A stretch of 64,000 nucleotides of DNA, from positions 1,922,001 through 1,986,000 of the forward strand of contig OY987247.1 of NCBI GenBank assembly GCA_963920765.1, read 5' to 3'. Shown piece by piece: positions 1 to 64,000 of this stretch. Under the pieces are notes generated by a model that ran no database searches, had not been told where the DNA came from, and worked only from the letters and a program-made list of their open reading frames with translations. The position numbers were made by a program, and so were the translations under genes. Numbering within the stretch: position 1 is the first letter of the stretch; each line of letters begins with the position of its first letter. The stretch is from Ulota crispa. Lineage: Eukaryota; Streptophyta; Bryopsida; Orthotrichales; Orthotrichaceae.

Positions 1-279
1 GGCTTTAAATAATCAATAAAAAGTTTTTGCAAATGAAAGAATTAGACATTAGTAAGTTATTATAATTTAGGAGAAATCAAAGTGAAGAATTCGTGCAGGT
101 TGGACAAAGATTTGAGCCATGCAGTCACTCAAAGAGGGGGAACCTTTTGCTGTTTTTTTTTGCTCGTTTGCCATGTTCAATGATCTCATGGGGGCAAGTT
201 AAGCACTTGGAGAGCATTCCTTTCCTAGCAAACTTGGCTTTGCCCATATAAGGTACTATTGCTGCTACTAATTTGTAAA

Positions 280-592
280 TCATTAATAATAAGGAGTTGG
301 CAGCATGCACAAAGATAGTACTTTTTGCTTGGAATTTGGGTGCCCAAATGGCAACATCAAAACTTAAAAAATTGTTAGATGGTATATTGATTCTAGAATA
401 CATGTATCATTAGCACAAAAACTAGAATAATGAGGAGCTACCAACATTCACAAACTATGCACAAATATGGTACTTTTCGCATGGAATTTGGGTGCCTAAA
501 CACAACATCAAAGCTAAAGATTTTTCATATATTTAGTAGATGATATATTGATTCTAAAATGCATGTGTCACTAGCACAAAAACTAAAAACAC
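280..592. repeat. Diverged tandem repeat, two copies of about 150 bp
   Basis: Two adjacent stretches, about 280-424 and 425-592, share ordered blocks: a 'gcacaaagatagtac' type block, then 'tggaatttgggtgcc', then 'tatattgattcta', then 'agcacaaaaacta'. The copies differ by many substitutions and small indels, so the duplication is old. Nothing else recognisable lies between position 1 and the DUF2423 gene at 1858. The 92-residue open frame on the minus strand here has no recognisable domain and is probably chance. Confidence 0.6.
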
Positions 593-1857
593 AGTTAATC
601 CTTTGTAAGCAAACTTTTTGAACATTTTTAGAGGGACAAAGGGAGTATTAGCTAGAGACCTTGCTAAAAATGATCCACTCTATAGTGAGGCCCTACCTAC
701 ACAATCAGTTCCTCACCAAATTTTAATCTAACTACATATTTTGAAATTGAGAAAGGGAGACAAAGGTATTAAAATTTGTGGTCTATATTATTGTTCCACT
801 CTACGGCCCATTACTAGCAACCTTGCCAAGTTCAAATTTATACCTACAATTCCTCAATGAAAATGCCATGTACAATACTGGAAACAAAGATACACACCAC
901 CTAATTTGCTAGTCAATGAACTTGCATAACCTAGAGTATAATTGGCATTTTTTCTTATTGTGCATCACAACTTTGTAATTCATATGCAATCCCAATCAAG
1001 CATACCAAATTTTAATACTAGGAGACCTAAACTTCATTTTTGATGATTTTTTTCGTTTTAAAATCATGATTTTACGTGATAATTAATTGATAAACATTGG
1101 TGATAAATTTTTGAGATCTAATTGCATGAGTATGTAGGAAACATCCATATGCATATATTTCATGCTAAAACAAACTCCCTTCAAAGATTTGTGACATGCC
1201 CAAATTCTGTAAAATAAATATTTTTACATTATTTTAAGTAGCTTTTCACTATCATGTTCAAATAGCAAAATTTGATTATCATACAAAAAGGTTGAACGCC
1301 ATAGTGATTCTCAAGATTGTTAAGGAGCCGATCAATTATTCAGATGACATTATTTAACAAGAATTCATGAAATATCTGACAGTCAAGATTGGTTCGTAAG
1401 AAATCCTGAGATACAAGCTTCATTTAAAATTTCTCAGGCTTAGGCAAAAGAGATGGAACCAAAGAAGTCCTTAGCATTTGCAGTACCAATCAACGCAATA
1501 AGACCAGAACCTCAAAGAGCAACAGGAGACAAGACCTCCATCTTGATTGCATAGGGGGATGATAACCATTTCATGCACATTCAAAACCTGCAGATAACAG
1601 AACTACGTGCTACAACCAGTTCACAAACACACAAAATTCACAAGGCATGTCTTTCAAAAAGGTATGTTTTTGAATCTGCAGTCCCTTCTTCCGCTTCTCA
1701 TCTAAAATTAGAAGAATTTGAGAAGAACAGTACGCACTGGCAAAGACTTCCAATCCTGAAAACCTCCAAAATATTCGTGTGAGCTCATGAAACCCTTCGT
1801 TGATGTCATAACCAAATAGCTAAGCAATTGTGTAGTTTGGCTCCTCTTGAGCTTCAC

Positions 1858-2697
1858 TCAAAATTTCAATTTCTTCTTGTGGTGCCTCTCCTTCTTCAAT
1901 CGCCCTTGACTCTTTCCTCTCTTCTTAATGCCACCTCGTGCCTTCAACTTGGAGTCGTTGCCACTAGTGCTGGCACCGGCTTCATCATCAACGACCATAG
2001 CGGTAGAGGCTTGCCCTGCCCTTCCTCGAGTCACTTCCTCCACTTCTGCAAACAAAAAAATACTCTTCCCTCAGTAAAACTTATAACAACATCAAAGCTC
2101 AAAATGAACATTTCACAGCTTTTCTCAAGTGTACAAAACCCTAATCCTGAACCCTAAACCTAGCTTCTTTAGCTCCTGGATGTCCATCATTATGAGCCAA
2201 GTATGAGAGCTTGAATACTTCAGAATCCACGATAAACCCTAACCCTAAGATTCTCCAAGCTTGGAGGCACGGCCCGTTACAAACGCATACACCCATAATT
2301 CGTAGTCAAGAAACTCAGATTGTGCATTTCATTGCCATCCTCAAGTATATGGAACTCTTCGCCGCCGCTCAAACGTCAATGATCATAAATCTCAGAGCGA
2401 AGTTTAGGTCATAAACACTTCAGAGTCCAAACTAAACCCTAAAAATTGTCCTCCGAGCTCCCAGTATAGAAACGCATATATCTTCACTACTCGCAGTCAA
2501 GACAACAAAAGTAAGGTGAACTCACCCATGGCCTCGTCACGTGAACGCTTCTTGGGAAGTTCGACCTTGGGTGCCGCCAATGCAGCTTCCATGATGGAGT
2601 TCTTAGCAGCCTCGTGTTCATCGTAGTGCGGTGTCACCAGCTCCCGCTTCAGCGTCCTCAACCTCTTCAACCTCTTCGACCTAATTGACTTCCCCAT
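1858..2697 (-). CDS. DUF2423 / LLP-homolog-like small basic nuclear protein, 2 exons
   Basis: Join on the minus strand: exon 1 2697-2526, exon 2 2045-1858, giving 119 residues. The start MGKSIRSKRLKRLR is the N-terminal signature of DUF2423 (yeast YBL028C, animal LLPH), and plant members begin almost identically. The donor is G|GTGAGT and the acceptor follows a T-rich tract ending GCAG. The split codon rebuilds Glu and the frame stays open to a lysine-rich end, KKERHHKKKLKF, which looks like a nucleolar localisation or RNA-binding tail. The middle is acidic and low in complexity. In-frame ATGs upstream (2724) are less likely because family homology starts at 2697. Family members are linked to ribosome biogenesis, but no reaction is established. 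The 480-bp intron carries AAACCCTAA-type motifs. The identification rests on the N-terminal motif, gene length and basic tail. Confidence 0.75.
2136..2448. promoter_or_regulatory. Telo-box-like motifs in the intron of the DUF2423 gene
   Basis: The intron contains several AAACCCTA/AACCCTAA strings near 2138, 2151, 2233 and 2435, and a complementary GGGTTTAG lies upstream at about 2826. Telo-boxes are known in promoters and first introns of plant ribosomal-protein and ribosome-biogenesis genes, which fits the host gene. The strings are short and could be chance in AT-rich DNA. Regulatory function is inference. Confidence 0.3.
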
Positions 2698-3044
2698 CTC
2701 TCCCTTATCACTGTAAATTCTCAAACCAAGAAAAGCACGAAAAAGAATCTAAATAAGGGAATTCGAAGTTGTGTTAGAGAATTGAGGTGTAGAGATGCCT
2801 CTTAAGGACACCGCGAGAGGTTTGAAGGGTTTAGGACTGAGTCTCCGACAGCAAGAGCAGCAGCGCTCTCTTGCGAAAGGAGTCAGGCTGTCTCCAGAAC
2901 CCGGAGAAGAGAACGGGGCTTAGGGAATCATTCATCCATAACGATGATGGCAGCGGATGATCTGATGTCATCCGTTCATTTTCATTTGAGGTTTAAGCTT
3001 AGGGTTCAAGGTGCTGACGTGCCTGCTGATATTGTAGACTGGCT

Positions 3045-3145
3045 CGGCAGGTTCCTTACCGGCTTGGCAGGTGGCAGGGTTCATACATGCTTGGACCCGC
3101 TTGGCAGGTTCCTTACCGGCTTGGCATCTGGCAGGGTCCTTACCT
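3045..3145 (+). repeat. GC-richer tandem repeat flanking a fold-back element
   Basis: The string GGCAGGTTCCTTACCGGCTT occurs twice (about 3047 and 3105), each followed by a GGCAGGGTyC block. The unit is about 58 bp. A fragment reading GCTTGGACCCGCTTGGCAGG recurs in the same orientation at about 4306, just beyond the right arm of the inverted repeat. The 138-residue open frame running through it from 2944 is a by-product of this repeat and the adjoining inverted-repeat arm. Confidence 0.6.
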
Positions 3146-3147
3146 GC

Positions 3148-4296
3148 GGCTCGGTTTACTGCACATACGTCGATCTGGGCCCCGCCCCTGTCAGGGCCAA
3201 AAATACACTGTCTCCTAGGCTGCCCCTGCTGTCCCTTGCGATTGAGTTGCCTATAGCGACTTCACCTTTTGTTGAGTTTGACATGGTCAAGTTAGGAAGA
3301 GGAAATCAAAATATTGGCATAAATTTCAAAGTTCCAATTGCAAACATTTGGTCACAATAAATTTTTAAGTCCAAAATCATTAAAATTGTATAGTTGTGAG
3401 TAGGAGATACTACAAACAACTCTTAGTGGAGTCTTTAGTGTGATCATACCCTCATAACACTAACTTGAGGAGTTCTTAAATAGTGAAATAGGGCACTCAA
3501 AACCATCATGTCAATCACCCAAAACCATCACTTTGTCACCCATAACCATCATGCTGTCACCCATAACCATCATGTTGTCACCCATAACCATCATGTTGTC
3601 ACCCAAAACCAATTTTTTCTACACCTAGAAATGACTGACAAAATTATGTGTCACACTGGCTTGTAGGCAATGCCTTTGGGGACACCCACGGAGAGAGATG
3701 ACACCACCTTACAAAAGAATCAATTTAGACACATTTAGTCAATTCGGACATGTCAATTTGGACCCGATTTTTTGTAAGGTAGCGTCATCCCTCTCCGTGG
3801 GTGTCCCCAAAGGCATTGCCTACAAGCCAATGTGACACATAATTTTGTCAATCATTTCTAGGTGTAGAAAAAAATTGGTTTTGGGTGACAACATGATGGT
3901 TATGGGTGACAAAGTGATGGTTTTGGGTGATTGACATGATGGTTTTGAGTGCCCTATCTCACTATTTAAGAACTCCTCAAGTTAGTGTTATGAGGGTATG
4001 ATCACACTAAAGACTTTACTAAGAGTTGTTTGTAGCATCTCCTACTCATAACTATACAATTTTAGTGATTTTGGACTTAAAAATTTATTGTGACCAAATG
4101 TTTGCAATTGGAGCTTTGAAATTTATGCCAATATTTTGATTTCCTCTTCCTAACTTGACCATGTCAAGCTCAACAAAAGGTGGAGTCGCTGTAGGCACCT
4201 CAATCGCAAGGGGCAATAGGGGCAGCCTAGGAGATAGTGTATTTTTGGCCTTGACAAGGGTGGGGCCCAGATCGACGTATGTGTAGTAAACTGAGC
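3148..4296. mobile_element. Fold-back (long inverted repeat) element, arms 530-570 bp
   Basis: The left arm, about 3148-3718, is the near-complete reverse complement of the right arm, about 3768-4296, around a spacer of about 50 bp. The arms differ mainly because the left carries two extra copies of a 21-bp minisatellite unit (CACCCATAACCATCATGTTGT) at about 3530-3600, which accounts for the 42-bp length difference. Arm divergence is a few percent. Related open frames appear on both strands (ending 3360 plus and 4085 minus) because the arms mirror each other; they resemble no known protein. No TTAA-CCC end was found, so the class is unassigned. Target duplications were not clear. Confidence 0.75.
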
Positions 4297-4900
4297 CCTT
4301 ACTTGCTTGGACCCGCTTGGCAGGGGTCTGCAACTCCGCATGATTTCTGGGTAAAGAATGGGTAAAGTTTTGTAAGGGTATAGTTTTGTAAGGGTACTTT
4401 ATGTTTCCACTTTCAGTTAAGGTAGTCACTCTAAAACCGTCACTCAAATTTAAAGCGCTCCATAGGTAGTCCAAGAATGGATATGAGGTGGTTCTTGAAT
4501 GGACCCCTCTTAGTCTTAAAAGAAAAGGTGAATTTTATTGCAAGAACCATTATATTCCTCTATTCACTTGATCTCTTTACAAGTTGCAGGGGGACTCTTT
4601 ATAGAAGACCTAGTGTCACAGATAGGTGTCTACTTCAAAAAAACTTTGAAAATTCATCAATAATTCAATAATGCTTCAAAAAATATGAAAAAAATTGGGT
4701 TATGTTTAGCATCCATTTCTCTTTGATGGAAAATTAGACTGAAAATCTTCATGTCTTGAAAAGCCTAAATCTAGAACAGCCTTTAAAGTGACAGTTTTAG
4801 AGCAACTACCTTAGATTGTTGAGATTGAACTAGTAAGCTTGAGATAATGAGATATCCAAACATCTCAATTGGTGCAAAAATTATCTTTTCTTTTTAGGGT

Positions 4901-5194
4901 TATTACAAATAGGGGCACCCAAAAAATATATATATTACAGATAGGGCACAATTTTAAGACCCTTTCACTAAAATTTCCTTATTTAGACTTGATTTGGAAA
5001 AGCGTTTAAGTTTTTGGAAATTAGCCAATTTTTAATGCAATGTATCCAAATCAATCAATGTCCAAACCAAAATTTTACAAGAATTTACAAAGATTTATTT
5101 TGAAACTGTGCCCCTATTTATAATTATTTTGAAATTGCCCTTAAATCTATCATGTTTTTTTGTTATTTTTATTTTTGTTCCCCTATTTGTAATT
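4901..5194. mobile_element. Candidate MITE with ATTACAAATAGGGG-type inverted ends
   Basis: The left end reads ATTACAAATAGGGGCA and the right end is the reverse complement of AATTACAAATAGGGGAA. A second, inner pair (near 4935 and 5105) is also roughly inverted. The length of about 295 bp and the absence of coding capacity fit a nonautonomous DNA element. Target duplication was not resolved, so the class is unknown. Confidence 0.4.
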
Positions 5195-5384
5195 GCCACT
5201 TTCTTTTGTGTTCTTTCATTTGGTTCAATGTGGCATTTGGACTTCAATCCCTCAAGGACCATGTATTCAAATTTGTCAAAGTTTTGAACAATAAGCAAAA
5301 GTAGGTTTGTCTCATACATTTGGAAATTACTTCTTTGGAGATTTATTTTTTATCTTTCCAAACGTAATTTGATTTTACATCTGT

Positions 5385-6120
5385 CTCTATTATAAAGAGT
5401 AGGCTCTACATTTATTTGTATTATAAAGAGTGGGTTGTCTTTCTCATGATATAATGACTAGTCATGTGTTGTTTATCTCATGACGTAATTCTCTATTAAC
5501 ATCACAATTTCTATTAGAGAGGGAAGAAGGGATAGGAAAGGGCACTTGAATGGAGGGTGGAAAGTTATTATGTTTTTTTTGTAAATTTTTTTTTATAAAT
5601 TTAAATTTTTTCATTTATGAAGTATTGGGTGTCAAGCATTGGGTGTCTTTCATTCACATGAAATTTGAGATTCACTAGAGGGGAGGGCGTGGGGTAGGAA
5701 GAAATTTGAGGAGGGAAGGGAGAGGAAAGACATTAGAAAAAAATGGGAGCCTTCAATAAGGCCCTTAAAATTTTTGTTCCCAATGTGGGGAACTAGCCTT
5801 GCTGGTTGCTAACAAATTTAATTGAAAAAATATATAGAAAAATAAGTCTTAGAAAAAAATTAGAATTTTTCTTGATTTTTTTAATTTAAACATTTAATAA
5901 AATAATACAATCTGACTTGGCACCAACGATGCCATGTCAGACTGCGCATGTGCAGAGTTTGGTGTAATGGGCCCAAGGTTCCCATGCTTGAGAACTTAGG
6001 GCCTTATTGTAAACCCAAATTTTTTCTAATGTAAGGAAAGGGAGAATGAAAGTCACATGAAATGAGAGACACGTAGCGCATGCAAGACATACTTGTTTGA
6101 ATAATACAAATCTCCAACAT
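5385..6120. repeat. Dispersed AT-rich repeat (copy 1), interrupted by a short element
   Basis: Blocks here recur in the same order near 48865-49640 and 50180-50400: ATTATAAAGAGTGGG, TCTCATGATATAATGA, 'attagagagggaag', an 'aagtattgggtgtcaagcatt' type block, and GCAAGACATACTTG. The copy is split at 5756-6017 by a candidate MITE. No coding sequence or clear termini were found, so the repeat class is unknown. The copies are clearly diverged from one another. Confidence 0.55.
5756..6017. mobile_element. Candidate MITE with CAATAAGGCCCT inverted ends
   Basis: The left boundary CAATAAGGCCCTTAA and the right boundary (reverse complement CAATAAGGCCCTAAG) are inverted copies about 260 bp apart. The flanks read as one continuous copy of the dispersed repeat once this block is set aside, which supports insertion. 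It also contains a short inverted pair, CTGACTTGGCA and TGCCATGTCAG. No coding content. Confidence 0.45.
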
Positions 6121-6769
6121 TACGAGTTTTTTCTATAGTTGTCGTCATTACAAAAATGACACATTAAATTTTATCTCAACAATTAGTTTTTTATGGTACA
6201 AAATGGACCCTTCAAATTTGACTTAAAAAAAAATTCATCAAAAATATACAATACAAACAATTTCTTTGATCATTCAATTATTGTTTAAAGTGCACTTTTA
6301 AAAATATCTTCACATTTATAGAGACTTTTAGCATGATGTAGAAGAAGTCATGAACAAAAAGAAATTGAGAATTCATGAGGAGTAATATACTTATTCAAAT
6401 AAATAATCCTCATCAATAGAACCATAATATTGAGCATCATAAAAAAAATTCAAATTTTATACTGAGTATGAAGAGTAGAATGAGAGGGGCAATTCACAAT
6501 ATGGCTTACATCCCAATTCCCATTGGAATTTGAGAATATGATTGGTATAGAGCCAAAAGTTGGGATTTGGTGCTTCACACTATGTCCCAAGTCCCATGTC
6601 CTAGTTGCTTATATGAACACTTTTTAGAAATTTTGGCGCCAAAGAAGATGGGACTTCACTCCAAGCTTGTAAATAGTTGCTTGCCATCATGCCATGTATG
6701 GTGTTTCACACAATCAAAGCTCTTAAGACGCTTGTACACCATTCGGCTTGCTTTGCCATTACTCCATTT

Positions 6770-6898
6770 GCATAGAACACCTGAATGCATTCATAATTGT
6801 AATTTATAGCAAGATTAAAAAATTAAATCTACTACATGAAACAAGCCTCTAAAATTATGTAAGGATACTTTTGATCCTCTAGGACATTCAAGAGTTAA
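6770..6898. mobile_element. Right-end fragment of a TTAA-type element
   Basis: This stretch aligns with 18770-18907: shared blocks are an 'ataattgta.tttatagcaag' type run, AAAAAATTA, 'caaacaagc' and 'tttgatcctctaggacat'. It ends ...CATTCAAGAGTTAA, the reverse complement of a TTAA-CTCTTGAATG terminus. No matching left terminus was seen upstream, so the element is truncated or its left end has decayed. Confidence 0.45.
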
Positions 6899-8169
6899 AC
6901 ATAACAAATATTCATGATTTTCCTTTAAAAATAATTCACAAATTATATTTACATGATGACCAAATTAACCACGTAGACTAGTAGCGGCATTAAAAACAAA
7001 CAAGATGAAAATGTATCATACAGTGTTGCAATATGCATTGGACGTGATTCATCAATTGATGGGTTTTGATATAAATAAATGTTTACTTCATTAGGATGTG
7101 TTCCAATCTCTAAAGTGGCCATGGAGTCTCTCAATTTTGAGGATTTGAAAAGATTTGTTTAAAAATTAGGACAACAAGGGGTATTTTAGAGTTGATGTGG
7201 ACGAGTTGTAGATTTTAAGTTTAGATTATATCCATACAACTGGATTTACCAACGTAATCATAAACATATCAGAATAAGAACTGAAACGATTAATTCATAA
7301 TCATTTTTAGATTTAGTTTCAAACAAGGTATTTATACTTTCGGAGTGGAATGTGTTCAATGAACTTGAAATGTGATGATCTCATTATTGTTGAAATTGGA
7401 GATTTTTTCGATACCTACTGCGACAAGCTCATTCTCTCAAAAACACTTGTGAACAAGAAATCAACTTAACCTTTAAACGTCAACGGGGACAAAAATCATC
7501 CTCGGCAAATACACTAAGTCAGTATATTCACGGCAATAGGCCCCAGCGCTTAACAGTTAAATTTTCTTTCACATACATTAGTTTTCATAATTTATTAAAG
7601 CACACATTCTATCAATACTGAACTAGAATGCAACATAGTGCAATTACCTATTCAAGAAATGAAGAATGTACATTAAATAGTGCATTTAGGTTGCCCCACA
7701 TGGATTTCTTGACATTCTATACTATTCAAATACTTATTAGTACTACAAAACTTTCATTAATAATTATTGCAACAAACACTTTTTTTAAAGAGCCTAACAA
7801 CAACAACTAAGTTGTAAAAAAAAAAACTAACGACTTTAAAATTGTAAACCATACAAAATCCTAGTATCTAAAGAATTGCATACGTCTCCAAATGACCAAG
7901 TGATGAGTAATAGGGTATCTTTCTAGAGTAAGGCAACCTAAATGCACTTTTTAATTTAGAATAAAAAATGAATTTAGATCCAGTTTTTGGCTGAAATTTC
8001 TAATACATATTAAATCCATTTCCTTTTTGTCATTAGGAACAACCAGAATTTTAGTTTCATTTGTTTTTTTGGTTCAAACAAATACAAGTAGCTTCTCTCT
8101 TGCCAAGTTGATAACAATGAATCTCCGAATATTTCCTCTCCTCTAGTTACTTTTCAAGGAAACACTAGG

Positions 8170-8912
8170 GCGAGCTTCAAACTTAAACTATTTCAGGTGA
8201 CTCACGTTGTTGTTCACCTCGATGGATTCACTAGTGAATAGGGAGGTAACTCACCTTTGAAGTTCACTCATAACATGATTCACTTTAAGAGTGAATTTCA
8301 TAAATCCACCTTTATAGTTTTGGTAAGTAGCAGTTTGGACACAAGAGTGAATGCGGATGGAGGTAGCCACCCACCCACCCATCCTGCTTCCACTCCTGCC
8401 CTGCTCCTTGTACTTGCGCTGCTTGCGCTTGTGATGGTCTTGCTCTTGGAGTGTTGTTGTTACAAAAGCCAAACCCTAAATGCAAACGCATGCAAACTCA
8501 CATGTGTTTGAGATTTTGAGCATGTGAGTGAACAAAAATAATTCACTAGTGACTTGAATTCCTATGAAGTGAGAAACTCGTCGGCCAGATTTTATGTTTG
8601 GGCTTCATACTTAAACTTTTTCAAGTGACTCACATCGCAATTCGCCTCTATGAATTCACTAGTGATCAACGAGGTGACTCACCTTTGGAATTCACTCCTA
8701 ACGTGATTCACGTGAGGAGTGAACTTTAGAAACTCACTTTTGCGCATCTCATCCTCCCGTCTCTCTTAGACGCTCAAACCCCTACTTGAGCACAAAACCC
8801 TAATCGCAAATTCATGGGTGTGTCAGACTTTTAGCGCAGGAGCAAACAAAAATAATTCACAATGAGAGGGATCCTATGAGGTGAGGAACTTGTAGACTAG
8901 ATTTTATGTTTG
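8170..8912 (+). repeat. Two-copy tandem duplication rich in TCACTAGTGA palindromes
   Basis: Copy 1 (about 8170-8596) and copy 2 (about 8597-8912) share, in order, 'cttcaaacttaaact', GTGACTCAC, ATTCACTAGTGA, 'aactcacctttg.a', 'attcac' runs, AAACCCTAA, AACAAAAATAATTCAC and AGATTTTATGTTTG. Copy 1 holds about 110 bp more, including a short CCACCCACCCACCC run. Repeated GTGA/TCAC words make several hairpins possible. Open frames across it are short and unmatched. Confidence 0.6.
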
Positions 8913-9229
8913 AACCCCCTATTTAGTGTTTTTTTGGGCAATTTAAGGCCCAATTGCCTCATAAAAAAAAGGCTGGCTTCAAGCCTGTAGGAAAAAAATG
9001 GGGAATTTTTAGAAAAAAACGCCAAATTGCAATAATGAAAATTGCGTTGCAGCTTAGGCTTTCATAAAATCCTTATCAAATTGAAAATTGATACCATCAT
9101 TTTAAAGCTATTTGAGCATTTTAATTTTTTTGAGGTGTTGCCTAATCCAATTCAATATTACACTTAAGTAATGGCAATGATTATTTGAATGTTTTAAAAA
9201 AATGACCAATGAATGAATTTTACCTACAA

Positions 9230-9873
9230 AAAAATTCCCTGATGCTCCAAAAATCCATGCACCCAGGCCACCTTCAACTCCAACCAAAATAAGGACGAAG
9301 CCAGCAAGCTACAAACCATTTTCAAAAAATGCCACCCAAGCATCGGTGAGAAAACCAAAAAAAATCCCTGCCCCTATTGTTTCACGGGAACGGGTGCCTC
9401 TAGTATATTCCACAGAAGGGTTTCCCATGTAGAAAGATGTCGCAAGCGTTCAAAGCAGGCGTGCGGCCAAACTCCGCTGGACGCCCGGCGTCACAAGCTG
9501 GCCAAACCAGGCAGGCGGCATCTAGGGCGTTTTGTCAGGAAGCTGACGGGGCGTGCCCGGCCACTCAACTCAAACCCTGACCCGACCCGACCGGGACATC
9601 TGACTCTGGTTAACATTGAAGCGCGGTTAAGTTAGCCGCGCCAAACCGGAGCTAGCGCGTTTGGCACCTGTGTTGTCTTGCTCCCTTGCACTCCCCTGTT
9701 GCTGCGCCGCAACTTTGCATGTGCTCTTGCGTATCCTTCGATCTCTCCTCGTGCGTCCACAAATCATTTAGAAGTGTAGATTATTGAAGCGGCTATCCGT
9801 CGATACACAATTCGCCTGATTTGGCTCAGTTTTGGTAACTTAGTTTGGAGAGGAAGCGAGTTTTGTTGCGGCG
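9230..9873 (+). promoter_or_regulatory. Presumed promoter and 5' UTR of CGS1
   Basis: Composition shifts from AT-rich repeat DNA to CG-containing, GC-richer sequence from about 9370 up to the CGS1 start codon at 9874, as is typical for a plant promoter and 5' UTR. No TATA element was assigned confidently. The transcription start cannot be placed from sequence alone. Confidence 0.4.
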
Positions 9874-12800
9874 ATGGCGGCAGCTTTGTGTATAGGCCAG
9901 GCAGCGACATTCGCAATGCCGAGTGCCGGTTACGAGCACAGGCCTGATGCGGCTGGAGGTGCGAAATGCGGTTGCGGAGCAGGAAAGGAGAAGGTGCCAT
10001 CGATTAATGTGGCTTGCAAGGGTTCCTTATGCCCGCCTTGTATCACTCGTTTTCCGCCGAATTTTGTTCGCCAGTCGAGTATCAAGGCGCGCCGCAACTG
10101 CGGCAACATTGGCGTGGCGCAGGTCGTTGCTGCCTCTGCGACGGATCGGAGCATTCCCGCTGCTGCTGCTGTGACGGCGGCGACGGCATTGACGTCCTCG
10201 GCTCATGCGGAGGTCGTCGACGGGCCGCTGGAGCTCGCTAAGGTTGATGACGGCGTTGCTGTCGTTCCGGCGGGTGCTGATGAGGCTCTTCTTGTGATTC
10301 CTCGTGAAGAGACTCCGGAGGTTGAGAAGACTGGTCGGAAACTATCGAGCACACTGGCTGTCCATGGCGGTGAGCATCTTTGGTAACTAACTCGACGTTC
10401 CTTTCCGAGTGTTCGTGTGGCTCTGTTTACCATGGCGGGCTCCACTGGTCGTGAGTGTACAGTACAGTCGAAACAGTGAACTGCTTATTGCCAACCCGGA
10501 TTTCTTCGCACATTCTTCCAATTTTGCATGATTACTTTCTTATTGCATATATAAGAACATAACAATGTCATTTTCATAGCTGAGATGAATGGCGTTGTGG
10601 AATAAATATGCACTTGAATCAGGAGGTACAGGATTTTATGTAAAAGAATTTTGTCAAGAGTTCAATTGGAAAGTACGACATTTCCGTTTTTATCGACATT
10701 AGGCAGTATCTACTGTGTCATCTTAGAAAACATGCAGGTTTCAACTTGTGCTTTCGTCTAGCCATTGGCAATCTAAATTAGATATTTAGGTTCTCCAAGT
10801 AGCTGTTAACTGTCCGTTACGGTTGACACTTTTGTATGCGATGAGTGCCTAGTAGGGAATTGCCATTGAAGAGTAATGAGTCATTGTATTGGAGACTAGT
10901 TGAAGAGTAGGATGTCACAAGGATTGCACTAAATCACTTTCTTAGAATGTCAAAGCTGGCACAGCTCTAGATGAGCTGAAATTTTGAACACATTTTCTTC
11001 TATCACTGCGCATAAGCATCTCCAATGGACATAATGTTTTTCAAGGAATGACTGTGAAGATAGCGCTGCGGATTTTCGTTAAAATATGTATTGTGTTCTG
11101 ATAAGTCTGCGATTAGTGCATCTTTACGACTTTGTCTGCATCAAAATCTGGATTCATTATTCCCGAGTTTCGTTTAAATTCCTAAAGAAAATTTTCTTTC
11201 TGTTGCAGGTGAGAGAACCAGGCGTCCAAAGGTGCAAGATACGCTGACCATTCCAATTTGTCAGACATCTACTTACACATTTAAAGATACAGCTGAGTTG
11301 ATTGCGTTCCAGGTACTGTCCTCGTTATTTTGAAGTAGAATTGTACTGCTGCTTGTTATTCTCGAATTTTCATTTTTTGTGAGTTTGATGTTTGTGGTGA
11401 GCGTGGATCGGAAAGTACCTCTTTATGTCTAGTTGCAGCTTACTGTGAAACCATTTTGGTTTTTATTCGTCATGTAGGAAGGTACCTTCACCAGTTTCGA
11501 GTATGGACGATATGGCAATCCAACTACAAACGCCGTTGAGGAGAAAATCAGGTTAGCATCTCTCAAGATGCTAAGACTTGAGTATCATAAGTTTGTGTTT
11601 TTCTCAGATATACTGTGCTTCAAGGTTTGGCCGTCGAAATCATTGAGTCGGATTGTTGTAAAATTGAACACGTTCTCAGTGTAGTTATGTTCCTGTTGTA
11701 GATGATGTTAGCAGCTTGATATGGCGTTGAGCTTTATAAGAATCTGGGAAATAATTCATCATTTTCGCCTTAAATCTTGACAGCGCTTTGGAAGGGGCCG
11801 AGGTGACCTTGCTCTCTGCATCAGGCATGTGTGCAGCCACCACCATGCTCCTTGCGCTGGTCCCAGCGGGTGGGCACATGGTCACAACAACTGATTGCTA
11901 CCGCAGGACTCGCCAATTTATCCAGACCGTGCTTCCCAAAATGGGCATTACGGTAAGATCTCTACATCGATTTTTGTTGTGCAGTAGAGGTTTTTGGTGT
12001 TCTGTGTCTTTATTGAGTTTGAATTTTGGTGACAGTCTCTTCCTAGAAGTATATAGCGCATATTTTTTGACTACAAGTGAGCTGGATAATGATTTGTTGT
12101 GACATCAACAATCATATCTTGTTTATTGCGTGAATGTAGATGAGTGGACCTTGAGCTGATCTATTCTGGCTTCTTGACAGACAACTGTGGTTGATCCTGC
12201 GGATATCCCTGCTCTTCAGTTGGCACTTGAGAAAAACAACGTACGTTGAAAAGTTCATATTTGGGTGCTGCCCTTATATCGATTGCTATACATACCTTCT
12301 GTGTTCCATACCCTTGCTATTACCTCGTTGCTGTCTGTTTTGGGAGACAAATAATGTTGGATCACCATTTATCTCCCAGCTTAAACATGCTGATAAATCA
12401 ATACATGTTTCCTTTCTTTCTGTGATGAGATTCTCGCAATGCTTTAGTTTGACCGTTGGTATTGGATATCTCAGGTATCAATATTCTTTTCGGAGTCACC
12501 GACAAACCCCTATTTGCGGTGTATTGACGTAGAGTTAGTTTCCAACATGTGTCACGAACACGGTGCTCTTGTGTGCATTGATGGGACATTTGCAACTCCT
12601 GTTAATCAGCAGGCTTTAGCTCTTGGGGCCGACCTTGTACTTCACTCGGCAACTAAATACCTTGCTGGGCACAACGATGTAAGCTCATTTTTGCAACTGC
12701 CTGGGTTCATTGGTGGTTCTCTTACGAAACAATAGACCTTTACCATACTGTTTGGATAAGTCGGCCACTTATGATTACTAATGTTGAGCTAGCTCTTGTT

Positions 12801-14231
12801 TCTGGGAACATCTATCTGTCCTTTGTTCTTTCAGAGTACATTCTGTTTTGCTGAGAAGTTTTTGACTACCAGAAGTTGCAATTTGTGCAATACATCACAT
12901 TACTGCTGAGCACAGCACATCCTTCTGAGGCACTTTGAAGGATTATAAGAATTCAGTGCATTGCTAACAGTAAAAAGTTCATGCAGGTTCTGGCAGGGAG
13001 TCTCAGTGGATCCAAACAATGCCTCTCTGCTGTGCGAGCCCTGCACAACATTCTGGGTGGTGTTGTTGATCCAGTGAGTGCCCGCTACAGTTTACTGCAA
13101 CTTTCTAGAATCTATACTGCCGATTGTAGAATTGGAGGATTGTTTATTTTTCATGGGCAAGCCGGGCAGTATCTGGAGTTGTGCATGCATTTGGACTGCG
13201 TATTTTCATGGCAAGTATTGTGATGGAATTTCAATCCCTGGTATTATCTTGCAGCGCAAGGAATGGGTCCTCTAACTGGTTTATCTTGGAACAGAACGCT
13301 GCTTATTTAATTTTGCGAGGTTTGAAGACCTTGGATCTTCGCGTCAAGCAGCAGAACAGTACTGCAACTCTGCTCGCATCCAAATTGGAATCCCACCCTA
13401 AGGTATGCAATGTGTACTATTTTTAGGAACTAATTTTTATGTTTATTGTGAGTTCACTTCAAGGGTGATGTCTTGACCCTTCCAAAATCATGGCACTTAT
13501 TGTGTATTTCACTTGCAGGTGGCACGTGTACATTATCCTGGCCTGGAAAGTCATCCAGAGCATGATATCGCCAAGCGACAGATGAGTGGCTTTGGTGGCG
13601 TCATTAGTTTTGAGGTATATTTCGTACCTTCTCGTTTATTTTCCTTTTTAGGATACTGTGAACTGTTTCTTTGCTTTACCTGCAATTTGAAGTGGTTTCG
13701 TATGCTCATTTCGTTACGAAGTAACACATTTCAGTTTTTGAATACAGATAGCAGGAGACCTGGAGACCACTTCAAAATTTATTGATGGTCTTAGGATCCC
13801 ATATATTGCACCTTCTCTTGGAGGAGTTGAAAGCCTGGTTGAACAGCCAACCATCATATCTTACTGGTATTTCTATGCTCTCCTCCTAGTTTTACTATTG
13901 CTATGCCTTTCCTTATGACAGTGGTTTTAAACCTTCTCTACTACAGACAGTAGCATCTGAAACTCTATTTGCTGGCATTGGGCTTAATATCTGAAATTGT
14001 GAACTTGATTTTGACAGTCACTGATATATATATCCTTGCACAATTAATGTAGTGAAGAAATGTGTCACAATGAGCCTAATCCCTGCTTTCGTTCTTTTCG
14101 GTACCAGGGATCAAAGCGCAGCAGAGAGAGCTCGACTTGGAATCAAGGACAATCTGGTTCGCTTCAGCTGTGGTATAGAGGATTACCAAGACATCCTGAA
14201 CGATGTTATGCAGTCATTAGATGCTCTGTAA
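9874..14231 (+). CDS. CGS1: Cystathionine gamma-synthase, plastid, 11 coding exons
   Basis: Joins O-phosphohomoserine to cysteine to form cystathionine, the committed step of plant methionine synthesis, in plastids with PLP as cofactor. Coding exons: 9874-10369, 11209-11312, 11478-11551, 11784-11952, 12181-12240, 12475-12678, 12987-13073, 13295-13402, 13519-13614, 13748-13866, 14108-14231. All introns are GT-AG and the frame closes at TAA, giving 546 residues (Arabidopsis about 563). Visible family blocks are FEYGRYGNPTT, SGMCAATTMLLALVPAGGH, CIDGTFATP, the PLP-lysine motif HSATKYLAGHND (Lys about 362), IPYIAPSLGGVES and VRFSCGIED. Exon 1 encodes a plant-specific N-terminus: an Ala/Ser-rich start fitting a plastid transit peptide, then an MTO1-like peptide at residues 71-88. 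The gene looks intact. Family identity is certain; the transit peptide is inferred. Confidence 0.96.
10081..10152 (+). promoter_or_regulatory. MTO1-like nascent-peptide element inside CGS1 exon 1
   Basis: Residues 71-88 read KARRNCGNIGVAQVVAAS, nearly identical to the Arabidopsis CGS1 MTO1 region, where the nascent peptide makes ribosomes stall in response to S-adenosylmethionine and triggers mRNA decay. The core positions hit by mto1 mutations (two Arg, Gly, Ala) are conserved. The Trp-Ser that follows in Arabidopsis (Trp93-Ser94, required for stalling) is replaced by Ala-Thr (residues 89-90), and one Ser in the core is Gly77. Conservation of the core suggests selection; the missing Trp suggests altered or lost SAM arrest. 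Confidence 0.7.
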
Positions 14232-14956
14232 TGCCTCTTCAGCTGGTTCGTCCACCTCATACGTCACATAGCATTAAGACTACTTGTGACCTTATGATAC
14301 GTATTCTCTCTGAGATATCCAATCTTATTGTCTCTGACAAAGTTTTTGCAGCCCTATCTGACGTGGCCTGTGATTGGCCAAGTGTAACGTAGACAGCACA
14401 CAACGCTCATGTCTTCACGTTCTAGCATTATCTTTGCAATGGCAGTGACTCGGTATGTACCCTTTTTTGTTATACTTTGCGATTTTTATGTAAACGTAAT
14501 TGAGTTGAATACCGTTGTTGCACGTAGTATAGCCTCTCCCGATCAAAATGACCATGAAGTGTTTGTTCAAGCACTTACATTGATTACTCTTGGGAATCTT
14601 AACATTCTTTCCCGGTTTTAAACTCTTTGTTATCTATCCTTCTCCGGACTGTGGGTGACAATGGGATCTACATTATACTATGTACGCTGGTGTACTTTGT
14701 ATGTAACATTTCAGTATTTGGGCAGATAAGATTGGGCACTGGGCGGGCAGGGTGATGAAAAATAAGGGCATTCGGCGTCAAATCTAACATTGCCCTCTGC
14801 TTTTTATTCAAATTGGAGCTTCAACATAGAAATTGAACTGATACAAAGACCTTGAAATAACAGCTGTAAAGTGTATATTCTAAAAGAAATGAACTATATG
14901 CTCATATTGCAAATAATTGCAGATTCATTATCTAAAAGCGTCGAGTCAATCTTACA

Positions 14957-15600
14957 TTAACCCCTAAATGCCCAAGGCCTTTCTGAACTACTTGGCATTT
15001 TCAAGAAAGTGAACAATCAACCAACCTTTTCATAAATCGTATCTTTAAAACTATAACCATACAAATTTAAACTTGACATGTTAGAGATTACATGGGAAAA
15101 GAAAACACAACACTACCACTTATAGTTTGAAAGATTATAACATTTGAACATGAGGGTGTTAAAATTGCAAAAGTGACTTGAAGTCTTCTAATCCTCATTT
15201 CACATGTCAAATCTAAAAATTTGGTCATTAAAAAAATATGAGGTTTAAGGTCATTACATGTTTAACCTCAACCAATTTACGGTTTTCAAAATCTACTCCT
15301 ATATTTTATTTAAATGGATTTCTAATGCGGATTTTTCTCCAAGCTCTAGTGTATTTGAGGCTCATTTTCAAGATCTAACACTAGAAATTTGAAGATTGCA
15401 GTGGACACCCTTGTACAAAATCTTGAATAAAAAAATCATGAACATTCATTTTCAAAATCAGATTTTTGATACTGAAAATAGGCTTCAAAACAAACTTGGG
15501 TTTAAAAGAAAATACCAAAAATAGTGATTTGATAAAATTTTATTCATCTTCAAAGTTTTGCAAACACCCAAATTGGGTGCCTTGGGCATTTAGGGGTTAA
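14957..15600. mobile_element. piggyBac-type MITE (element A), perfect 18-bp TIRs, TTAA ends
   Basis: Begins TTAA-CCCCTAAATGCCCAAGGC and ends with its exact reverse complement followed by TTAA; length 644 bp including both TTAA. The interior is AT-rich and noncoding and aligns along its whole length with the element at 18904-19548. TTAA duplication plus CCC-start termini is diagnostic of piggyBac-superfamily insertions. The perfect TIRs suggest it is one of the younger copies here. It sits between CGS1 and the AAMP-like pseudogene. Confidence 0.8.
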
Positions 15601-15699
15601 AACATATTCAAATTAAACCCTTTTCAATGAAATGCACAGTACATGGTGGATCTTTTTGCAAGAATTGCAGCAAATGAATTTTTTTTTAGTGTATACAAA

Positions 15700-16880
15700 C
15701 TACAGCTCAAAATTACGAGCACTATAATCATAGCTTTCTGAAAGAATAATGGCTCCATCGTTTGAAATAGCAAGGCTCTCAACCACATCTGTGGCCTTGG
15801 AAAACTCGTTCACACGCTCCGATTTGGTAATTCCACACACGCACCTTTCCGTCTGTGGATGATGAATAGATGAATTTAGTAGTAGAAGACCACTTGCATT
15901 GAATCACTGCCTCCTCATGTTGGCAAACATGACGGATTGACAAACTTTGCAGGTCCCAAATGATGAGTTTTCCGTCATTACCTCCGGTTGCAACAAAAGG
16001 TAGAGGAGACAAAAAACATCCACACCATATTCCGCCTGAGTGACCAATTAGGGATCCAATTATCCCTCCTGTATGGATGTTCACAATGCTTGCTTTGGCA
16101 TCCCTGGAGCCAACCATTACCACACTAAAATCATGGCTAAAACTCATACATGTCAAGATATCACTATGAAATTCGTGGCCTCGCACAACATGGATGATAT
16201 CCTTGAATATTGGATCCCAAACTCACAAGCTTCTATCCATTGATCCCGTGCATAGGTATCTTCCATCCGGGCTAAAACCACCACACGTGAGGCCTCCGTC
16301 GTGGCCCCCGTCCTCACCAGAAAATATTTGCATACATGCCCCCGTGTCTGCGTTCCAAAGCCACGCCGTACCATAATTTGATCTAGCAACTATTGAATGG
16401 CCATTTGGATGCCATTGCAAAAACTCAATAGATGCAGGTCCTTCAAGCTTGCGTAGTAGACTTCCTGAAGAACTATCCCAAATATTGACTATTCCATCAA
16501 AACCTCCCGACGCCAAGAAAAAACCATCTGGACTAAATTCCAAGCATGAAATTGACTCTAAATGTACTAGGAGATGTAGTTGAGAATCTCCAACGCCAAT
16601 TTGCCATAGATACACAAGCTCATCTATACCCTCCAGTTGCCACTAATTTTGAATCAAATGGATGAAAAGCCACACATCGGAGAGGAGCTTTGTGGCTCAG
16701 AAACGTGTGGATAGAGTGGTCAACTTCGTCTGCATTAAGCTCATCTGCATCTGGTAAATCTTCGTCGTCAAGCGTAAGCACACTAAGAATATCATCTTGA
16801 TCAACAAACACAGCTGGTTCTGGTTCTTTGGAATCATGGTCTGCAAGGTTGTTATTGGGTGAGCTAGGATTTGGAGCCAT
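15700..16880 (-). pseudogene. AAMP-like WD40 repeat protein, intronless disrupted copy
   Basis: Read on the minus strand from ATG at 16880, the translation follows the plant AAMP-type (angio-associated migratory cell protein) WD40 family end to end: an acidic N-terminus, then repeats such as CLEFSPDGFFLASGGFDG, CGGFSPDGRYLCTGSMD, FVATGGNDGKLIIWDLQ and STDGKVRVWNYQIGACERVF, ending near SYDYSARNFEL and TAG at 15700-15702. Total about 390 codons, the usual length. It is broken by a one-base shift near 16630, an in-frame TGA at 16223-16225 (probably CGA to TGA between RSL and VWDP) and another one-base shift near 15790. There are no introns, and a run of nine A lies just past the stop on the sense strand (about 15680-15688). 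Both features suggest a processed retrocopy. A live gene with sequencing errors is possible but less likely. Confidence 0.8.
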
Positions 16881-18769
16881 AGTGTAAAGACTATTTTAGA
16901 TGGACAAGTTGATAAATAGTTGACTAATATAGCAAATGCTGAACACAAATTATATAACAAATATTTTGGTTACACGTTTAAACTTATATATAGTGCTTTT
17001 GATTTTTTCTCTTTTCTCTTACTTTCTATTTTTGAAATCTAAATTTAATAGTAACACTAGTCTTTTAAGTCTTTTCTTACTTTTTATTTTTATGCTCACA
17101 CTCAAAATTAGTTTTAGACAACACTGGAATGCCTTTTGATGGAACAACATAGTTGATTTTCTAAATTTAAAGGTTACCTTGCATGGTGCTTTTAGATTTT
17201 AGTCATACAAATATTACAAGATTGCAATATTTGCTTTGATAAACAATTTTTGATATATTTATAAGTCAAAATTAAATGGAAAGTAAAAGCTTGAATCAAA
17301 AGGTGACTTTTACAAATGAGAAAGCAAACGCAATACCATTGCATTTTAAAATTTGAAGAAACTTATACTATAATCATTAAAAACTAAAAAATGACATACT
17401 AATTTTGGATGAAGACTTAGCAAATACAAGGTTTATTGTGAAAAAAAGGATGATAACAAAGTTTGGCAGCCTATAATTCTCATTCTTGTCAAAATATTAT
17501 GACAGTTTTTGAAATTTTCATGCTAATGAATCACGTCAAACATTGGAATATCTCTACATGTTTAGGAAAAACATCAAAATATATCCCACTACATAAACAA
17601 AATTATGGGGATTTCTTAATTTTCAAGTAAAACATTGAGAATTCTTCTTGTTTATTACATTTACTTCCAAAAAGCAAAGATCAAATTGTTATTTTGGGAC
17701 TTTGAAGTGTCCCAATTTAGTTGAATATGGGCATTTAAAAATCTTTTGGCCATTACTATATTTGTGTGGTGAATAAAATTTCAAGAACTTTGCCATTTAT
17801 TCTTGAGATCAAATTTTCCTACCACACCTTCACACCTTTTAGATACAACAGTTGTAGTGGGGATCACACTATCATAACAAAAGTATTGCTATTTTAGAAT
17901 AATATTCTTTTTTATTATACGGTGATCTCAAAAACTCACAAACAACTCTCTAAGCAACATCACAACAAGAATGCTAAACCCATAAAACAGTTTCTATTAT
18001 CATTTTGTTGATGCAAATCACTCATTGATTGAAAACATGCAACTAATACTAATTATGAAAAGGAACTTTACTCTTTATATAGTGCCAAAACAACAAACAT
18101 GTGAGATATGATGCAAATTTGAAATTACAAAGCAAGTTTGTTTTTGTCACAAACATATCATGAACCAATATTTTAAAAACAACCTCAATGATATTGTCAC
18201 TTCTTAACACAAATCTCACTTAGTCTTGAATATGCCATAATTATTGTTTTAGTGGGCAATACATGCAAAGGAATGATGAATTAACTAAATAACAAAAAAA
18301 AATTGCATGCTAACATACCAAATCTATTGTTACATGATAAATTTTGAATAGTATTGAACAAACATCACATTTATATATGGTATGTTTACAAGATGAACAT
18401 TAGGTTTTTTGATCAAAAATCTAGTGACCGTTAAAAATCACTCAATTCAAAACAAAAGTTGCCAAAGTTAAAGTTGCGGATACTACATACCAACCATAGT
18501 TGTCACATTGGATTGCTTGTTTGTCCGCTTGCCCATATGTTTAAAGTGCCCAATGGAGCTCATGGTCCATCCAATATAGTCAACTCATAATTGATTTCAA
18601 AAAATGATAAAAAATGATAAAAAAAACTTCATACATACTACAGTAGTAAGTAGTGACATTCACTATTGCCAACATGAAGTCAAAAAAAAGGATTTAAATT
18701 CATATCACATAGTAAAAATGAAAAATAGTAACTTGATTCTTCTAATTTAAAGTCAAAACCCTAATATTA
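16881..18769. other. AT-rich intergenic stretch, nothing recognised
   Basis: Strongly AT-rich, with only short open frames on either strand and no recognisable protein motif, long inverted repeat or TTAA-CCC terminus. Probably old, decayed repeat DNA. Confidence 0.5.
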
Positions 18770-18907
18770 CCTCCACTTGCATGAATCACTTGAGTACGTT
18801 GATAATTGTAGTTTATAGCAAGGACAAAAAATTAGATCCAATACTTCAAACAAGCATGTGCAATCATGTGAGGACCATTTTTGTCCTCTGGGGCACTTAG
18901 GGGTTAA
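18770..18907. mobile_element. Right end of a TTAA-type element abutting element B
   Basis: The stretch ends CTCTGGGGCACTTAGGGG-TTAA, the reverse complement of a TTAA-CCCCTAAGTGCCCC terminus, and matches 6770-6898 over about 130 bp. Its final TTAA (18904-18907) is also the first TTAA of the next element, so two insertions share one target tetranucleotide. The left end was not located. Confidence 0.55.
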
Positions 18908-19548
18908 CCCTTGACTGCCCACAGATGTTCTAGAGTATCTCAGAATTTGCTCTTGGATATACAAAATGGCAACATTTTGATAAGTTGCATCATTTAAAAA
19001 AATTTGTAATTGTACAAATTCAAACTAGACATGTTGGAGATCACATAGGAAAAAAATCACAACAATATCATTTATGCATTGAAAGATTATAATGTTTGAT
19101 CATGAGGGTGTTAAAATTGCGAAAGTGATTTGAAGTCTTTTAATCCTCTTTTTACATCTCAAACCTAAAATTGAGGGTACCAAAAAAATATGAGTATGTA
19201 AAGTATAACATGCGTAACCCCAATGAATTTACGATTTCTCAAAATCTATCATACAATTTTTTAAATTGAATTTTTAATGTGATTTTTTCTCCGAGTTCTG
19301 GTGTACTTGAGGCTCACTTCCAAGAGCCTTCAACACTAGATAGTGAAGATTTGCAATGGGCACCCTTACACACAATCTTGAATAGACAAATCATGTTAAT
19401 CATTTTCAAAATCAGACTCCTAATGCTGAAACTAGACTTCAATAAGAATTTTAATAAAATAATAACCACTATCTTGAGAAAATGTTGCGTATCTCTAAGT
19501 AAAATTCAGAGGGGCCCGGTTTGGGCCCCTTGGGCGGTGAGGGGTTAA
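18904..19548. mobile_element. piggyBac-type MITE (element B), 645 bp
   Basis: Starts TTAA-CCCTTGACTGCCCAC and ends ...GGGCGGTGAGGGG-TTAA. The interior is homologous to element A (14957-15600): shared blocks include 'gagggtgttaaaattgc', 'gaagtcttttaatcctc' and GAGGCTCACTTCCAAGA. The near-equal length (645 against 644 bp) shows they are full copies of one nonautonomous family. TIRs and interior are more diverged than in A. Confidence 0.75.
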
Positions 19549-20340
19549 GTTCTCATTGCAGATTGCAAAGCGCCTAAAGTTTTAAGCCTTGCATTCTCTA
19601 ACGCTTGCTGCCGGTGCTGCGTTTTTGTTATTTGTTTGGCTAAGTTGTTTGCTTTGACGTTGCTAAAGCAATCTATTAGTTGTCTCTTAGTTGACATTTA
19701 CAATGAAGCACAATCGATTTCAATAAATATTCACACTTCAATGCTAAAACTAAATTGAAGAACCTCTACAATTATTTCAATTGACTGTGGCATCAATTTT
19801 GCTATCACAAGATAGGTCATACCGGTATATACTGTTACAACATTGTATAATTTTTTTTGACTTGTTCAATTTATGCATAAGGATAACTAGCTGTTAATGT
19901 AAGACACCTTGCATACATATTTTAACAAACTACTAGTAAGTACGTTAGGGTATATGGGCGCAGGGTGAGGTTATTTCTTCTTGGCATTGGAAGATGCTTC
20001 TAATATTTCAGAAGAAGTTACTTCCCACATATTCCAAACTAAAGTTCTCCAAAAAAATTGCTATATTCTAATTTTGGGACTTTTTGTGCTTAATTAAGTC
20101 TCCTCTCACTAGAATTTTTTTCTTCACAACTATACATTTGTAGTTGGGATACTTTGCAGTACTTGATACTAGCTCTTTACATACATAACCATGTTTTAGC
20201 TACGCACCATTCAATGACATTGGTTAATGAATGCTTGAAATAGCTGTTTAAAAAATCTAAAAAGGTTCTACACAATTAATCTTTGAAAGGAAATCGAATT
20301 TACTATAAACTTTTGCAGGTCATAGGTTTCATATTAGTTA

Positions 20341-20402
20341 CAAGATGAGCTCAGAGATCTCACCTGCAATGAAGAACTTGGAGTTGGCAACTACGGTGAA
20401 AG
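20341..20402 (+). pseudogene. Protein-kinase glycine-loop-like exon fragment
   Basis: One frame on the plus strand reads DELRDLTCNEELGVGNYGER and then meets a donor-like AG|GTAATG. EELGVGNYGE resembles the glycine-rich loop (GxGxxG) of protein kinases. The open stretch is only about 20 codons and is preceded by a stop. Together with a subdomain-IV-like fragment at 23413-23471 on the same strand it may be debris of a kinase gene. The motif is short, so chance is possible. Confidence 0.35.
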
Positions 20403-21577
20403 GTAATGTTTACATTTGCAAATTCGACGAGGCACATGCTAACCAGGCTATAACTGCCATAGTAATAAAACCCAGATATCAATAACTTCACAATTAAAAA
20501 AATTGAGTACTATAAAATTAACTCGCTTTGTTTCGTAAATTGAGGTTGAACTCTCTAGAAATACTTTGCAAAGGCCAACCAAAAAACTGAAACGTTCGGT
20601 CAGCAATGGAATGCTGCAAATGTTTCAGACTTTTGGTTTCTATATTCATAGTGATAGTTGACAATACAATCACTATTAGCAACACTCAAATTCTATAATC
20701 CATCTGTTTGAAGGATTTTCTAAGTCTAGAAAATTGAAGTAAGTATCAATGCTTCCTTTTCAGAATCTCACATAAACTGGACGCAACACGTTAAAGGATG
20801 ACCTCAAGACCTTTCCAAAAAATACTGGAAATGTGACTCAACGGTTGTATTCAGCGCCATGAATGTAGACGATGCTTTACTGCATCAAGGTCCTTAAGTT
20901 GCACGCTCCAAGAAGAGGTACACTGAAAACAAAACGTTTGTATAGTCGTTAAGGAAATGTCAAGACGAGCAGTGATGAAATTTCTACAGCACAACTGCAA
21001 CACTTTTCCGGTGCATTGGCACTTGGAAGCGCGTGAAAATCAGATTGTCGATTTTGTTCACCTAAAACATATCCATACTTTCCGGATAGACTTTTAAACT
21101 AATGATTCAGAATGCAAGCAAAAGAAGCTATTCATGATCATGAAAAGAACACGTACTTTCGCATAAAAATTCGCCAACTTTAGCTCCAGCACTTGATTTT
21201 CAACGAGGCCGCAATGTCCGCTGATACACCAAAATGCACAATGCTTAGGAGAAGACACTCTTAGATTAGTACAAGAAAATTCAAGTCCAGACTGACCCAA
21301 CGACGTACGGGATCAAAACTTCGATTCACACAACCATTCACTATTACAATGTCTTCCACCAAATCAAAATTATTTTGGTAGTTATGTGAATTGCATTCCT
21401 TTCCATTATCATTTTTTATTGTCTTTGAAAGTCGCCTTAAGGCCAGTTGATCGAATATCATCCGTGACAAGGCCAGTTTCATAACACCCCTTACTTGCAG
21501 GCATCGAATTACCTGCATTGTTAATAGTCCAAACTCCATGCATCGAGATACAATGTCCACTTTCCCAAAAGTGACAG

Positions 21578-23709
21578 CTATGTATGATCTTGAGTACATA
21601 CCCGAGGCAAGCGATCTGAAGATGCATGTGATGCTTGACTATCTGAGTCTGTGGGAGTTTGCTTCGTCATATCGTCGTTGTCATGTTTGAAGAAGCTTTG
21701 AAGGGCTCTGACGGTAAAATTTCGCATCCTATTGACTTCCATGGCAGAGAGATTTTTTAGCTGAAGACAACGCCATCCTTCATGCAATCAGTTTACAAAA
21801 TGTCTTCCCGGCGTTGACACAAACGAAAGCTAATGACTAAGCGCTTTCCCAGTGATGGCATTATAAACAATTGCAGCATGGATATCACGATGATGGTTGG
21901 ACAAACGAGTATCAAGTATAATTACAATAGTTCGATTCATCAAGAGTGGCATGGAACTCAGTAGAAGATATATCACCTTCACAGCATGAGTCCGACCAGC
22001 CAGGGTTTCCAGACCTTTCTCCACTTTGTCCCATCTTACGTCTTTAATATCTTCAAGCAACGACTGCACCTGTCCAATTATAACAATTCGCAAACTCAAA
22101 AGACTGTCCAGCTTTCATGTGCAAGTAAGTCTTCGTGTTGCAAATCGTTGTAAGTGATATAAACCAAGAACACAAAAAGGCGGTGACAAACACGTCAAAA
22201 ATGAGTACCATATAATTGTTCTCGAAATCCTCCCGAGCACTTCGCACATGCAGAAAAGATAACAGCAAAATCAAAAGAGGTTTCTCGCATTAATTTCAAA
22301 TATATAACATCTTTATTAGTCCTAAAGCACAAATAATACTGTAGAAGGAAACAAAAAAGGCAGCACTTGTTGAGATATAATTTGACTACATGCGCAGCAA
22401 GCTGTCATTGAAAATGACTTAATCTAGGCAGGTCAATCTCTATCAAGAACCTTAAAACAACAGTCACGAACACATTGAAGCGAAAACCTACTTGTCAAGA
22501 AGCAGCTTAGATATCTCGACGTAGTGGAATGGCAAAGGCTGAAACTCACGAGCAGCTTCTCTCTCCATCTCCAGCACTTCCGTCAACCTTTCTGTGTCAA
22601 TAAACAACTGTCATGATCGAATATTCATAACGCGTGAACCACAGAATTAATTATATGCTTTCTATCAGTGCTTCATATTCTAATCAACACCGCTTATGCA
22701 TCATCTTGTCCTTTCTTTCGATGTTACCACGTCCTCAAAGCCAAAATAGCGAACTCACCTATCGACATCCAACTCGGTGGCTGAATTCGACATTTGCTTC
22801 TTTTCTTCATTGCAATACCGAGCCAGAGCGGCACTGTTACAGGTATTTGAGGCCTGAATGGTCCGTATTCTCCCTGCAATATCGGATATAACAATTAACT
22901 TGCTGCAAAAGGTTTCGTTTACTGAGACGCGACATTTTGCATCCGTCTTCAATAGAAGCCATAGCTAAAAGGAGAGATTCTTAACTAAATAGCTCAATTA
23001 AAACACGTTATCTACGTGCTCCAAAGAAGTCTATGTCTGAATTAAACTAAAGATTACGGTGAGCTGCAAGGAATTATTCGTGTAGTCTATCAAGCACAGA
23101 AATATTTTGAAAATGGCACGTACACAAATCATATGAAGCGTATCCATTCGAACATTAGGAACAATGTATAGCTGAAAGGAGAGATTCTTTACTAAATAGC
23201 TCAATTAAAATACGCTATCTACGTGCTCCAAAGAAATCTATGTCTGACTTAAACTAAAGATTACGGTGAGCTGCAAGGAATTATTCGTGTAGTCTATCAA
23301 ATCACAGAAATAGTTTGAAAATGGCACGTACACAAATCATATGAAGCGTATCCATTCGAACATTGGGAACAATGTTGATCAACTCGTCCTCAGCCATGAA
23401 CTCCACCTGCAGAGAAAAAAAAGATTGATAGAACATCCGAACATTGTCAATTTATACGGGATCAATATTAGGTACTCCACTTGCATCGCATTTTGTAAGA
23501 TGATCCGAGAACAAGAAGTCATAGCCAATCACTAGTTCTAAATTTCGCACTCCACCGATTGACGAGAGAACAAGCATTTTTTTCGTGAAATCCGATTATT
23601 TTTGAGGAAAAGATAGGTACGGCAAAGGTTGTTGATAATTGAAAGGGAAGAGAGCACTTGCCTCGAGTTCCGTGAAGACGGCGGGCTCGGAAGCGCCCTG
23701 ACCCGCCAT
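21578..23709 (-). CDS. PSF2: GINS complex subunit PSF2, 7 exons
   Basis: PSF2 is one of four GINS subunits; GINS joins CDC45 and MCM2-7 to form the replicative helicase in the nucleus. Minus-strand exons: 23709-23662, 23406-23332, 22873-22759, 22591-22492, 22239-22209, 22069-21977, 21760-21578, giving 214 residues (Arabidopsis about 210). Family blocks: FMAEDELINIVPNVRMD, GPFRPQIPVTVPLWL, RSKCRIQPPSWMS, FQPLPFHYVEISKLLLD, SLLEDIKDVRWDKVEKGL and LSAMEVNRMRNFTVRAL. Every join keeps phase. Intron 1 begins GAG|GCAAGT, a good GC-AG donor with no usable GT alternative in phase; the other introns are GT-AG. The C-terminal tail after DRLPR is unlike known members, and a GTATGT donor lies there, so a further small 3' exon cannot be excluded. 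Intron 2 holds a partial copy of exon 2. Confidence 0.93.
22965..23374. repeat. Tandem duplication of about 208 bp covering part of PSF2 exon 2
   Basis: Copies at about 22965-23167 and 23168-23374 are some 95% alike; ATGAAGCGTATCCATTCGAA occurs at 23133 and again at 23341. The right copy includes the real 3' half of PSF2 exon 2 with its donor (23332-23374). The left copy carries the same exon part and donor inside intron 2 but lacks an intact acceptor side. It is a relatively recent intragenic duplication. Confidence 0.85.
23413..23471 (+). pseudogene. Protein-kinase subdomain IV-like exon fragment, antisense to PSF2 intron 1
   Basis: Between an acceptor-like CACCTGCAG and a donor-like TTAG|GTACTC the plus strand reads RKKRLIEHPNIVNLYGINI. 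HPNIVNLYG is the classic kinase subdomain-IV signature. The segment lies antisense in PSF2 intron 1. No continuation to HRD or DFG motifs was found downstream, so at most this is a kinase remnant, possibly the same lost gene as the fragment at 20341-20402. Confidence 0.4.
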
Positions 23710-23896
23710 AGCCGTGGGAGAACGGGCGAGGCAAAATGCGAAAGCTCCGTTGGAGAGCAAGCAAACCCTACGCACATCAATCTCCCGCCAGAAACGCCGA
23801 AGCATACAAGTCTTGAAAGATCGTAGTAAGTTACTAAACACGTGTATACCCAAGCCCATTTGTTTTGAGCTTCTTGGAGTACAGTACTAGGATCTC

Positions 23897-24113
23897 TTAA
23901 CCCCTGAAGGGCCCTTGGGCTCTAGAGATATGGTACCAAATACGGCTGCAACCAATATTTAAGAGTTTGAATCAGCTAGAAATTAAGAGTTACAATCATA
24001 CATATTGAAGGGTTGTATGATGGTGGATACATTTTTTTTGGAAAGCCTTCAGAACAACTCAAATATGTCTATACATACAACCGCAAAGGGCTTTCGGGCC
24101 ATTCAGGGGTTAA
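23897..24113. mobile_element. piggyBac-type MITE, 217 bp
   Basis: Left end TTAA-CCCCTGAAGGGCCCTTGG; right end reverse complement TTAA-CCCCTGAATGGCCCG. The interior is noncoding. The left flank ...TAGGATCTC is the same word that ends every unit of the tandem array immediately to the right, which links this insertion to the origin of that array. Confidence 0.75.
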
Positions 24114-24325
24114 CCCTTGAATGACTGAGCAGCCCTCAGGATCTCTTTACCCTTGTACAACTGAGCAGCCCTTAGGATCTCTTAACCCTTGAACGACTAA
24201 GCAACCCTTAGGATCTCTTTACCCTTGAACAACCGAGCAGCCCTTAGGATCTCTTAACCCTTGAACGACTGAGCAGCCCTTAGGATCTCTTAACCCTTGA
24301 ACGATCAAGCAGCCCTTTGCGACTA
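24110..24325. repeat. 36-bp tandem array built on TTAA-CCCTTGAA termini
   Basis: Six units start exactly 36 bp apart at 24110, 24146, 24182, 24218, 24254 and 24290. Each reads T(T/T)(A/T)A-CCCTTG.AC.A, then a GAGCAGCCCT-type block, then AGGATCTC; four units begin TTAA and two begin TTTA. The first part equals the terminus of the neighbouring piggyBac-type elements and the last part equals the left flank of the 217-bp MITE. The array therefore multiplied an element end plus its flanking DNA. Confidence 0.85.
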
Positions 24326-24531
24326 GTACAATACAGAGTATTTTTCTTGAATTTGGAGTGCATGCACACCTTTATTACATTTGAGATCAACAAAGAGGTT
24401 AGAATATAGATCAATGTTGTTCTAGTGAGATAATCAAGATCCCAAATTAAAACTTTTTGTTGGTAGCAAATGCCAGTTATATAACAGCGTACACACTATG
24501 TATTATAATAGCTTGGTTGTTCAAGGGTTAA
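24290..24531. mobile_element. piggyBac-type MITE, 242 bp, related to the element at 34999
   Basis: Starts TTAA-CCCTTGAACGATCAAGC and ends with the reverse complement of TTAA-CCCTTGAACAACCAAGC, so the TIRs match at 15 of 17 positions. Read on the minus strand, its interior aligns with the right part of the 34999-35337 element ('ttgatctatattc', 'aatgtaataaagg.gtg'). Its first TTAA is the last unit of the 36-bp array. Confidence 0.8.
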
Positions 24532-24967
24532 ACAAAACACAAAGTCCAAGTTTAGATAAGCTGCAAAAATCATCTTTGAATATCAAGTATGTGATCTTGA
24601 ATTAGGTGTGGTGTGGATCACATTCAGAAAGAAAACACAAGGATATCACATTTGAAAAGAAAACACAAGAGTATCACATTTGATTATTAACATGTCAAAC
24701 CTAAAATTTTGGTTCTGTAAATAATACGATGTTAAAATAATAATGATGTTAAGAAAGATAATGCTTGTAAAAATAAACAAAATTTCATCTCAAAATAAAC
24801 TCTATCAAATTACTGAATGACTTTACAATGGATTTTTTTTTATAGGATCAAGTGTATTTGATGTTGGTCTCTTAACGCTTTCACAATTAGGAAATCGAGT
24901 TGTGGAATGTTCAGATACTTTGATAAGAAAACACATAATAAGTTTAAAATTGCATTTTATGCAAATA

Positions 24968-25304
24968 CAGTGGTGTTTGGATAAGGTCAACACTTTGGGT
25001 TAGAAAAAAGTGTTGATCTTATCCAAGCATTGATCATAAACAAATACTTCATTTGTATTATGTTCCTTAGTTCTAGTGGTTGTAACTTTGGAGGTGCTTT
25101 TTTACCCATGTTTTTGGTACACTAACCAAAAACCTTTCTAATTGACGAGTAAAAATGAGCATTGATGAAAAACAAACATTGACCATATGCAAGCACTTGA
25201 TCTTAACCAAGCTCATAATACACGTTGTGGGCAAAAGGGGAGTGCGGCTGTGATCTTATCCGATTGTTGTTGTTACAAAGGTTGACATCAACCAAGCACC
25301 ATTG
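24968..25304. mobile_element. Candidate MITE, CAGTGGTGTTTGG-type ends, 337 bp
   Basis: The left end CAGTGGTGTTTGGATAAGG and the right end (reverse complement CAATGGTGCTTGGTTGATG) form imperfect TIRs of about 25 bp. The interior has nested hairpins, for example 'ataaggtcaacactt' facing 'aagtgttgatcttat'. CA(G/A)TGGTG ends recall hAT elements, but no clear 8-bp target duplication was seen. Confidence 0.45.
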
Positions 25305-28300
25305 TAATTGGTTTATAAAACCAACTGCCCAAACAAGAAAATGTTAATATTGATACCAATTTTGAAATCAAGTTTTGAGGGTTTTCCAACACAAAAATGG
25401 AGCCATGGACATTTGGAAATAAATGCAAACACATTTTTTAGCTTTTCCACCAACAAATAAAGATATATTTAAATTTTGGATGATAATGGGGTATTTACCA
25501 ATATTTTAAACCCTAAAAACGCATTCATGCTAGGAACAATGAGAAGGTGAGATATATATTATTAATCCACAAAAGGTTTAAATATAGTAGATATGCCAAT
25601 TATATTAAACACTTGACTATACACCTCTCTATATATTACAATCCTTGCTAGTGCTTTAAAATTACAAGTGCAATTGGATTTGAGCTAAATTTTATTATCC
25701 AATCCAATTGTCCAATAAGAGTGATGACTTCAATTCAAGGAACAACTAATGTGACTTTGATTAAGGAAAGTTTGCAATTTGGGTTAAAATTGAAGATTTC
25801 AAGTTTCTTGTCAAGTTTATTATTCATCTCAAGGACCTTTCATAGGTTGTTTTTATTTTATTTTATTTTTTAAATGGTTATCAAAATACTCAAAACACAA
25901 AAATCTAAATTGTGTAGTGGTCATGGCATATTTGTAACACAAAACCAACAGAATATTGAATTTAACCACCAAACAATCTTTTAGGGATAAATACCCTCAC
26001 TCCTTTTCAACATCCAATTAGATCTATTTTAACATTTTGTAATATAATGCACCCTCCATGAATTAAAGATGTATTTCTCTCATTGTGCTCAATACTTACA
26101 TTGGATTAAAGTAAATATTTGTTTCCTACATGCAAGCACTAGAGCAGTTGATATTTAAATTTTTACCTTGGATTTTACATTTCTTCTCTTGATGTATAAG
26201 TCTTCTAAGTACACATGAAGAAGTTCACTTGGAAACAAACCAAATGGTTCCAAGTGCTAACAATTCCAAAGGTCAATGGTGATGTTTAATGTATTAGCAA
26301 GAGCTAAAACACATCTTTAATAATCTTTCAAAAGATTAATAAAATGTACAAAAAGAAAGAAGATATCATGCCTAGTATCTTTTACAAAGATGCACATGTT
26401 CAAAAATTTGCTAAATTAATATCTTTTTATTAGCTTTCAATATGTATTTTTAGTTTTTATGCAAGGTAAAGAAATCACAACTAGTATTGGTTTAGCATTC
26501 ATGTTTGAAAAGCTAATAGATGTTATGATTGGATTACAATACTTGACCAAGTTAAAATCCAACATTGTACTTCTAAATTAAAAAATAATAAATTTACTAA
26601 CATGAATCTCATAAAAGTCTAATGATTTCAAATTAATTTCTACATATTAACTATTATTAATTGTTACATAATGTATAGCTTGATCACCAAGTAACTTTAT
26701 AAGAGTGCATATTTAAAAGTAAGACCAATCATGAATATCCAATTAAATATCTACCCATGTTTCTATAAACAATATCAATTTAAAAATTTGGTGAGTGTAA
26801 TTCTTGTAATTGGTGTTAGTAATTAATAACAGATAATAGAAATAGGATAGTGGTTAGTATACAAATTTCAATAAATTCATAATTGAAGTGTTGAAGGAAT
26901 AAAGTAATGCACTATTCACTACATGCATAACTATCCCATTGATTTTTTCAACATTTTGTTGTTGTGTGTATTGCTTCATTCATGCTCTTCACTTTGTTAA
27001 AACAATTTCAATTACATATTACATTGAGCATTCCACTTCACCGTTGGTGTTTGTACATCTTGAAATTGTATAAAATAAAAACCCTTTTTGTATTGTTTTC
27101 AATAATATTTGAGTACCATGTGTGCAATTTTGAGAAGATTCCAATGCATCAATATACATAATAATCAAATGTTGTGTGGATATGTCTTGAATTGTTGAGA
27201 TTTAAAGCAACAAGAATCCAATAATGATCTTAGACTACTCTTGAAAAACTTCACAATTATTCACAAAATAAACAACTACAATGCACTACAAGAGACTATG
27301 TTCTTGCATCCTTGGTTGGTTTTCTAGTAAGGTATCTACTCAAACTTCTTTGGAATAGCTTCTCTCCATGCAAAGCCTCTTCCCGTGGGTGCAGTTTTCT
27401 CCCTCAGAACAACTATGACTCCTTTTGCAGAGCACAATCTTTTGCACATCATTGTAAATTGTTACAACAGGGCGTCAAGACTTCTGCTTGATTCACTCTT
27501 AGTTGTTATTGCTGAGTTTAAAAACAGCAAACCCTACTTGCACCATTTAGTAAGATTGCCATGGAAAAGTATAGCAAAGTTTTTTATCTTTTCAAATATT
27601 ACCTTTAATATATTTGTTAGTATTCCATTCAAAGCCAAACAAAAGTCCAAATGCATCTTTGCATACCCATGTTTGCAACTACAATTTGAGTAGGAGTCTC
27701 TATCATTCCCAATTATGGTTTTTGATTGGTTGATTCCTTGAATAAGCCCCAAAACCTTTAGACTATGGGTCAAGGTCAAGTTTTCAAAACATATTTTAAT
27801 ATTCAAAAGACAAGATTTGACACAAACCCAAACCCAAGCTGAAAAATTGTATCTTCCAAAGATGTGAGGCCAATTCTTGAACTTAGGGTCATTTTCAAAT
27901 TTTATCAAAATATGATTATTTGAGTAAAAATATTCTTTTGAGACAGCCAACACCATAAGATGGAACAAAAAATTCAATAACTCTACTTGATCTTTGTTTT
28001 CATTCCTTCTCTCCTAAACTTGTCAAAATGGCCTTGACTTTTTGGCCACAAGGCCTTCACACAAGGGAATTGACCCTTCTACTTGGGGCTGTGCTCGAGA
28101 CCATTTGGGCTAAAGTTTTGATTGAAAAGGCCCAAATTTTCATGACCTTGACTACTAATGCAAAGTGGCCCTTATTGGAATCACATAAAACAAAGCTTGA
28201 TATGAAGAATATACAAATTTAGGAGCTTTGCTAAAAAAAGGAAGATCCAAAAAGTGTTTGAAACATTTCAAACCTCTACAGCCTACCCAAAATGCAAAGA

Positions 28301-28666
28301 ACCTATTTTGGACTTCAAAATGCTTTATAGCTAATAGCATAAAGTCAAGAAACACAGAGGTTCTCATAGGTTGTACAGGTGACTCACACGATTAGAATCG
28401 GATTTTAGAATTTGAATGTAAGTTTTATCATTTTCTCATGTCATAACTATCATTTGTGGCTTCAACACCTACAAACCGTCCAGAGCACACGAATACCGTA
28501 TGAATAATTTCTTAAAGCAAAAAAAATCACCTTCTAATGCTTGTACAACAGGGTTAATCTGCAACTGAAACTTGAATAAAGAGGACCAAACACATGGAGG
28601 ATTAGTGAATGATTAAAATCATCAACACATCATCAACACAACTCTTTATAGCAGCAATATCAAGTT
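25305..28666. other. AT-rich intergenic stretch without a recognisable gene
   Basis: About 3.3 kb of AT-rich DNA. The longest open frame (147 codons, minus strand, 27534-27977) is rich in Asn, Lys, Ile and Phe and shows no family motif or codon bias like the real genes nearby, so I regard it as chance. No clear inverted-repeat element was found. Confidence 0.45.
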
Positions 28667-29276
28667 TCAACCTGCTATAAATGGCACCTTCCTTTGTTCA
28701 ACAAAACACTGAAGATCCTCTCCCGATAGAGTTGTTCTGTATCTTGACTTCTGTTCAGGACATTCCACTTTCCCAGCAGGGGGGCAAGCATTATTTAAGG
28801 GAAGAGTAGTATGATAAACTGGACGTCGGCACCACATACTGGCAAGCATTCTTCGTAACCTACAAAACACTCTATGAGGAAGGCTTGCCAATCAAAGCAA
28901 GTACCTCAGTGCAGCCAGTAGCAAGGAGAAAATAAAGTGTAGGCAGAGGGTGTCAAAGAGAATTTGTATCAAGTGGATGGAAGAAAATTTCCAGGGATTG
29001 GACTTATGATAGCAAATAATATACAGGAATCGGTCTCTAACCAGGGCAGGCGATATTAAATCTGACTTATATAAAAACAGACCCTAATATAGGAAAGCCC
29101 TGAAGCTCCATTCTCGAGATAACAACAGCAACCTTCAGTCCATAGTGTGCCAAACTAGGACAATGCATTAGCAAGGTCACCGTGTATCACTGCATGCTCA
29201 AGAAGGAACAGTACTCTGCAAGCAACCCTCATTTTCGATGAACAACCTCAGGGCTGTTACTACTGTGACTGCGTCG

Positions 29277-29305
29277 AGACAGAGAGCGAGAGAGAGAGAG
29301 AGCAG
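29277..29305. repeat. GA microsatellite in the presumed 3' UTR of the HAD gene
   Basis: A run of GA dinucleotides with one C interruption lies about 25 bp beyond the stop codon of the minus-strand HAD-like gene. Confidence 0.7.
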
Positions 29306-29330
29306 GAGAAATGAGCGGACAAAGTTGTGC

Positions 29331-30741
29331 TCACGAAATTTGGCTGGCTGTTGCTTCCTCTTGAACAGCGGCAACGTAGTCTTGGCATTGCCAGAGGTCT
29401 GTCACCACGGCCACACCAGTGTCCTTCGCTGCACGCGCCTCCTTCGTATCGAAGCGGTCCAACAACAACGCATGCATGCCCAGGGAAGCTGCAGGAACAA
29501 AATCTTTTCGAAGGCTATCTCCAATATGCAAAACTTGCTCTGGGAGGATGTTGTTCCCTGCCCTCGACAGCGCAACTTTGAATATCTCAGGATTAGGCTT
29601 CTCCACGCCTTCAATCCCTGAGAACACACCAAAATCCCACTCCTCTCCCTGTACGAAACAACACCACTTCAGCATATTAGAAATGTTTTGAATATTTTTT
29701 CATGGTTAACCACAACTAATGACAGCACTCACTTCATCTGTTTGCACACCAGGCTGGACTTATTCGCAAGTGGTGTAAGCATGCTTGGGCTAAATACCTA
29801 CAACCACGAATCTTTGCAAAGAAATGGGGTTGTCTACTGAAACTTATAACGGTCTACAGCCTCCCACTGTGAAATTGCATTAAAAAGTCATACATAGTAA
29901 AAGGTTTGATCTCATCAAATTAGGCTCTTGTACCCCAAAGATCACGCTACAACTATGTACGTCTCCGAAAATCACACACGTGTTAAAATCCTTAAAGGGA
30001 TGCAAATAATATCAACACACAAACAGGGAAGACTCAATCAGTGACTCACTCACTACACATTGAATATAAGGTGGAAGAAGCCAGTGAGGAATCTGACCTG
30101 CTTTAGTCCTAATTGAGGTAGAATATCATCGCGATATCTGTAAGATGCATTACTAATAACTCCAACCACAATACCCTGTGCTCGTACCCATCTCAGAAAG
30201 GGCTTTGCGTCTTCGAACAATTGGTATGGCGCCGAAGACCCAAAGATTCCATAGATACGCTTAAAAAGGGCATCAAACTCTTGGTCGGTATAGTGATAGC
30301 CAGCCTGTTAGCCACACACCATTTGAAGTCGTCTCAAAAGTAGAAGAACAAGCTCAAAAATGGAGATACAAATCCTAAAATCATAGCAGTGAATTGGAAT
30401 TGGATGAAAGATGGCACCTCAATGAAGGCCTTCCTAACGCATATCCGCCACCATTCTTGGTTTGGAATATTGCTGAGCTTGCCAAAACACGGGTACATCA
30501 TGTCCATCTCCTTGTACGCGACCTTGAAACCCTGGTGCATACGCTCGTAGTCAGGGCACGGCAGCCCGGACCTCGTGGCAGCTATGCAGTAGTAATCCCC
30601 CAAGGCCCCCTTGTAACACATCAATGTCCCGGTTACATCCACTGTCACGCATTTCAGCGGTTGCGTTGGAGCCTTCAATGCTTGCTTGAGTAATGCATGA
30701 CCGCCTGCGGTTGCAGCTTGCACAATGGATCTCCTCACCAT
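29331..30741 (-). CDS. HAD-superfamily hydrolase, HDHD3-like, 3 exons
   Basis: Minus-strand exons 30741-30418, 30304-30098 and 29648-29331 encode 282 residues, close to plant HDHD3-like proteins (about 290); introns are GT-AG and in phase. HAD motifs: I VDVTGTL (Asp35 as nucleophile), II VISNAS (Ser159), III EKPNPEIF (Lys194), IV HIGDSLRKDF (Asp221, Asp226). The second Asp usual in motif I (DxD) is replaced by Thr, as I recall for this subfamily, so classical phosphatase activity is uncertain. A C1-type cap fits between motifs I and II (residues about 45-145). The N-terminus is Ala/Arg-rich and could target an organelle, but no site is clear. The substrate is unknown. The upstream DNA carries a tandem duplication and a GC-richer presumed promoter. 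Confidence 0.92.
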
Positions 30742-30943
30742 AGCTTCTGCTTACAACCTCTTCAAAAACAAGAGACTATTACAGTCGCAGAATATATACG
30801 ACCTTTCCAGTAGTTGCTGTCTTGAACAGTACACTTCAAAATTGAGCATTAGGAAACTAATCTGCGTATCACACTGCTGGTTAGTCTCATAGTTTGCTCA
30901 TGAATAAAAAGGAATAGGTACGAGGTTGCAGATACAGTAAGAA

Positions 30944-31852
30944 ATCAAGACCTAAAGTATTAGACAGAACACTACATTATTCAACATATCTCGCAACAAA
31001 TCGTCTTTCTTACACTACCATCTCTGCAGCACGATTGCAGCCTCATAGACTGTAAGGTCCTCCATACAAATCTTACACCTAAGCTCTGCTTCTCCACTCC
31101 AAAATAACTTCATTCCTGAAATAGAACCAGAGATGCCTAAAATGGGAGAGGAATTTGATGTAACCTGCAATCGAACAAACCCTACACAATTTGACTCGAT
31201 CCGTAATTACGTCCAAGCTCGTTCGGCGAACACAATTAAGCCATTTGCGAAGCTTCTAAAGGAAAGACTGTAACACAGAGCTCTGAGAAGTATTGGCCCT
31301 GCGTACTACAAATGCAACTGTCTCTCAGTTTATTGCACGGAGCGAGACCTCAATCATGTATGGACTTTGTTCGCAAGATTTCCACATTCAGTGGCAGCGT
31401 TCGGGATATCAAGACCTAAAGTGTTAGACAGAACACTACATTAATCAACATATCTCGCAACAAATCGTCTTTCTTGCACTACCATCTGTGCAGCACGATT
31501 GCAGCCTCATCGACTGTAAGGTCCTCCGGACACATCTTACACCTAAGCTCTGCTTCTCCACTCCAAAATAACTTCATTCCTGAAATAGAAGCAGGTATGC
31601 CTACAAGGGAGAGGAATTGATGTAAACTGCAATCGAATAAACCGCAATTAAGCTTCAAGCTCGTTCGGCGAACACAATTAAGCCATTTGCGAAGCTTTTA
31701 AAGGAAAGACTATAACACTGAGCTCTGAGAAGTATTGGCCCTGCGTACTCTAAATGCAATAGTCCTCAGTTTATTGCACGCAGCGAGACCTCAATCATGT
31801 ATGGACTTGTTCGCAACATTTCCACATTCAGCGGCAGCGTTCGGGATATAAA
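30944..31852. repeat. Tandem duplication of about 464 bp upstream of the HAD-like gene
   Basis: Copy A 30944-31407 and copy B 31408-about 31852 align throughout: ATCAAGACCTAAAGT, 'tctcgcaacaaatcgtcttt', GCAGCACGATTGCAGCCTCA, CACCTAAGCTCTGCTTCTCC, 'gagaagtattggccctgcgt' and AGCGAGACCTCAATCATGTA. Substitutions and small indels put identity near 90%. The duplicated DNA is the 5' flank of the minus-strand HAD gene and may contain duplicated 5' UTR or promoter elements. Confidence 0.85.
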
Positions 31853-31879
31853 TAAATTCTTCATTAAAAAAAAACAGAG

Positions 31880-32340
31880 CAATATAAGAGAAGCCGCTAC
31901 CTGAGCTGCCGACAGATATCCACCTTGAAACCAAAGCCCTGGGGCACCTCCGAAGCGATTTGTTTGCACATAAGCTATTCTGTGGAGCAGCATTCCGTGG
32001 TCGCACGTCGCAATGCCGTCTTGTCTTTGTATCAGTCACGCTCACCCGGTGTTGCGCCGGGCGGGGAGTGCCATGGGTGGGAGGGTAGCAGGGGAGTGAA
32101 GGAACCCGTTGTTAGGTCGCGGGTCCTTGCTGACTCACTCACTTGGTCGAATGGCGGGTACAGACTACCGAAGTTCGGGCAAGTTTCGGCGCTGCTGAGG
32201 CGACTGGTGACTCGACATTTCCTGCTCATGTTTCTGACGTTTGTCGTGCTGGGGCCCACACAGCTGTCCATTCCGTATGGTGGGACCAAGGTCCGGGAAG
32301 AACCGACGGCTAGTTCAATGTTAGCTGATTGAAATGAGAA
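31880..32340 (-). promoter_or_regulatory. GC-richer block, candidate distal promoter or 5' UTR
   Basis: Composition rises sharply relative to the flanks. On the minus strand a good donor (CAG|GTAGCGG at about 31901) suggests a noncoding first exon that could belong to the HAD-like gene. The plus-strand 135-residue frame here matches no family and is probably a by-product of composition. Confidence 0.3.
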
Positions 32341-32986
32341 AAAATCATCTGCAATTTGTAAACTTCTTTAGGTTTTTTATTTATAGTATGAAATAGAGGA
32401 AATAACTGATATAGTTCCTTGATAATCGGTTCAATACAAGAATTGAAAGAAAATTACCAAAAAATCTCAAGTATTTCTTAGACCTTAGGTGGGACCGGAG
32501 AGGCAAAATCTCATTGTTTCTGCAATTGTGGTAAGTGTAATAATTTGTCTCCTATCTTTGAATTGTTCTATGGTATTCTCTTCTTCAGTTTTAGATAAAA
32601 CTGAGGTCTTGGAATCCAAATCTGAATTCAAAATTCTGAAATTCAATCTCTTGATTGTAAACATCTAAATGCTCACATTTTCTAACTGATAAAAAGCTAG
32701 AATTTTCTATCATGGCCCTACATAACGACATGCCATCTAACCTTAGCTACACAAACTCTAGTAGCCAGCCCTTAGTGATTCATATTTAGAGAATCTCTAC
32801 TGTTGCTATCCTAAGTTGACACTTCAAAAGATTATATTTATTTTTGAAGAGTCCTAAATTCTTGTTCTTCACTTGTACTTTAAATGTGTCCCTATAGTCA
32901 AGTAACCATTCACCAAGGGGAATATAGGATAAAACTCACTAAATTTAAGATGAATAGTGTTTGAAGGACCATTGCTTGACACCCTA

Positions 32987-33138
32987 AGGGCGTCCTTCCA
33001 TGTGAGACCGGTGGTTGGTGGAGCTCACCAATAATTAGTCAAATGGGATTCCAAAAAAATAGGAACTCCCACTAGACCAATTATTGGTGACCTACAATGA
33101 GCTTCACCAACCACCAATCTCACATGGAAGGCTGCCCT
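32987..33138. mobile_element. Small hairpin MITE, 152 bp
   Basis: Left AGGGCGTCCTTCCATGTGAG and right (reverse complement AGGGCAGCCTTCCATGTGAG) extend inward as about 60-bp arms ('ggtggttggtg', 'caccaataatt') around a loop of about 30 bp. Noncoding. Target duplication is unclear. Confidence 0.65.
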
Positions 33139-34670
33139 AAAATGGGATGTCATGAGAATATTTTGAGGGGGCTACGACACTTACCATCTATGTTTGAAAT
33201 GTCATACAGTGGTGCCTCAATAAGCTGAAGGTATTCAGACAGCATATTCATTTCATGTAAGGAAAGCATTCATTATAACCAAACACATCTTCTATAGCTC
33301 CCCAACCGCCAAGGACAGTCATTTCCTTCATCTTAGCTACGCGTTTTTTCTTATAAAGGTTCATCTTAAAGAGGCACTAATGTACTTTGGAAAAGTAGTG
33401 CTAGAGATGCTCTTCTAGAAGGAAGGAGACACCCATCAAGTGTGATTTTTTTTTTTTTGGAAAAAGCTTGTATGGCATGGGCCACTCACATTACTTTACT
33501 AAACTAGATTTAGATGAAGTGGCATACAATGGTCCTCTAAATATAATTTTGACTGATTTGATTTTTAAAATTAGTGATACAAGACAAGAAGTGTCATATT
33601 TAGTCTAAGGTTTTACTACACCTTCCACACTCACAATGCATAACATATTAACCACTAGGTTGATATAGAGTAATTTAGATTCAATGAACTTAACTTTGTA
33701 AGATCCAATGACACACTGTATTCTCTCTTCCCAATCAAAAGTATTTACCATGTAGTTTGGTAGGTGTAACAAATTCTTGGGTAGTCATTAGGGGGTGTCA
33801 AAATTGGATCATCACAAATTAAAAAGGTAAGTTTTAAAAGGTAAGTTATGCCTAAAATATTGGATAATCAACTATGTCATTGAACATTCCTTCTTTTGAA
33901 GTTCTAAAATTTAAGGGAAGGAATTAGATTTTATAAATCTCCTGAATGTTTGGAATCGCTTTTGTTGAGCCTCCCCTTTACTCTAAAAAAAAAGAAGAGA
34001 ACTAGCAAGTAGTTACAAAATAGACGTCAAAGTTCTCTAGGCAGGATAAATGCCTTCCTGAAGAGTTCGATGTCCTCTTTTACACGTTTTGGTTTACTTC
34101 TGCAAGTTGGTTGACTTATTTGTACACAGAAAGCAAACTTTGGCAACCTGAGACAACAATTTAATCTTATTTTGAACGCAAGTAAAAGAAATCCACTTAC
34201 CCACTTTCATAATAACTAGGTTATTTGACACTTGAATATAAAACTAAAAGCGACAAGTTTTTGAACTCTAGGTCAACTCAACTACGATTCCCAACTCATA
34301 TCTTTTCTATTGCACCTCCATACCTAATGCTTGTCTTCATTACAAATTTGGATTCATAAGGTTACACTTCCTAAAGTAGCCAGGATAGGTTGTACGTAGA
34401 ACGTGAACGAGACTTTGCAAACTCTACGTACATTTACCCACATTCACCCACAAGTCACCCTAGCAACACTCTCGACAGCACCATCAATGACCTGATCGTA
34501 TACTCAGAGCAGACAGTTTAAAAAGCAAATCCAGGAACTATTTCAGCAAGCATACAAAGACACTGCCCTGCTTCAACAATCTTAGAACGAGTCCAGTTTC
34601 GTGTTAGGCGCAAAGCATGATGAGATCAAGTTTCCTCACAAGTAATGTTCACGAGTTTCTACACAGCTTT

Positions 34671-34893
34671 TCAGCTTGCAGATCGCTCCTCGTAGCTGAT
34701 AAAGGACACCATGACGTCTATGGTGTAAAGCATTTGAACACAAGCAGCGAAAAACAGCAGAGTTTCCAAGCATTGTACACCCACGAGAATAACCGCTGCT
34801 AAACAGATAGTCGTCAGTAAAATTGCTCCGCCAAAGCTGTACCATGACATAATAGCTACGACCTCAGCAACTCGGAGTTTCTCGTATACCGTC
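34671..34893 (-). CDS. Orphan terminal exon with two predicted membrane segments
   Basis: On the minus strand a frame opens after a good acceptor (TTTCTTCCAG|ACG at 34894/34893), reads TVYEKLRVAEVVAIMSWYSF, then two hydrophobic stretches (about GGAILLTTICLAAVILVG and LLFFAACVQMLYTIDVMV), and ends FISYEERSAS with TGA at 34671. From its internal ATG (34850) it is 59 codons. An upstream donor AATAAC|GTAAGTAT near 35430 keeps phase with a frame reading PFWFKYQPSAVCNLNN, but the piggyBac-type insertion at 34999 lies in that would-be intron and no further exon was found. Function unknown; it may be the end of a truncated membrane-protein gene or chance. Confidence 0.35.
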
Positions 34894-34998
34894 TGGAAGA
34901 AACAACAATCCCAGCACTGGTCAGAACTCTATGTAAATGTCATGACCACCTCATTAGCCCGTGTTCTACTAATTCTTTGAACAATAATTGATTAACCC

Positions 34999-35337
34999 TT
35001 AACCCCTAAGCGCCCAAGCGGACCGTTTTGGTCCGCAATCCTATCTTATTGGGTTAATGGGTTAAACGTCCATAGGGCATAGTAGATATGTTGCAATATA
35101 ATTGACATTTACCACTATCAAGATAGGACTGCATTGATCTATGTTCCAATTTAGGGATCTCAAATAGCACACTAGGGCTGCATTGATCTATATTCCAATT
35201 TCTTTATTCCAATTTCTTTGTCGAATATCCCAATTTCTTTGTCGATTTCCAATGTAATAAAGGGGTGAATCCATTCCAAATACAAGAAATACACCTTGTA
35301 CTGGTCACAGCGGTACGCTCAGATATTGAAGGGTTAA
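34999..35337. mobile_element. piggyBac-type element, 339 bp
   Basis: Left end TTAA-CCCCTAAGCGCCCAAGCG followed by a GGACCGTTTTGGTCC hairpin; right end ...TATTGAAGGG-TTAA. A second TTAA-CCC lies 6 bp outside the left end and further TTAA words lie inside (about 35054, 35062), suggesting nested or repeated insertions. The right part matches the 24290-24531 element in reverse orientation. The left TIR closely resembles the presumed right terminus of the transposase-bearing stretch at 43287. Confidence 0.7.
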
Positions 35338-35607
35338 GCTAGTTTTGACAACTCGTCTTGATCAGATTAGTTAGACTCTTGCATATTGCAACAACATGAT
35401 AACCTCTGGAGAGAGCAAAGTATACTTACGTTATTGAGATTGCACACAGCACTCGGTTGATACTTGAACCAGAATGGAACCCCCAGCGCTTACACTTTCA
35501 AAGGAAAATAATATATTTGCGAGTTGAGATTGGAAATGAGATTTCTTCACGGAGAGCAAACAATTTTCTGAGTGTAGGTACGGCTCTTATCATGCATCCT
35601 CTATTTT

Positions 35608-36969
35608 TCACACAGCACCCAGCCGGTCACATGCATCAACAACCGTGTTTCTCGTGACTTCATTTGGCTGAACACCCTCTCTTTTCATTTGCGCGTATAA
35701 TTCCAGCGCCTCTTCAGGACGACCATTGTGCGCATAACCCGCAATAAGAGCAGTCCACGAAATCACATTCTTCTTGGGAAGGTTGTCAAACACCTTTCGT
35801 GCATCGACTACACTCCTGCATTTGCAATATGTGTTGATGAGAGCCGTGCCCACTCTCTCATCAGTGTCATACCCTGCAAGCTGAATCTGGCCGTGCAACA
35901 ATTTGCCCTGTTGTAAAAACGCAGGCTTGGTGCATCCCTTGAGCAAAGCCAAAAAGGTCATTTTATTAGGATGCATGCCGGCTTTCCGCATGGCATCCAA
36001 CCGTTCGAAAGCTTCGTCACAGTGACCTGCCTGAGCATATCCAGCAATCATAGTCGTCCATAGACCTACGTCTTTCCTAGGAAGCTTATCAAACACTCGA
36101 CGGGCATCCACCAGACTTCCACACTTGCTATACATTTGAACAATGGCGGTTTGAATACGAACGCTGAGTTCAAGACCCGAGTCAATAATCACCTTATGCA
36201 GACGTTGTCCCTCGTCCAAATGTGCTGGTTCATTACATGATTTCAGGATGCTCAGAAACGTAGCCATGTCTGGTTGGACTCCCTCAACTTTCATAACCCT
36301 AAATGTTTGTAAAGCTCGCTCGCGAAGACCGGCCTGACAGTAACCCTCGATCATGGCATTCCATACAATGATGTCCCGGTTCGGAATTCCAGTAAACACA
36401 CGATGCGCATCTCGTGGACTGCCACATTTGAAATACATGCAAATGAGAGAGGTCCCGACACGGATGTCCGATTCCAAACGTCGTTTGAAAATGATGTCGT
36501 GCAGACGCTTCCCTCCTTCAAGGTCATTAGGGTTAGTAAACGCTTTCAACAGGCTCAAGAATGTCACCCGGTTCGGCCGCAGGTGCTCATCCTGCATCCG
36601 GAAAAAAAGCGCAAAAGCATCCCTCGGGCGCCCTTGTTGCGCTAACCTTGAAATTGCGGCATTGCACGAAATCAAGTTCCACGTACTACTTCGGAATCCC
36701 CCTTCTTCCTCACGAACCGCGTTCGTCGTACTGCTGCAATACCTGAAACTACGCAACCTGCTATCGATTTCGCCCGAAGCAGCGATTCCCGTGACATGTC
36801 TGACACAGAGCATCCTCCCAGTCCAGTCGTCTCCATTCCGAAGAAGCGTGTTTAACCAACCCCCGGTCTGATGAGTGGCTGCAAGATTCCACGGAAAACG
36901 GTTCTCTGAATGTGCCCAGGCACTTCCAAAGCGCCCCAGAAGCAATCGCAACTTGCGCATTGCGCACAA
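35608..36969 (-). CDS. P-L-S class pentatricopeptide repeat protein, single exon
   Basis: PPR proteins bind organellar RNA in sequence-specific fashion and act in editing, splicing or stability. This 453-residue frame has an Arg/Leu-rich N-terminus fitting an organelle transit peptide, then from residue 98 three P-L-S triplets and one more P motif. S motifs read for example VRIQTAIVQMYSKCGSLVDA; L motifs contain FLSLLKAF, FLSILKSC and FLALLKGC. The reading stops 18 residues into the next L motif (EVTRNTVVDACDRLGAV), so there is no E, E+ or DYW domain. Either the protein is naturally short or it is truncated at 35608. Motif wording resembles moss and lycophyte PPRs. No introns and no disruptions. 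An alternative start is Met4. The RNA target was not predicted. Confidence 0.88.
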   Translation of the reverse strand: MCAMRKLRLLLGRFGSAWAHSENRFPWNLAATHQTGGWLNTLLRNGDDWTGRMLCVRHVTGIAASGEIDSRLRSFRYCSSTTNAVREEEGGFRSSTWNLISCNAAISRLAQQGRPRDAFALFFRMQDEHLRPNRVTFLSLLKAFTNPNDLEGGKRLHDIIFKRRLESDIRVGTSLICMYFKCGSPRDAHRVFTGIPNRDIIVWNAMIEGYCQAGLRERALQTFRVMKVEGVQPDMATFLSILKSCNEPAHLDEGQRLHKVIIDSGLELSVRIQTAIVQMYSKCGSLVDARRVFDKLPRKDVGLWTTMIAGYAQAGHCDEAFERLDAMRKAGMHPNKMTFLALLKGCTKPAFLQQGKLLHGQIQLAGYDTDERVGTALINTYCKCRSVVDARKVFDNLPKKNVISWTALIAGYAHNGRPEEALELYAQMKREGVQPNEVTRNTVVDACDRLGAV

Positions 36970-38524
36970 CGCTCCGCGATACCGCCACGACCACAGTCAT
37001 GAGCAAAATTAGAAACAACGAAGGCGAGCTTGTCGTAAGCAATGACACATTTGAAGCCGAAATCCGAAACCCTAATTCAGATTGACATCGTGGAAGATAT
37101 CAAATGCGACCCCGAAAGTATCCGTGATGGTCAATCAATCTTTGACAGTTCCGTAATTAAGGACAACAATTTCATAACTGAATTATGGGGTGATCAAATT
37201 ATGGAGTTAAGCCTTGAGCGCCCCACAGGCGATAAATGGGGCGCTCAAGGTTGAATATTTGCCCATGGGGTGGATCCGGGTGGTACTTTTTGGGAAAATG
37301 AACCAGGGGTTTAGGGTAGGGGTAGTGATGTTGGGAAGTGGTTTAGAGGGGGTCCCTGCTGTACAAGTGCTGTGGGACCAGTTCTTAGCAGTGAAATTCC
37401 ATGTTTGAGAGAATTTGTGAGCGGAGGGAGGACCGGGGGCACCGGGAGCGGCCGGTGGCAACCGTCATTGCCATTTCCTGCGTTCTTGAGAGGGACTTCT
37501 CGGGCGCGCAAGGGTATTCCCGTATTCTACACATTGCTTGGAATGATTCTCAAAGTTTCTGCCATGAGTGCAATTTGTTAGTTTTGTGCTTGCAATTCCT
37601 TGAAGGATACTACGGTGTCATGGAGGAGGGAGTGGAGGCGGCTGATGGAGGGGCAAGCGTGTGAGGGCGTTGCAAAGAATTTTGGAGCCGCCATTGCAAG
37701 GGAGGGAGCGAATGAGGTTGCAAGGGCTCAATTGTACCACGGCGTCCACCTCCGCGGCGACTTGCGATTTGCGTGTGCCTACTGTGCCAGCCACCAAACG
37801 ATGGTCGCTGCACCTGCGCTTCATCAGCCGAGCACACCTGCAGAGTTTGTGGAACGTCGATCGGGTTGTACTCTACGCGACTTGGCGGTGGTGGAGGCCG
37901 CATTGGCGGGCTGGGCAATCCAGCGCCACAACGCAACGCCAGAGCAGGTTGCAAGGGTAGTGTCATGCCTACAAGAAGATTTTCTCCTCTCCCTTGCAGA
38001 GCCACGAACTCGGCATTCTTGGCCGCAAAATCCAGAGGCAAACTCCTGGAGGTATCTTTTCCGCAAGCAATGCTTCTGATGCCTCAATGACTGCGAGCAG
38101 ATTCTAGAGGGGCACCTTGAGGGGCTTCCGGACGTTGTGAATGATTTTATAAGAATGACGTGGTGGCTGAATTGGGCGGAAGTGGTGGTAGACGGGTTTG
38201 CTATAGCATCTGGACGTAGACGTGACAAGGGACAAAGATTGGCTGAGCGCCCTCGAGAACGTGGTCGGCAGATTTGCGTCGCTCCCCCCTACAAAGCGCG
38301 AAGGAGAAGGCAATTGCAGGGGATTTGGGAGGCTAGGTGCACTGGTGGGAGCCCTCCCACAGGGGTCGGAGGGGGCCCAATTTTCTTGTAACGCTAACGG
38401 TATGCAAGAGCCCTCCAGAGGCCGTGGTCGCGGTGCAGTACAAGGCGGCTTCGGCCGAGGTGCGACTTGAGGAGGGCGTGGAAGGGGCCGGATTCATGAG
38501 ACTGGGTACAATGAAAATGGAAAT

Positions 38525-39058
38525 TTGAACCAAGTGGCACCGCAGTTGGACTTGAATCTTCCGCCTCTGAATTTAGAGGGAGAAATGGCCCATGACATAG
38601 AGAATTTAAGGGTGGGCGACGTCAACATAGAAGATGCAGGGCAAGGACGAGGGCAACAAGGGAGGCGAGGGCGCCCGCCTAGGCAAGGTCAAGGGGCATC
38701 AATAGGATTTGTGGAACCAGCCCATGACATGCAAAATTCAATGGTGGTTGCTGTCGACACAGTGGATGTAAGGCAAGGACGAGGGCAACAAGGGAGGCAA
38801 GGGCGCTTGCCTAGGCAAGGTCGAGGGGCATCGAGGGGATTTGTGGAATTGGATGGGGTGGGTTTAGACAAAGATCACCTTGCTAGTCGCGACAGAGGGC
38901 GCAGGCGTTGCCGAGCACAATTGGGCAGACGTCCTAGATGCAAGAGTGCGGCAGGAGCAGAGAATTCGGCAACCAAGGAGAACAACAACGCAGTGGACAG
39001 CTTGCCCCTAGGATGGTCACCCCCGCAGATTCAAGCCATCTTACGGTTGCCTCATTAG
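38525..39058 (+). CDS. Arg/Gly/Gln-rich ORF within the piggyBac-bearing stretch
   Basis: 177 codons without recognised family. Two Arg-Gly-Gln-rich blocks (QGRGQQGRRGRPPRQGQG and a near copy) lie 44 residues apart because the DNA is a 132-bp direct repeat (about 38587-38718 and 38719-38850). The first block is followed by FVEPAHDMQN, echoing the earlier MAHDIEN. The end reads LPLGWSPPQIQAI. Basic low-complexity segments of this sort suggest nucleic-acid binding and may be the N-terminal part of a transposon protein. No splice link to the transposase was demonstrated. Confidence 0.35.
   Translation: MNQVAPQLDLNLPPLNLEGEMAHDIENLRVGDVNIEDAGQGRGQQGRRGRPPRQGQGASIGFVEPAHDMQNSMVVAVDTVDVRQGRGQQGRQGRLPRQGRGASRGFVELDGVGLDKDHLASRDRGRRRCRAQLGRRPRCKSAAGAENSATKENNNAVDSLPLGWSPPQIQAILRLPH
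38587..38850 (+). repeat. 132-bp direct repeat inside the RGQ-rich ORF
   Basis: GCAAGGACGAGGGCAACAAG occurs at about 38640 and 38772, and the surrounding blocks (CCCATGACAT, AGGGGCATC, GGATTTGTGGAA) keep the same spacing. The period is divisible by three, so the frame is kept. Confidence 0.8.
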
Positions 39059-39197
39059 CTTTGACAAGCACGCCCGCTGCCGGATTTGAGGGGTAGTCCC
39101 AGGCCAGATTTGGGAGGCAACACCTTGCACTTCTCGCCAAATTTTGCACTAGGGCACCATTGGCGATGCCAACGTTTGAATCCGGAACAGTGAGTGC

Positions 39198-39400
39198 ACA
39201 TGCTTTCAAATTTCCTCCGTGTACTGAAACAGCAATGTTTTGGACAAAGTTTTGTCAACGTCATTGCTAAATAAAATTCTGCTTCATTTTTATTGTACAT
39301 GCTCTCAATTTTCCCTTGTCCACTGAATTGGTAATGCTTGGGATGGGATTCTGTGAATGTTGTTCTTGTATCATTTTCCACTCCATTTGTCCTCCATGTT
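39198..39400. repeat. Diverged tandem repeat of about 100 bp
   Basis: Blocks at about 39198 and 39298 share 'catgctttcaaatttcc' / 'catgctctcaattttcc', then 'tgtactgaaacagcaatg' / 'tccactgaattggtaatg', then 'ttttgtcaacgt' / 'ttctgtgaatgt'. An old duplication in the noncoding part of the piggyBac-bearing stretch. Confidence 0.5.
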
Positions 39401-40583
39401 CCAGGCATGTGCAGTGGCACATAGTCCATGAGGTTGTCAAATCCATGTCCATGCACTAGATAAAGAACCCCCTCCTTCGGCTAAATTTTTTTCCAATGCT
39501 AAATAAGAAATCTCCACACTAGTACATTCAATACAGTACCCAAAAGCTAGCTAGAAAAACTATGTAATATCTTGAATGTGCTAGAAGTGCTAGACAAGCC
39601 TCTCATTCAAAAGCCAACTGATTCAACGGAATTCTGAAGCTTTGAACATACTATAGACATCTAAGTTTACCCATCCAATGTCCATCTCACAAAGTGAGTA
39701 TGTCTCTATCAAATACAACAACCACAAGCTATACCCAACTGGAAGTTTGTACATATCAATGTGAGACTGAATGTAAGGAAAACTTCAAATGAATGTGACT
39801 GGTGCTTTGTAAATTTGAGGCAACCTGCATGACATGCTTGATCAAGTCCACATGGTCAACACACTGAACCTACCATGCTGGGTCCATGTCTATCTTTCAG
39901 AATGAATTGCCGTAGTACTACTTGATCTCATCCGGTCTGCTTCTCTTATATCTAACTGTATGCAAGCACTCATTCTCTTGTGGTCCATGATCCGACTCCC
40001 TTGGCATTATGGACGGGATCTGATTCCACTGCAGTTTGTGTGGAGATGCCTCAATTGATGACGTTGTCTGGAATGTGGTTTTCAGAGGGGAGAGTGCTAG
40101 TTGTTTTTCAGAAGCCGTCAAAGGATTGGGAGACGCCTTTGCGGTCCTTGAACAAGTGTAGCAGTGGTTGCGAGATGGGCCAAAAGACAATGGACGTGAA
40201 TTTTTGGAAGGGAGAGATGAGGTCCTCCCGCGACTACAAGGGCCACTGGGGAATGTCAGAATCGGGCCACTTCCAAGTGCAGTGTGGGTGTCCCTTGCAG
40301 TGCTGGGTTACAATGCAGAGGACTGGGGAGGGATTTTAGAAATCGTTGGCAAACCGATACAATGGTGGATTGAGTGTGGGGTGCCGTTCTTCTTTGTTCT
40401 CTTCACGGGCAGCATCGGCGGCAAGAAGGTTGAGGTGGCAAATTGCCGTGTTGTGCAGTGTGGTGCCGCACCAGTCCCTGATCCTCATAGAGTTGGTCCA
40501 TCAAAAAGCCCATTGCATGAGTCCTCCTCCGATGATGTTTTGGATTTCCCACCCTGCCGCTGGACAAGGATATTGTTGCGCCG

Positions 40584-42374
40584 GTGCAGCGTCACGGCAT
40601 GGTTGATTTGAACGAGGCATCTCTTGAGGCAAGTGAAGTGGAATCTTCTGTGAATACCTCGGATTCAGAGTGGAGGGCTAACTGGAGGGACTTTGCAAGG
40701 AATGCTTTGTCTTTGGAGGTGTTAGGGTCAGACACGTCCTCAAGGCACAAGAGCATTGATATGCAGCACAAGCTTGGACATTATGAGGACAACACTAATT
40801 TGGATGACTTAGACTTTAGAGCTTGCTACCATGAGCACTTTTGGCAGAGCTTTGAGTCTACGCTCCTTGAAGATCGTGCCATGTTCAGAGGATGAGATCC
40901 GAACCTGGTTGCCCCAGTGACCCGCTTTCGGCATCCTACAATTCATTACTTTGACTTATTCTTTGACAACAGGGTGTTGATGAAGATGATTGACCATAGC
41001 AACCTCTACGCATCCCAGTAGGACACATGGCGATCTCATGGTACCAACAAAGGGCCACATTGAGTTCCGACTTGTGCCTTGGAGATGAGGGCATTCATTG
41101 GGGTAGTCATATTGATGGGGATCAAGGTCCTTCCTACTATCCACGACTACTGGAAGTGCAAGGAGATCTTGCGTTGCTCACTGATCCCGCGAGTCTTCAC
41201 TTACAATTGATTTGAGTCATTGCTACGCTGTGTGTATTTTGTGGACAACAGAGCAATAGAGCGCAACCAAGACTCTCCAGATTTCAATAAACTGGCAAAA
41301 GTGAGGTGGCTCATTAAAGATTTCATCACACGTAGTCGCGCCTTGTACAACCCGAAGAAGTTTGCGACATGCGATGAGATAATGGTGGCCTACCAAGGCT
41401 ACTATTTAGATTTTCGGCCGTACATGCCGGCAAAATCGACAAAGTATAGGTCCAAGTACTTCGCAGCTGTCTGCAATCCATTGAGGTACATCTATAACCT
41501 CATCCCTTACGTCGGAGCAACAAATACTCTAGAGGTCCGGCAAGGGGAACAAATCGTGAGAGAACTCACAATGGGATTGGATGATGTCGGCCATACTATT
41601 GTTTGCGACAACTTTTTTAGTTGTCCCCAGCTCTTTGAGGACATGTACCGGCGTGGGATATGGGCAACCGGCATTATACGGGAGAATCGTTTTGGACTAC
41701 CGCCGTCACTGTTAGGACAACGAGGGGGTAACCAACCCCGTGGGACTTTGCTCTAGAAGATGCACGCCCAACGGCGGATGGTGATCACCTACTAGTACAA
41801 CTTGAAGCCGGTTTATATCCTCTCTATTTCTGCAAACCCGGTAGCAGAGGGAGTCGTGACGATGAGGTGGTTGCACGGTACTCGCGTTCCAGTTCTGTCA
41901 ACGCCTCAGCAGATCAAATACCAAATTAACATGAGGGGGGTGGACATTTTGGATCAGATCAGGACAGATTATAGTATTCAGTTTCACTCACATAAGTGGT
42001 GGCACAAACACTTGTTTTTCATGGTTGATAGTTGGCTCAACAACTCTTGGATATTGCTAGCGCATGACAAGCTTACGTAGAACAAGCCAATTTATTGAAA
42101 GTGACTAACTTTTTACATGGAGATAGTGGAGAGCTTAATTGCTCCATGGTTGGATCAACCTTGCTTAGAGAAAGTGGAGTGCCTTTGCCACCCCGGTGCC
42201 ATCCACTATAGCAGCAAAAGACCTAGTCTTTGGCGAGTTTGTATTGTGTGCAAGCACAAGACTCATTTTCATTGTCTAGCGTGCGTAGGAGCTCATATGT
42301 GTGTGGGTACTTGCTTTTTCAAGGTCCATACTAAGTCTAAGTGGGCACTAAGAGATACTCGGCATGCACTCTAG
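40584..42374 (+). pseudogene. piggyBac transposase (DDE_Tnp_1_7 type), one frame, many stops
   Basis: All recognisable pieces lie in one reading frame: an acidic N-terminus with RACYHEHFW; FRHPTIHYFDLFFDN; FIGVVILMGIKVLPTIHDYW; FNKLAKVRWLI; CDEIMVAYQGYYLDFRPYMP (first catalytic Asp, codon near 41373); HTIVCDNFFSCPQLFEDMY (second Asp near 41607); MRGVDILDQIRTDYSIQF (third Asp region near 41943); and a Cys/His-rich tail RVCIVCKHKTHFHCLACVG (about 42235-42330), the typical C-terminal zinc finger. All three acidic sites are present. The frame is cut by about nine in-frame TAG/TGA codons, with no TAA and no shift. Several fall where the family has Trp or Arg, as expected if TGG or CGA changed by C:G to T:A transitions. 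It is inactive as it stands. Confidence 0.88.
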
Positions 42375-43663
42375 GATGGAGCTTAGCAGTCTTCTGTTAG
42401 AATGATCAGCACTTGCAGGTTGTATTTCTTTCTTACGGTATTGGTAGAGAAGCAACATTGGTTATGCTATTTTTTGGACACTTTTATCTACCTTGTATGA
42501 CCTCAGAGACCTTTCAAGAAATGTCCAACGTTGTGTTTGACAATGAAACCGGATTTCCATTCTTGTGTGCATTTCTATTTTAAATGTAAATTTCAAAACC
42601 AAGACTTTAGTGAATGCCCACACTCAGTACCGCCTGCAAGCCCATATATGCCGGTCTCAAGTGAAGCCACTAAAACAGCATGCAACAGACGTCTTGGTAT
42701 GTGCCTTGGCTACAACCTGGACCCCTAACCCTAAAACTGTTGTGTTCAATTGATTCAAACCGTTGAAGAATTGGCGCAAGGAACCTGACATGTCAGGCTC
42801 AGCCACGGGAATACGGGTGGGCCTCAAGGGGAGGGGAAGGACGCGTCAAGTTGCTTTGGCGGGCCTTCTGGTCTCTTCTTCATTTTCCGCGGTGACAGCC
42901 TTGAGGAAAATGCCTACAGAATTCCGCTACCACATTGCCAAGCCCTGCAAATTGGCAGAGGCATGAGAACTTCAAGACCCCACGCCCTTCCAAAATCCCA
43001 GCTCTAGCCCTTGTCTTCACTACTCGTAGCCCCTTTTCAAAATGCAACCCCTCTCCCAAAACACGCTAAATCAATCCAATCAATAAGCCGTTGACCATTA
43101 GAATCTTTCTAATCGTACGGTTGGTTATTCTCAAAGCTGTTCCATTCCCTACAGACTAAACCCTTATCCACTTCTTAGCGGTGAAAATGCCCAATTCTTG
43201 ATTCTCAACAAACGACGCCACTTGATTTAGACAGACCCTAAGGAAGGCTGAAAAACCAAAGAAAAACTTTGGGTGCTTAGGCATTAACCCTTAAACGTCC
43301 CGAATGCCCTCTGGAGCCATATGTCCACCTTATACAGATCAGGTGAAACGCGTTGTTCAGCAGTTCAATTGCGAGGGTATTTTCAAAAGGGTTTATCTTG
43401 TAGCTCAGCCCCCATCACTATGGAGAATCGAGTCTCCTCTAACCTAGCTCCGGGCAGGGGAGAGCTCAACCATCCAATCACAAAACCAAACAGCAGCCGT
43501 GGATTACCATTGGGAGCTTCAGAAGGGAACTCAAGCTTACATCCAAGCCCAAGCACGGAAACACCTCCCTGTCAGGCCAGGTCAGAGGCCAAGTCAAGTC
43601 AGAGGCCAGGTAGGGTCAAAGGCCAGGCTCGGTCCAGGGTCTCGCTCCAACCCAGTTTAGGCC

Positions 43664-43993
43664 AAATGTTTTGGATGAAGTGGCCTTAGCTTTTTTTCTA
43701 ACCAACAAATGGTTGAGTAGCAAGGATGGCTACATTTTTTTTTACCAATGTAAAGTCGGATGCTTTCAACCTTCCATCAAAGCTAAATCTCATGATGGGT
43801 TTGTGAGAAATTAGAATATTGCTCTAGTAGAATGAGGTGACATCAAGTGGAACCTTGAAATCCGGGCTCCTACTCCCAAACTTGTGTATAAAAGTTGGCT
43901 AAATATTTTACATTTTTTCAAAAAATACTATAGAACAATTAGCCACACCAATTTTGGTGTAGCAGAAAAGCAATAACTAGCACAAAACATTTT
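43664..43993. mobile_element. Nested MITE (AAATGTTTTG ends), left arm copy
   Basis: Ten-base inverted ends AAATGTTTTG ... CAAAACATTT bound a 330-bp noncoding block. The same block appears alone, diverged, at 48928-49257, which shows it is an independent element later included in the palindrome arm. Confidence 0.6.
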
Positions 43994-45509
43994 CCCTTTC
44001 ACTCCAAGGTCCCAGCTCTAGCTCGGGTTCTAGTAGGGTAAGGTAGTCTGCTCTTGAATGGACCATCTAAGCAAAAGTGTGTTTTTGTGGAAAAATCAGG
44101 GCAACTTGGTAAAATGGAAATATTTTTGGTAGAAAGTCAAAGAAGAGACAATTGTGTGGCCATTTATTTTGAAATTTTTTGAGTTTGTATGAATTAACTA
44201 CAATTTATCAAAGCAAAAGTGCATAGGGTAGCTATTCTTGATCATAGGTGGTAGCATTCATGAAGCAAAGGCGGCTTGTAAATGGAGCACATGAGTCCTA
44301 AAAACAACCACTGTAAAGCCAAGAATGCTCTAATAAGGCTCTTAAAGCGTGCAAGCACCCATTCCATATTCTAATACTCAAATCATGATTGAGAACAAGT
44401 TTTCATTTATTTTAGTATGACATATATCTATATTTTATTGAAAGACAAATCTGAACACAATTATGACCAATAAAGCACACACAACAATGGCTCATGTCAC
44501 TCTCTTAATTTTCTAAAATGGTCAATGCGCAAGTACAATTCTAAACTTAAAAAATGTGATCCATTTAAGAACATTTGTGCACTGTTTTTGTGACCCCTAC
44601 ATGGTCCGTTCCAAATGGATGGACCAAATTTGAGCAAAATACCTTAGCTCAAGGGCCCTAATTGGGAGGTTTAAAGTTGTGTCTAAGGGTTTAGAAACAT
44701 CAATACACAATTGTTTAATGATTTGAGTTACCCCAAGGTCTAGGAGAATTAATGATTTTCTTAAATTTAGTGTTAGTCTTTCAACAAGCTATTATGGAAC
44801 GTGATTTATGTGGAAAAAAATATTGTAGTTTACTTTATATGAAAGGGCAAAGTTACAGTTTATAGGGTCTCTAAACTAACCTTGAAAATGCTTGGATGTG
44901 TTCCTATAATGGCACTTGACGATTCCAATCCCAACCCTCCCAAAGCAACTTAGCAACTAATATGTGGCAAAATTTGCTTGTGCAAGTAACGTTCACTTGC
45001 TCCATTTTAGATTCATTAGTGTGTTGTGAAACCCCCAAATCTAGGGTGCAGAATTGAGTGACACTTGGGAGTGGGCATGTTCACCTTACCGTATGTTTAG
45101 AATGCGTTCAAAATGGAGAATGCTAAATATTGAGCGGGGATCCCTGAGCCATGACTCATGAGCCAAGAAATTTTGTCAAAATATTAAATTTCACCTACAA
45201 ATGTGTACATAGGGCCTTGTAATTGTGCATTAAAAATATTCACCTCTTGAAAAGCTTGATGTTTTTAAGTTTTTTCATTGATTTTGAGCTCAAAATTGGT
45301 TCTTAAGCAAAAACCTTTGCTTACCTCTGATAGGCTCACCATTTTACTATCACAAAATAATGTTGCCCTATTTAAAATGAATTTTTTTGTGTTGCCCTTT
45401 CCTTTTGTATGGGTATCAAAATTATAGTTACTTAGATAAATTTGTTTGGATATATAATGAAATCAACAAGTTGTAAAGTATAAAAATGATGAAACAAAAA
45501 CTTTGTTGA

Positions 45510-45709
45510 NNNNNNNNNNNNNNNNNNNNNNNNNNNNNNNNNNNNNNNNNNNNNNNNNNNNNNNNNNNNNNNNNNNNNNNNNNNNNNNNNNNNNNNNNNN
45601 NNNNNNNNNNNNNNNNNNNNNNNNNNNNNNNNNNNNNNNNNNNNNNNNNNNNNNNNNNNNNNNNNNNNNNNNNNNNNNNNNNNNNNNNNNNNNNNNNNNN
45701 NNNNNNNNN
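45510..45709. other. Assembly gap of 200 Ns inside the palindrome
   Basis: Exactly 200 unknown bases. Open frames reported through it are artefacts. By symmetry the partner of 45083-45509, about 427 bp in a complete palindrome, would fall in the gap, so the real gap may be longer than 200 bp. Confidence 0.95.
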
Positions 45710-46798
45710 GAACATGCCCACTCCCAAGTGTCACTCAATTCTGCACCCTAGATTTGGGGGTTTCACAACACACTAATGAATCTAAAATGGAGCAAGTGAA
45801 CGTTACTTGCACAAGCAAATTTTGCCACATATTAGTTGCTAAGTTGCTTTGGGAGGGTTGGGATTGGAATCGTCAAGTGCCATTATAGGAACACATCCAA
45901 GCATTTTCAAGGTTAGTTTAGAGACCCTATAAACTGTAACTTTGCCCTTTCATATAAAGTAAACTACAATATTTTTTTCCACATAAATCACGTTCCATAA
46001 TAGCTTGTTGAAAGACTAACACTAAATTTAAGAAAATCATTAATTCTCCTAGACCTTGGGGTAACTCAAATCATTAAACAATTGTGTATTGATGTTTCTA
46101 AACCCTTAGACACAACTTTAAACCTCCCAATTAGGGCCCTTGAGCTAAGGTATTTTGCTCAAATTTGGTCCATCCATTTGGAACGGACCATGTAGGGGTC
46201 ACAAAAACAGTGCACAAATGTTCTTAAATGGATCACATTTTTTAAGTTTAGAATTGTACTTGCGCATTGACCATTTTAGAAAATTAAGAGAGTGACATGA
46301 GCCATTGTTGTGTGTGCTTTATTGGTCATAATTGTGTTCAGATTTGTCTTTCAATAAAATATAGATATATGTCATACTAAAATAAATGAAAACTTGTTCT
46401 CAATCATGATTTGAGTATTAGAATATGGAATGGGTGCTTGCACGCTTTAAGAGCCTTATTAGAGCATTCTTGGCTTTACAGTGGTTGTTTTTAGGACTCA
46501 TGTGCTCCATTTACAAGCCGCCTTTGCTTCATGAATGCTACCACCTATGATCAAGAATAGCTACCCTATGCACTTTTGCTTTGATAAATTGTAGTTAATT
46601 CATACAAACTCAAAAAATTTCAAAATAAATGGCCACACAATTGTCTCTTCTTTGACTTTCTACCAAAAATATTTCCATTTTACCAAGTTGCCCTGATTTT
46701 TCCACAAAAACACACTTTTGCTTAGATGGTCCATTCAAGAGCAGACTACCTTACCCTACTAGAACCCGAGCTAGAGCTGGGACCTTGGAGTGAAAGGG

Positions 46799-47128
46799 AA
46801 AATGTTTTGTGCTAGTTATTGCTTTTCTGCTACACCAAAATTGGTGTGGCTAATTGTTCTATAGTATTTTTTGAAAAAATGTAAAATATTTAGCCAACTT
46901 TTATACACAAGTTTGGGAGTAGGAGCCCGGATTTCAAGGTTCCACTTGATGTCACCTCATTCTACTAGAGCAATATTCTAATTTCTCACAAACCCATCAT
47001 GAGATTTAGCTTTGATGGAAGGTTGAAAGCATCCGACTTTACATTGGTAAAAAAAAATGTAGCCATCCTTGCTACTCAACCATTTGTTGGTTAGAAAAAA
47101 AGCTAAGGCCACTTCATCCAAAACATTT
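46799..47128. mobile_element. Nested MITE (AAATGTTTTG ends), right arm copy
   Basis: Mirror image of 43664-43993 within the right arm; identical in the stretches compared. Confidence 0.6.
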
Positions 47129-48000
47129 GGCCTAAACTGGGTTGGAGCGAGACCCTGGACCGAGCCTGGCCTTTGACCCTACCTGGCCTCTGACTTGACT
47201 TGGCCTCTGACCTGGCCTGACAGGGAGGTGTTTCCGTGCTTGGGCTTGGATGTAAGCTTGAGTTCCCTTCTGAAGCTCCCAATGGTAATCCACGGCTGCT
47301 GTTTGGTTTTGTGATTGGATGGTTGAGCTCTCCCCTGCCCGGAGCTAGGTTAGAGGAGACTCGATTCTCCATAGTGATGGGGATAGCTCAGCTCCAGAGG
47401 GCCATTTAGAGGTTAAGAGGGTATGGGTTTTGTAACCAAATTATGGAAATGGGGCATTGGAAAGGGGTCACAAGGATAGGGAACATGGGATGTGAAAAGT
47501 TGCTCAAATTATAAAAATGTTATTCGAATTGTAAGAAGTTGTTAGAATTTTTCAAATTTGATATTTTAAAGTATTTTGAATGTGATGTTTTTTATACCAG
47601 TGGTTGTCTTTATGTTTCTCAAATTTTGAAATTCAACAACAAGGGAGGGAGAGGAAAAGATAGGGAATGAAGGACGTTTTGTGTGGAGATCCATTTTTTA
47701 AACTCATGCATTGCCATGTCAATACGATGAGTATAAATGACTTGTAGTCTATATTTAGATTGATTTTTGATCAATTTTTACCCAATTATTTTTAATTGTG
47801 AGTATGATCATCAATTCTAAAGAAATCTTGGCATTTTCAACTTTAGGATGAAAATTTGCATGTACTATGTGTGGACTTTGGTTGAGCAACAAGCATGTAG
47901 GCAAGGAAAAATTGGATAGAATCATCCATGTGTGCATGCTTGTCTATAAAATTAGTTAATCTTAGTAGCTTTCATCCAAAGTTTGGTGTACTAGCTACAT

Positions 48001-48694
48001 TAATAATGGTATTTAGTGTTGGCAACACTAATTACAAACCCCAACACTAAATGTCAACAATCCCCTTAATGTTACCAACACTAAATGTCAACCTATACAC
48101 TATTTGTCAACTATTGTAATTTTTGGGAGTAATTTTTTTTTACAAATTTACATTTAGTGTTAGAAATTGGTTCATTTTTATTACAATAAAAAATGTAAAT
48201 TAAATTCATGAGTTAATATCTAGACAACTATATGGTGCAAACTACAAACTTGAGTTGGATTGAGTTTGTCCATTAGATTAAAATCATTGTCACCATTCAT
48301 TGATGAAAAAATGATAAAAAAAATCCAAAAATTCCAAAAAATTCCAAATTTTGAAAGAAAGAAAAAATTGTTAGAATTTCTTTAAAAAAATTACAATTTT
48401 TTTCTTTAAAAAAAAGTTAAATTTTTTATTTAATGTTATAATCCAATGTTCTCAAAGTTCCAAAGGAAGTTCCCAAAGTTCCCATGTGACGTTCCCAAAG
48501 TTCCCATGTGACGTTCCCAAAGTTCCAAATTTCCCATATGACGTTCCCAAAGTTCCCATAGTTCAAAGGAGGCAACAAGGAGTAATGTGCACAAAAAAAA
48601 GGTAACTCTAAATGCAAACTAGTTGAGATTTAGAGTGAGTGAAGTTACAGTGCAGGTAACACTATTAGTACCATTACACTAAATACCATTATTA
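48001..48694. mobile_element. Candidate MITE with 19-bp TIR TAATAATGGTATTTAGTGT
   Basis: The 19-bp word occurs at 48001 and as its exact reverse complement ending at 48694. The interior is AT-rich and noncoding, with several 'aacactaaatgtcaac' words near the left end and a 22-bp minisatellite at 48469-48564. Target duplication was not resolved (possibly TA). Confidence 0.6.
48469..48564. repeat. 22-bp minisatellite
   Basis: Units starting at 48469, 48491, 48513 and 48543 read GTTCCCAAAGTTCCCATGTG plus AC; the third has an 8-bp insertion. A decayed unit precedes the first. Confidence 0.85.
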
Positions 48695-48864
48695 GTATAA
48701 TGTTTTGCAACATTGGTGTTGCCAATTAGCACTTTCATTCATTTTTTTCCTCAAATTTTTAATGTAAAGTAGTCAATGTCAAAATGAGATAAGATTTTAG
48801 GTAATTTGCCCTAACAAATTCTTTGGATGAGGTGATTTTGGATGTCTTTATTCAAGTGAGTGTG

Positions 48865-49640
48865 AACCTATATTATAAAGGAGTGGGTTGTTTGTCTCAT
48901 GGTATAATGACTTATCTTGTCGAATGAAAATATTTTGGATGGAGTGGCCTTAGCTTTTTTTCTAACCAACAAATGGTTGAGTAGCAAGGATGGCTACATT
49001 TTTTTTTACCAGTGTAAAGTCAGATGCTTTCAACCTTCCATCAAAGCTAAATCTCATGATGGTTTTGTGAGAAATTAGAATATTGCACTAATAGAATGAG
49101 GCAACATCAAGTGGAACCTTGAAATCTGGGCTCCTACTCCCAAACTTGTGTATAAAAGTTGGCTAAATATTTTACATTTTTTCAAACAATACTATAGAAC
49201 AATTAGCCACACCAATTTTGGTGTAGCAAAGAAGCGATAGTTAGTGCAAAATATTTTAATTGGTCTTATCTCATGATATAATGATGTGTCTTGTCTCATG
49301 ATATAATTCTTTGTTAACATTATAAGTTCTATTAGAGATGGTGCCAGGGAGAAGAAAAGGCACCCAAAGGGAGGGTGAGAAGTCATTGATTTTTTTTCTA
49401 AATTTTCTTTTACAAGTTTGAAATTCTCTAATACAAAGTATTGAGTGCCAAGCATTGGATGTCTCTCCATCACCCAAAATCTGAAATTTAAGAGAGGGGG
49501 AGAAAGAGAAAAAAACATTGAAAGAAATTTGAGGAGAGGAGAGTGAAAAAGGTAGGGAAAGGGAGGGTGAAAAGTCACACAAAAAGAGAAACATCCATTG
49601 AAGCACATACAAAGCATACTTGTACATATAGTAAGGAAGG
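48865..49640. repeat. Dispersed AT-rich repeat (copy 2), split by a MITE
   Basis: Matches 5385-6120 in ordered blocks (TATTATAAAGGAGTGGG, TCATGATATAATGA, 'ttctattagagatgg', 'aagtattgagtgccaagcatt', AAGCATACTTGT). It is split at 48928-49257 by the AAATATTTTG-ended MITE. The minus-strand open frames here (up to 159 codons) are low-complexity Ser/Phe/Leu-rich translations of the repeat and match nothing. Confidence 0.55.
48928..49257. mobile_element. Solo MITE copy (AAATATTTTG ends), 330 bp
   Basis: Ends AAATATTTTGG... and ...CAAAATATTT; the interior is about 95% like 43664-43993. It is inserted within a copy of the dispersed repeat, so the insertion is younger than that repeat. Confidence 0.65.
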
Positions 49641-49744
49641 ACAAGTATAAACCAAAATAACAAAAAAGCAATGAGATTGGCTAAATCCTTATGCTTTCGT
49701 GTACCTCATTTCATTTGTATTAGATATTTAAGGATCATTTAGAG

Positions 49745-50171
49745 TATTCAATGTAATACAGGGGAATGAAATCCACCAAGTTTTAAGCAATCAAGATTAA
49801 TAATACTATCTCTCATAACCTCTGAATGATACCATTCCTCTAACCACATATTGTTTTGTTTAGAAGTATAACAAGTTTTCCACTTAATAATTTACAAAAG
49901 TTTGTCAAAAGTTTCCCTTTGCGATTGTCTTGGTATCAAACCTGTTCAAAATATGAACGCTTTTACCAGTGTAAATTACCACACCAAAATCTCCCATTCA
50001 TTTGTAAGGAAGACGTGAAGTTGCACAACCAGGGATTATTTGTATATTTTTACAAATTTTCTTCATCCATCTATTTGCAATGGTTTACTTTGAATAATAC
50101 TTCATTCATTGAGCACTACATTGTTAACCATTAAATAAAACAAAAGGGTCATGTGGGCATTTAGGGTTTAA
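49745..50171. mobile_element. Decayed TTAA-type element, right end recognisable
   Basis: Ends GTGGGCATTTAGGGT-TTAA, one base from the GGGCATTTAGGGG-TTAA end of element A. Near 49750 the text 'caatgtaata.aggggaatgaaatcca' resembles the interior of the 34999-35337 element. The left terminus is not clear. Confidence 0.4.
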
Positions 50172-50179
50172 TATCAAAA

Positions 50180-50400
50180 GTTCAAAATTTTCTAATATAA
50201 AGCATTAGGCGTAAACCATTGTGTGTTTGTTTGTCATCCAAAATTGAAAATTCAAAAAGCGGAAGGAGAGGAAAAGGCCCCCCAAGGGAAGTTGAAAAAT
50301 TACCTCAAAAGTCACCGAAACTTGAGATATAAGTTATGGCTCAAAACATGTGCAAGACATACTTATTGCACAAATTACTTTAACACCCCCAACCACAACC
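50180..50400. repeat. Dispersed AT-rich repeat (partial copy 3)
   Basis: Blocks 'ttctaatataaagcattaggcg', 'ggaaggagaggaaaagg' and GCAAGACATACTTATT match the repeat at 5385-6120 and 48865-49640. Confidence 0.45.
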
Positions 50401-50800
50401 ACCACAATTCTCCCTCAAAACACACTTTCTCATGAATAAACCCACAAGTCATGACGACCTCCTTCAATGCCAAAACTCAAGAGCAAAGCTGAAACCAACC
50501 CTAAAACCAATCCTCTCTCGGTACAATAGAATCCAGTAGATCAATGCATTTTCTTTCTGACAAAATGGAGATAGTTCTTGCCACTTCTGACATATTTGAA
50601 CCAATGTGGACACGTCCTTCCACGAATTGCCCTGTACTGTACAATGTGAACAACAACGAATTAGCTGCTCCCAAAAAAAATGACCTGGACTAGACTCGAC
50701 AGTGATCCTGCAACAGTCAGTCCCGAGCCTCGAACTGGCAGGTCCGTCCCATCCGAGGCTCGCTTTCCGATGCCATGAATTGTCAAACGTCTCCCGACTT

Positions 50801-51160
50801 TATTACCCATTAATCGACCTAGCCCCGGAACCGTAGCAACACGTGCGGTGTCAGCTTCGGCATCCAAGTCACCTTCGAAATCTGGTTCGGATCAGCATCG
50901 AGGTCTGGTATTTGGCCTCGGTGGTTGGTTCGATCAGGTGGTAGCTTTGGTTCCTGGGGAAGGGCGAAACAAGGGGGACTTTATGACCCATTATTCAACC
51001 TAGCCCCGGAACCGTAGCACCAGGTTAGGTTTCAGCTTTGGTATCCAATCCACCATCAGAACCTTGGTTCGGATCAGCATCGAGGTTTGGTATCTGGCCT
51101 CGGCATCTGGTTCGGTCGGGTGGTAGCTTTGGCTCCTGGGGAAGGGCGAAACAAGGGGGG
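50801..51160. repeat. Tandem duplication of 181 bp upstream of the LRR-kinase gene
   Basis: Copies 50801-50981 and 50982-about 51160. CTAGCCCCGGAACCGTAGCA, GGTTCGGATCAGCATCGAGG, GGTGGTAGCTTTGG and CTGGGGAAGGGCGAAACAAG occur in both with the same spacing. About 85-90% identical. It lies in the GC-richer presumed promoter or 5' UTR region of the kinase gene. Confidence 0.85.
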
Positions 51161-51683
51161 GAGGGAGAGAAATGTCGGTTTTTCGGGCTCCGAGGGATGA
51201 GAACCTTGGGCACGGTCAGCGACGATGTGTGGAGTGTCGGGGCTGTTGCTGATCGGCATCCGTCCTGTAACATTGGTCTGTACCGATTGATACCAAGAGG
51301 ACCGTGTTTAGTGCCGAAATCGAGCTCCTGAGGAGTTCAGTAGGTTCTTTGTGGAGCTTTTTCGTGCTTTTTAGTGGAGTGCGGAGCAAGGTGGCGAGTG
51401 ATTGGTTGTTTATAACTAAGTGTGCATTTTGGTGGAGTGAAGGGGTTTGAGGATTCCTCACTGGAGAGGTTGCGAGTTTTTATCGTCATGTTGGAAATGT
51501 CGACGAGGAATGCTTTAGGCCTCGGTAGGCGGATCACTGTAGAATACTTATGGAGGTTTTGTGCTCAGAAGTTGCGGGAGCTTGGAGGTCGAAAATTTGG
51601 TGATGCGCGCCTGGTTTGATCGGGGCTGGAGCATGTGTTGGTATTGAGTTGATGCGCGGTGTGCGTTTTTAAGTATTGGTGCG

Positions 51684-54600
51684 ATGGAAGGAGGTAGCAT
51701 CCGATTGGAGCACAACGAGGTGGAGCAGGTTCAGGTGGCGACTGCTTTAGGCTCGGACTCTGACACCGGAGGTGATGAGAATGAGGCCGTTGTGGAGGCT
51801 GAAGAGTTGAGGGAGGATGAAGAGATTGTTGTGGACACTGTTAGGGTTTCGGAAGAAGCCGGCGTTTTAACTGAGGTGGTGAAATCAAGTGCCAAGAATA
51901 GCACTGTTGAAGCACCTCTGGAGGAAGATATTGATGTTTCGCCGAATGGTAGCAGTTTGACGTCGTTGGCGTACACATCGAAGGACGTGGCGGCTCGATT
52001 TAAGAATATGTACGTGTATGACAACTCCTTCTCGGTGTTGCCGGCTTTTACGAGGAATTTTAATCAACTCAGGAAGCTCAAGTATTGGGCGAACGAGGTC
52101 AAATTGCTACCTGATGAGATCGGGGAATTGACTGAGTTGGAAGAGGTGTACCTGAAAATATCGCCAACGGGTCTCGCCAGTTTGCCTCCGCTTGGTAAGC
52201 TCAACGGGTTGAGAGCTTTGGAACTGCATCAAGCACCTATGCTGCCTTCTTCTGCCACTTTGACGCGCGACATTGCTCAACTTCTGTCTCTGACTCGCCT
52301 CTCGGTTTGCCACTTCTCCATCTCGTAAGTTTTTCCAAGTCATTATGCTCCACCGTGGTTGAAGATTTGTCCAAAGACCATCTACGGATCAGAGTAGTAC
52401 TGATGGTGACTGTTTTTTGAGCACGGATAAGAGCACATTGCAATCAAACTAGTCATTGTATGCAGAATGGTGATGGTTCGTTGTGTGTAATTGAACAGCT
52501 TGAGTTCCATGATGTCAATGATGATCGGTTAGTGAGCTGATCTGCGACGCGAGTGCTGGTCTAAACATTTGGAGGACTTTAGAAGTGTGAGTGCTGACCA
52601 TTGAAATTGTTGATTAGGTCTGCGACCAGCAACTTCTGTCCCTTTTTTTAGCTGGTCCCGGGGTTATTCGATGGCTAGATGTTGACTGTTGTCTGCTGTT
52701 ACAGGTGGATTCCTGCGGAGATTGGTTCTCTCAAGAACCTAGAGGAACTGGACCTGTCTTTCAATAAGTTGAGAGCATTACCAAAGGAAATATCTGGGCT
52801 CAGGGCTTTGAAGAGTTTAAGAGTGGCTAGTAACAAGTTGGTGGAGCTGCCGTCTGAACTTTCAGAGCTGCCGAATTTGATTAGTATTGACGTGGCTCAC
52901 AATCGCCTCGTTTCATTCGATTCCCTTAGTCTGCAATCCATGACCTCACTTAGAGCCCTCAATGCTCAGGTAATTCTAATTTCCTGTCCTATGTTTGTTT
53001 ATCCTCAGACGTGACTAAAAAGATTAGGCATGGTCTGCATGAGCATGTGAGAATTCTGTTACGGCTCGAGACTAGATATTTCTTAGTTAAGCGCATCAAT
53101 AAACAAGTAGAACCTTGAACAACATCATATTCGTTATAATGAGAGAATGGGACCTCTCAAAATAAACATGTTAATTTTGACCAAAATCACCAATTTCCAT
53201 TAAAATGAGAGTTTTCAGCTCGAATCGAGCTGAAATAACCTAAAACCTTTTGTCGAATTGACCTAAAACCTTTTGCCGAATTGACTTACTGTATATTTTT
53301 TAAATGGATTTCTAATATGGATTTTTCTCCAAGCTCTAGTGTATTTGAGGCTCATTTTCAAGATCTTCCAAATATGGTGAAGTTAACTATAGTTTGACTT
53401 TTATCCTGATGCTTCGGGTCCTTATTTTATGTGTCTAGATGCGTGAGCTTGCCTGTTATATGCTGACAGATGAGGTTTGCCCAGTGCCACGGGATCTTTG
53501 GATAGACGTAAGCTATAAGAGTGAAGCTCCGCTGTTTAAAATAAAGATCGTTAAAATTGTTTCAAATATATTTAATTTATAGTGTAAGCGTTTGTAAATT
53601 CATATAACAAGGAATCTGATTTTAAATCTTTAGTCCAAAAAAATCTTGGTTTCTTTCATGTGTGAGTAATTGTGGTTCTATGTTCCAGTTCAACAAGCTG
53701 CAGAACGTAGGCCAGATTCCAGAGTGGGTATGTTGCCAGCTGGAAGGAAATGATAAGCTGGAGGCGGAACTGTATGGCGTGGAGGCTGAAAGTATATTCT
53801 GTGGAGACGACTATCAATTGGACTGGGAGGTTTCTCCGGCTGCAGAGAATTCCCTTGTTGTCAAAGGCGGGTCTCAAATACATGGATCTATTTATGTTGT
53901 TTCAAAATTGCAAGTTTGATGCTCTGCAAGACATATATGCATGGCCAATTTCATGGGGATTAATGTTAAGCATTACAAATCCAAGCCTCGAGTATTTAGT
54001 TAAGTGTTCTTAGTCCACTCTGTCTAATTTTTCTGAATTGGTGTTGCCGTGTTGCAGTGGATGAGCCACTATGTCCATCCGCAAAAGGAATCTCACCAAA
54101 TCAGAAGGTAACTACAAACTTGAAATTAAGACGCGGATGGCGAAAGCAGGAGAACCAGCAGTATAAAGCTCGACAGGATCGTCTAAATAATAGTCGCAAA
54201 CATCGAACTGATGAGCCTTATGTTAGTAACGAGGAGGTGAATGTCAGGGACGTGAAGGTGAACCATTCTGTGGAGGTACAGTGGCTCAACTCCTGTTTTC
54301 TAGGTCGATGATGAAGTATTCAGTTTCATTTCTACTTTTTAAACGATTTTCGACCATAACAGTTTGGTTTGATGCGCAGGCTGAAGATGTGCCGTGTGTA
54401 AGTTCAAGTACGGATGAGAATGTCATGGATTTGCAGCAGCCAAGTGTTTCGGAATTTGCTGTTGGCGATACTGGGAGAGATGGATGTGCGGAAGAAATTC
54501 GTCCTAGTGCTGCAGCGAAGCTGGAATTGAGCTCAAGGATTCAATCTGAGAAAGGTAGTTGCTTCAATGAGCCAGGTTTCAACAGCGGGAAATCGAGAGG

Positions 54601-57600
54601 TGGGAGCATTGGTGGCAAGGCAGCTGACTTTTTGGGGTCGAAAGACGAGGGTTATCACAGTGTCGTGGATCGTAGAAATCTGAAAGATGAAAACAGGTCC
54701 AGGAAAGCCATCAGTGGTGATAGATCATCTGGAAATGAGCAAGATAAGTCTTTAGTAGATTCCGAAGGAGGCATCGGACAGAGCACAAAGGTTGGGTCAT
54801 TCGTCATTAGTGTAGGAGTCCAGGAGGAGGTACGTTTAAGGCGCCATGGCAGTGACACGGACAGGAATCCAAAGCCAAGTAAGCGACGGCGCTCTGCACA
54901 AGAGTTTTCCGAAATTTCGTACAAGTATTATAGTGAATCCTTTTGTGGATTCAATGAGCGACTGCCAGACGGTTTCTACGATGCGGGCCGGGATCGGCCC
55001 TTTTCCTCCTTAGAGGCTCTTGAAAAGGAGCAACCTTCCTTCAATTCAAGGGAGGTCATCCTTGTTGACAGGTAGGTACAACCGTTTGGACTGCAGTCAA
55101 GGGGGTAGAAGGTTAGGCAGGTTTTAATAACATGATGGACGATTCTTGGCTTTGTGGTTACCGATTTCGCTCACTCCTGTCTTCTAGTAGCCCTTCTATG
55201 AGCTTATTGCTTCTCAATGGTTTTATTTAGCCCTTTCATTAGGTTGTTGTTGTTGTTGCTTTTCTGGTATTGCTATGGCCTCAAACGGTTCTGATTGGAC
55301 CATGAGCATCTAGCTGTTCCTGTTTTTTTTCGACAGTGTGCGTTGTCAGCAATTATCCCTCTTACTATAATACGCAGAGAGCAAGTGCTCCTCAGAGAAT
55401 TTTGGCGTACAGATGCAGTTCTTTATTGCTCCTTGGTGAACCTAGTCTTTACTATTTTTCTCTCGTGAGCTGGAGTTCATCCACTGTACAGCTCATGGAT
55501 GCCTACAATGATGAGCTCACTTGTTTTTCTTGTGTGGTATAGGGAGAGGGATGAAGATTTGGACGAGATTGCACTTTCAGCTCAGCAGCTTCTTGGGAGG
55601 TTGGGGTTCCCATTGCTCAAGAATGGTGACGAGCAGGCAAAGAAAGATGTGACAATGGACACTTTTCAGAGGATAACAATGTTGGCTCTCTTTGTTTCTG
55701 ACTGTTTCGGTGGGAGTGACAAAACTCAAAATGTTACCAATATGCGCCGAGCTGCACTCGGAGGCACTGCGGGGGCTCCTTTCGTTTGCTCTTGCAGCTC
55801 GAGTTTGAGTGTAGAAAATTCTATCGGATCTGTAGATGATAGTATGGGGTCACGACCTGGGGCTGCAGTTCCAAGTGTGCACTTTCTTTGTGAAACTGCG
55901 GTGAAGTATTTGAAAGCCCAGAGGGGATCAAATGTGCTTCCTCTTGGGTCTCTACGATTTGGCGTATGCCGGCATCGTGCAATACTGCTCAAGGTTTGTA
56001 CGAGGTTATATTATCCCCTTCTACTGGGCATTTTTACTCAGAGTAACCAAATTGCATGTAGAAACTCCCTTCTTCTTTGTGGTAGGGGTAATAGTTTTTT
56101 ACTGTGAATCCCTATCATGAACGGTTTGTGGCTATGATTATTTTGAATATGCTGACTGTTGTTGGTGACTTGTGTGTCTCCTAATTTATATACCGAGTTC
56201 AGGTAAGTATTACTCTTATTGCCATGATCAGAATATGTATATTCTGGTAGACAGAAAATTGCAGTCCATGATTGACTGAGTCCTTGCGTGTGCAGTACTT
56301 GTGTGACAGAGCAGATCCCGTAATTCCATGTGAGCTGGTTCGGGGCTATTTAGATTACATGCCACATGCCTGGAATGTCATTTTGGTGGAGAATAATAAC
56401 AGCAGCGTTCGTATTTTGGTTGATGGATGTCGTCCATTAGACATCCGCCACGAAAGAGATCCGGAGTACTTCTGCAGGTATTTTTCTTGACTGAGTTTGG
56501 ACAATTATTTTGGCTTGCCAGTTGAGTTCCTTGTGAACGATTTAAATTGATTTCGAGGATGTTTGCTTGGATCCAATATGCTTTGAGTGTTATAATAAGG
56601 TGCTACATTCTTTCAGCTACAGATGTATGGTCTTACACCAATGGAGTGAATTTAGATACTTGTATTTCGGTATGAGCATGTTGAAGTCTTGCTTCTACTC
56701 ATTTTGCGCGCTAATCAAGCATTGATGGCTGCTTACAAAGACTGCTGTGTATTCTCGCCATTATTGGGGTTTGTCGTGCAGGTACATTCCTCTAAAGCGG
56801 TTTCTCTTGCCATCCTCTTCGCTTGGGGATCAGTTTTTATCAAATAGTGGCATTCCTTCTCCCGTCTTGTTTGAGGAGATTGGTCAAGGTGCTTCAGGAG
56901 CTTCTGTTCGTCGCTGTAAATTCGGAGAAGTGACGGCTGCAGCAAAGGTTTTCACTTTCCCAAATCATGCAATCTTGACAATTTCTGACGATGAATATTT
57001 TCCTCGTGATTGTTTGGGAAGTACAATTCAGAATCTATTTCATTTTTCAGTAGGCTTTTGTTGCGCCTATGTACTCCAAATTTCTGTTAATGGTCCTGGT
57101 ATGATTCAATAATTGATAGTTCATCGAATGCCCGATCTTTAAGGTTGAGATTGGTTTAATATATTATTAATTTTTGTCTTCTGCAATAGCAGTACTCACT
57201 TCTCTATTTATTGAATGATCTTGCATTTGCTTTTGACAGGTACGGCAACTTACAAGTGTTGGAGAAAGCTTGTCTGGAAGGGGCCCAGAAAGCAGCTGCT
57301 TAAGTGAATTGCGCATACTTTGCAGCCTTGGCAAACATCCTTGTATCGTTTCTCTATATGGCCATCAGTTTGTCTCTCGGTCGGATTCAGGTTCTCAGCT
57401 TATCATCTACATGGAGCATGTCAAGGGAGGCTCTTTAGAGGTATTTCTTACTTTCCACGATGCACGTGGAGCTTGTGTTCCCTCTAGGATGAAGTGGGAA
57501 TTCATTGCTCGACATCACCTACATCGCCTTATTATCTCCAACAGATGTGCATATTGGAATGCTTCAAATCTAGAAATTACCGTATGATTGATGTGCGTTA

Positions 57601-59353
57601 ATTGCTTTTTTAACAGTTCGAATTTGTGTGAACAGGGTGTAATCAAGGAAGTGGCTAAGGAAGGGAAAAAATTCATGTCTCCCAGGCTTGCTTGCCAGGT
57701 GGCAAGAAATGTAGCATGTGGTTTAGGAATGCTGCACTCCAAAGGCATTCTTCATAGGGACATTAAGAGTAGCAACGTGCTGGTTGATATGGACTCTCAA
57801 CAAGGTCCTGATGGAGGACCCATTGTGAAATTATGCGATTTTGATAGTGCTGTCCCGATGAGCTCATCAGCTGCTCATACATGCTATTTGGCTCATCGTG
57901 GCGTTCCACCTGTTGACGTCTGTGTTGGAACACCTCGTTGGATTGCTCCCGAAGTTCTGCAAGCTATGTATGGGAAACATACTTATGGATTGGTACGTAA
58001 ATCCTTCCTACAATGAAGTATTTTATGAGCATTGTACTCTAGGCCTTTTGTCCTCGCACGTAATGCTTAAGTTGGTTCTGTTTGTCTTTCTGGAGGACTT
58101 CATATTTGACGGTAGGCTAATGTGGTCATTTTTTGGGAGTTGATCACCATTACTGCTTTTGGATGTTCCTGTTGCATTTGGAATGAGTTGTAACTCATTC
58201 AGAAAATTCTTATATTCCTATTATCTTTTTGCCCTGTTGTACGTTTCAGGAGATTGCTACTAACAATCCAATTGTTCATTGCGGATCACTGATGGCTTCA
58301 TTTGTTGCAGGAAGCGGATGTGTGGTCTTTTGGCTGCCTGTTAGCTGAATTACTCACTCTTGGAGTTCCATATTCAGGGCTCAATGAGTCGGAGGTCCAC
58401 TCTTGTATTCAGGTAAAACGTTGGATCTGAGTCTCGGTAACTTGCCTGCAACTTGGTTTGTATTAAGAGTAGGTCGTTTTTGTCACGACTGCTCATAGTT
58501 TAGACGTTTTGCTACAGCATACAGAAAGTACAGCTGAACCGATATAGGGTGTTGTTTAAGGCCCAATTTTTTACTTCGTGGCATTTTCGGCTATTGCTAG
58601 TAAAACCTATGTTTTTTTTTAGCAGGTTTGATTTGGCATGAAAACCTTCTAAAATTCTTGTTCACTAATAGAACTCTTGTGTTCAAGAACTACCATGCAT
58701 TAGAGGTTGTCACTTTTTCTCTTACTTTTGTCACGCAGAGATTCTCAATTCAAATCCAAGTCTATAGAACACACATAACGTATTCTACTTTAGGTTCATC
58801 CTACCTCCCATTTGGAGCCAAAGTGATAAATCGAACAATGATTCTTCTAGTTTTCTCTTGATTGCCAGTCATGTGTATTTGACCTAATTTCATCTTGTGT
58901 GGAGGAATGGATAGTATGATCTAACATGTTTGGATTGGACGTTTGTGGATTCAGATGGGCCAACGTCCTCATTTATCAGCAGAGCTGGAGAATCTGGTGG
59001 CGCAACCCTTTCCAAAGAAGAAGCCTGCAACTGATGATATCGAGGTCCTTAGAGTGTTGGTGAAACTGTTCCATTCCTGCACAAAGGCAAATCCTTCGCA
59101 ACGTCCCACTGTTAAGGAGATCTTTACCACGCTTTCCGAGATTTCTAGGCCTGCCTTAATCAGTGTGGATCCACCGTTTCAAGAGGAGGCTGCTGCTGAT
59201 GAACCCTCGAACGTCCAGGGGACTGGTCCAAACATTCTAAAGCCCCTCGTGGAGGGACCTGTGATAAACGAGGCAGGGTTGCCCTGCAGTTGTGGAGGAA
59301 AGAAGTGCACAAATTGTGAATCAAAAAGCGTCCCAGAAGCCAAGGCTGCTTGA
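51684..59353 (+). CDS. LRR / EDR1-like / Raf-like protein kinase, 12 exons
   Basis: Resembles the plant LRR kinase represented by Arabidopsis At1g04210. Exons: 51684-52324, 52705-52969, 53689-53866, 54058-54275, 54380-55071, 55543-55993, 56296-56477, 56782-56947, 57240-57440, 57636-57992, 58311-58412, 58955-59353; about 1283 residues. Order: an acidic N-terminus; intracellular-type LRRs (residues about 110-310, e.g. LEELDLSFNKLRALPKEISG); a basic KARQDRLNNSRK stretch; an EDR1-like block with CRHRAILLK (about 807-815) and VRILVDGCRPLDIR; then the kinase: GQGASGASVRR loop, Lys931, HRDIKSSNVLV (Asp1040), DFD (Asp1066) and GTPRWIAPE (1098-1104). DFD instead of DFG is, as I recall, shared by this family. 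A Cys-rich tail CSCGGKKCTNC follows. No signal peptide or membrane segment, so cytosolic. The join 53866/54058 needs a GC donor (AAAG|GCGGGT) and is the weakest. Start ATG chosen as the first in the open frame. Confidence 0.88.
53291..53366 (+). mobile_element. Internal fragment of element A in kinase intron 2
   Basis: 76 bp nearly identical to 15303-15379 in element A ('aaatggatttctaat.tgg', CTCCAAGCTCTAGTGTATTT, GAGGCTCATTTTCAAGATCT). No TTAA termini surround it, so it is a fragment, not an insertion of a whole element. Just before it a 23-bp word (CCTAAAACCTTTTG.CGAATT) is tandemly repeated at 53238 and 53261. Confidence 0.7.
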
Positions 59354-60756
59354 TTTTTTATCAAAAATAGCAATTATGAATTGTGGGAATTTGATGAGGA
59401 GTGATTCAGAATCCTCTCGTGATAGCCAGATTTTTTCACTAAGTGAAACAGGATGGAGTTAACGCTGTTGCAGAAACGCCAAGACTTGGTGTTTGTAGTT
59501 CCTGATCGTTCCAGGAGCGTCTCTCAGGGCAGCAGGGATCCAGTGATAACATGTTGCCGGTATTCAATTCTTAGCCCTTGCACTACTGTACAATATTTTC
59601 CTTTGAGAAAGCAATTTGCCTGTTGGACTTATGCATGAATTCTAAGTTTCCACTGCAACTCTTTGGACAGTCCTGGTTGAGGTACACGTATGTGAAGAGA
59701 TGCAAGCAGATCTTTCTTGGACTTCGCAAGCAAGAATTTGTGTTTGGGGTGCTTGTTAAGTTGGTATTTTCATCTCTGGGTTAACGTACCATGAAAGGTG
59801 GGGTACTATCTAGAAGCGGTAATTGATCTCAGTTGAATAGGCAGTAATCTCCAAAGTCTTATCAAAGAGAACACCAGGAAAGCCCATACGAATTGGAGGT
59901 CGATTTTGAAACAATGTGGACCTTCATACTCATGAAAGCCAATCTTATTTCAATGTTGATTTCATATCAATGCAAATAAAATGTTGAATCAAACATTGAA
60001 ATTGGCCTTGCAACCATGTTTGAAAAAGCATCGGTGCATTGTTATTTTATAGATGATGTGATTGAATGTTCACTTCAAGTGAATCTCAAACACGAAAGTT
60101 AGTATAGAAACAATATTAGAGTAGATATAACGTTATGGATTTTCTATGGGGTTTTCTCATACCGAAGTGTGGACAATGGAGTTGATTCACTGAATGTTTT
60201 TTCAGGCATATGTGATTTTATGTGCAGGTTTTTATGAAGGCGTAAAATTGGTCCAAAATCAGAACTTGTGTATGGACTTTTGGAGGCCATAAGATTGGCC
60301 TTTTGACTGGTGGAGAGAAGGGCGAACAAGGTGGTGTAGTTATCATTAGATTAGTAGAAGACATGTCAACTAATAGTGTGTGTATACCAAATACTGTAAA
60401 GGATAGTTTGTAACATTTTTGAACTTTCTTTTATGGTTATTACAAAAGTTTTCTAGGTAGTGTTACCTATGTATAACGAGGTCAAGATGAACCATTCAGT
60501 TGAAGTTCCTTTACCTTCTTTCCACGCTATTTAAGCTTGCATTTTGAAATAGAAAAATGGAAATGACATGATGGAATTAAGAATTCTACTATGAATTTGT
60601 AGGGTACTTAAAAGAGGATTTTAAACCATTGAGAATGATGGATGTGAACTTCTTTGGACAATATTTGAGGACAACCTATAAGTCAAGTCAAAAGACATGG
60701 CGATTTCGAACCACCATCACAAACACCAAGAATTTTATAAAATGGTTTGAATATGA

Positions 60757-61615
60757 GAATTGATATGTGCACACCTGGGGTTTGGTATAAGGTATATACA
60801 CCTTTCTTCGACCAGTCTCCAAAGCCAACCCCTGGGGTTTGAGCTATGTTTGAGGTGTTCACCACTCATTGTGAACCCAAAATGGAGTTGGAAATGTCAC
60901 TTGCACAAGCAAATCTTACCACATGTTAATTTAGGAGCTAGTTTGGGGGGTTAGGATTGGGACTGTCAAGTACATGTATAGGAGCATATTCAAGCAATTT
61001 CAAGGTTAGTTTACAATTGCTTTTAGGGTCTTATGTGCTGCAACTTTGCCCTTTAATATAAAATATTCTACAATTTTTTTATCCACAAAATTGACGTTCC
61101 ATAATAGCTTGTTGAAAGGGCTAATCCTACAAAAAAGAATCCTGAACTTTCTGAGACCATGCGGTACCCCCAAACCTTTAAATGGTTGATTATGGGTATA
61201 CATATCTTATGCACACTTAGGGTTTGATATATACACATTAGGGGTGGGATAAATTTTAGATATTTACTGTCAACAAGTTGAATTTGAAAAATTTGAATTT
61301 GAATTTGAATTTGGATTTAGAGGTCTTGATACAGGCTATGACTACATAGAAGGTTACTATTAAAAAGTGCCTAATAGAAAAGCTTAGATAGGGAGCAAAT
61401 CATTACTTTTATCCTTGTTTATATAAAAACTAAGCTTTTCCCCTGACATATACTTAATTGTAACCTCCTATATAATTTTAGACTAAAGAAAAGTCTCTTA
61501 ATCCAAATCTGAATTCAAATTTTCAAGTTCAACTTATTGATGATAGTTATCTAAAATTTACCTCAGCCCCCGGTGTGCATATATCAAACCCAGGGTTGCA
61601 CGTATCAATTCCCTT
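60757..61615. mobile_element. Inverted-repeat element of about 860 bp with a palindrome-arm relative inside
   Basis: Left GAATTGATATGTGCACACCT and right (reverse complement GGAATTGATACGTGCAACCC) form TIRs of about 33 bp continuing 'ggggtttggtata' / 'gggtttgatata'. A second inverted pair (61195-61300 and 61500-61615) gives an inner hairpin of about 110-bp arms. Between them, 60850-61130 is a diverged relative of the right palindrome arm (45780-46010): 'cacttgcacaagcaaat', 'caaggttagttta', TTCCATAATAGCTTGTTGAA. Confidence 0.5.
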
Positions 61616-61643
61616 TTAATATGAGGCTGTGGTTTTGTTCCAT

Positions 61644-62177
61644 TTTATGAACTAACTATTCTTGAGATATTTTCAAAATGATCAACAAACCAAACTTGCT
61701 TACAAAAAGTGCTTCTATATAGATGTCATATGTCATTTCTACATAGGTGTTTGTGTCGTTTTTTCTTTAGTTGCTAAAAATATTCTCCCATGACGTATTA
61801 TTTCCTATAATTAAAAGTATCTCTCTTTTCTTTGAATATGTATAAAGATCCATTAGAAAATGTACTATGGAATAATGCTGTGCCGTAGATGTGTGAATAA
61901 GAGGTGTAGATTTTGATGTTTAAAATGTATCTATACCATTGCATTTACCACTACAATCACTAATACATTAACATAAATTCGAAACTCAAGTTGTAAATTT
62001 ATTTCTAAATTTGATTAGAAACAAATCATTGATTATTCGGTAGTGGAATTTATGAAAATGAATGTGGACTTGGACCCAAACTCATTGTATTAATAATGTA
62101 GATTTTTAATAAATTTTAACAATAAAACACTTGAAATATCATGAAGTTATTTAAATTAATATCATAAAAATATCAAT
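61644..62177. other. AT-rich DNA, nothing recognised
   Basis: No open frame of note and no clear repeat termini. Confidence 0.4.
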
Positions 62178-62710
62178 TTAACCCCTAAAGTCCCAAGCTG
62201 CGCTATTATTTTCATTTTTTTGTTCTTAGCTTTACATTCCAAAGACGTGGATTGTAAGTTGGATTTTTTGCAACTTACCTAGAATTTAGTAGTAGGCAAG
62301 TTGCGATACTTTCTTTTTTAGTTTAGAATTTTGTTTACAAGTTTTTTCTTGCCTAAGAACTTTTAGATATATGCATGGCAGCTTATTAGGTTATAAATGG
62401 CAACTTTTAAATTTAGTTCATATATTCTTCAATTATGTGAAATGGTGATGTCTAACATCAATCTTTCATAGTTGTTTTAGGGTTTAGGGATAATGCTAAA
62501 CTTGGACATTTGCAAAGTGTACACTAACAATTTTATTAAGAAGCCATTGAAAAACTATTTAGTACATTTGTACAAGTGCCAAACCCTGCCATGACACAAT
62601 AACTACAAGTAGTTGTTTGAGGGAGGGCAAGTGAGTAAAAAGCACATTTACACTTTGCATTATAGCTAGGTGGGGGGAATCAAATATGATTGATGGCTAC
62701 TCAAGATATT
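62178..62710. mobile_element. TTAA-type left terminus without a visible partner
   Basis: TTAA-CCCCTAAAGTCCCAAGCTG at 62178 has the family's left-end sequence, but no inverted end appears before the next element starts at 62711. It may be a solo end or an element whose right end lies beyond the window with the 62711 element nested in it. Confidence 0.45.
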
Positions 62711-63437
62711 TTAACCCCTAAAGGCCCAAGGGCCCTTTTTGGGGACAAATGGAATTTTGGGCATGTACCTATGGCTAAATTACTTTGTGTGATTTTCTAA
62801 AACTTTTATAGAAGGTGAGGAATTCAAAGATCTACATGGAAATATAAAAAAATCTTCATTCCAACATTTATTGAAGAAGTTGAAAATGAATAACTGAAAA
62901 ATAGGGGACTCCGGGCAGCCCAAAAACTTCTGTAAAAATTGCGTTTTTTTCAAATAAAAATCTGAAATAGATTCTTTAGACTTATATAGACGTGGGGAGC
63001 TTTGAATCATTCAATTCTAATAGATGAGAGGAAAGTTATGAGAAGTTTTAGTTTGCGGGTAGGTGTGATTTTGAGAGAAATCACACCTACCCGCAAACTA
63101 AAACTTCTCATAACTTTCATCTCATCTATTAGAATTGAATGATTCAAAGCTCCCCACGTCTATATAAGTCTAAAGAATCTATTTCAGATTTTTATTTGAA
63201 AAAATGCAATTTCTACAAAAGTTTTTGGGCTGCCTGGAGTCCCTTGTTTTTCAGTTATTCATTTTCAACTTCTTCAATAAATGTTGGAATGAAGATTTTT
63301 TTTATATTTCCACATAGATCTTTGAATTCCTCACCTTCAATAAAAGTTTCAAAAAATCACACAAAGTAGTTTAGCCATAGGTACATGCCTAAAATTCCAT
63401 TTGTCCCCTAAAGGGACAATGGGCCTTTAGGGGTTAA
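62711..63437. mobile_element. piggyBac-type palindrome (fold-back MITE), 727 bp
   Basis: TTAA-CCCCTAAAGGCCCA at both ends in inverted orientation; the two halves (62711-63071 and 63077-63437) are almost complete reverse complements, about 95% alike, meeting at a spacer of a few bases (near 63074). The mirrored 76-codon frames on opposite strands are consequences of the palindrome. The structure is like 43284-47416 on a smaller scale. Confidence 0.85.
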
Positions 63438-63629
63438 TGTGAAGTCCCATCAACAACAGGGGAGCATGTCAAATTGCACCTCACTTCAAAGGCAATTTTG
63501 CATTTTGAAATTTTGGTTACTTTTTAAATTTTCCTCTTTGTTTTTACCATAGAGTTTTAGCACAACCAAATTTTAGATAGAGATTTTGCTAAATTTAGCC
63601 AAATTTATTACAGCTGGTCACAAGTGGCC

Positions 63630-64000
63630 CCTCGGGGGTCAAGTGGGGTTTCTCAGGGGCCAAGTGGGGTTTCGGACATGTATTTACAACTAAACTGCTT
63701 TGTATGATTTTTTGAATCTTTTATGGAAAATGGGGAATTTAAAGATCTGCATTAGCATCTAATTTTTCTTTATTCCGACATTTATTGAAGAAGTTAAGCA
63801 AGAATTTATCAAAACAAGGGAAGGAGGGGTAGTTTGGGCACATACTTTCCTTTGTAAGTGGGTGTTGACTCCTGAGGGTCAGCCCTTTTGAGCACAAGGT
63901 GTGGACACTTGGGCAAAGGGAAGTGGAGTGGAAGGAACTTGTCTTTGGGGACTTCCAACCCTCTATTACTTTTGCCTCTTGTAAAATTTGGTTCTTTCAT
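63630..64000. mobile_element. Partial relative of the 62711 palindrome, cut by the window end
   Basis: After CCAAGTGGGGTTTCGGACATG the text follows the half-element of 62711-63071 ('ctaaactgctttgt.tgatttt', 'aaagatctgcat', 'acatttattgaagaagtt') with about 80% identity. The TTAA terminus is replaced by a repeated 'caagtggggttt' word. Continues past the window. Confidence 0.55.

Follow-up and report, generated by a model that had tools for sequence, protein, structure and literature searches.

Non-autonomous, TTAA-bounded elements of probable piggyBac origin, many with a palindrome at base pair 25 of one end, in the genome of Ulota crispa

The stretch of DNA analysed here (the window) spans 64 kb, C6:1922001-1986000, of a genome of 274,817,297 bases (~275 Mb) in 157 contigs. 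We find that it very probably (at roughly 0.83) contains non-autonomous piggyBac elements that share their tips, belong to a superfamily that has greatly expanded in this genome, and owe their movement to transposases acting in trans, each family having its own; in many of the families one end, typically not both, has a palindrome with its dyad at bp 25. The sequence-only reading of the window had proposed nonautonomous TTAA elements, and paired TTAAs, tips and 4-bp empty sites in paralogues identify these as MITEs of the piggyBac kind. They have the marks of MITEs, being short, uniform, high in copy number and without a transposase gene (not every copy was screened for a transposase-like frame). 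Marks of the piggyBac superfamily are the 4-bp TTAA target duplication, inverted tips beginning CCC, alike at 15 of 17 positions between the two ends in each of three transposase elements, a DDE_Tnp_1_7 transposase inside elements with TTAA-CCC ends, and the palindrome at bp 25 of one end, which is found in many families, not all. Below, C-numbers are contigs of this genome and L-numbers are loci sampled from it. Since the genome similarity searches scored only the best candidates, the copy numbers they give are minimum values or first-look counts.

The consensus TTAACCCCTAAATGCCCAAG, with up to three mismatches allowed, has 9 matches in the window against 0.00 expected. Seven TTAA-bounded stretches had been listed; five hold and are TTAA-bounded MITEs of the piggyBac superfamily, the one at 23897 being the least tested, and the remaining two, 34999-35337 and 43284-47416, fail as single elements (Table 1). 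Genome matches to the first MITE cover its full length (1-644) in 35 of the 40 scored, its own copy counted, and 32 of 40 scored matches to the 18904 element cover 1-645 completely. The 62711 family is full-length within 3 bases in 80 of 86 match rows (both orientations, about 40 places). For the 217-bp element at 23897, homology with its relative in L065 begins exactly at its first base.

Table 1. Features in the window and full-length transposase elements elsewhere in the genome
Feature	Position	Strand	Remarks
MITE family 1, 644 bp	14957..15600	.	TTAA both ends; palindrome CACCCA-N3-TGGGTG beside right tip
End of another family, facing left	18767..18907	-	shares TTAA 18904-18907; palindrome GAGGAC-N7-GTCCTC
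MITE, 645 bp	18904..19548	.	palindrome AGGGGCCC-N5-GGGCCCCT beside right tip
TTAA-bounded 217-bp element, probably MITE	23897..24113	.	TTAA both ends; relative in L065
Tandem array, 36-bp unit	24110..24317	+	tip plus 8 bases AGGATCTC
MITE, ~240-bp family	24290..24531	.	family members at C1:258618-258857 and elsewhere
Solo palindrome-type end	34999..35040	+	GCGGACC-N5-GGTCCGC
Relative of the 24290 family	35062..35337	.	right end clear; left end judged by eye
Decayed piggyBac transposase	40944..42050	+	DDE_Tnp_1_7 domain; 2 TGA and 3 TAG inside
Cysteine-rich tail	42240..42350	+	same frame as 40944..42050 transposase
Split 150-bp-type MITE, left part	43284..43398	+	same MITE type as right part
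Split 150-bp-type MITE, right part	47385..47416	+	partner of 43284..43398
MITE, 727 bp, long inverted repeats	62711..63437	.	palindrome TTGTCCC-N5-GGGACAA beside right tip
Full-length transposase element, ~5.03 kb	C3:13130262		TTAA both ends
Full-length transposase element, 5102 bp	C2:15046195-15051296		TTAA both ends
Full-length transposase element, 5360 bp	C2:16967265-16972624		TTAA both ends

The stretch 34999-35337 was rejected as one element, since its two ends are unrelated, palindrome-type at 34999 and of the 24290 family at 35337. Rejected too was 43284-47416 as a transposase-bearing element: it consists of MITE ends around ~4 kb of other DNA. Both ends come from one 150-bp MITE type that is present uninterrupted in L042, and the right end, which had been given as the inverse of CCC(C/T)T, reads TTAACCTCT instead. 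The interior (43399-47396) contains inverted arms of 1673 nt at 100% identity with an assembly gap of 200 N (45510-45709) beside them. Its ends read CCCCATCACTATGG, and the 9-base repeat TAGCTCAGC stands on both sides of it, a duplication of the kind left by Mutator-like elements. Four other genome copies (L005-L008) have one arm of this palindrome and lack the second, so that the 1673-nt palindrome may be an artefact of assembly; the interior as a whole may be either a real foldback element or such an artefact. Another inverted repeat lies at 3148-4297 of the window; its arms measure 422 nt and are 95% alike, and 21-base tandem repeats lie close to the loop.

Among the ends that had been listed as solo, the one at 18907 does face outward, but it shares one TTAA with the end at 18904. 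Its far end was not found, the family query returning mainly a neighbouring ~270 bp repeat, and the segment 6758-6898 is 75% like it. The ends at 6898, 50171 and 62178 are tip-like; partners for them were looked for and not found. One TTAA common to two outward-facing ends was seen at five sites (window 18904-18907 and 24110-24113; L042 1501, L053 2151 and L056 2150). Such shared TTAAs involve 10 of 149 ends, and we claim no enrichment because the rate used for comparison, 140 of 2832, includes these very ends as read on the opposite strand. The array at 24110-24317 is made of six tandem units, each with TTAA, 24 bases of MITE tip and the 8 bases AGGATCTC. Those 8 bases recur on the left side of 23897, which looks like multiplication of a host-element junction. 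Since the 36-bp unit contains an end, the TTAACCC occurrences at 24110, 24182, 24254 and 24290 are not independent insertions. Between the solo piggyBac-type end and the decayed transposase sits a 453-aa open frame for a PPR protein (35608-36996, minus strand; PPR_2 E 2.6e-62). Mosses have about a dozen DYW proteins and seed plants many more; the DYW deaminase domain has 14 matches in this genome, a number that points to a moss.

The ends are abundant throughout the genome. There are 1545 exact copies (781 and 764) of the 22-mer TTAACCCCTAAATGCCCAAGGC, and 0 of its reversed control; stripped of its TTAA, the same sequence is an 18-mer found 1832 times, and 1545 of these have the TTAA. First-look searches, most of whose candidates were unscored, gave 4884 genome candidates for 14957-15600, 4471 for 18904-19548 and 7287 for 62711-63437. 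The strict end pattern TTAACCCTTNANNNNCC occurs 9526 times, or 2.2 per 64 kb, against 3 in the window, so the density that had been called striking is the ordinary level of this genome.

The target site can be read directly from the flanks. TTAA stands on both sides in 27 of the 30 sampled copies of family 1, the window copy included. The exceptions are L065, with CTAG on both sides, and L050 and L062, altered at one end. These copies are the nearest relatives of the one in the window (their pairwise identity averages 0.934 and their identity to the majority 0.963), and older copies are therefore under-represented. The CTAG-flanked copy (L065 1501-2148) suggests insertion at a tetramer other than TTAA. 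MITEs of the PIF/Harbinger or Tc1/mariner type were considered and rejected; the target duplication of those superfamilies, as given in the available text of PMC10004981, is TTA/TAA or TA, and the target here is the 4-bp TTAA (CTAG in one copy).

Two insertions, L043 and L045, lie in older repeats, and their unoccupied paralogues were compared. When the flanks of L043 are joined over one TTAA, they run continuously through L057 (81%) and L054 (76%). Those of L045 are continuous in L052, L022 and L012 (71-73%) and match the window near 61 kb less cleanly. In L006 and L007 the alignments stop at the junction and give no continuity across the site. There are no extra bases at the unoccupied sites of L057, L054, L052, L022 and L012. 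The expected empty sites with a single target were thus found as one 4-bp target in the paralogues of two insertions, but where the occupied site has TTAA they have TTAG or TTGG, and the window has CTGA; TTAA itself was found in none of the unoccupied paralogues that were aligned.

A piggyBac transposase had been reported from the same window and is indeed present, although decayed (40944-42050). Its longest open piece matches DDE_Tnp_1_7 at E 8.3e-27 and T. ni piggyBac at E 1.1e-12. Of the catalytic Asp, the first two are aligned and the third is seen in frame as GVDILDQ. None of the seven listed end pairs encloses this gene. Across the genome there are at least 120 matches to PF13843 (DDE_Tnp_1_7), with 116 of 528 candidates scored, and 0 in 14 control genomes. 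Ten of the 120 rows (about 8 places) are free of internal stops and 110 have stops. Among 30 transposase loci, 11 pairs align over at least 1 kb at 64-70% nucleotide identity and one pair at 90%. Three full-length transposase families, of ~5.03, 5.10 and 5.36 kb, could be delimited with TTAA at both ends; the C3 element has a 90% copy in C10, with homology lost at the same ends, and relatives matching both of its ends in C8 and, more distantly, in C11.

After the catalytic domain, 15 of the 30 loci and the window gene have a cysteine-rich tail in the order C-x2-C, C-x2-C, C, C, H, found in 0 of 30 on the reverse strand. No stop interrupts the tail in the window gene or in 11 of the 30 loci. 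Seven Cys/His are invariant in a 12-row tail alignment, partly fixed by the pattern that chose the rows. No family was found for the tail in Pfam. A fold search with a model of the window tail (mean pLDDT 69.8) returned 77 matches at E up to 10 and none at or below 0.001; the PiggyMac cysteine-rich domain stood at rank 14 (E 4.5, not significant). Among solved structures, piggyBat is the closest in sequence to the L030 fragment (E 2.1e-7); the tail contributes no more than a second match that is insignificant, and the spacing of the tail cysteines looks closer to piggyBat than to T. ni piggyBac.

In many families the palindrome has a fixed place in the DNA. We scored dyads with arms of at least 5 bases, centred at position 29 counting the TTAA, which is bp 25 of the element. 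The first set covered 321 kb and held 148 ends in 56 clusters; 12 of these clusters have the dyad at bp 25, against a mean over centres of 0.51 and next highest values of 4 clusters at centre 14 and 3 at centre 30; five of the 12 had prompted the palindrome idea, and the independent figure is 7 of 51. A fresh set, the first 60 places of the genome-wide pattern taken without selection, comprises 60 ends in 30 clusters. The dyad lies at bp 25 in 4 of these clusters, or 9 of the ends (Poisson 1.7e-5), and other centres average 0.145 and never exceed 1. Pooling the sets (208 ends) gives 12 of 71 clusters at bp 25, with a mean of 0.50 at other centres and a maximum of 4 at the neighbouring centre 30; 2000 shuffles of the pooled set gave a mean of 0.25 and a maximum of 3. 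A perfect dyad is absent from 59 of the 71 clusters, as expected if the dyad is one-ended and decays, but its absence from both ends of 7 of 16 two-ended elements counts against the preferred reading.

That the palindrome is one-ended is seen in 16 two-ended elements, where it is on exactly one end in 9, on both in 0 and on neither in 7; these elements are partly dependent, five being in the 240-bp family and three in one palindromic subfamily, and their pairing was judged from distance and orientation, with the inverted duplicate C1:915464-917247 excluded. Seven of the nine one-ended cases are exactly at bp 25 and two are one base nearer the tip. The palindrome of 62711-63437 is one base off, at bp 24. 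In the transposase elements L069/L009 and L030 the palindrome is at the 5' end of the gene, with 6 of 7 pairs in each left end, and it is absent from the left end of L014 (1 of 7). The C10 copy of the L069/L009 family shows it weakly (4 of 7), and right ends of transposase-bearing elements have 2 to 4 of 7 pairs. A 36-bp module of tip and palindrome at C1:14302947 is 94% common with the 5-kb family, the DNA that follows is not shared, and no other end was found within 2.4 kb. The end at L083 (C1:465353-465462) carries the strong palindrome GGGAGAT-N5-ATCTCCC, whose centre lies about 12 bp deeper in the element than is usual.

The arms differ between families and do so in step. Sixteen palindromic families have 11 different half-sites; the pair formed by columns 25 and 33 is C-G in 16 of 16, and the other arm pairs vary in matched fashion. 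Perfect pairing in this list is there by construction, because the families were selected for arms of at least 5, and the list is informative only in how its pair types vary and in its unchanging C-G column. One subfamily keeps a similar A+T core, which is flanked by the arms CCGAACC/GGTTCGG, GCGACC/GGTCGC and CGACC/GGTCG.

These ends can be set beside those of two known systems. In the parts of PMC7351741 available, the T. ni complex has a dimer of the C-terminal cysteine-rich domain on palindromic bp 17-33, at one end only, in the minor groove centred near bp 25. The elements described here resemble T. ni piggyBac in the TTAA target, the CCC tip, the DDE_Tnp_1_7 domain and a palindrome near bp 25, which in T. 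ni is on the left end. They differ in that the palindrome sequence is unrelated, and in that T. ni piggyBac has the palindromic repeat in both ends, whereas 0 of our 16 two-ended elements have it at that place in both. For piggyBat of Myotis lucifugus, the available text of PMC11707139 and PMC13405395 confines the palindromes to the left end, places the first of them at bp 19-30, and describes a left end that bends around bp 25 and a C-terminal domain that differs from that of T. ni in fold and palindrome. A one-ended palindrome centred around bp 25 is thus common to piggyBat and to our elements, but the piggyBat palindrome occurs three times on its left end and our pooled profile has no second such peak.

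Might these palindromes instead be hairpins or cruciforms left over from the origin of the MITEs, and not binding sites? Some MITEs, such as 62711-63437, do have long inner inverted repeats, as this explanation would have it, but unrelated families, and two of the three transposase elements, have the palindrome centred at the same bp 25 and on one end only, and bp 25 is also the position given for the zinc-finger dimer in the accessible text of PMC7351741, PMC11707139 and PMC13405395. We regard a hairpin origin as unlikely. A little less likely still is that one transposase lineage moved all the elements and that the differences among their ends are decay. The TTAA and the CCC(C/T)-type tip are common to all, and mobilisation by one transposase had been proposed. 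Matched changes on both arms, however, are not what decay is expected to produce, the transposase copies are very divergent, and a well-delimited transposase family has at least 5 left-end and at least 4 right-end matches against thousands of first-look MITE candidates. The proposal is not supported: there are many end families, the half-sites differ among the palindromic families, and 11 transposase pairs are only 64-70% identical, a diversity of ends and transposases that makes a single source transposase unlikely.

That the repeated ends belong to one long satellite deserves almost no weight. It fits one local array, that at 24110-24317, where it is true; the three families searched contradict it, since their copies are uniform in length, scattered over all major contigs and set in different flanking DNA, and 27 of the 30 family-1 copies have a TTAA on each side.

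We thus favour piggyBac families moved in trans. At both ends the transposase core would read the tip that they share; at one end the palindrome would, by analogy with T. ni piggyBac and piggyBat, be gripped and bent by two C-terminal cysteine-rich domains acting as a dimer. Tip recognition together with the one-ended grip would give an asymmetrical complex, with excision and insertion at TTAA, and the palindrome arms may help to distinguish families. MITEs would have kept tip and palindrome, lost the gene, and been moved in trans by the transposases of their own family. Contacts with the protein and a family-specific code are likewise suggested by analogy. With many families, one fixed dyad 25 bp from one tip and half-sites that change in step, we lean slightly towards a recognition code in which each family's own palindrome is read by a matching zinc-finger dimer, the one-ended grip being a general rule of the superfamily.

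Elements like piggyBac occur in plants (PMC8086355 and PMC10813416, as far as their available text goes). The accessible portions of PMC10004981, PMC6890710, PMC10794571, PMC8086355 and PMC10813416 give the superfamily name or, for C-Fern, a count of 1230; they have a plant host and the piggyBac label in common with the present case, and ends, palindromes and transposases are not described in those portions. Among the top-ranked papers of our literature searches none described piggyBac in a moss, although the survey by Bouallegue et al. (cited in PMC8086355, itself available in part) might contain one; the available text of the moss genome paper PMC10619864 has the word "piggybacking" alone. 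If the preferred reading is right, piggyBac would be a major force in a land-plant genome. Sequence alone would then suffice, through the fixed position of the matched-arm palindromes, to recognise the left end of a piggyBac element and to guess at the binding site of its transposase, and the many natural end families would provide test cases for the one-ended, asymmetrical model of synapsis.
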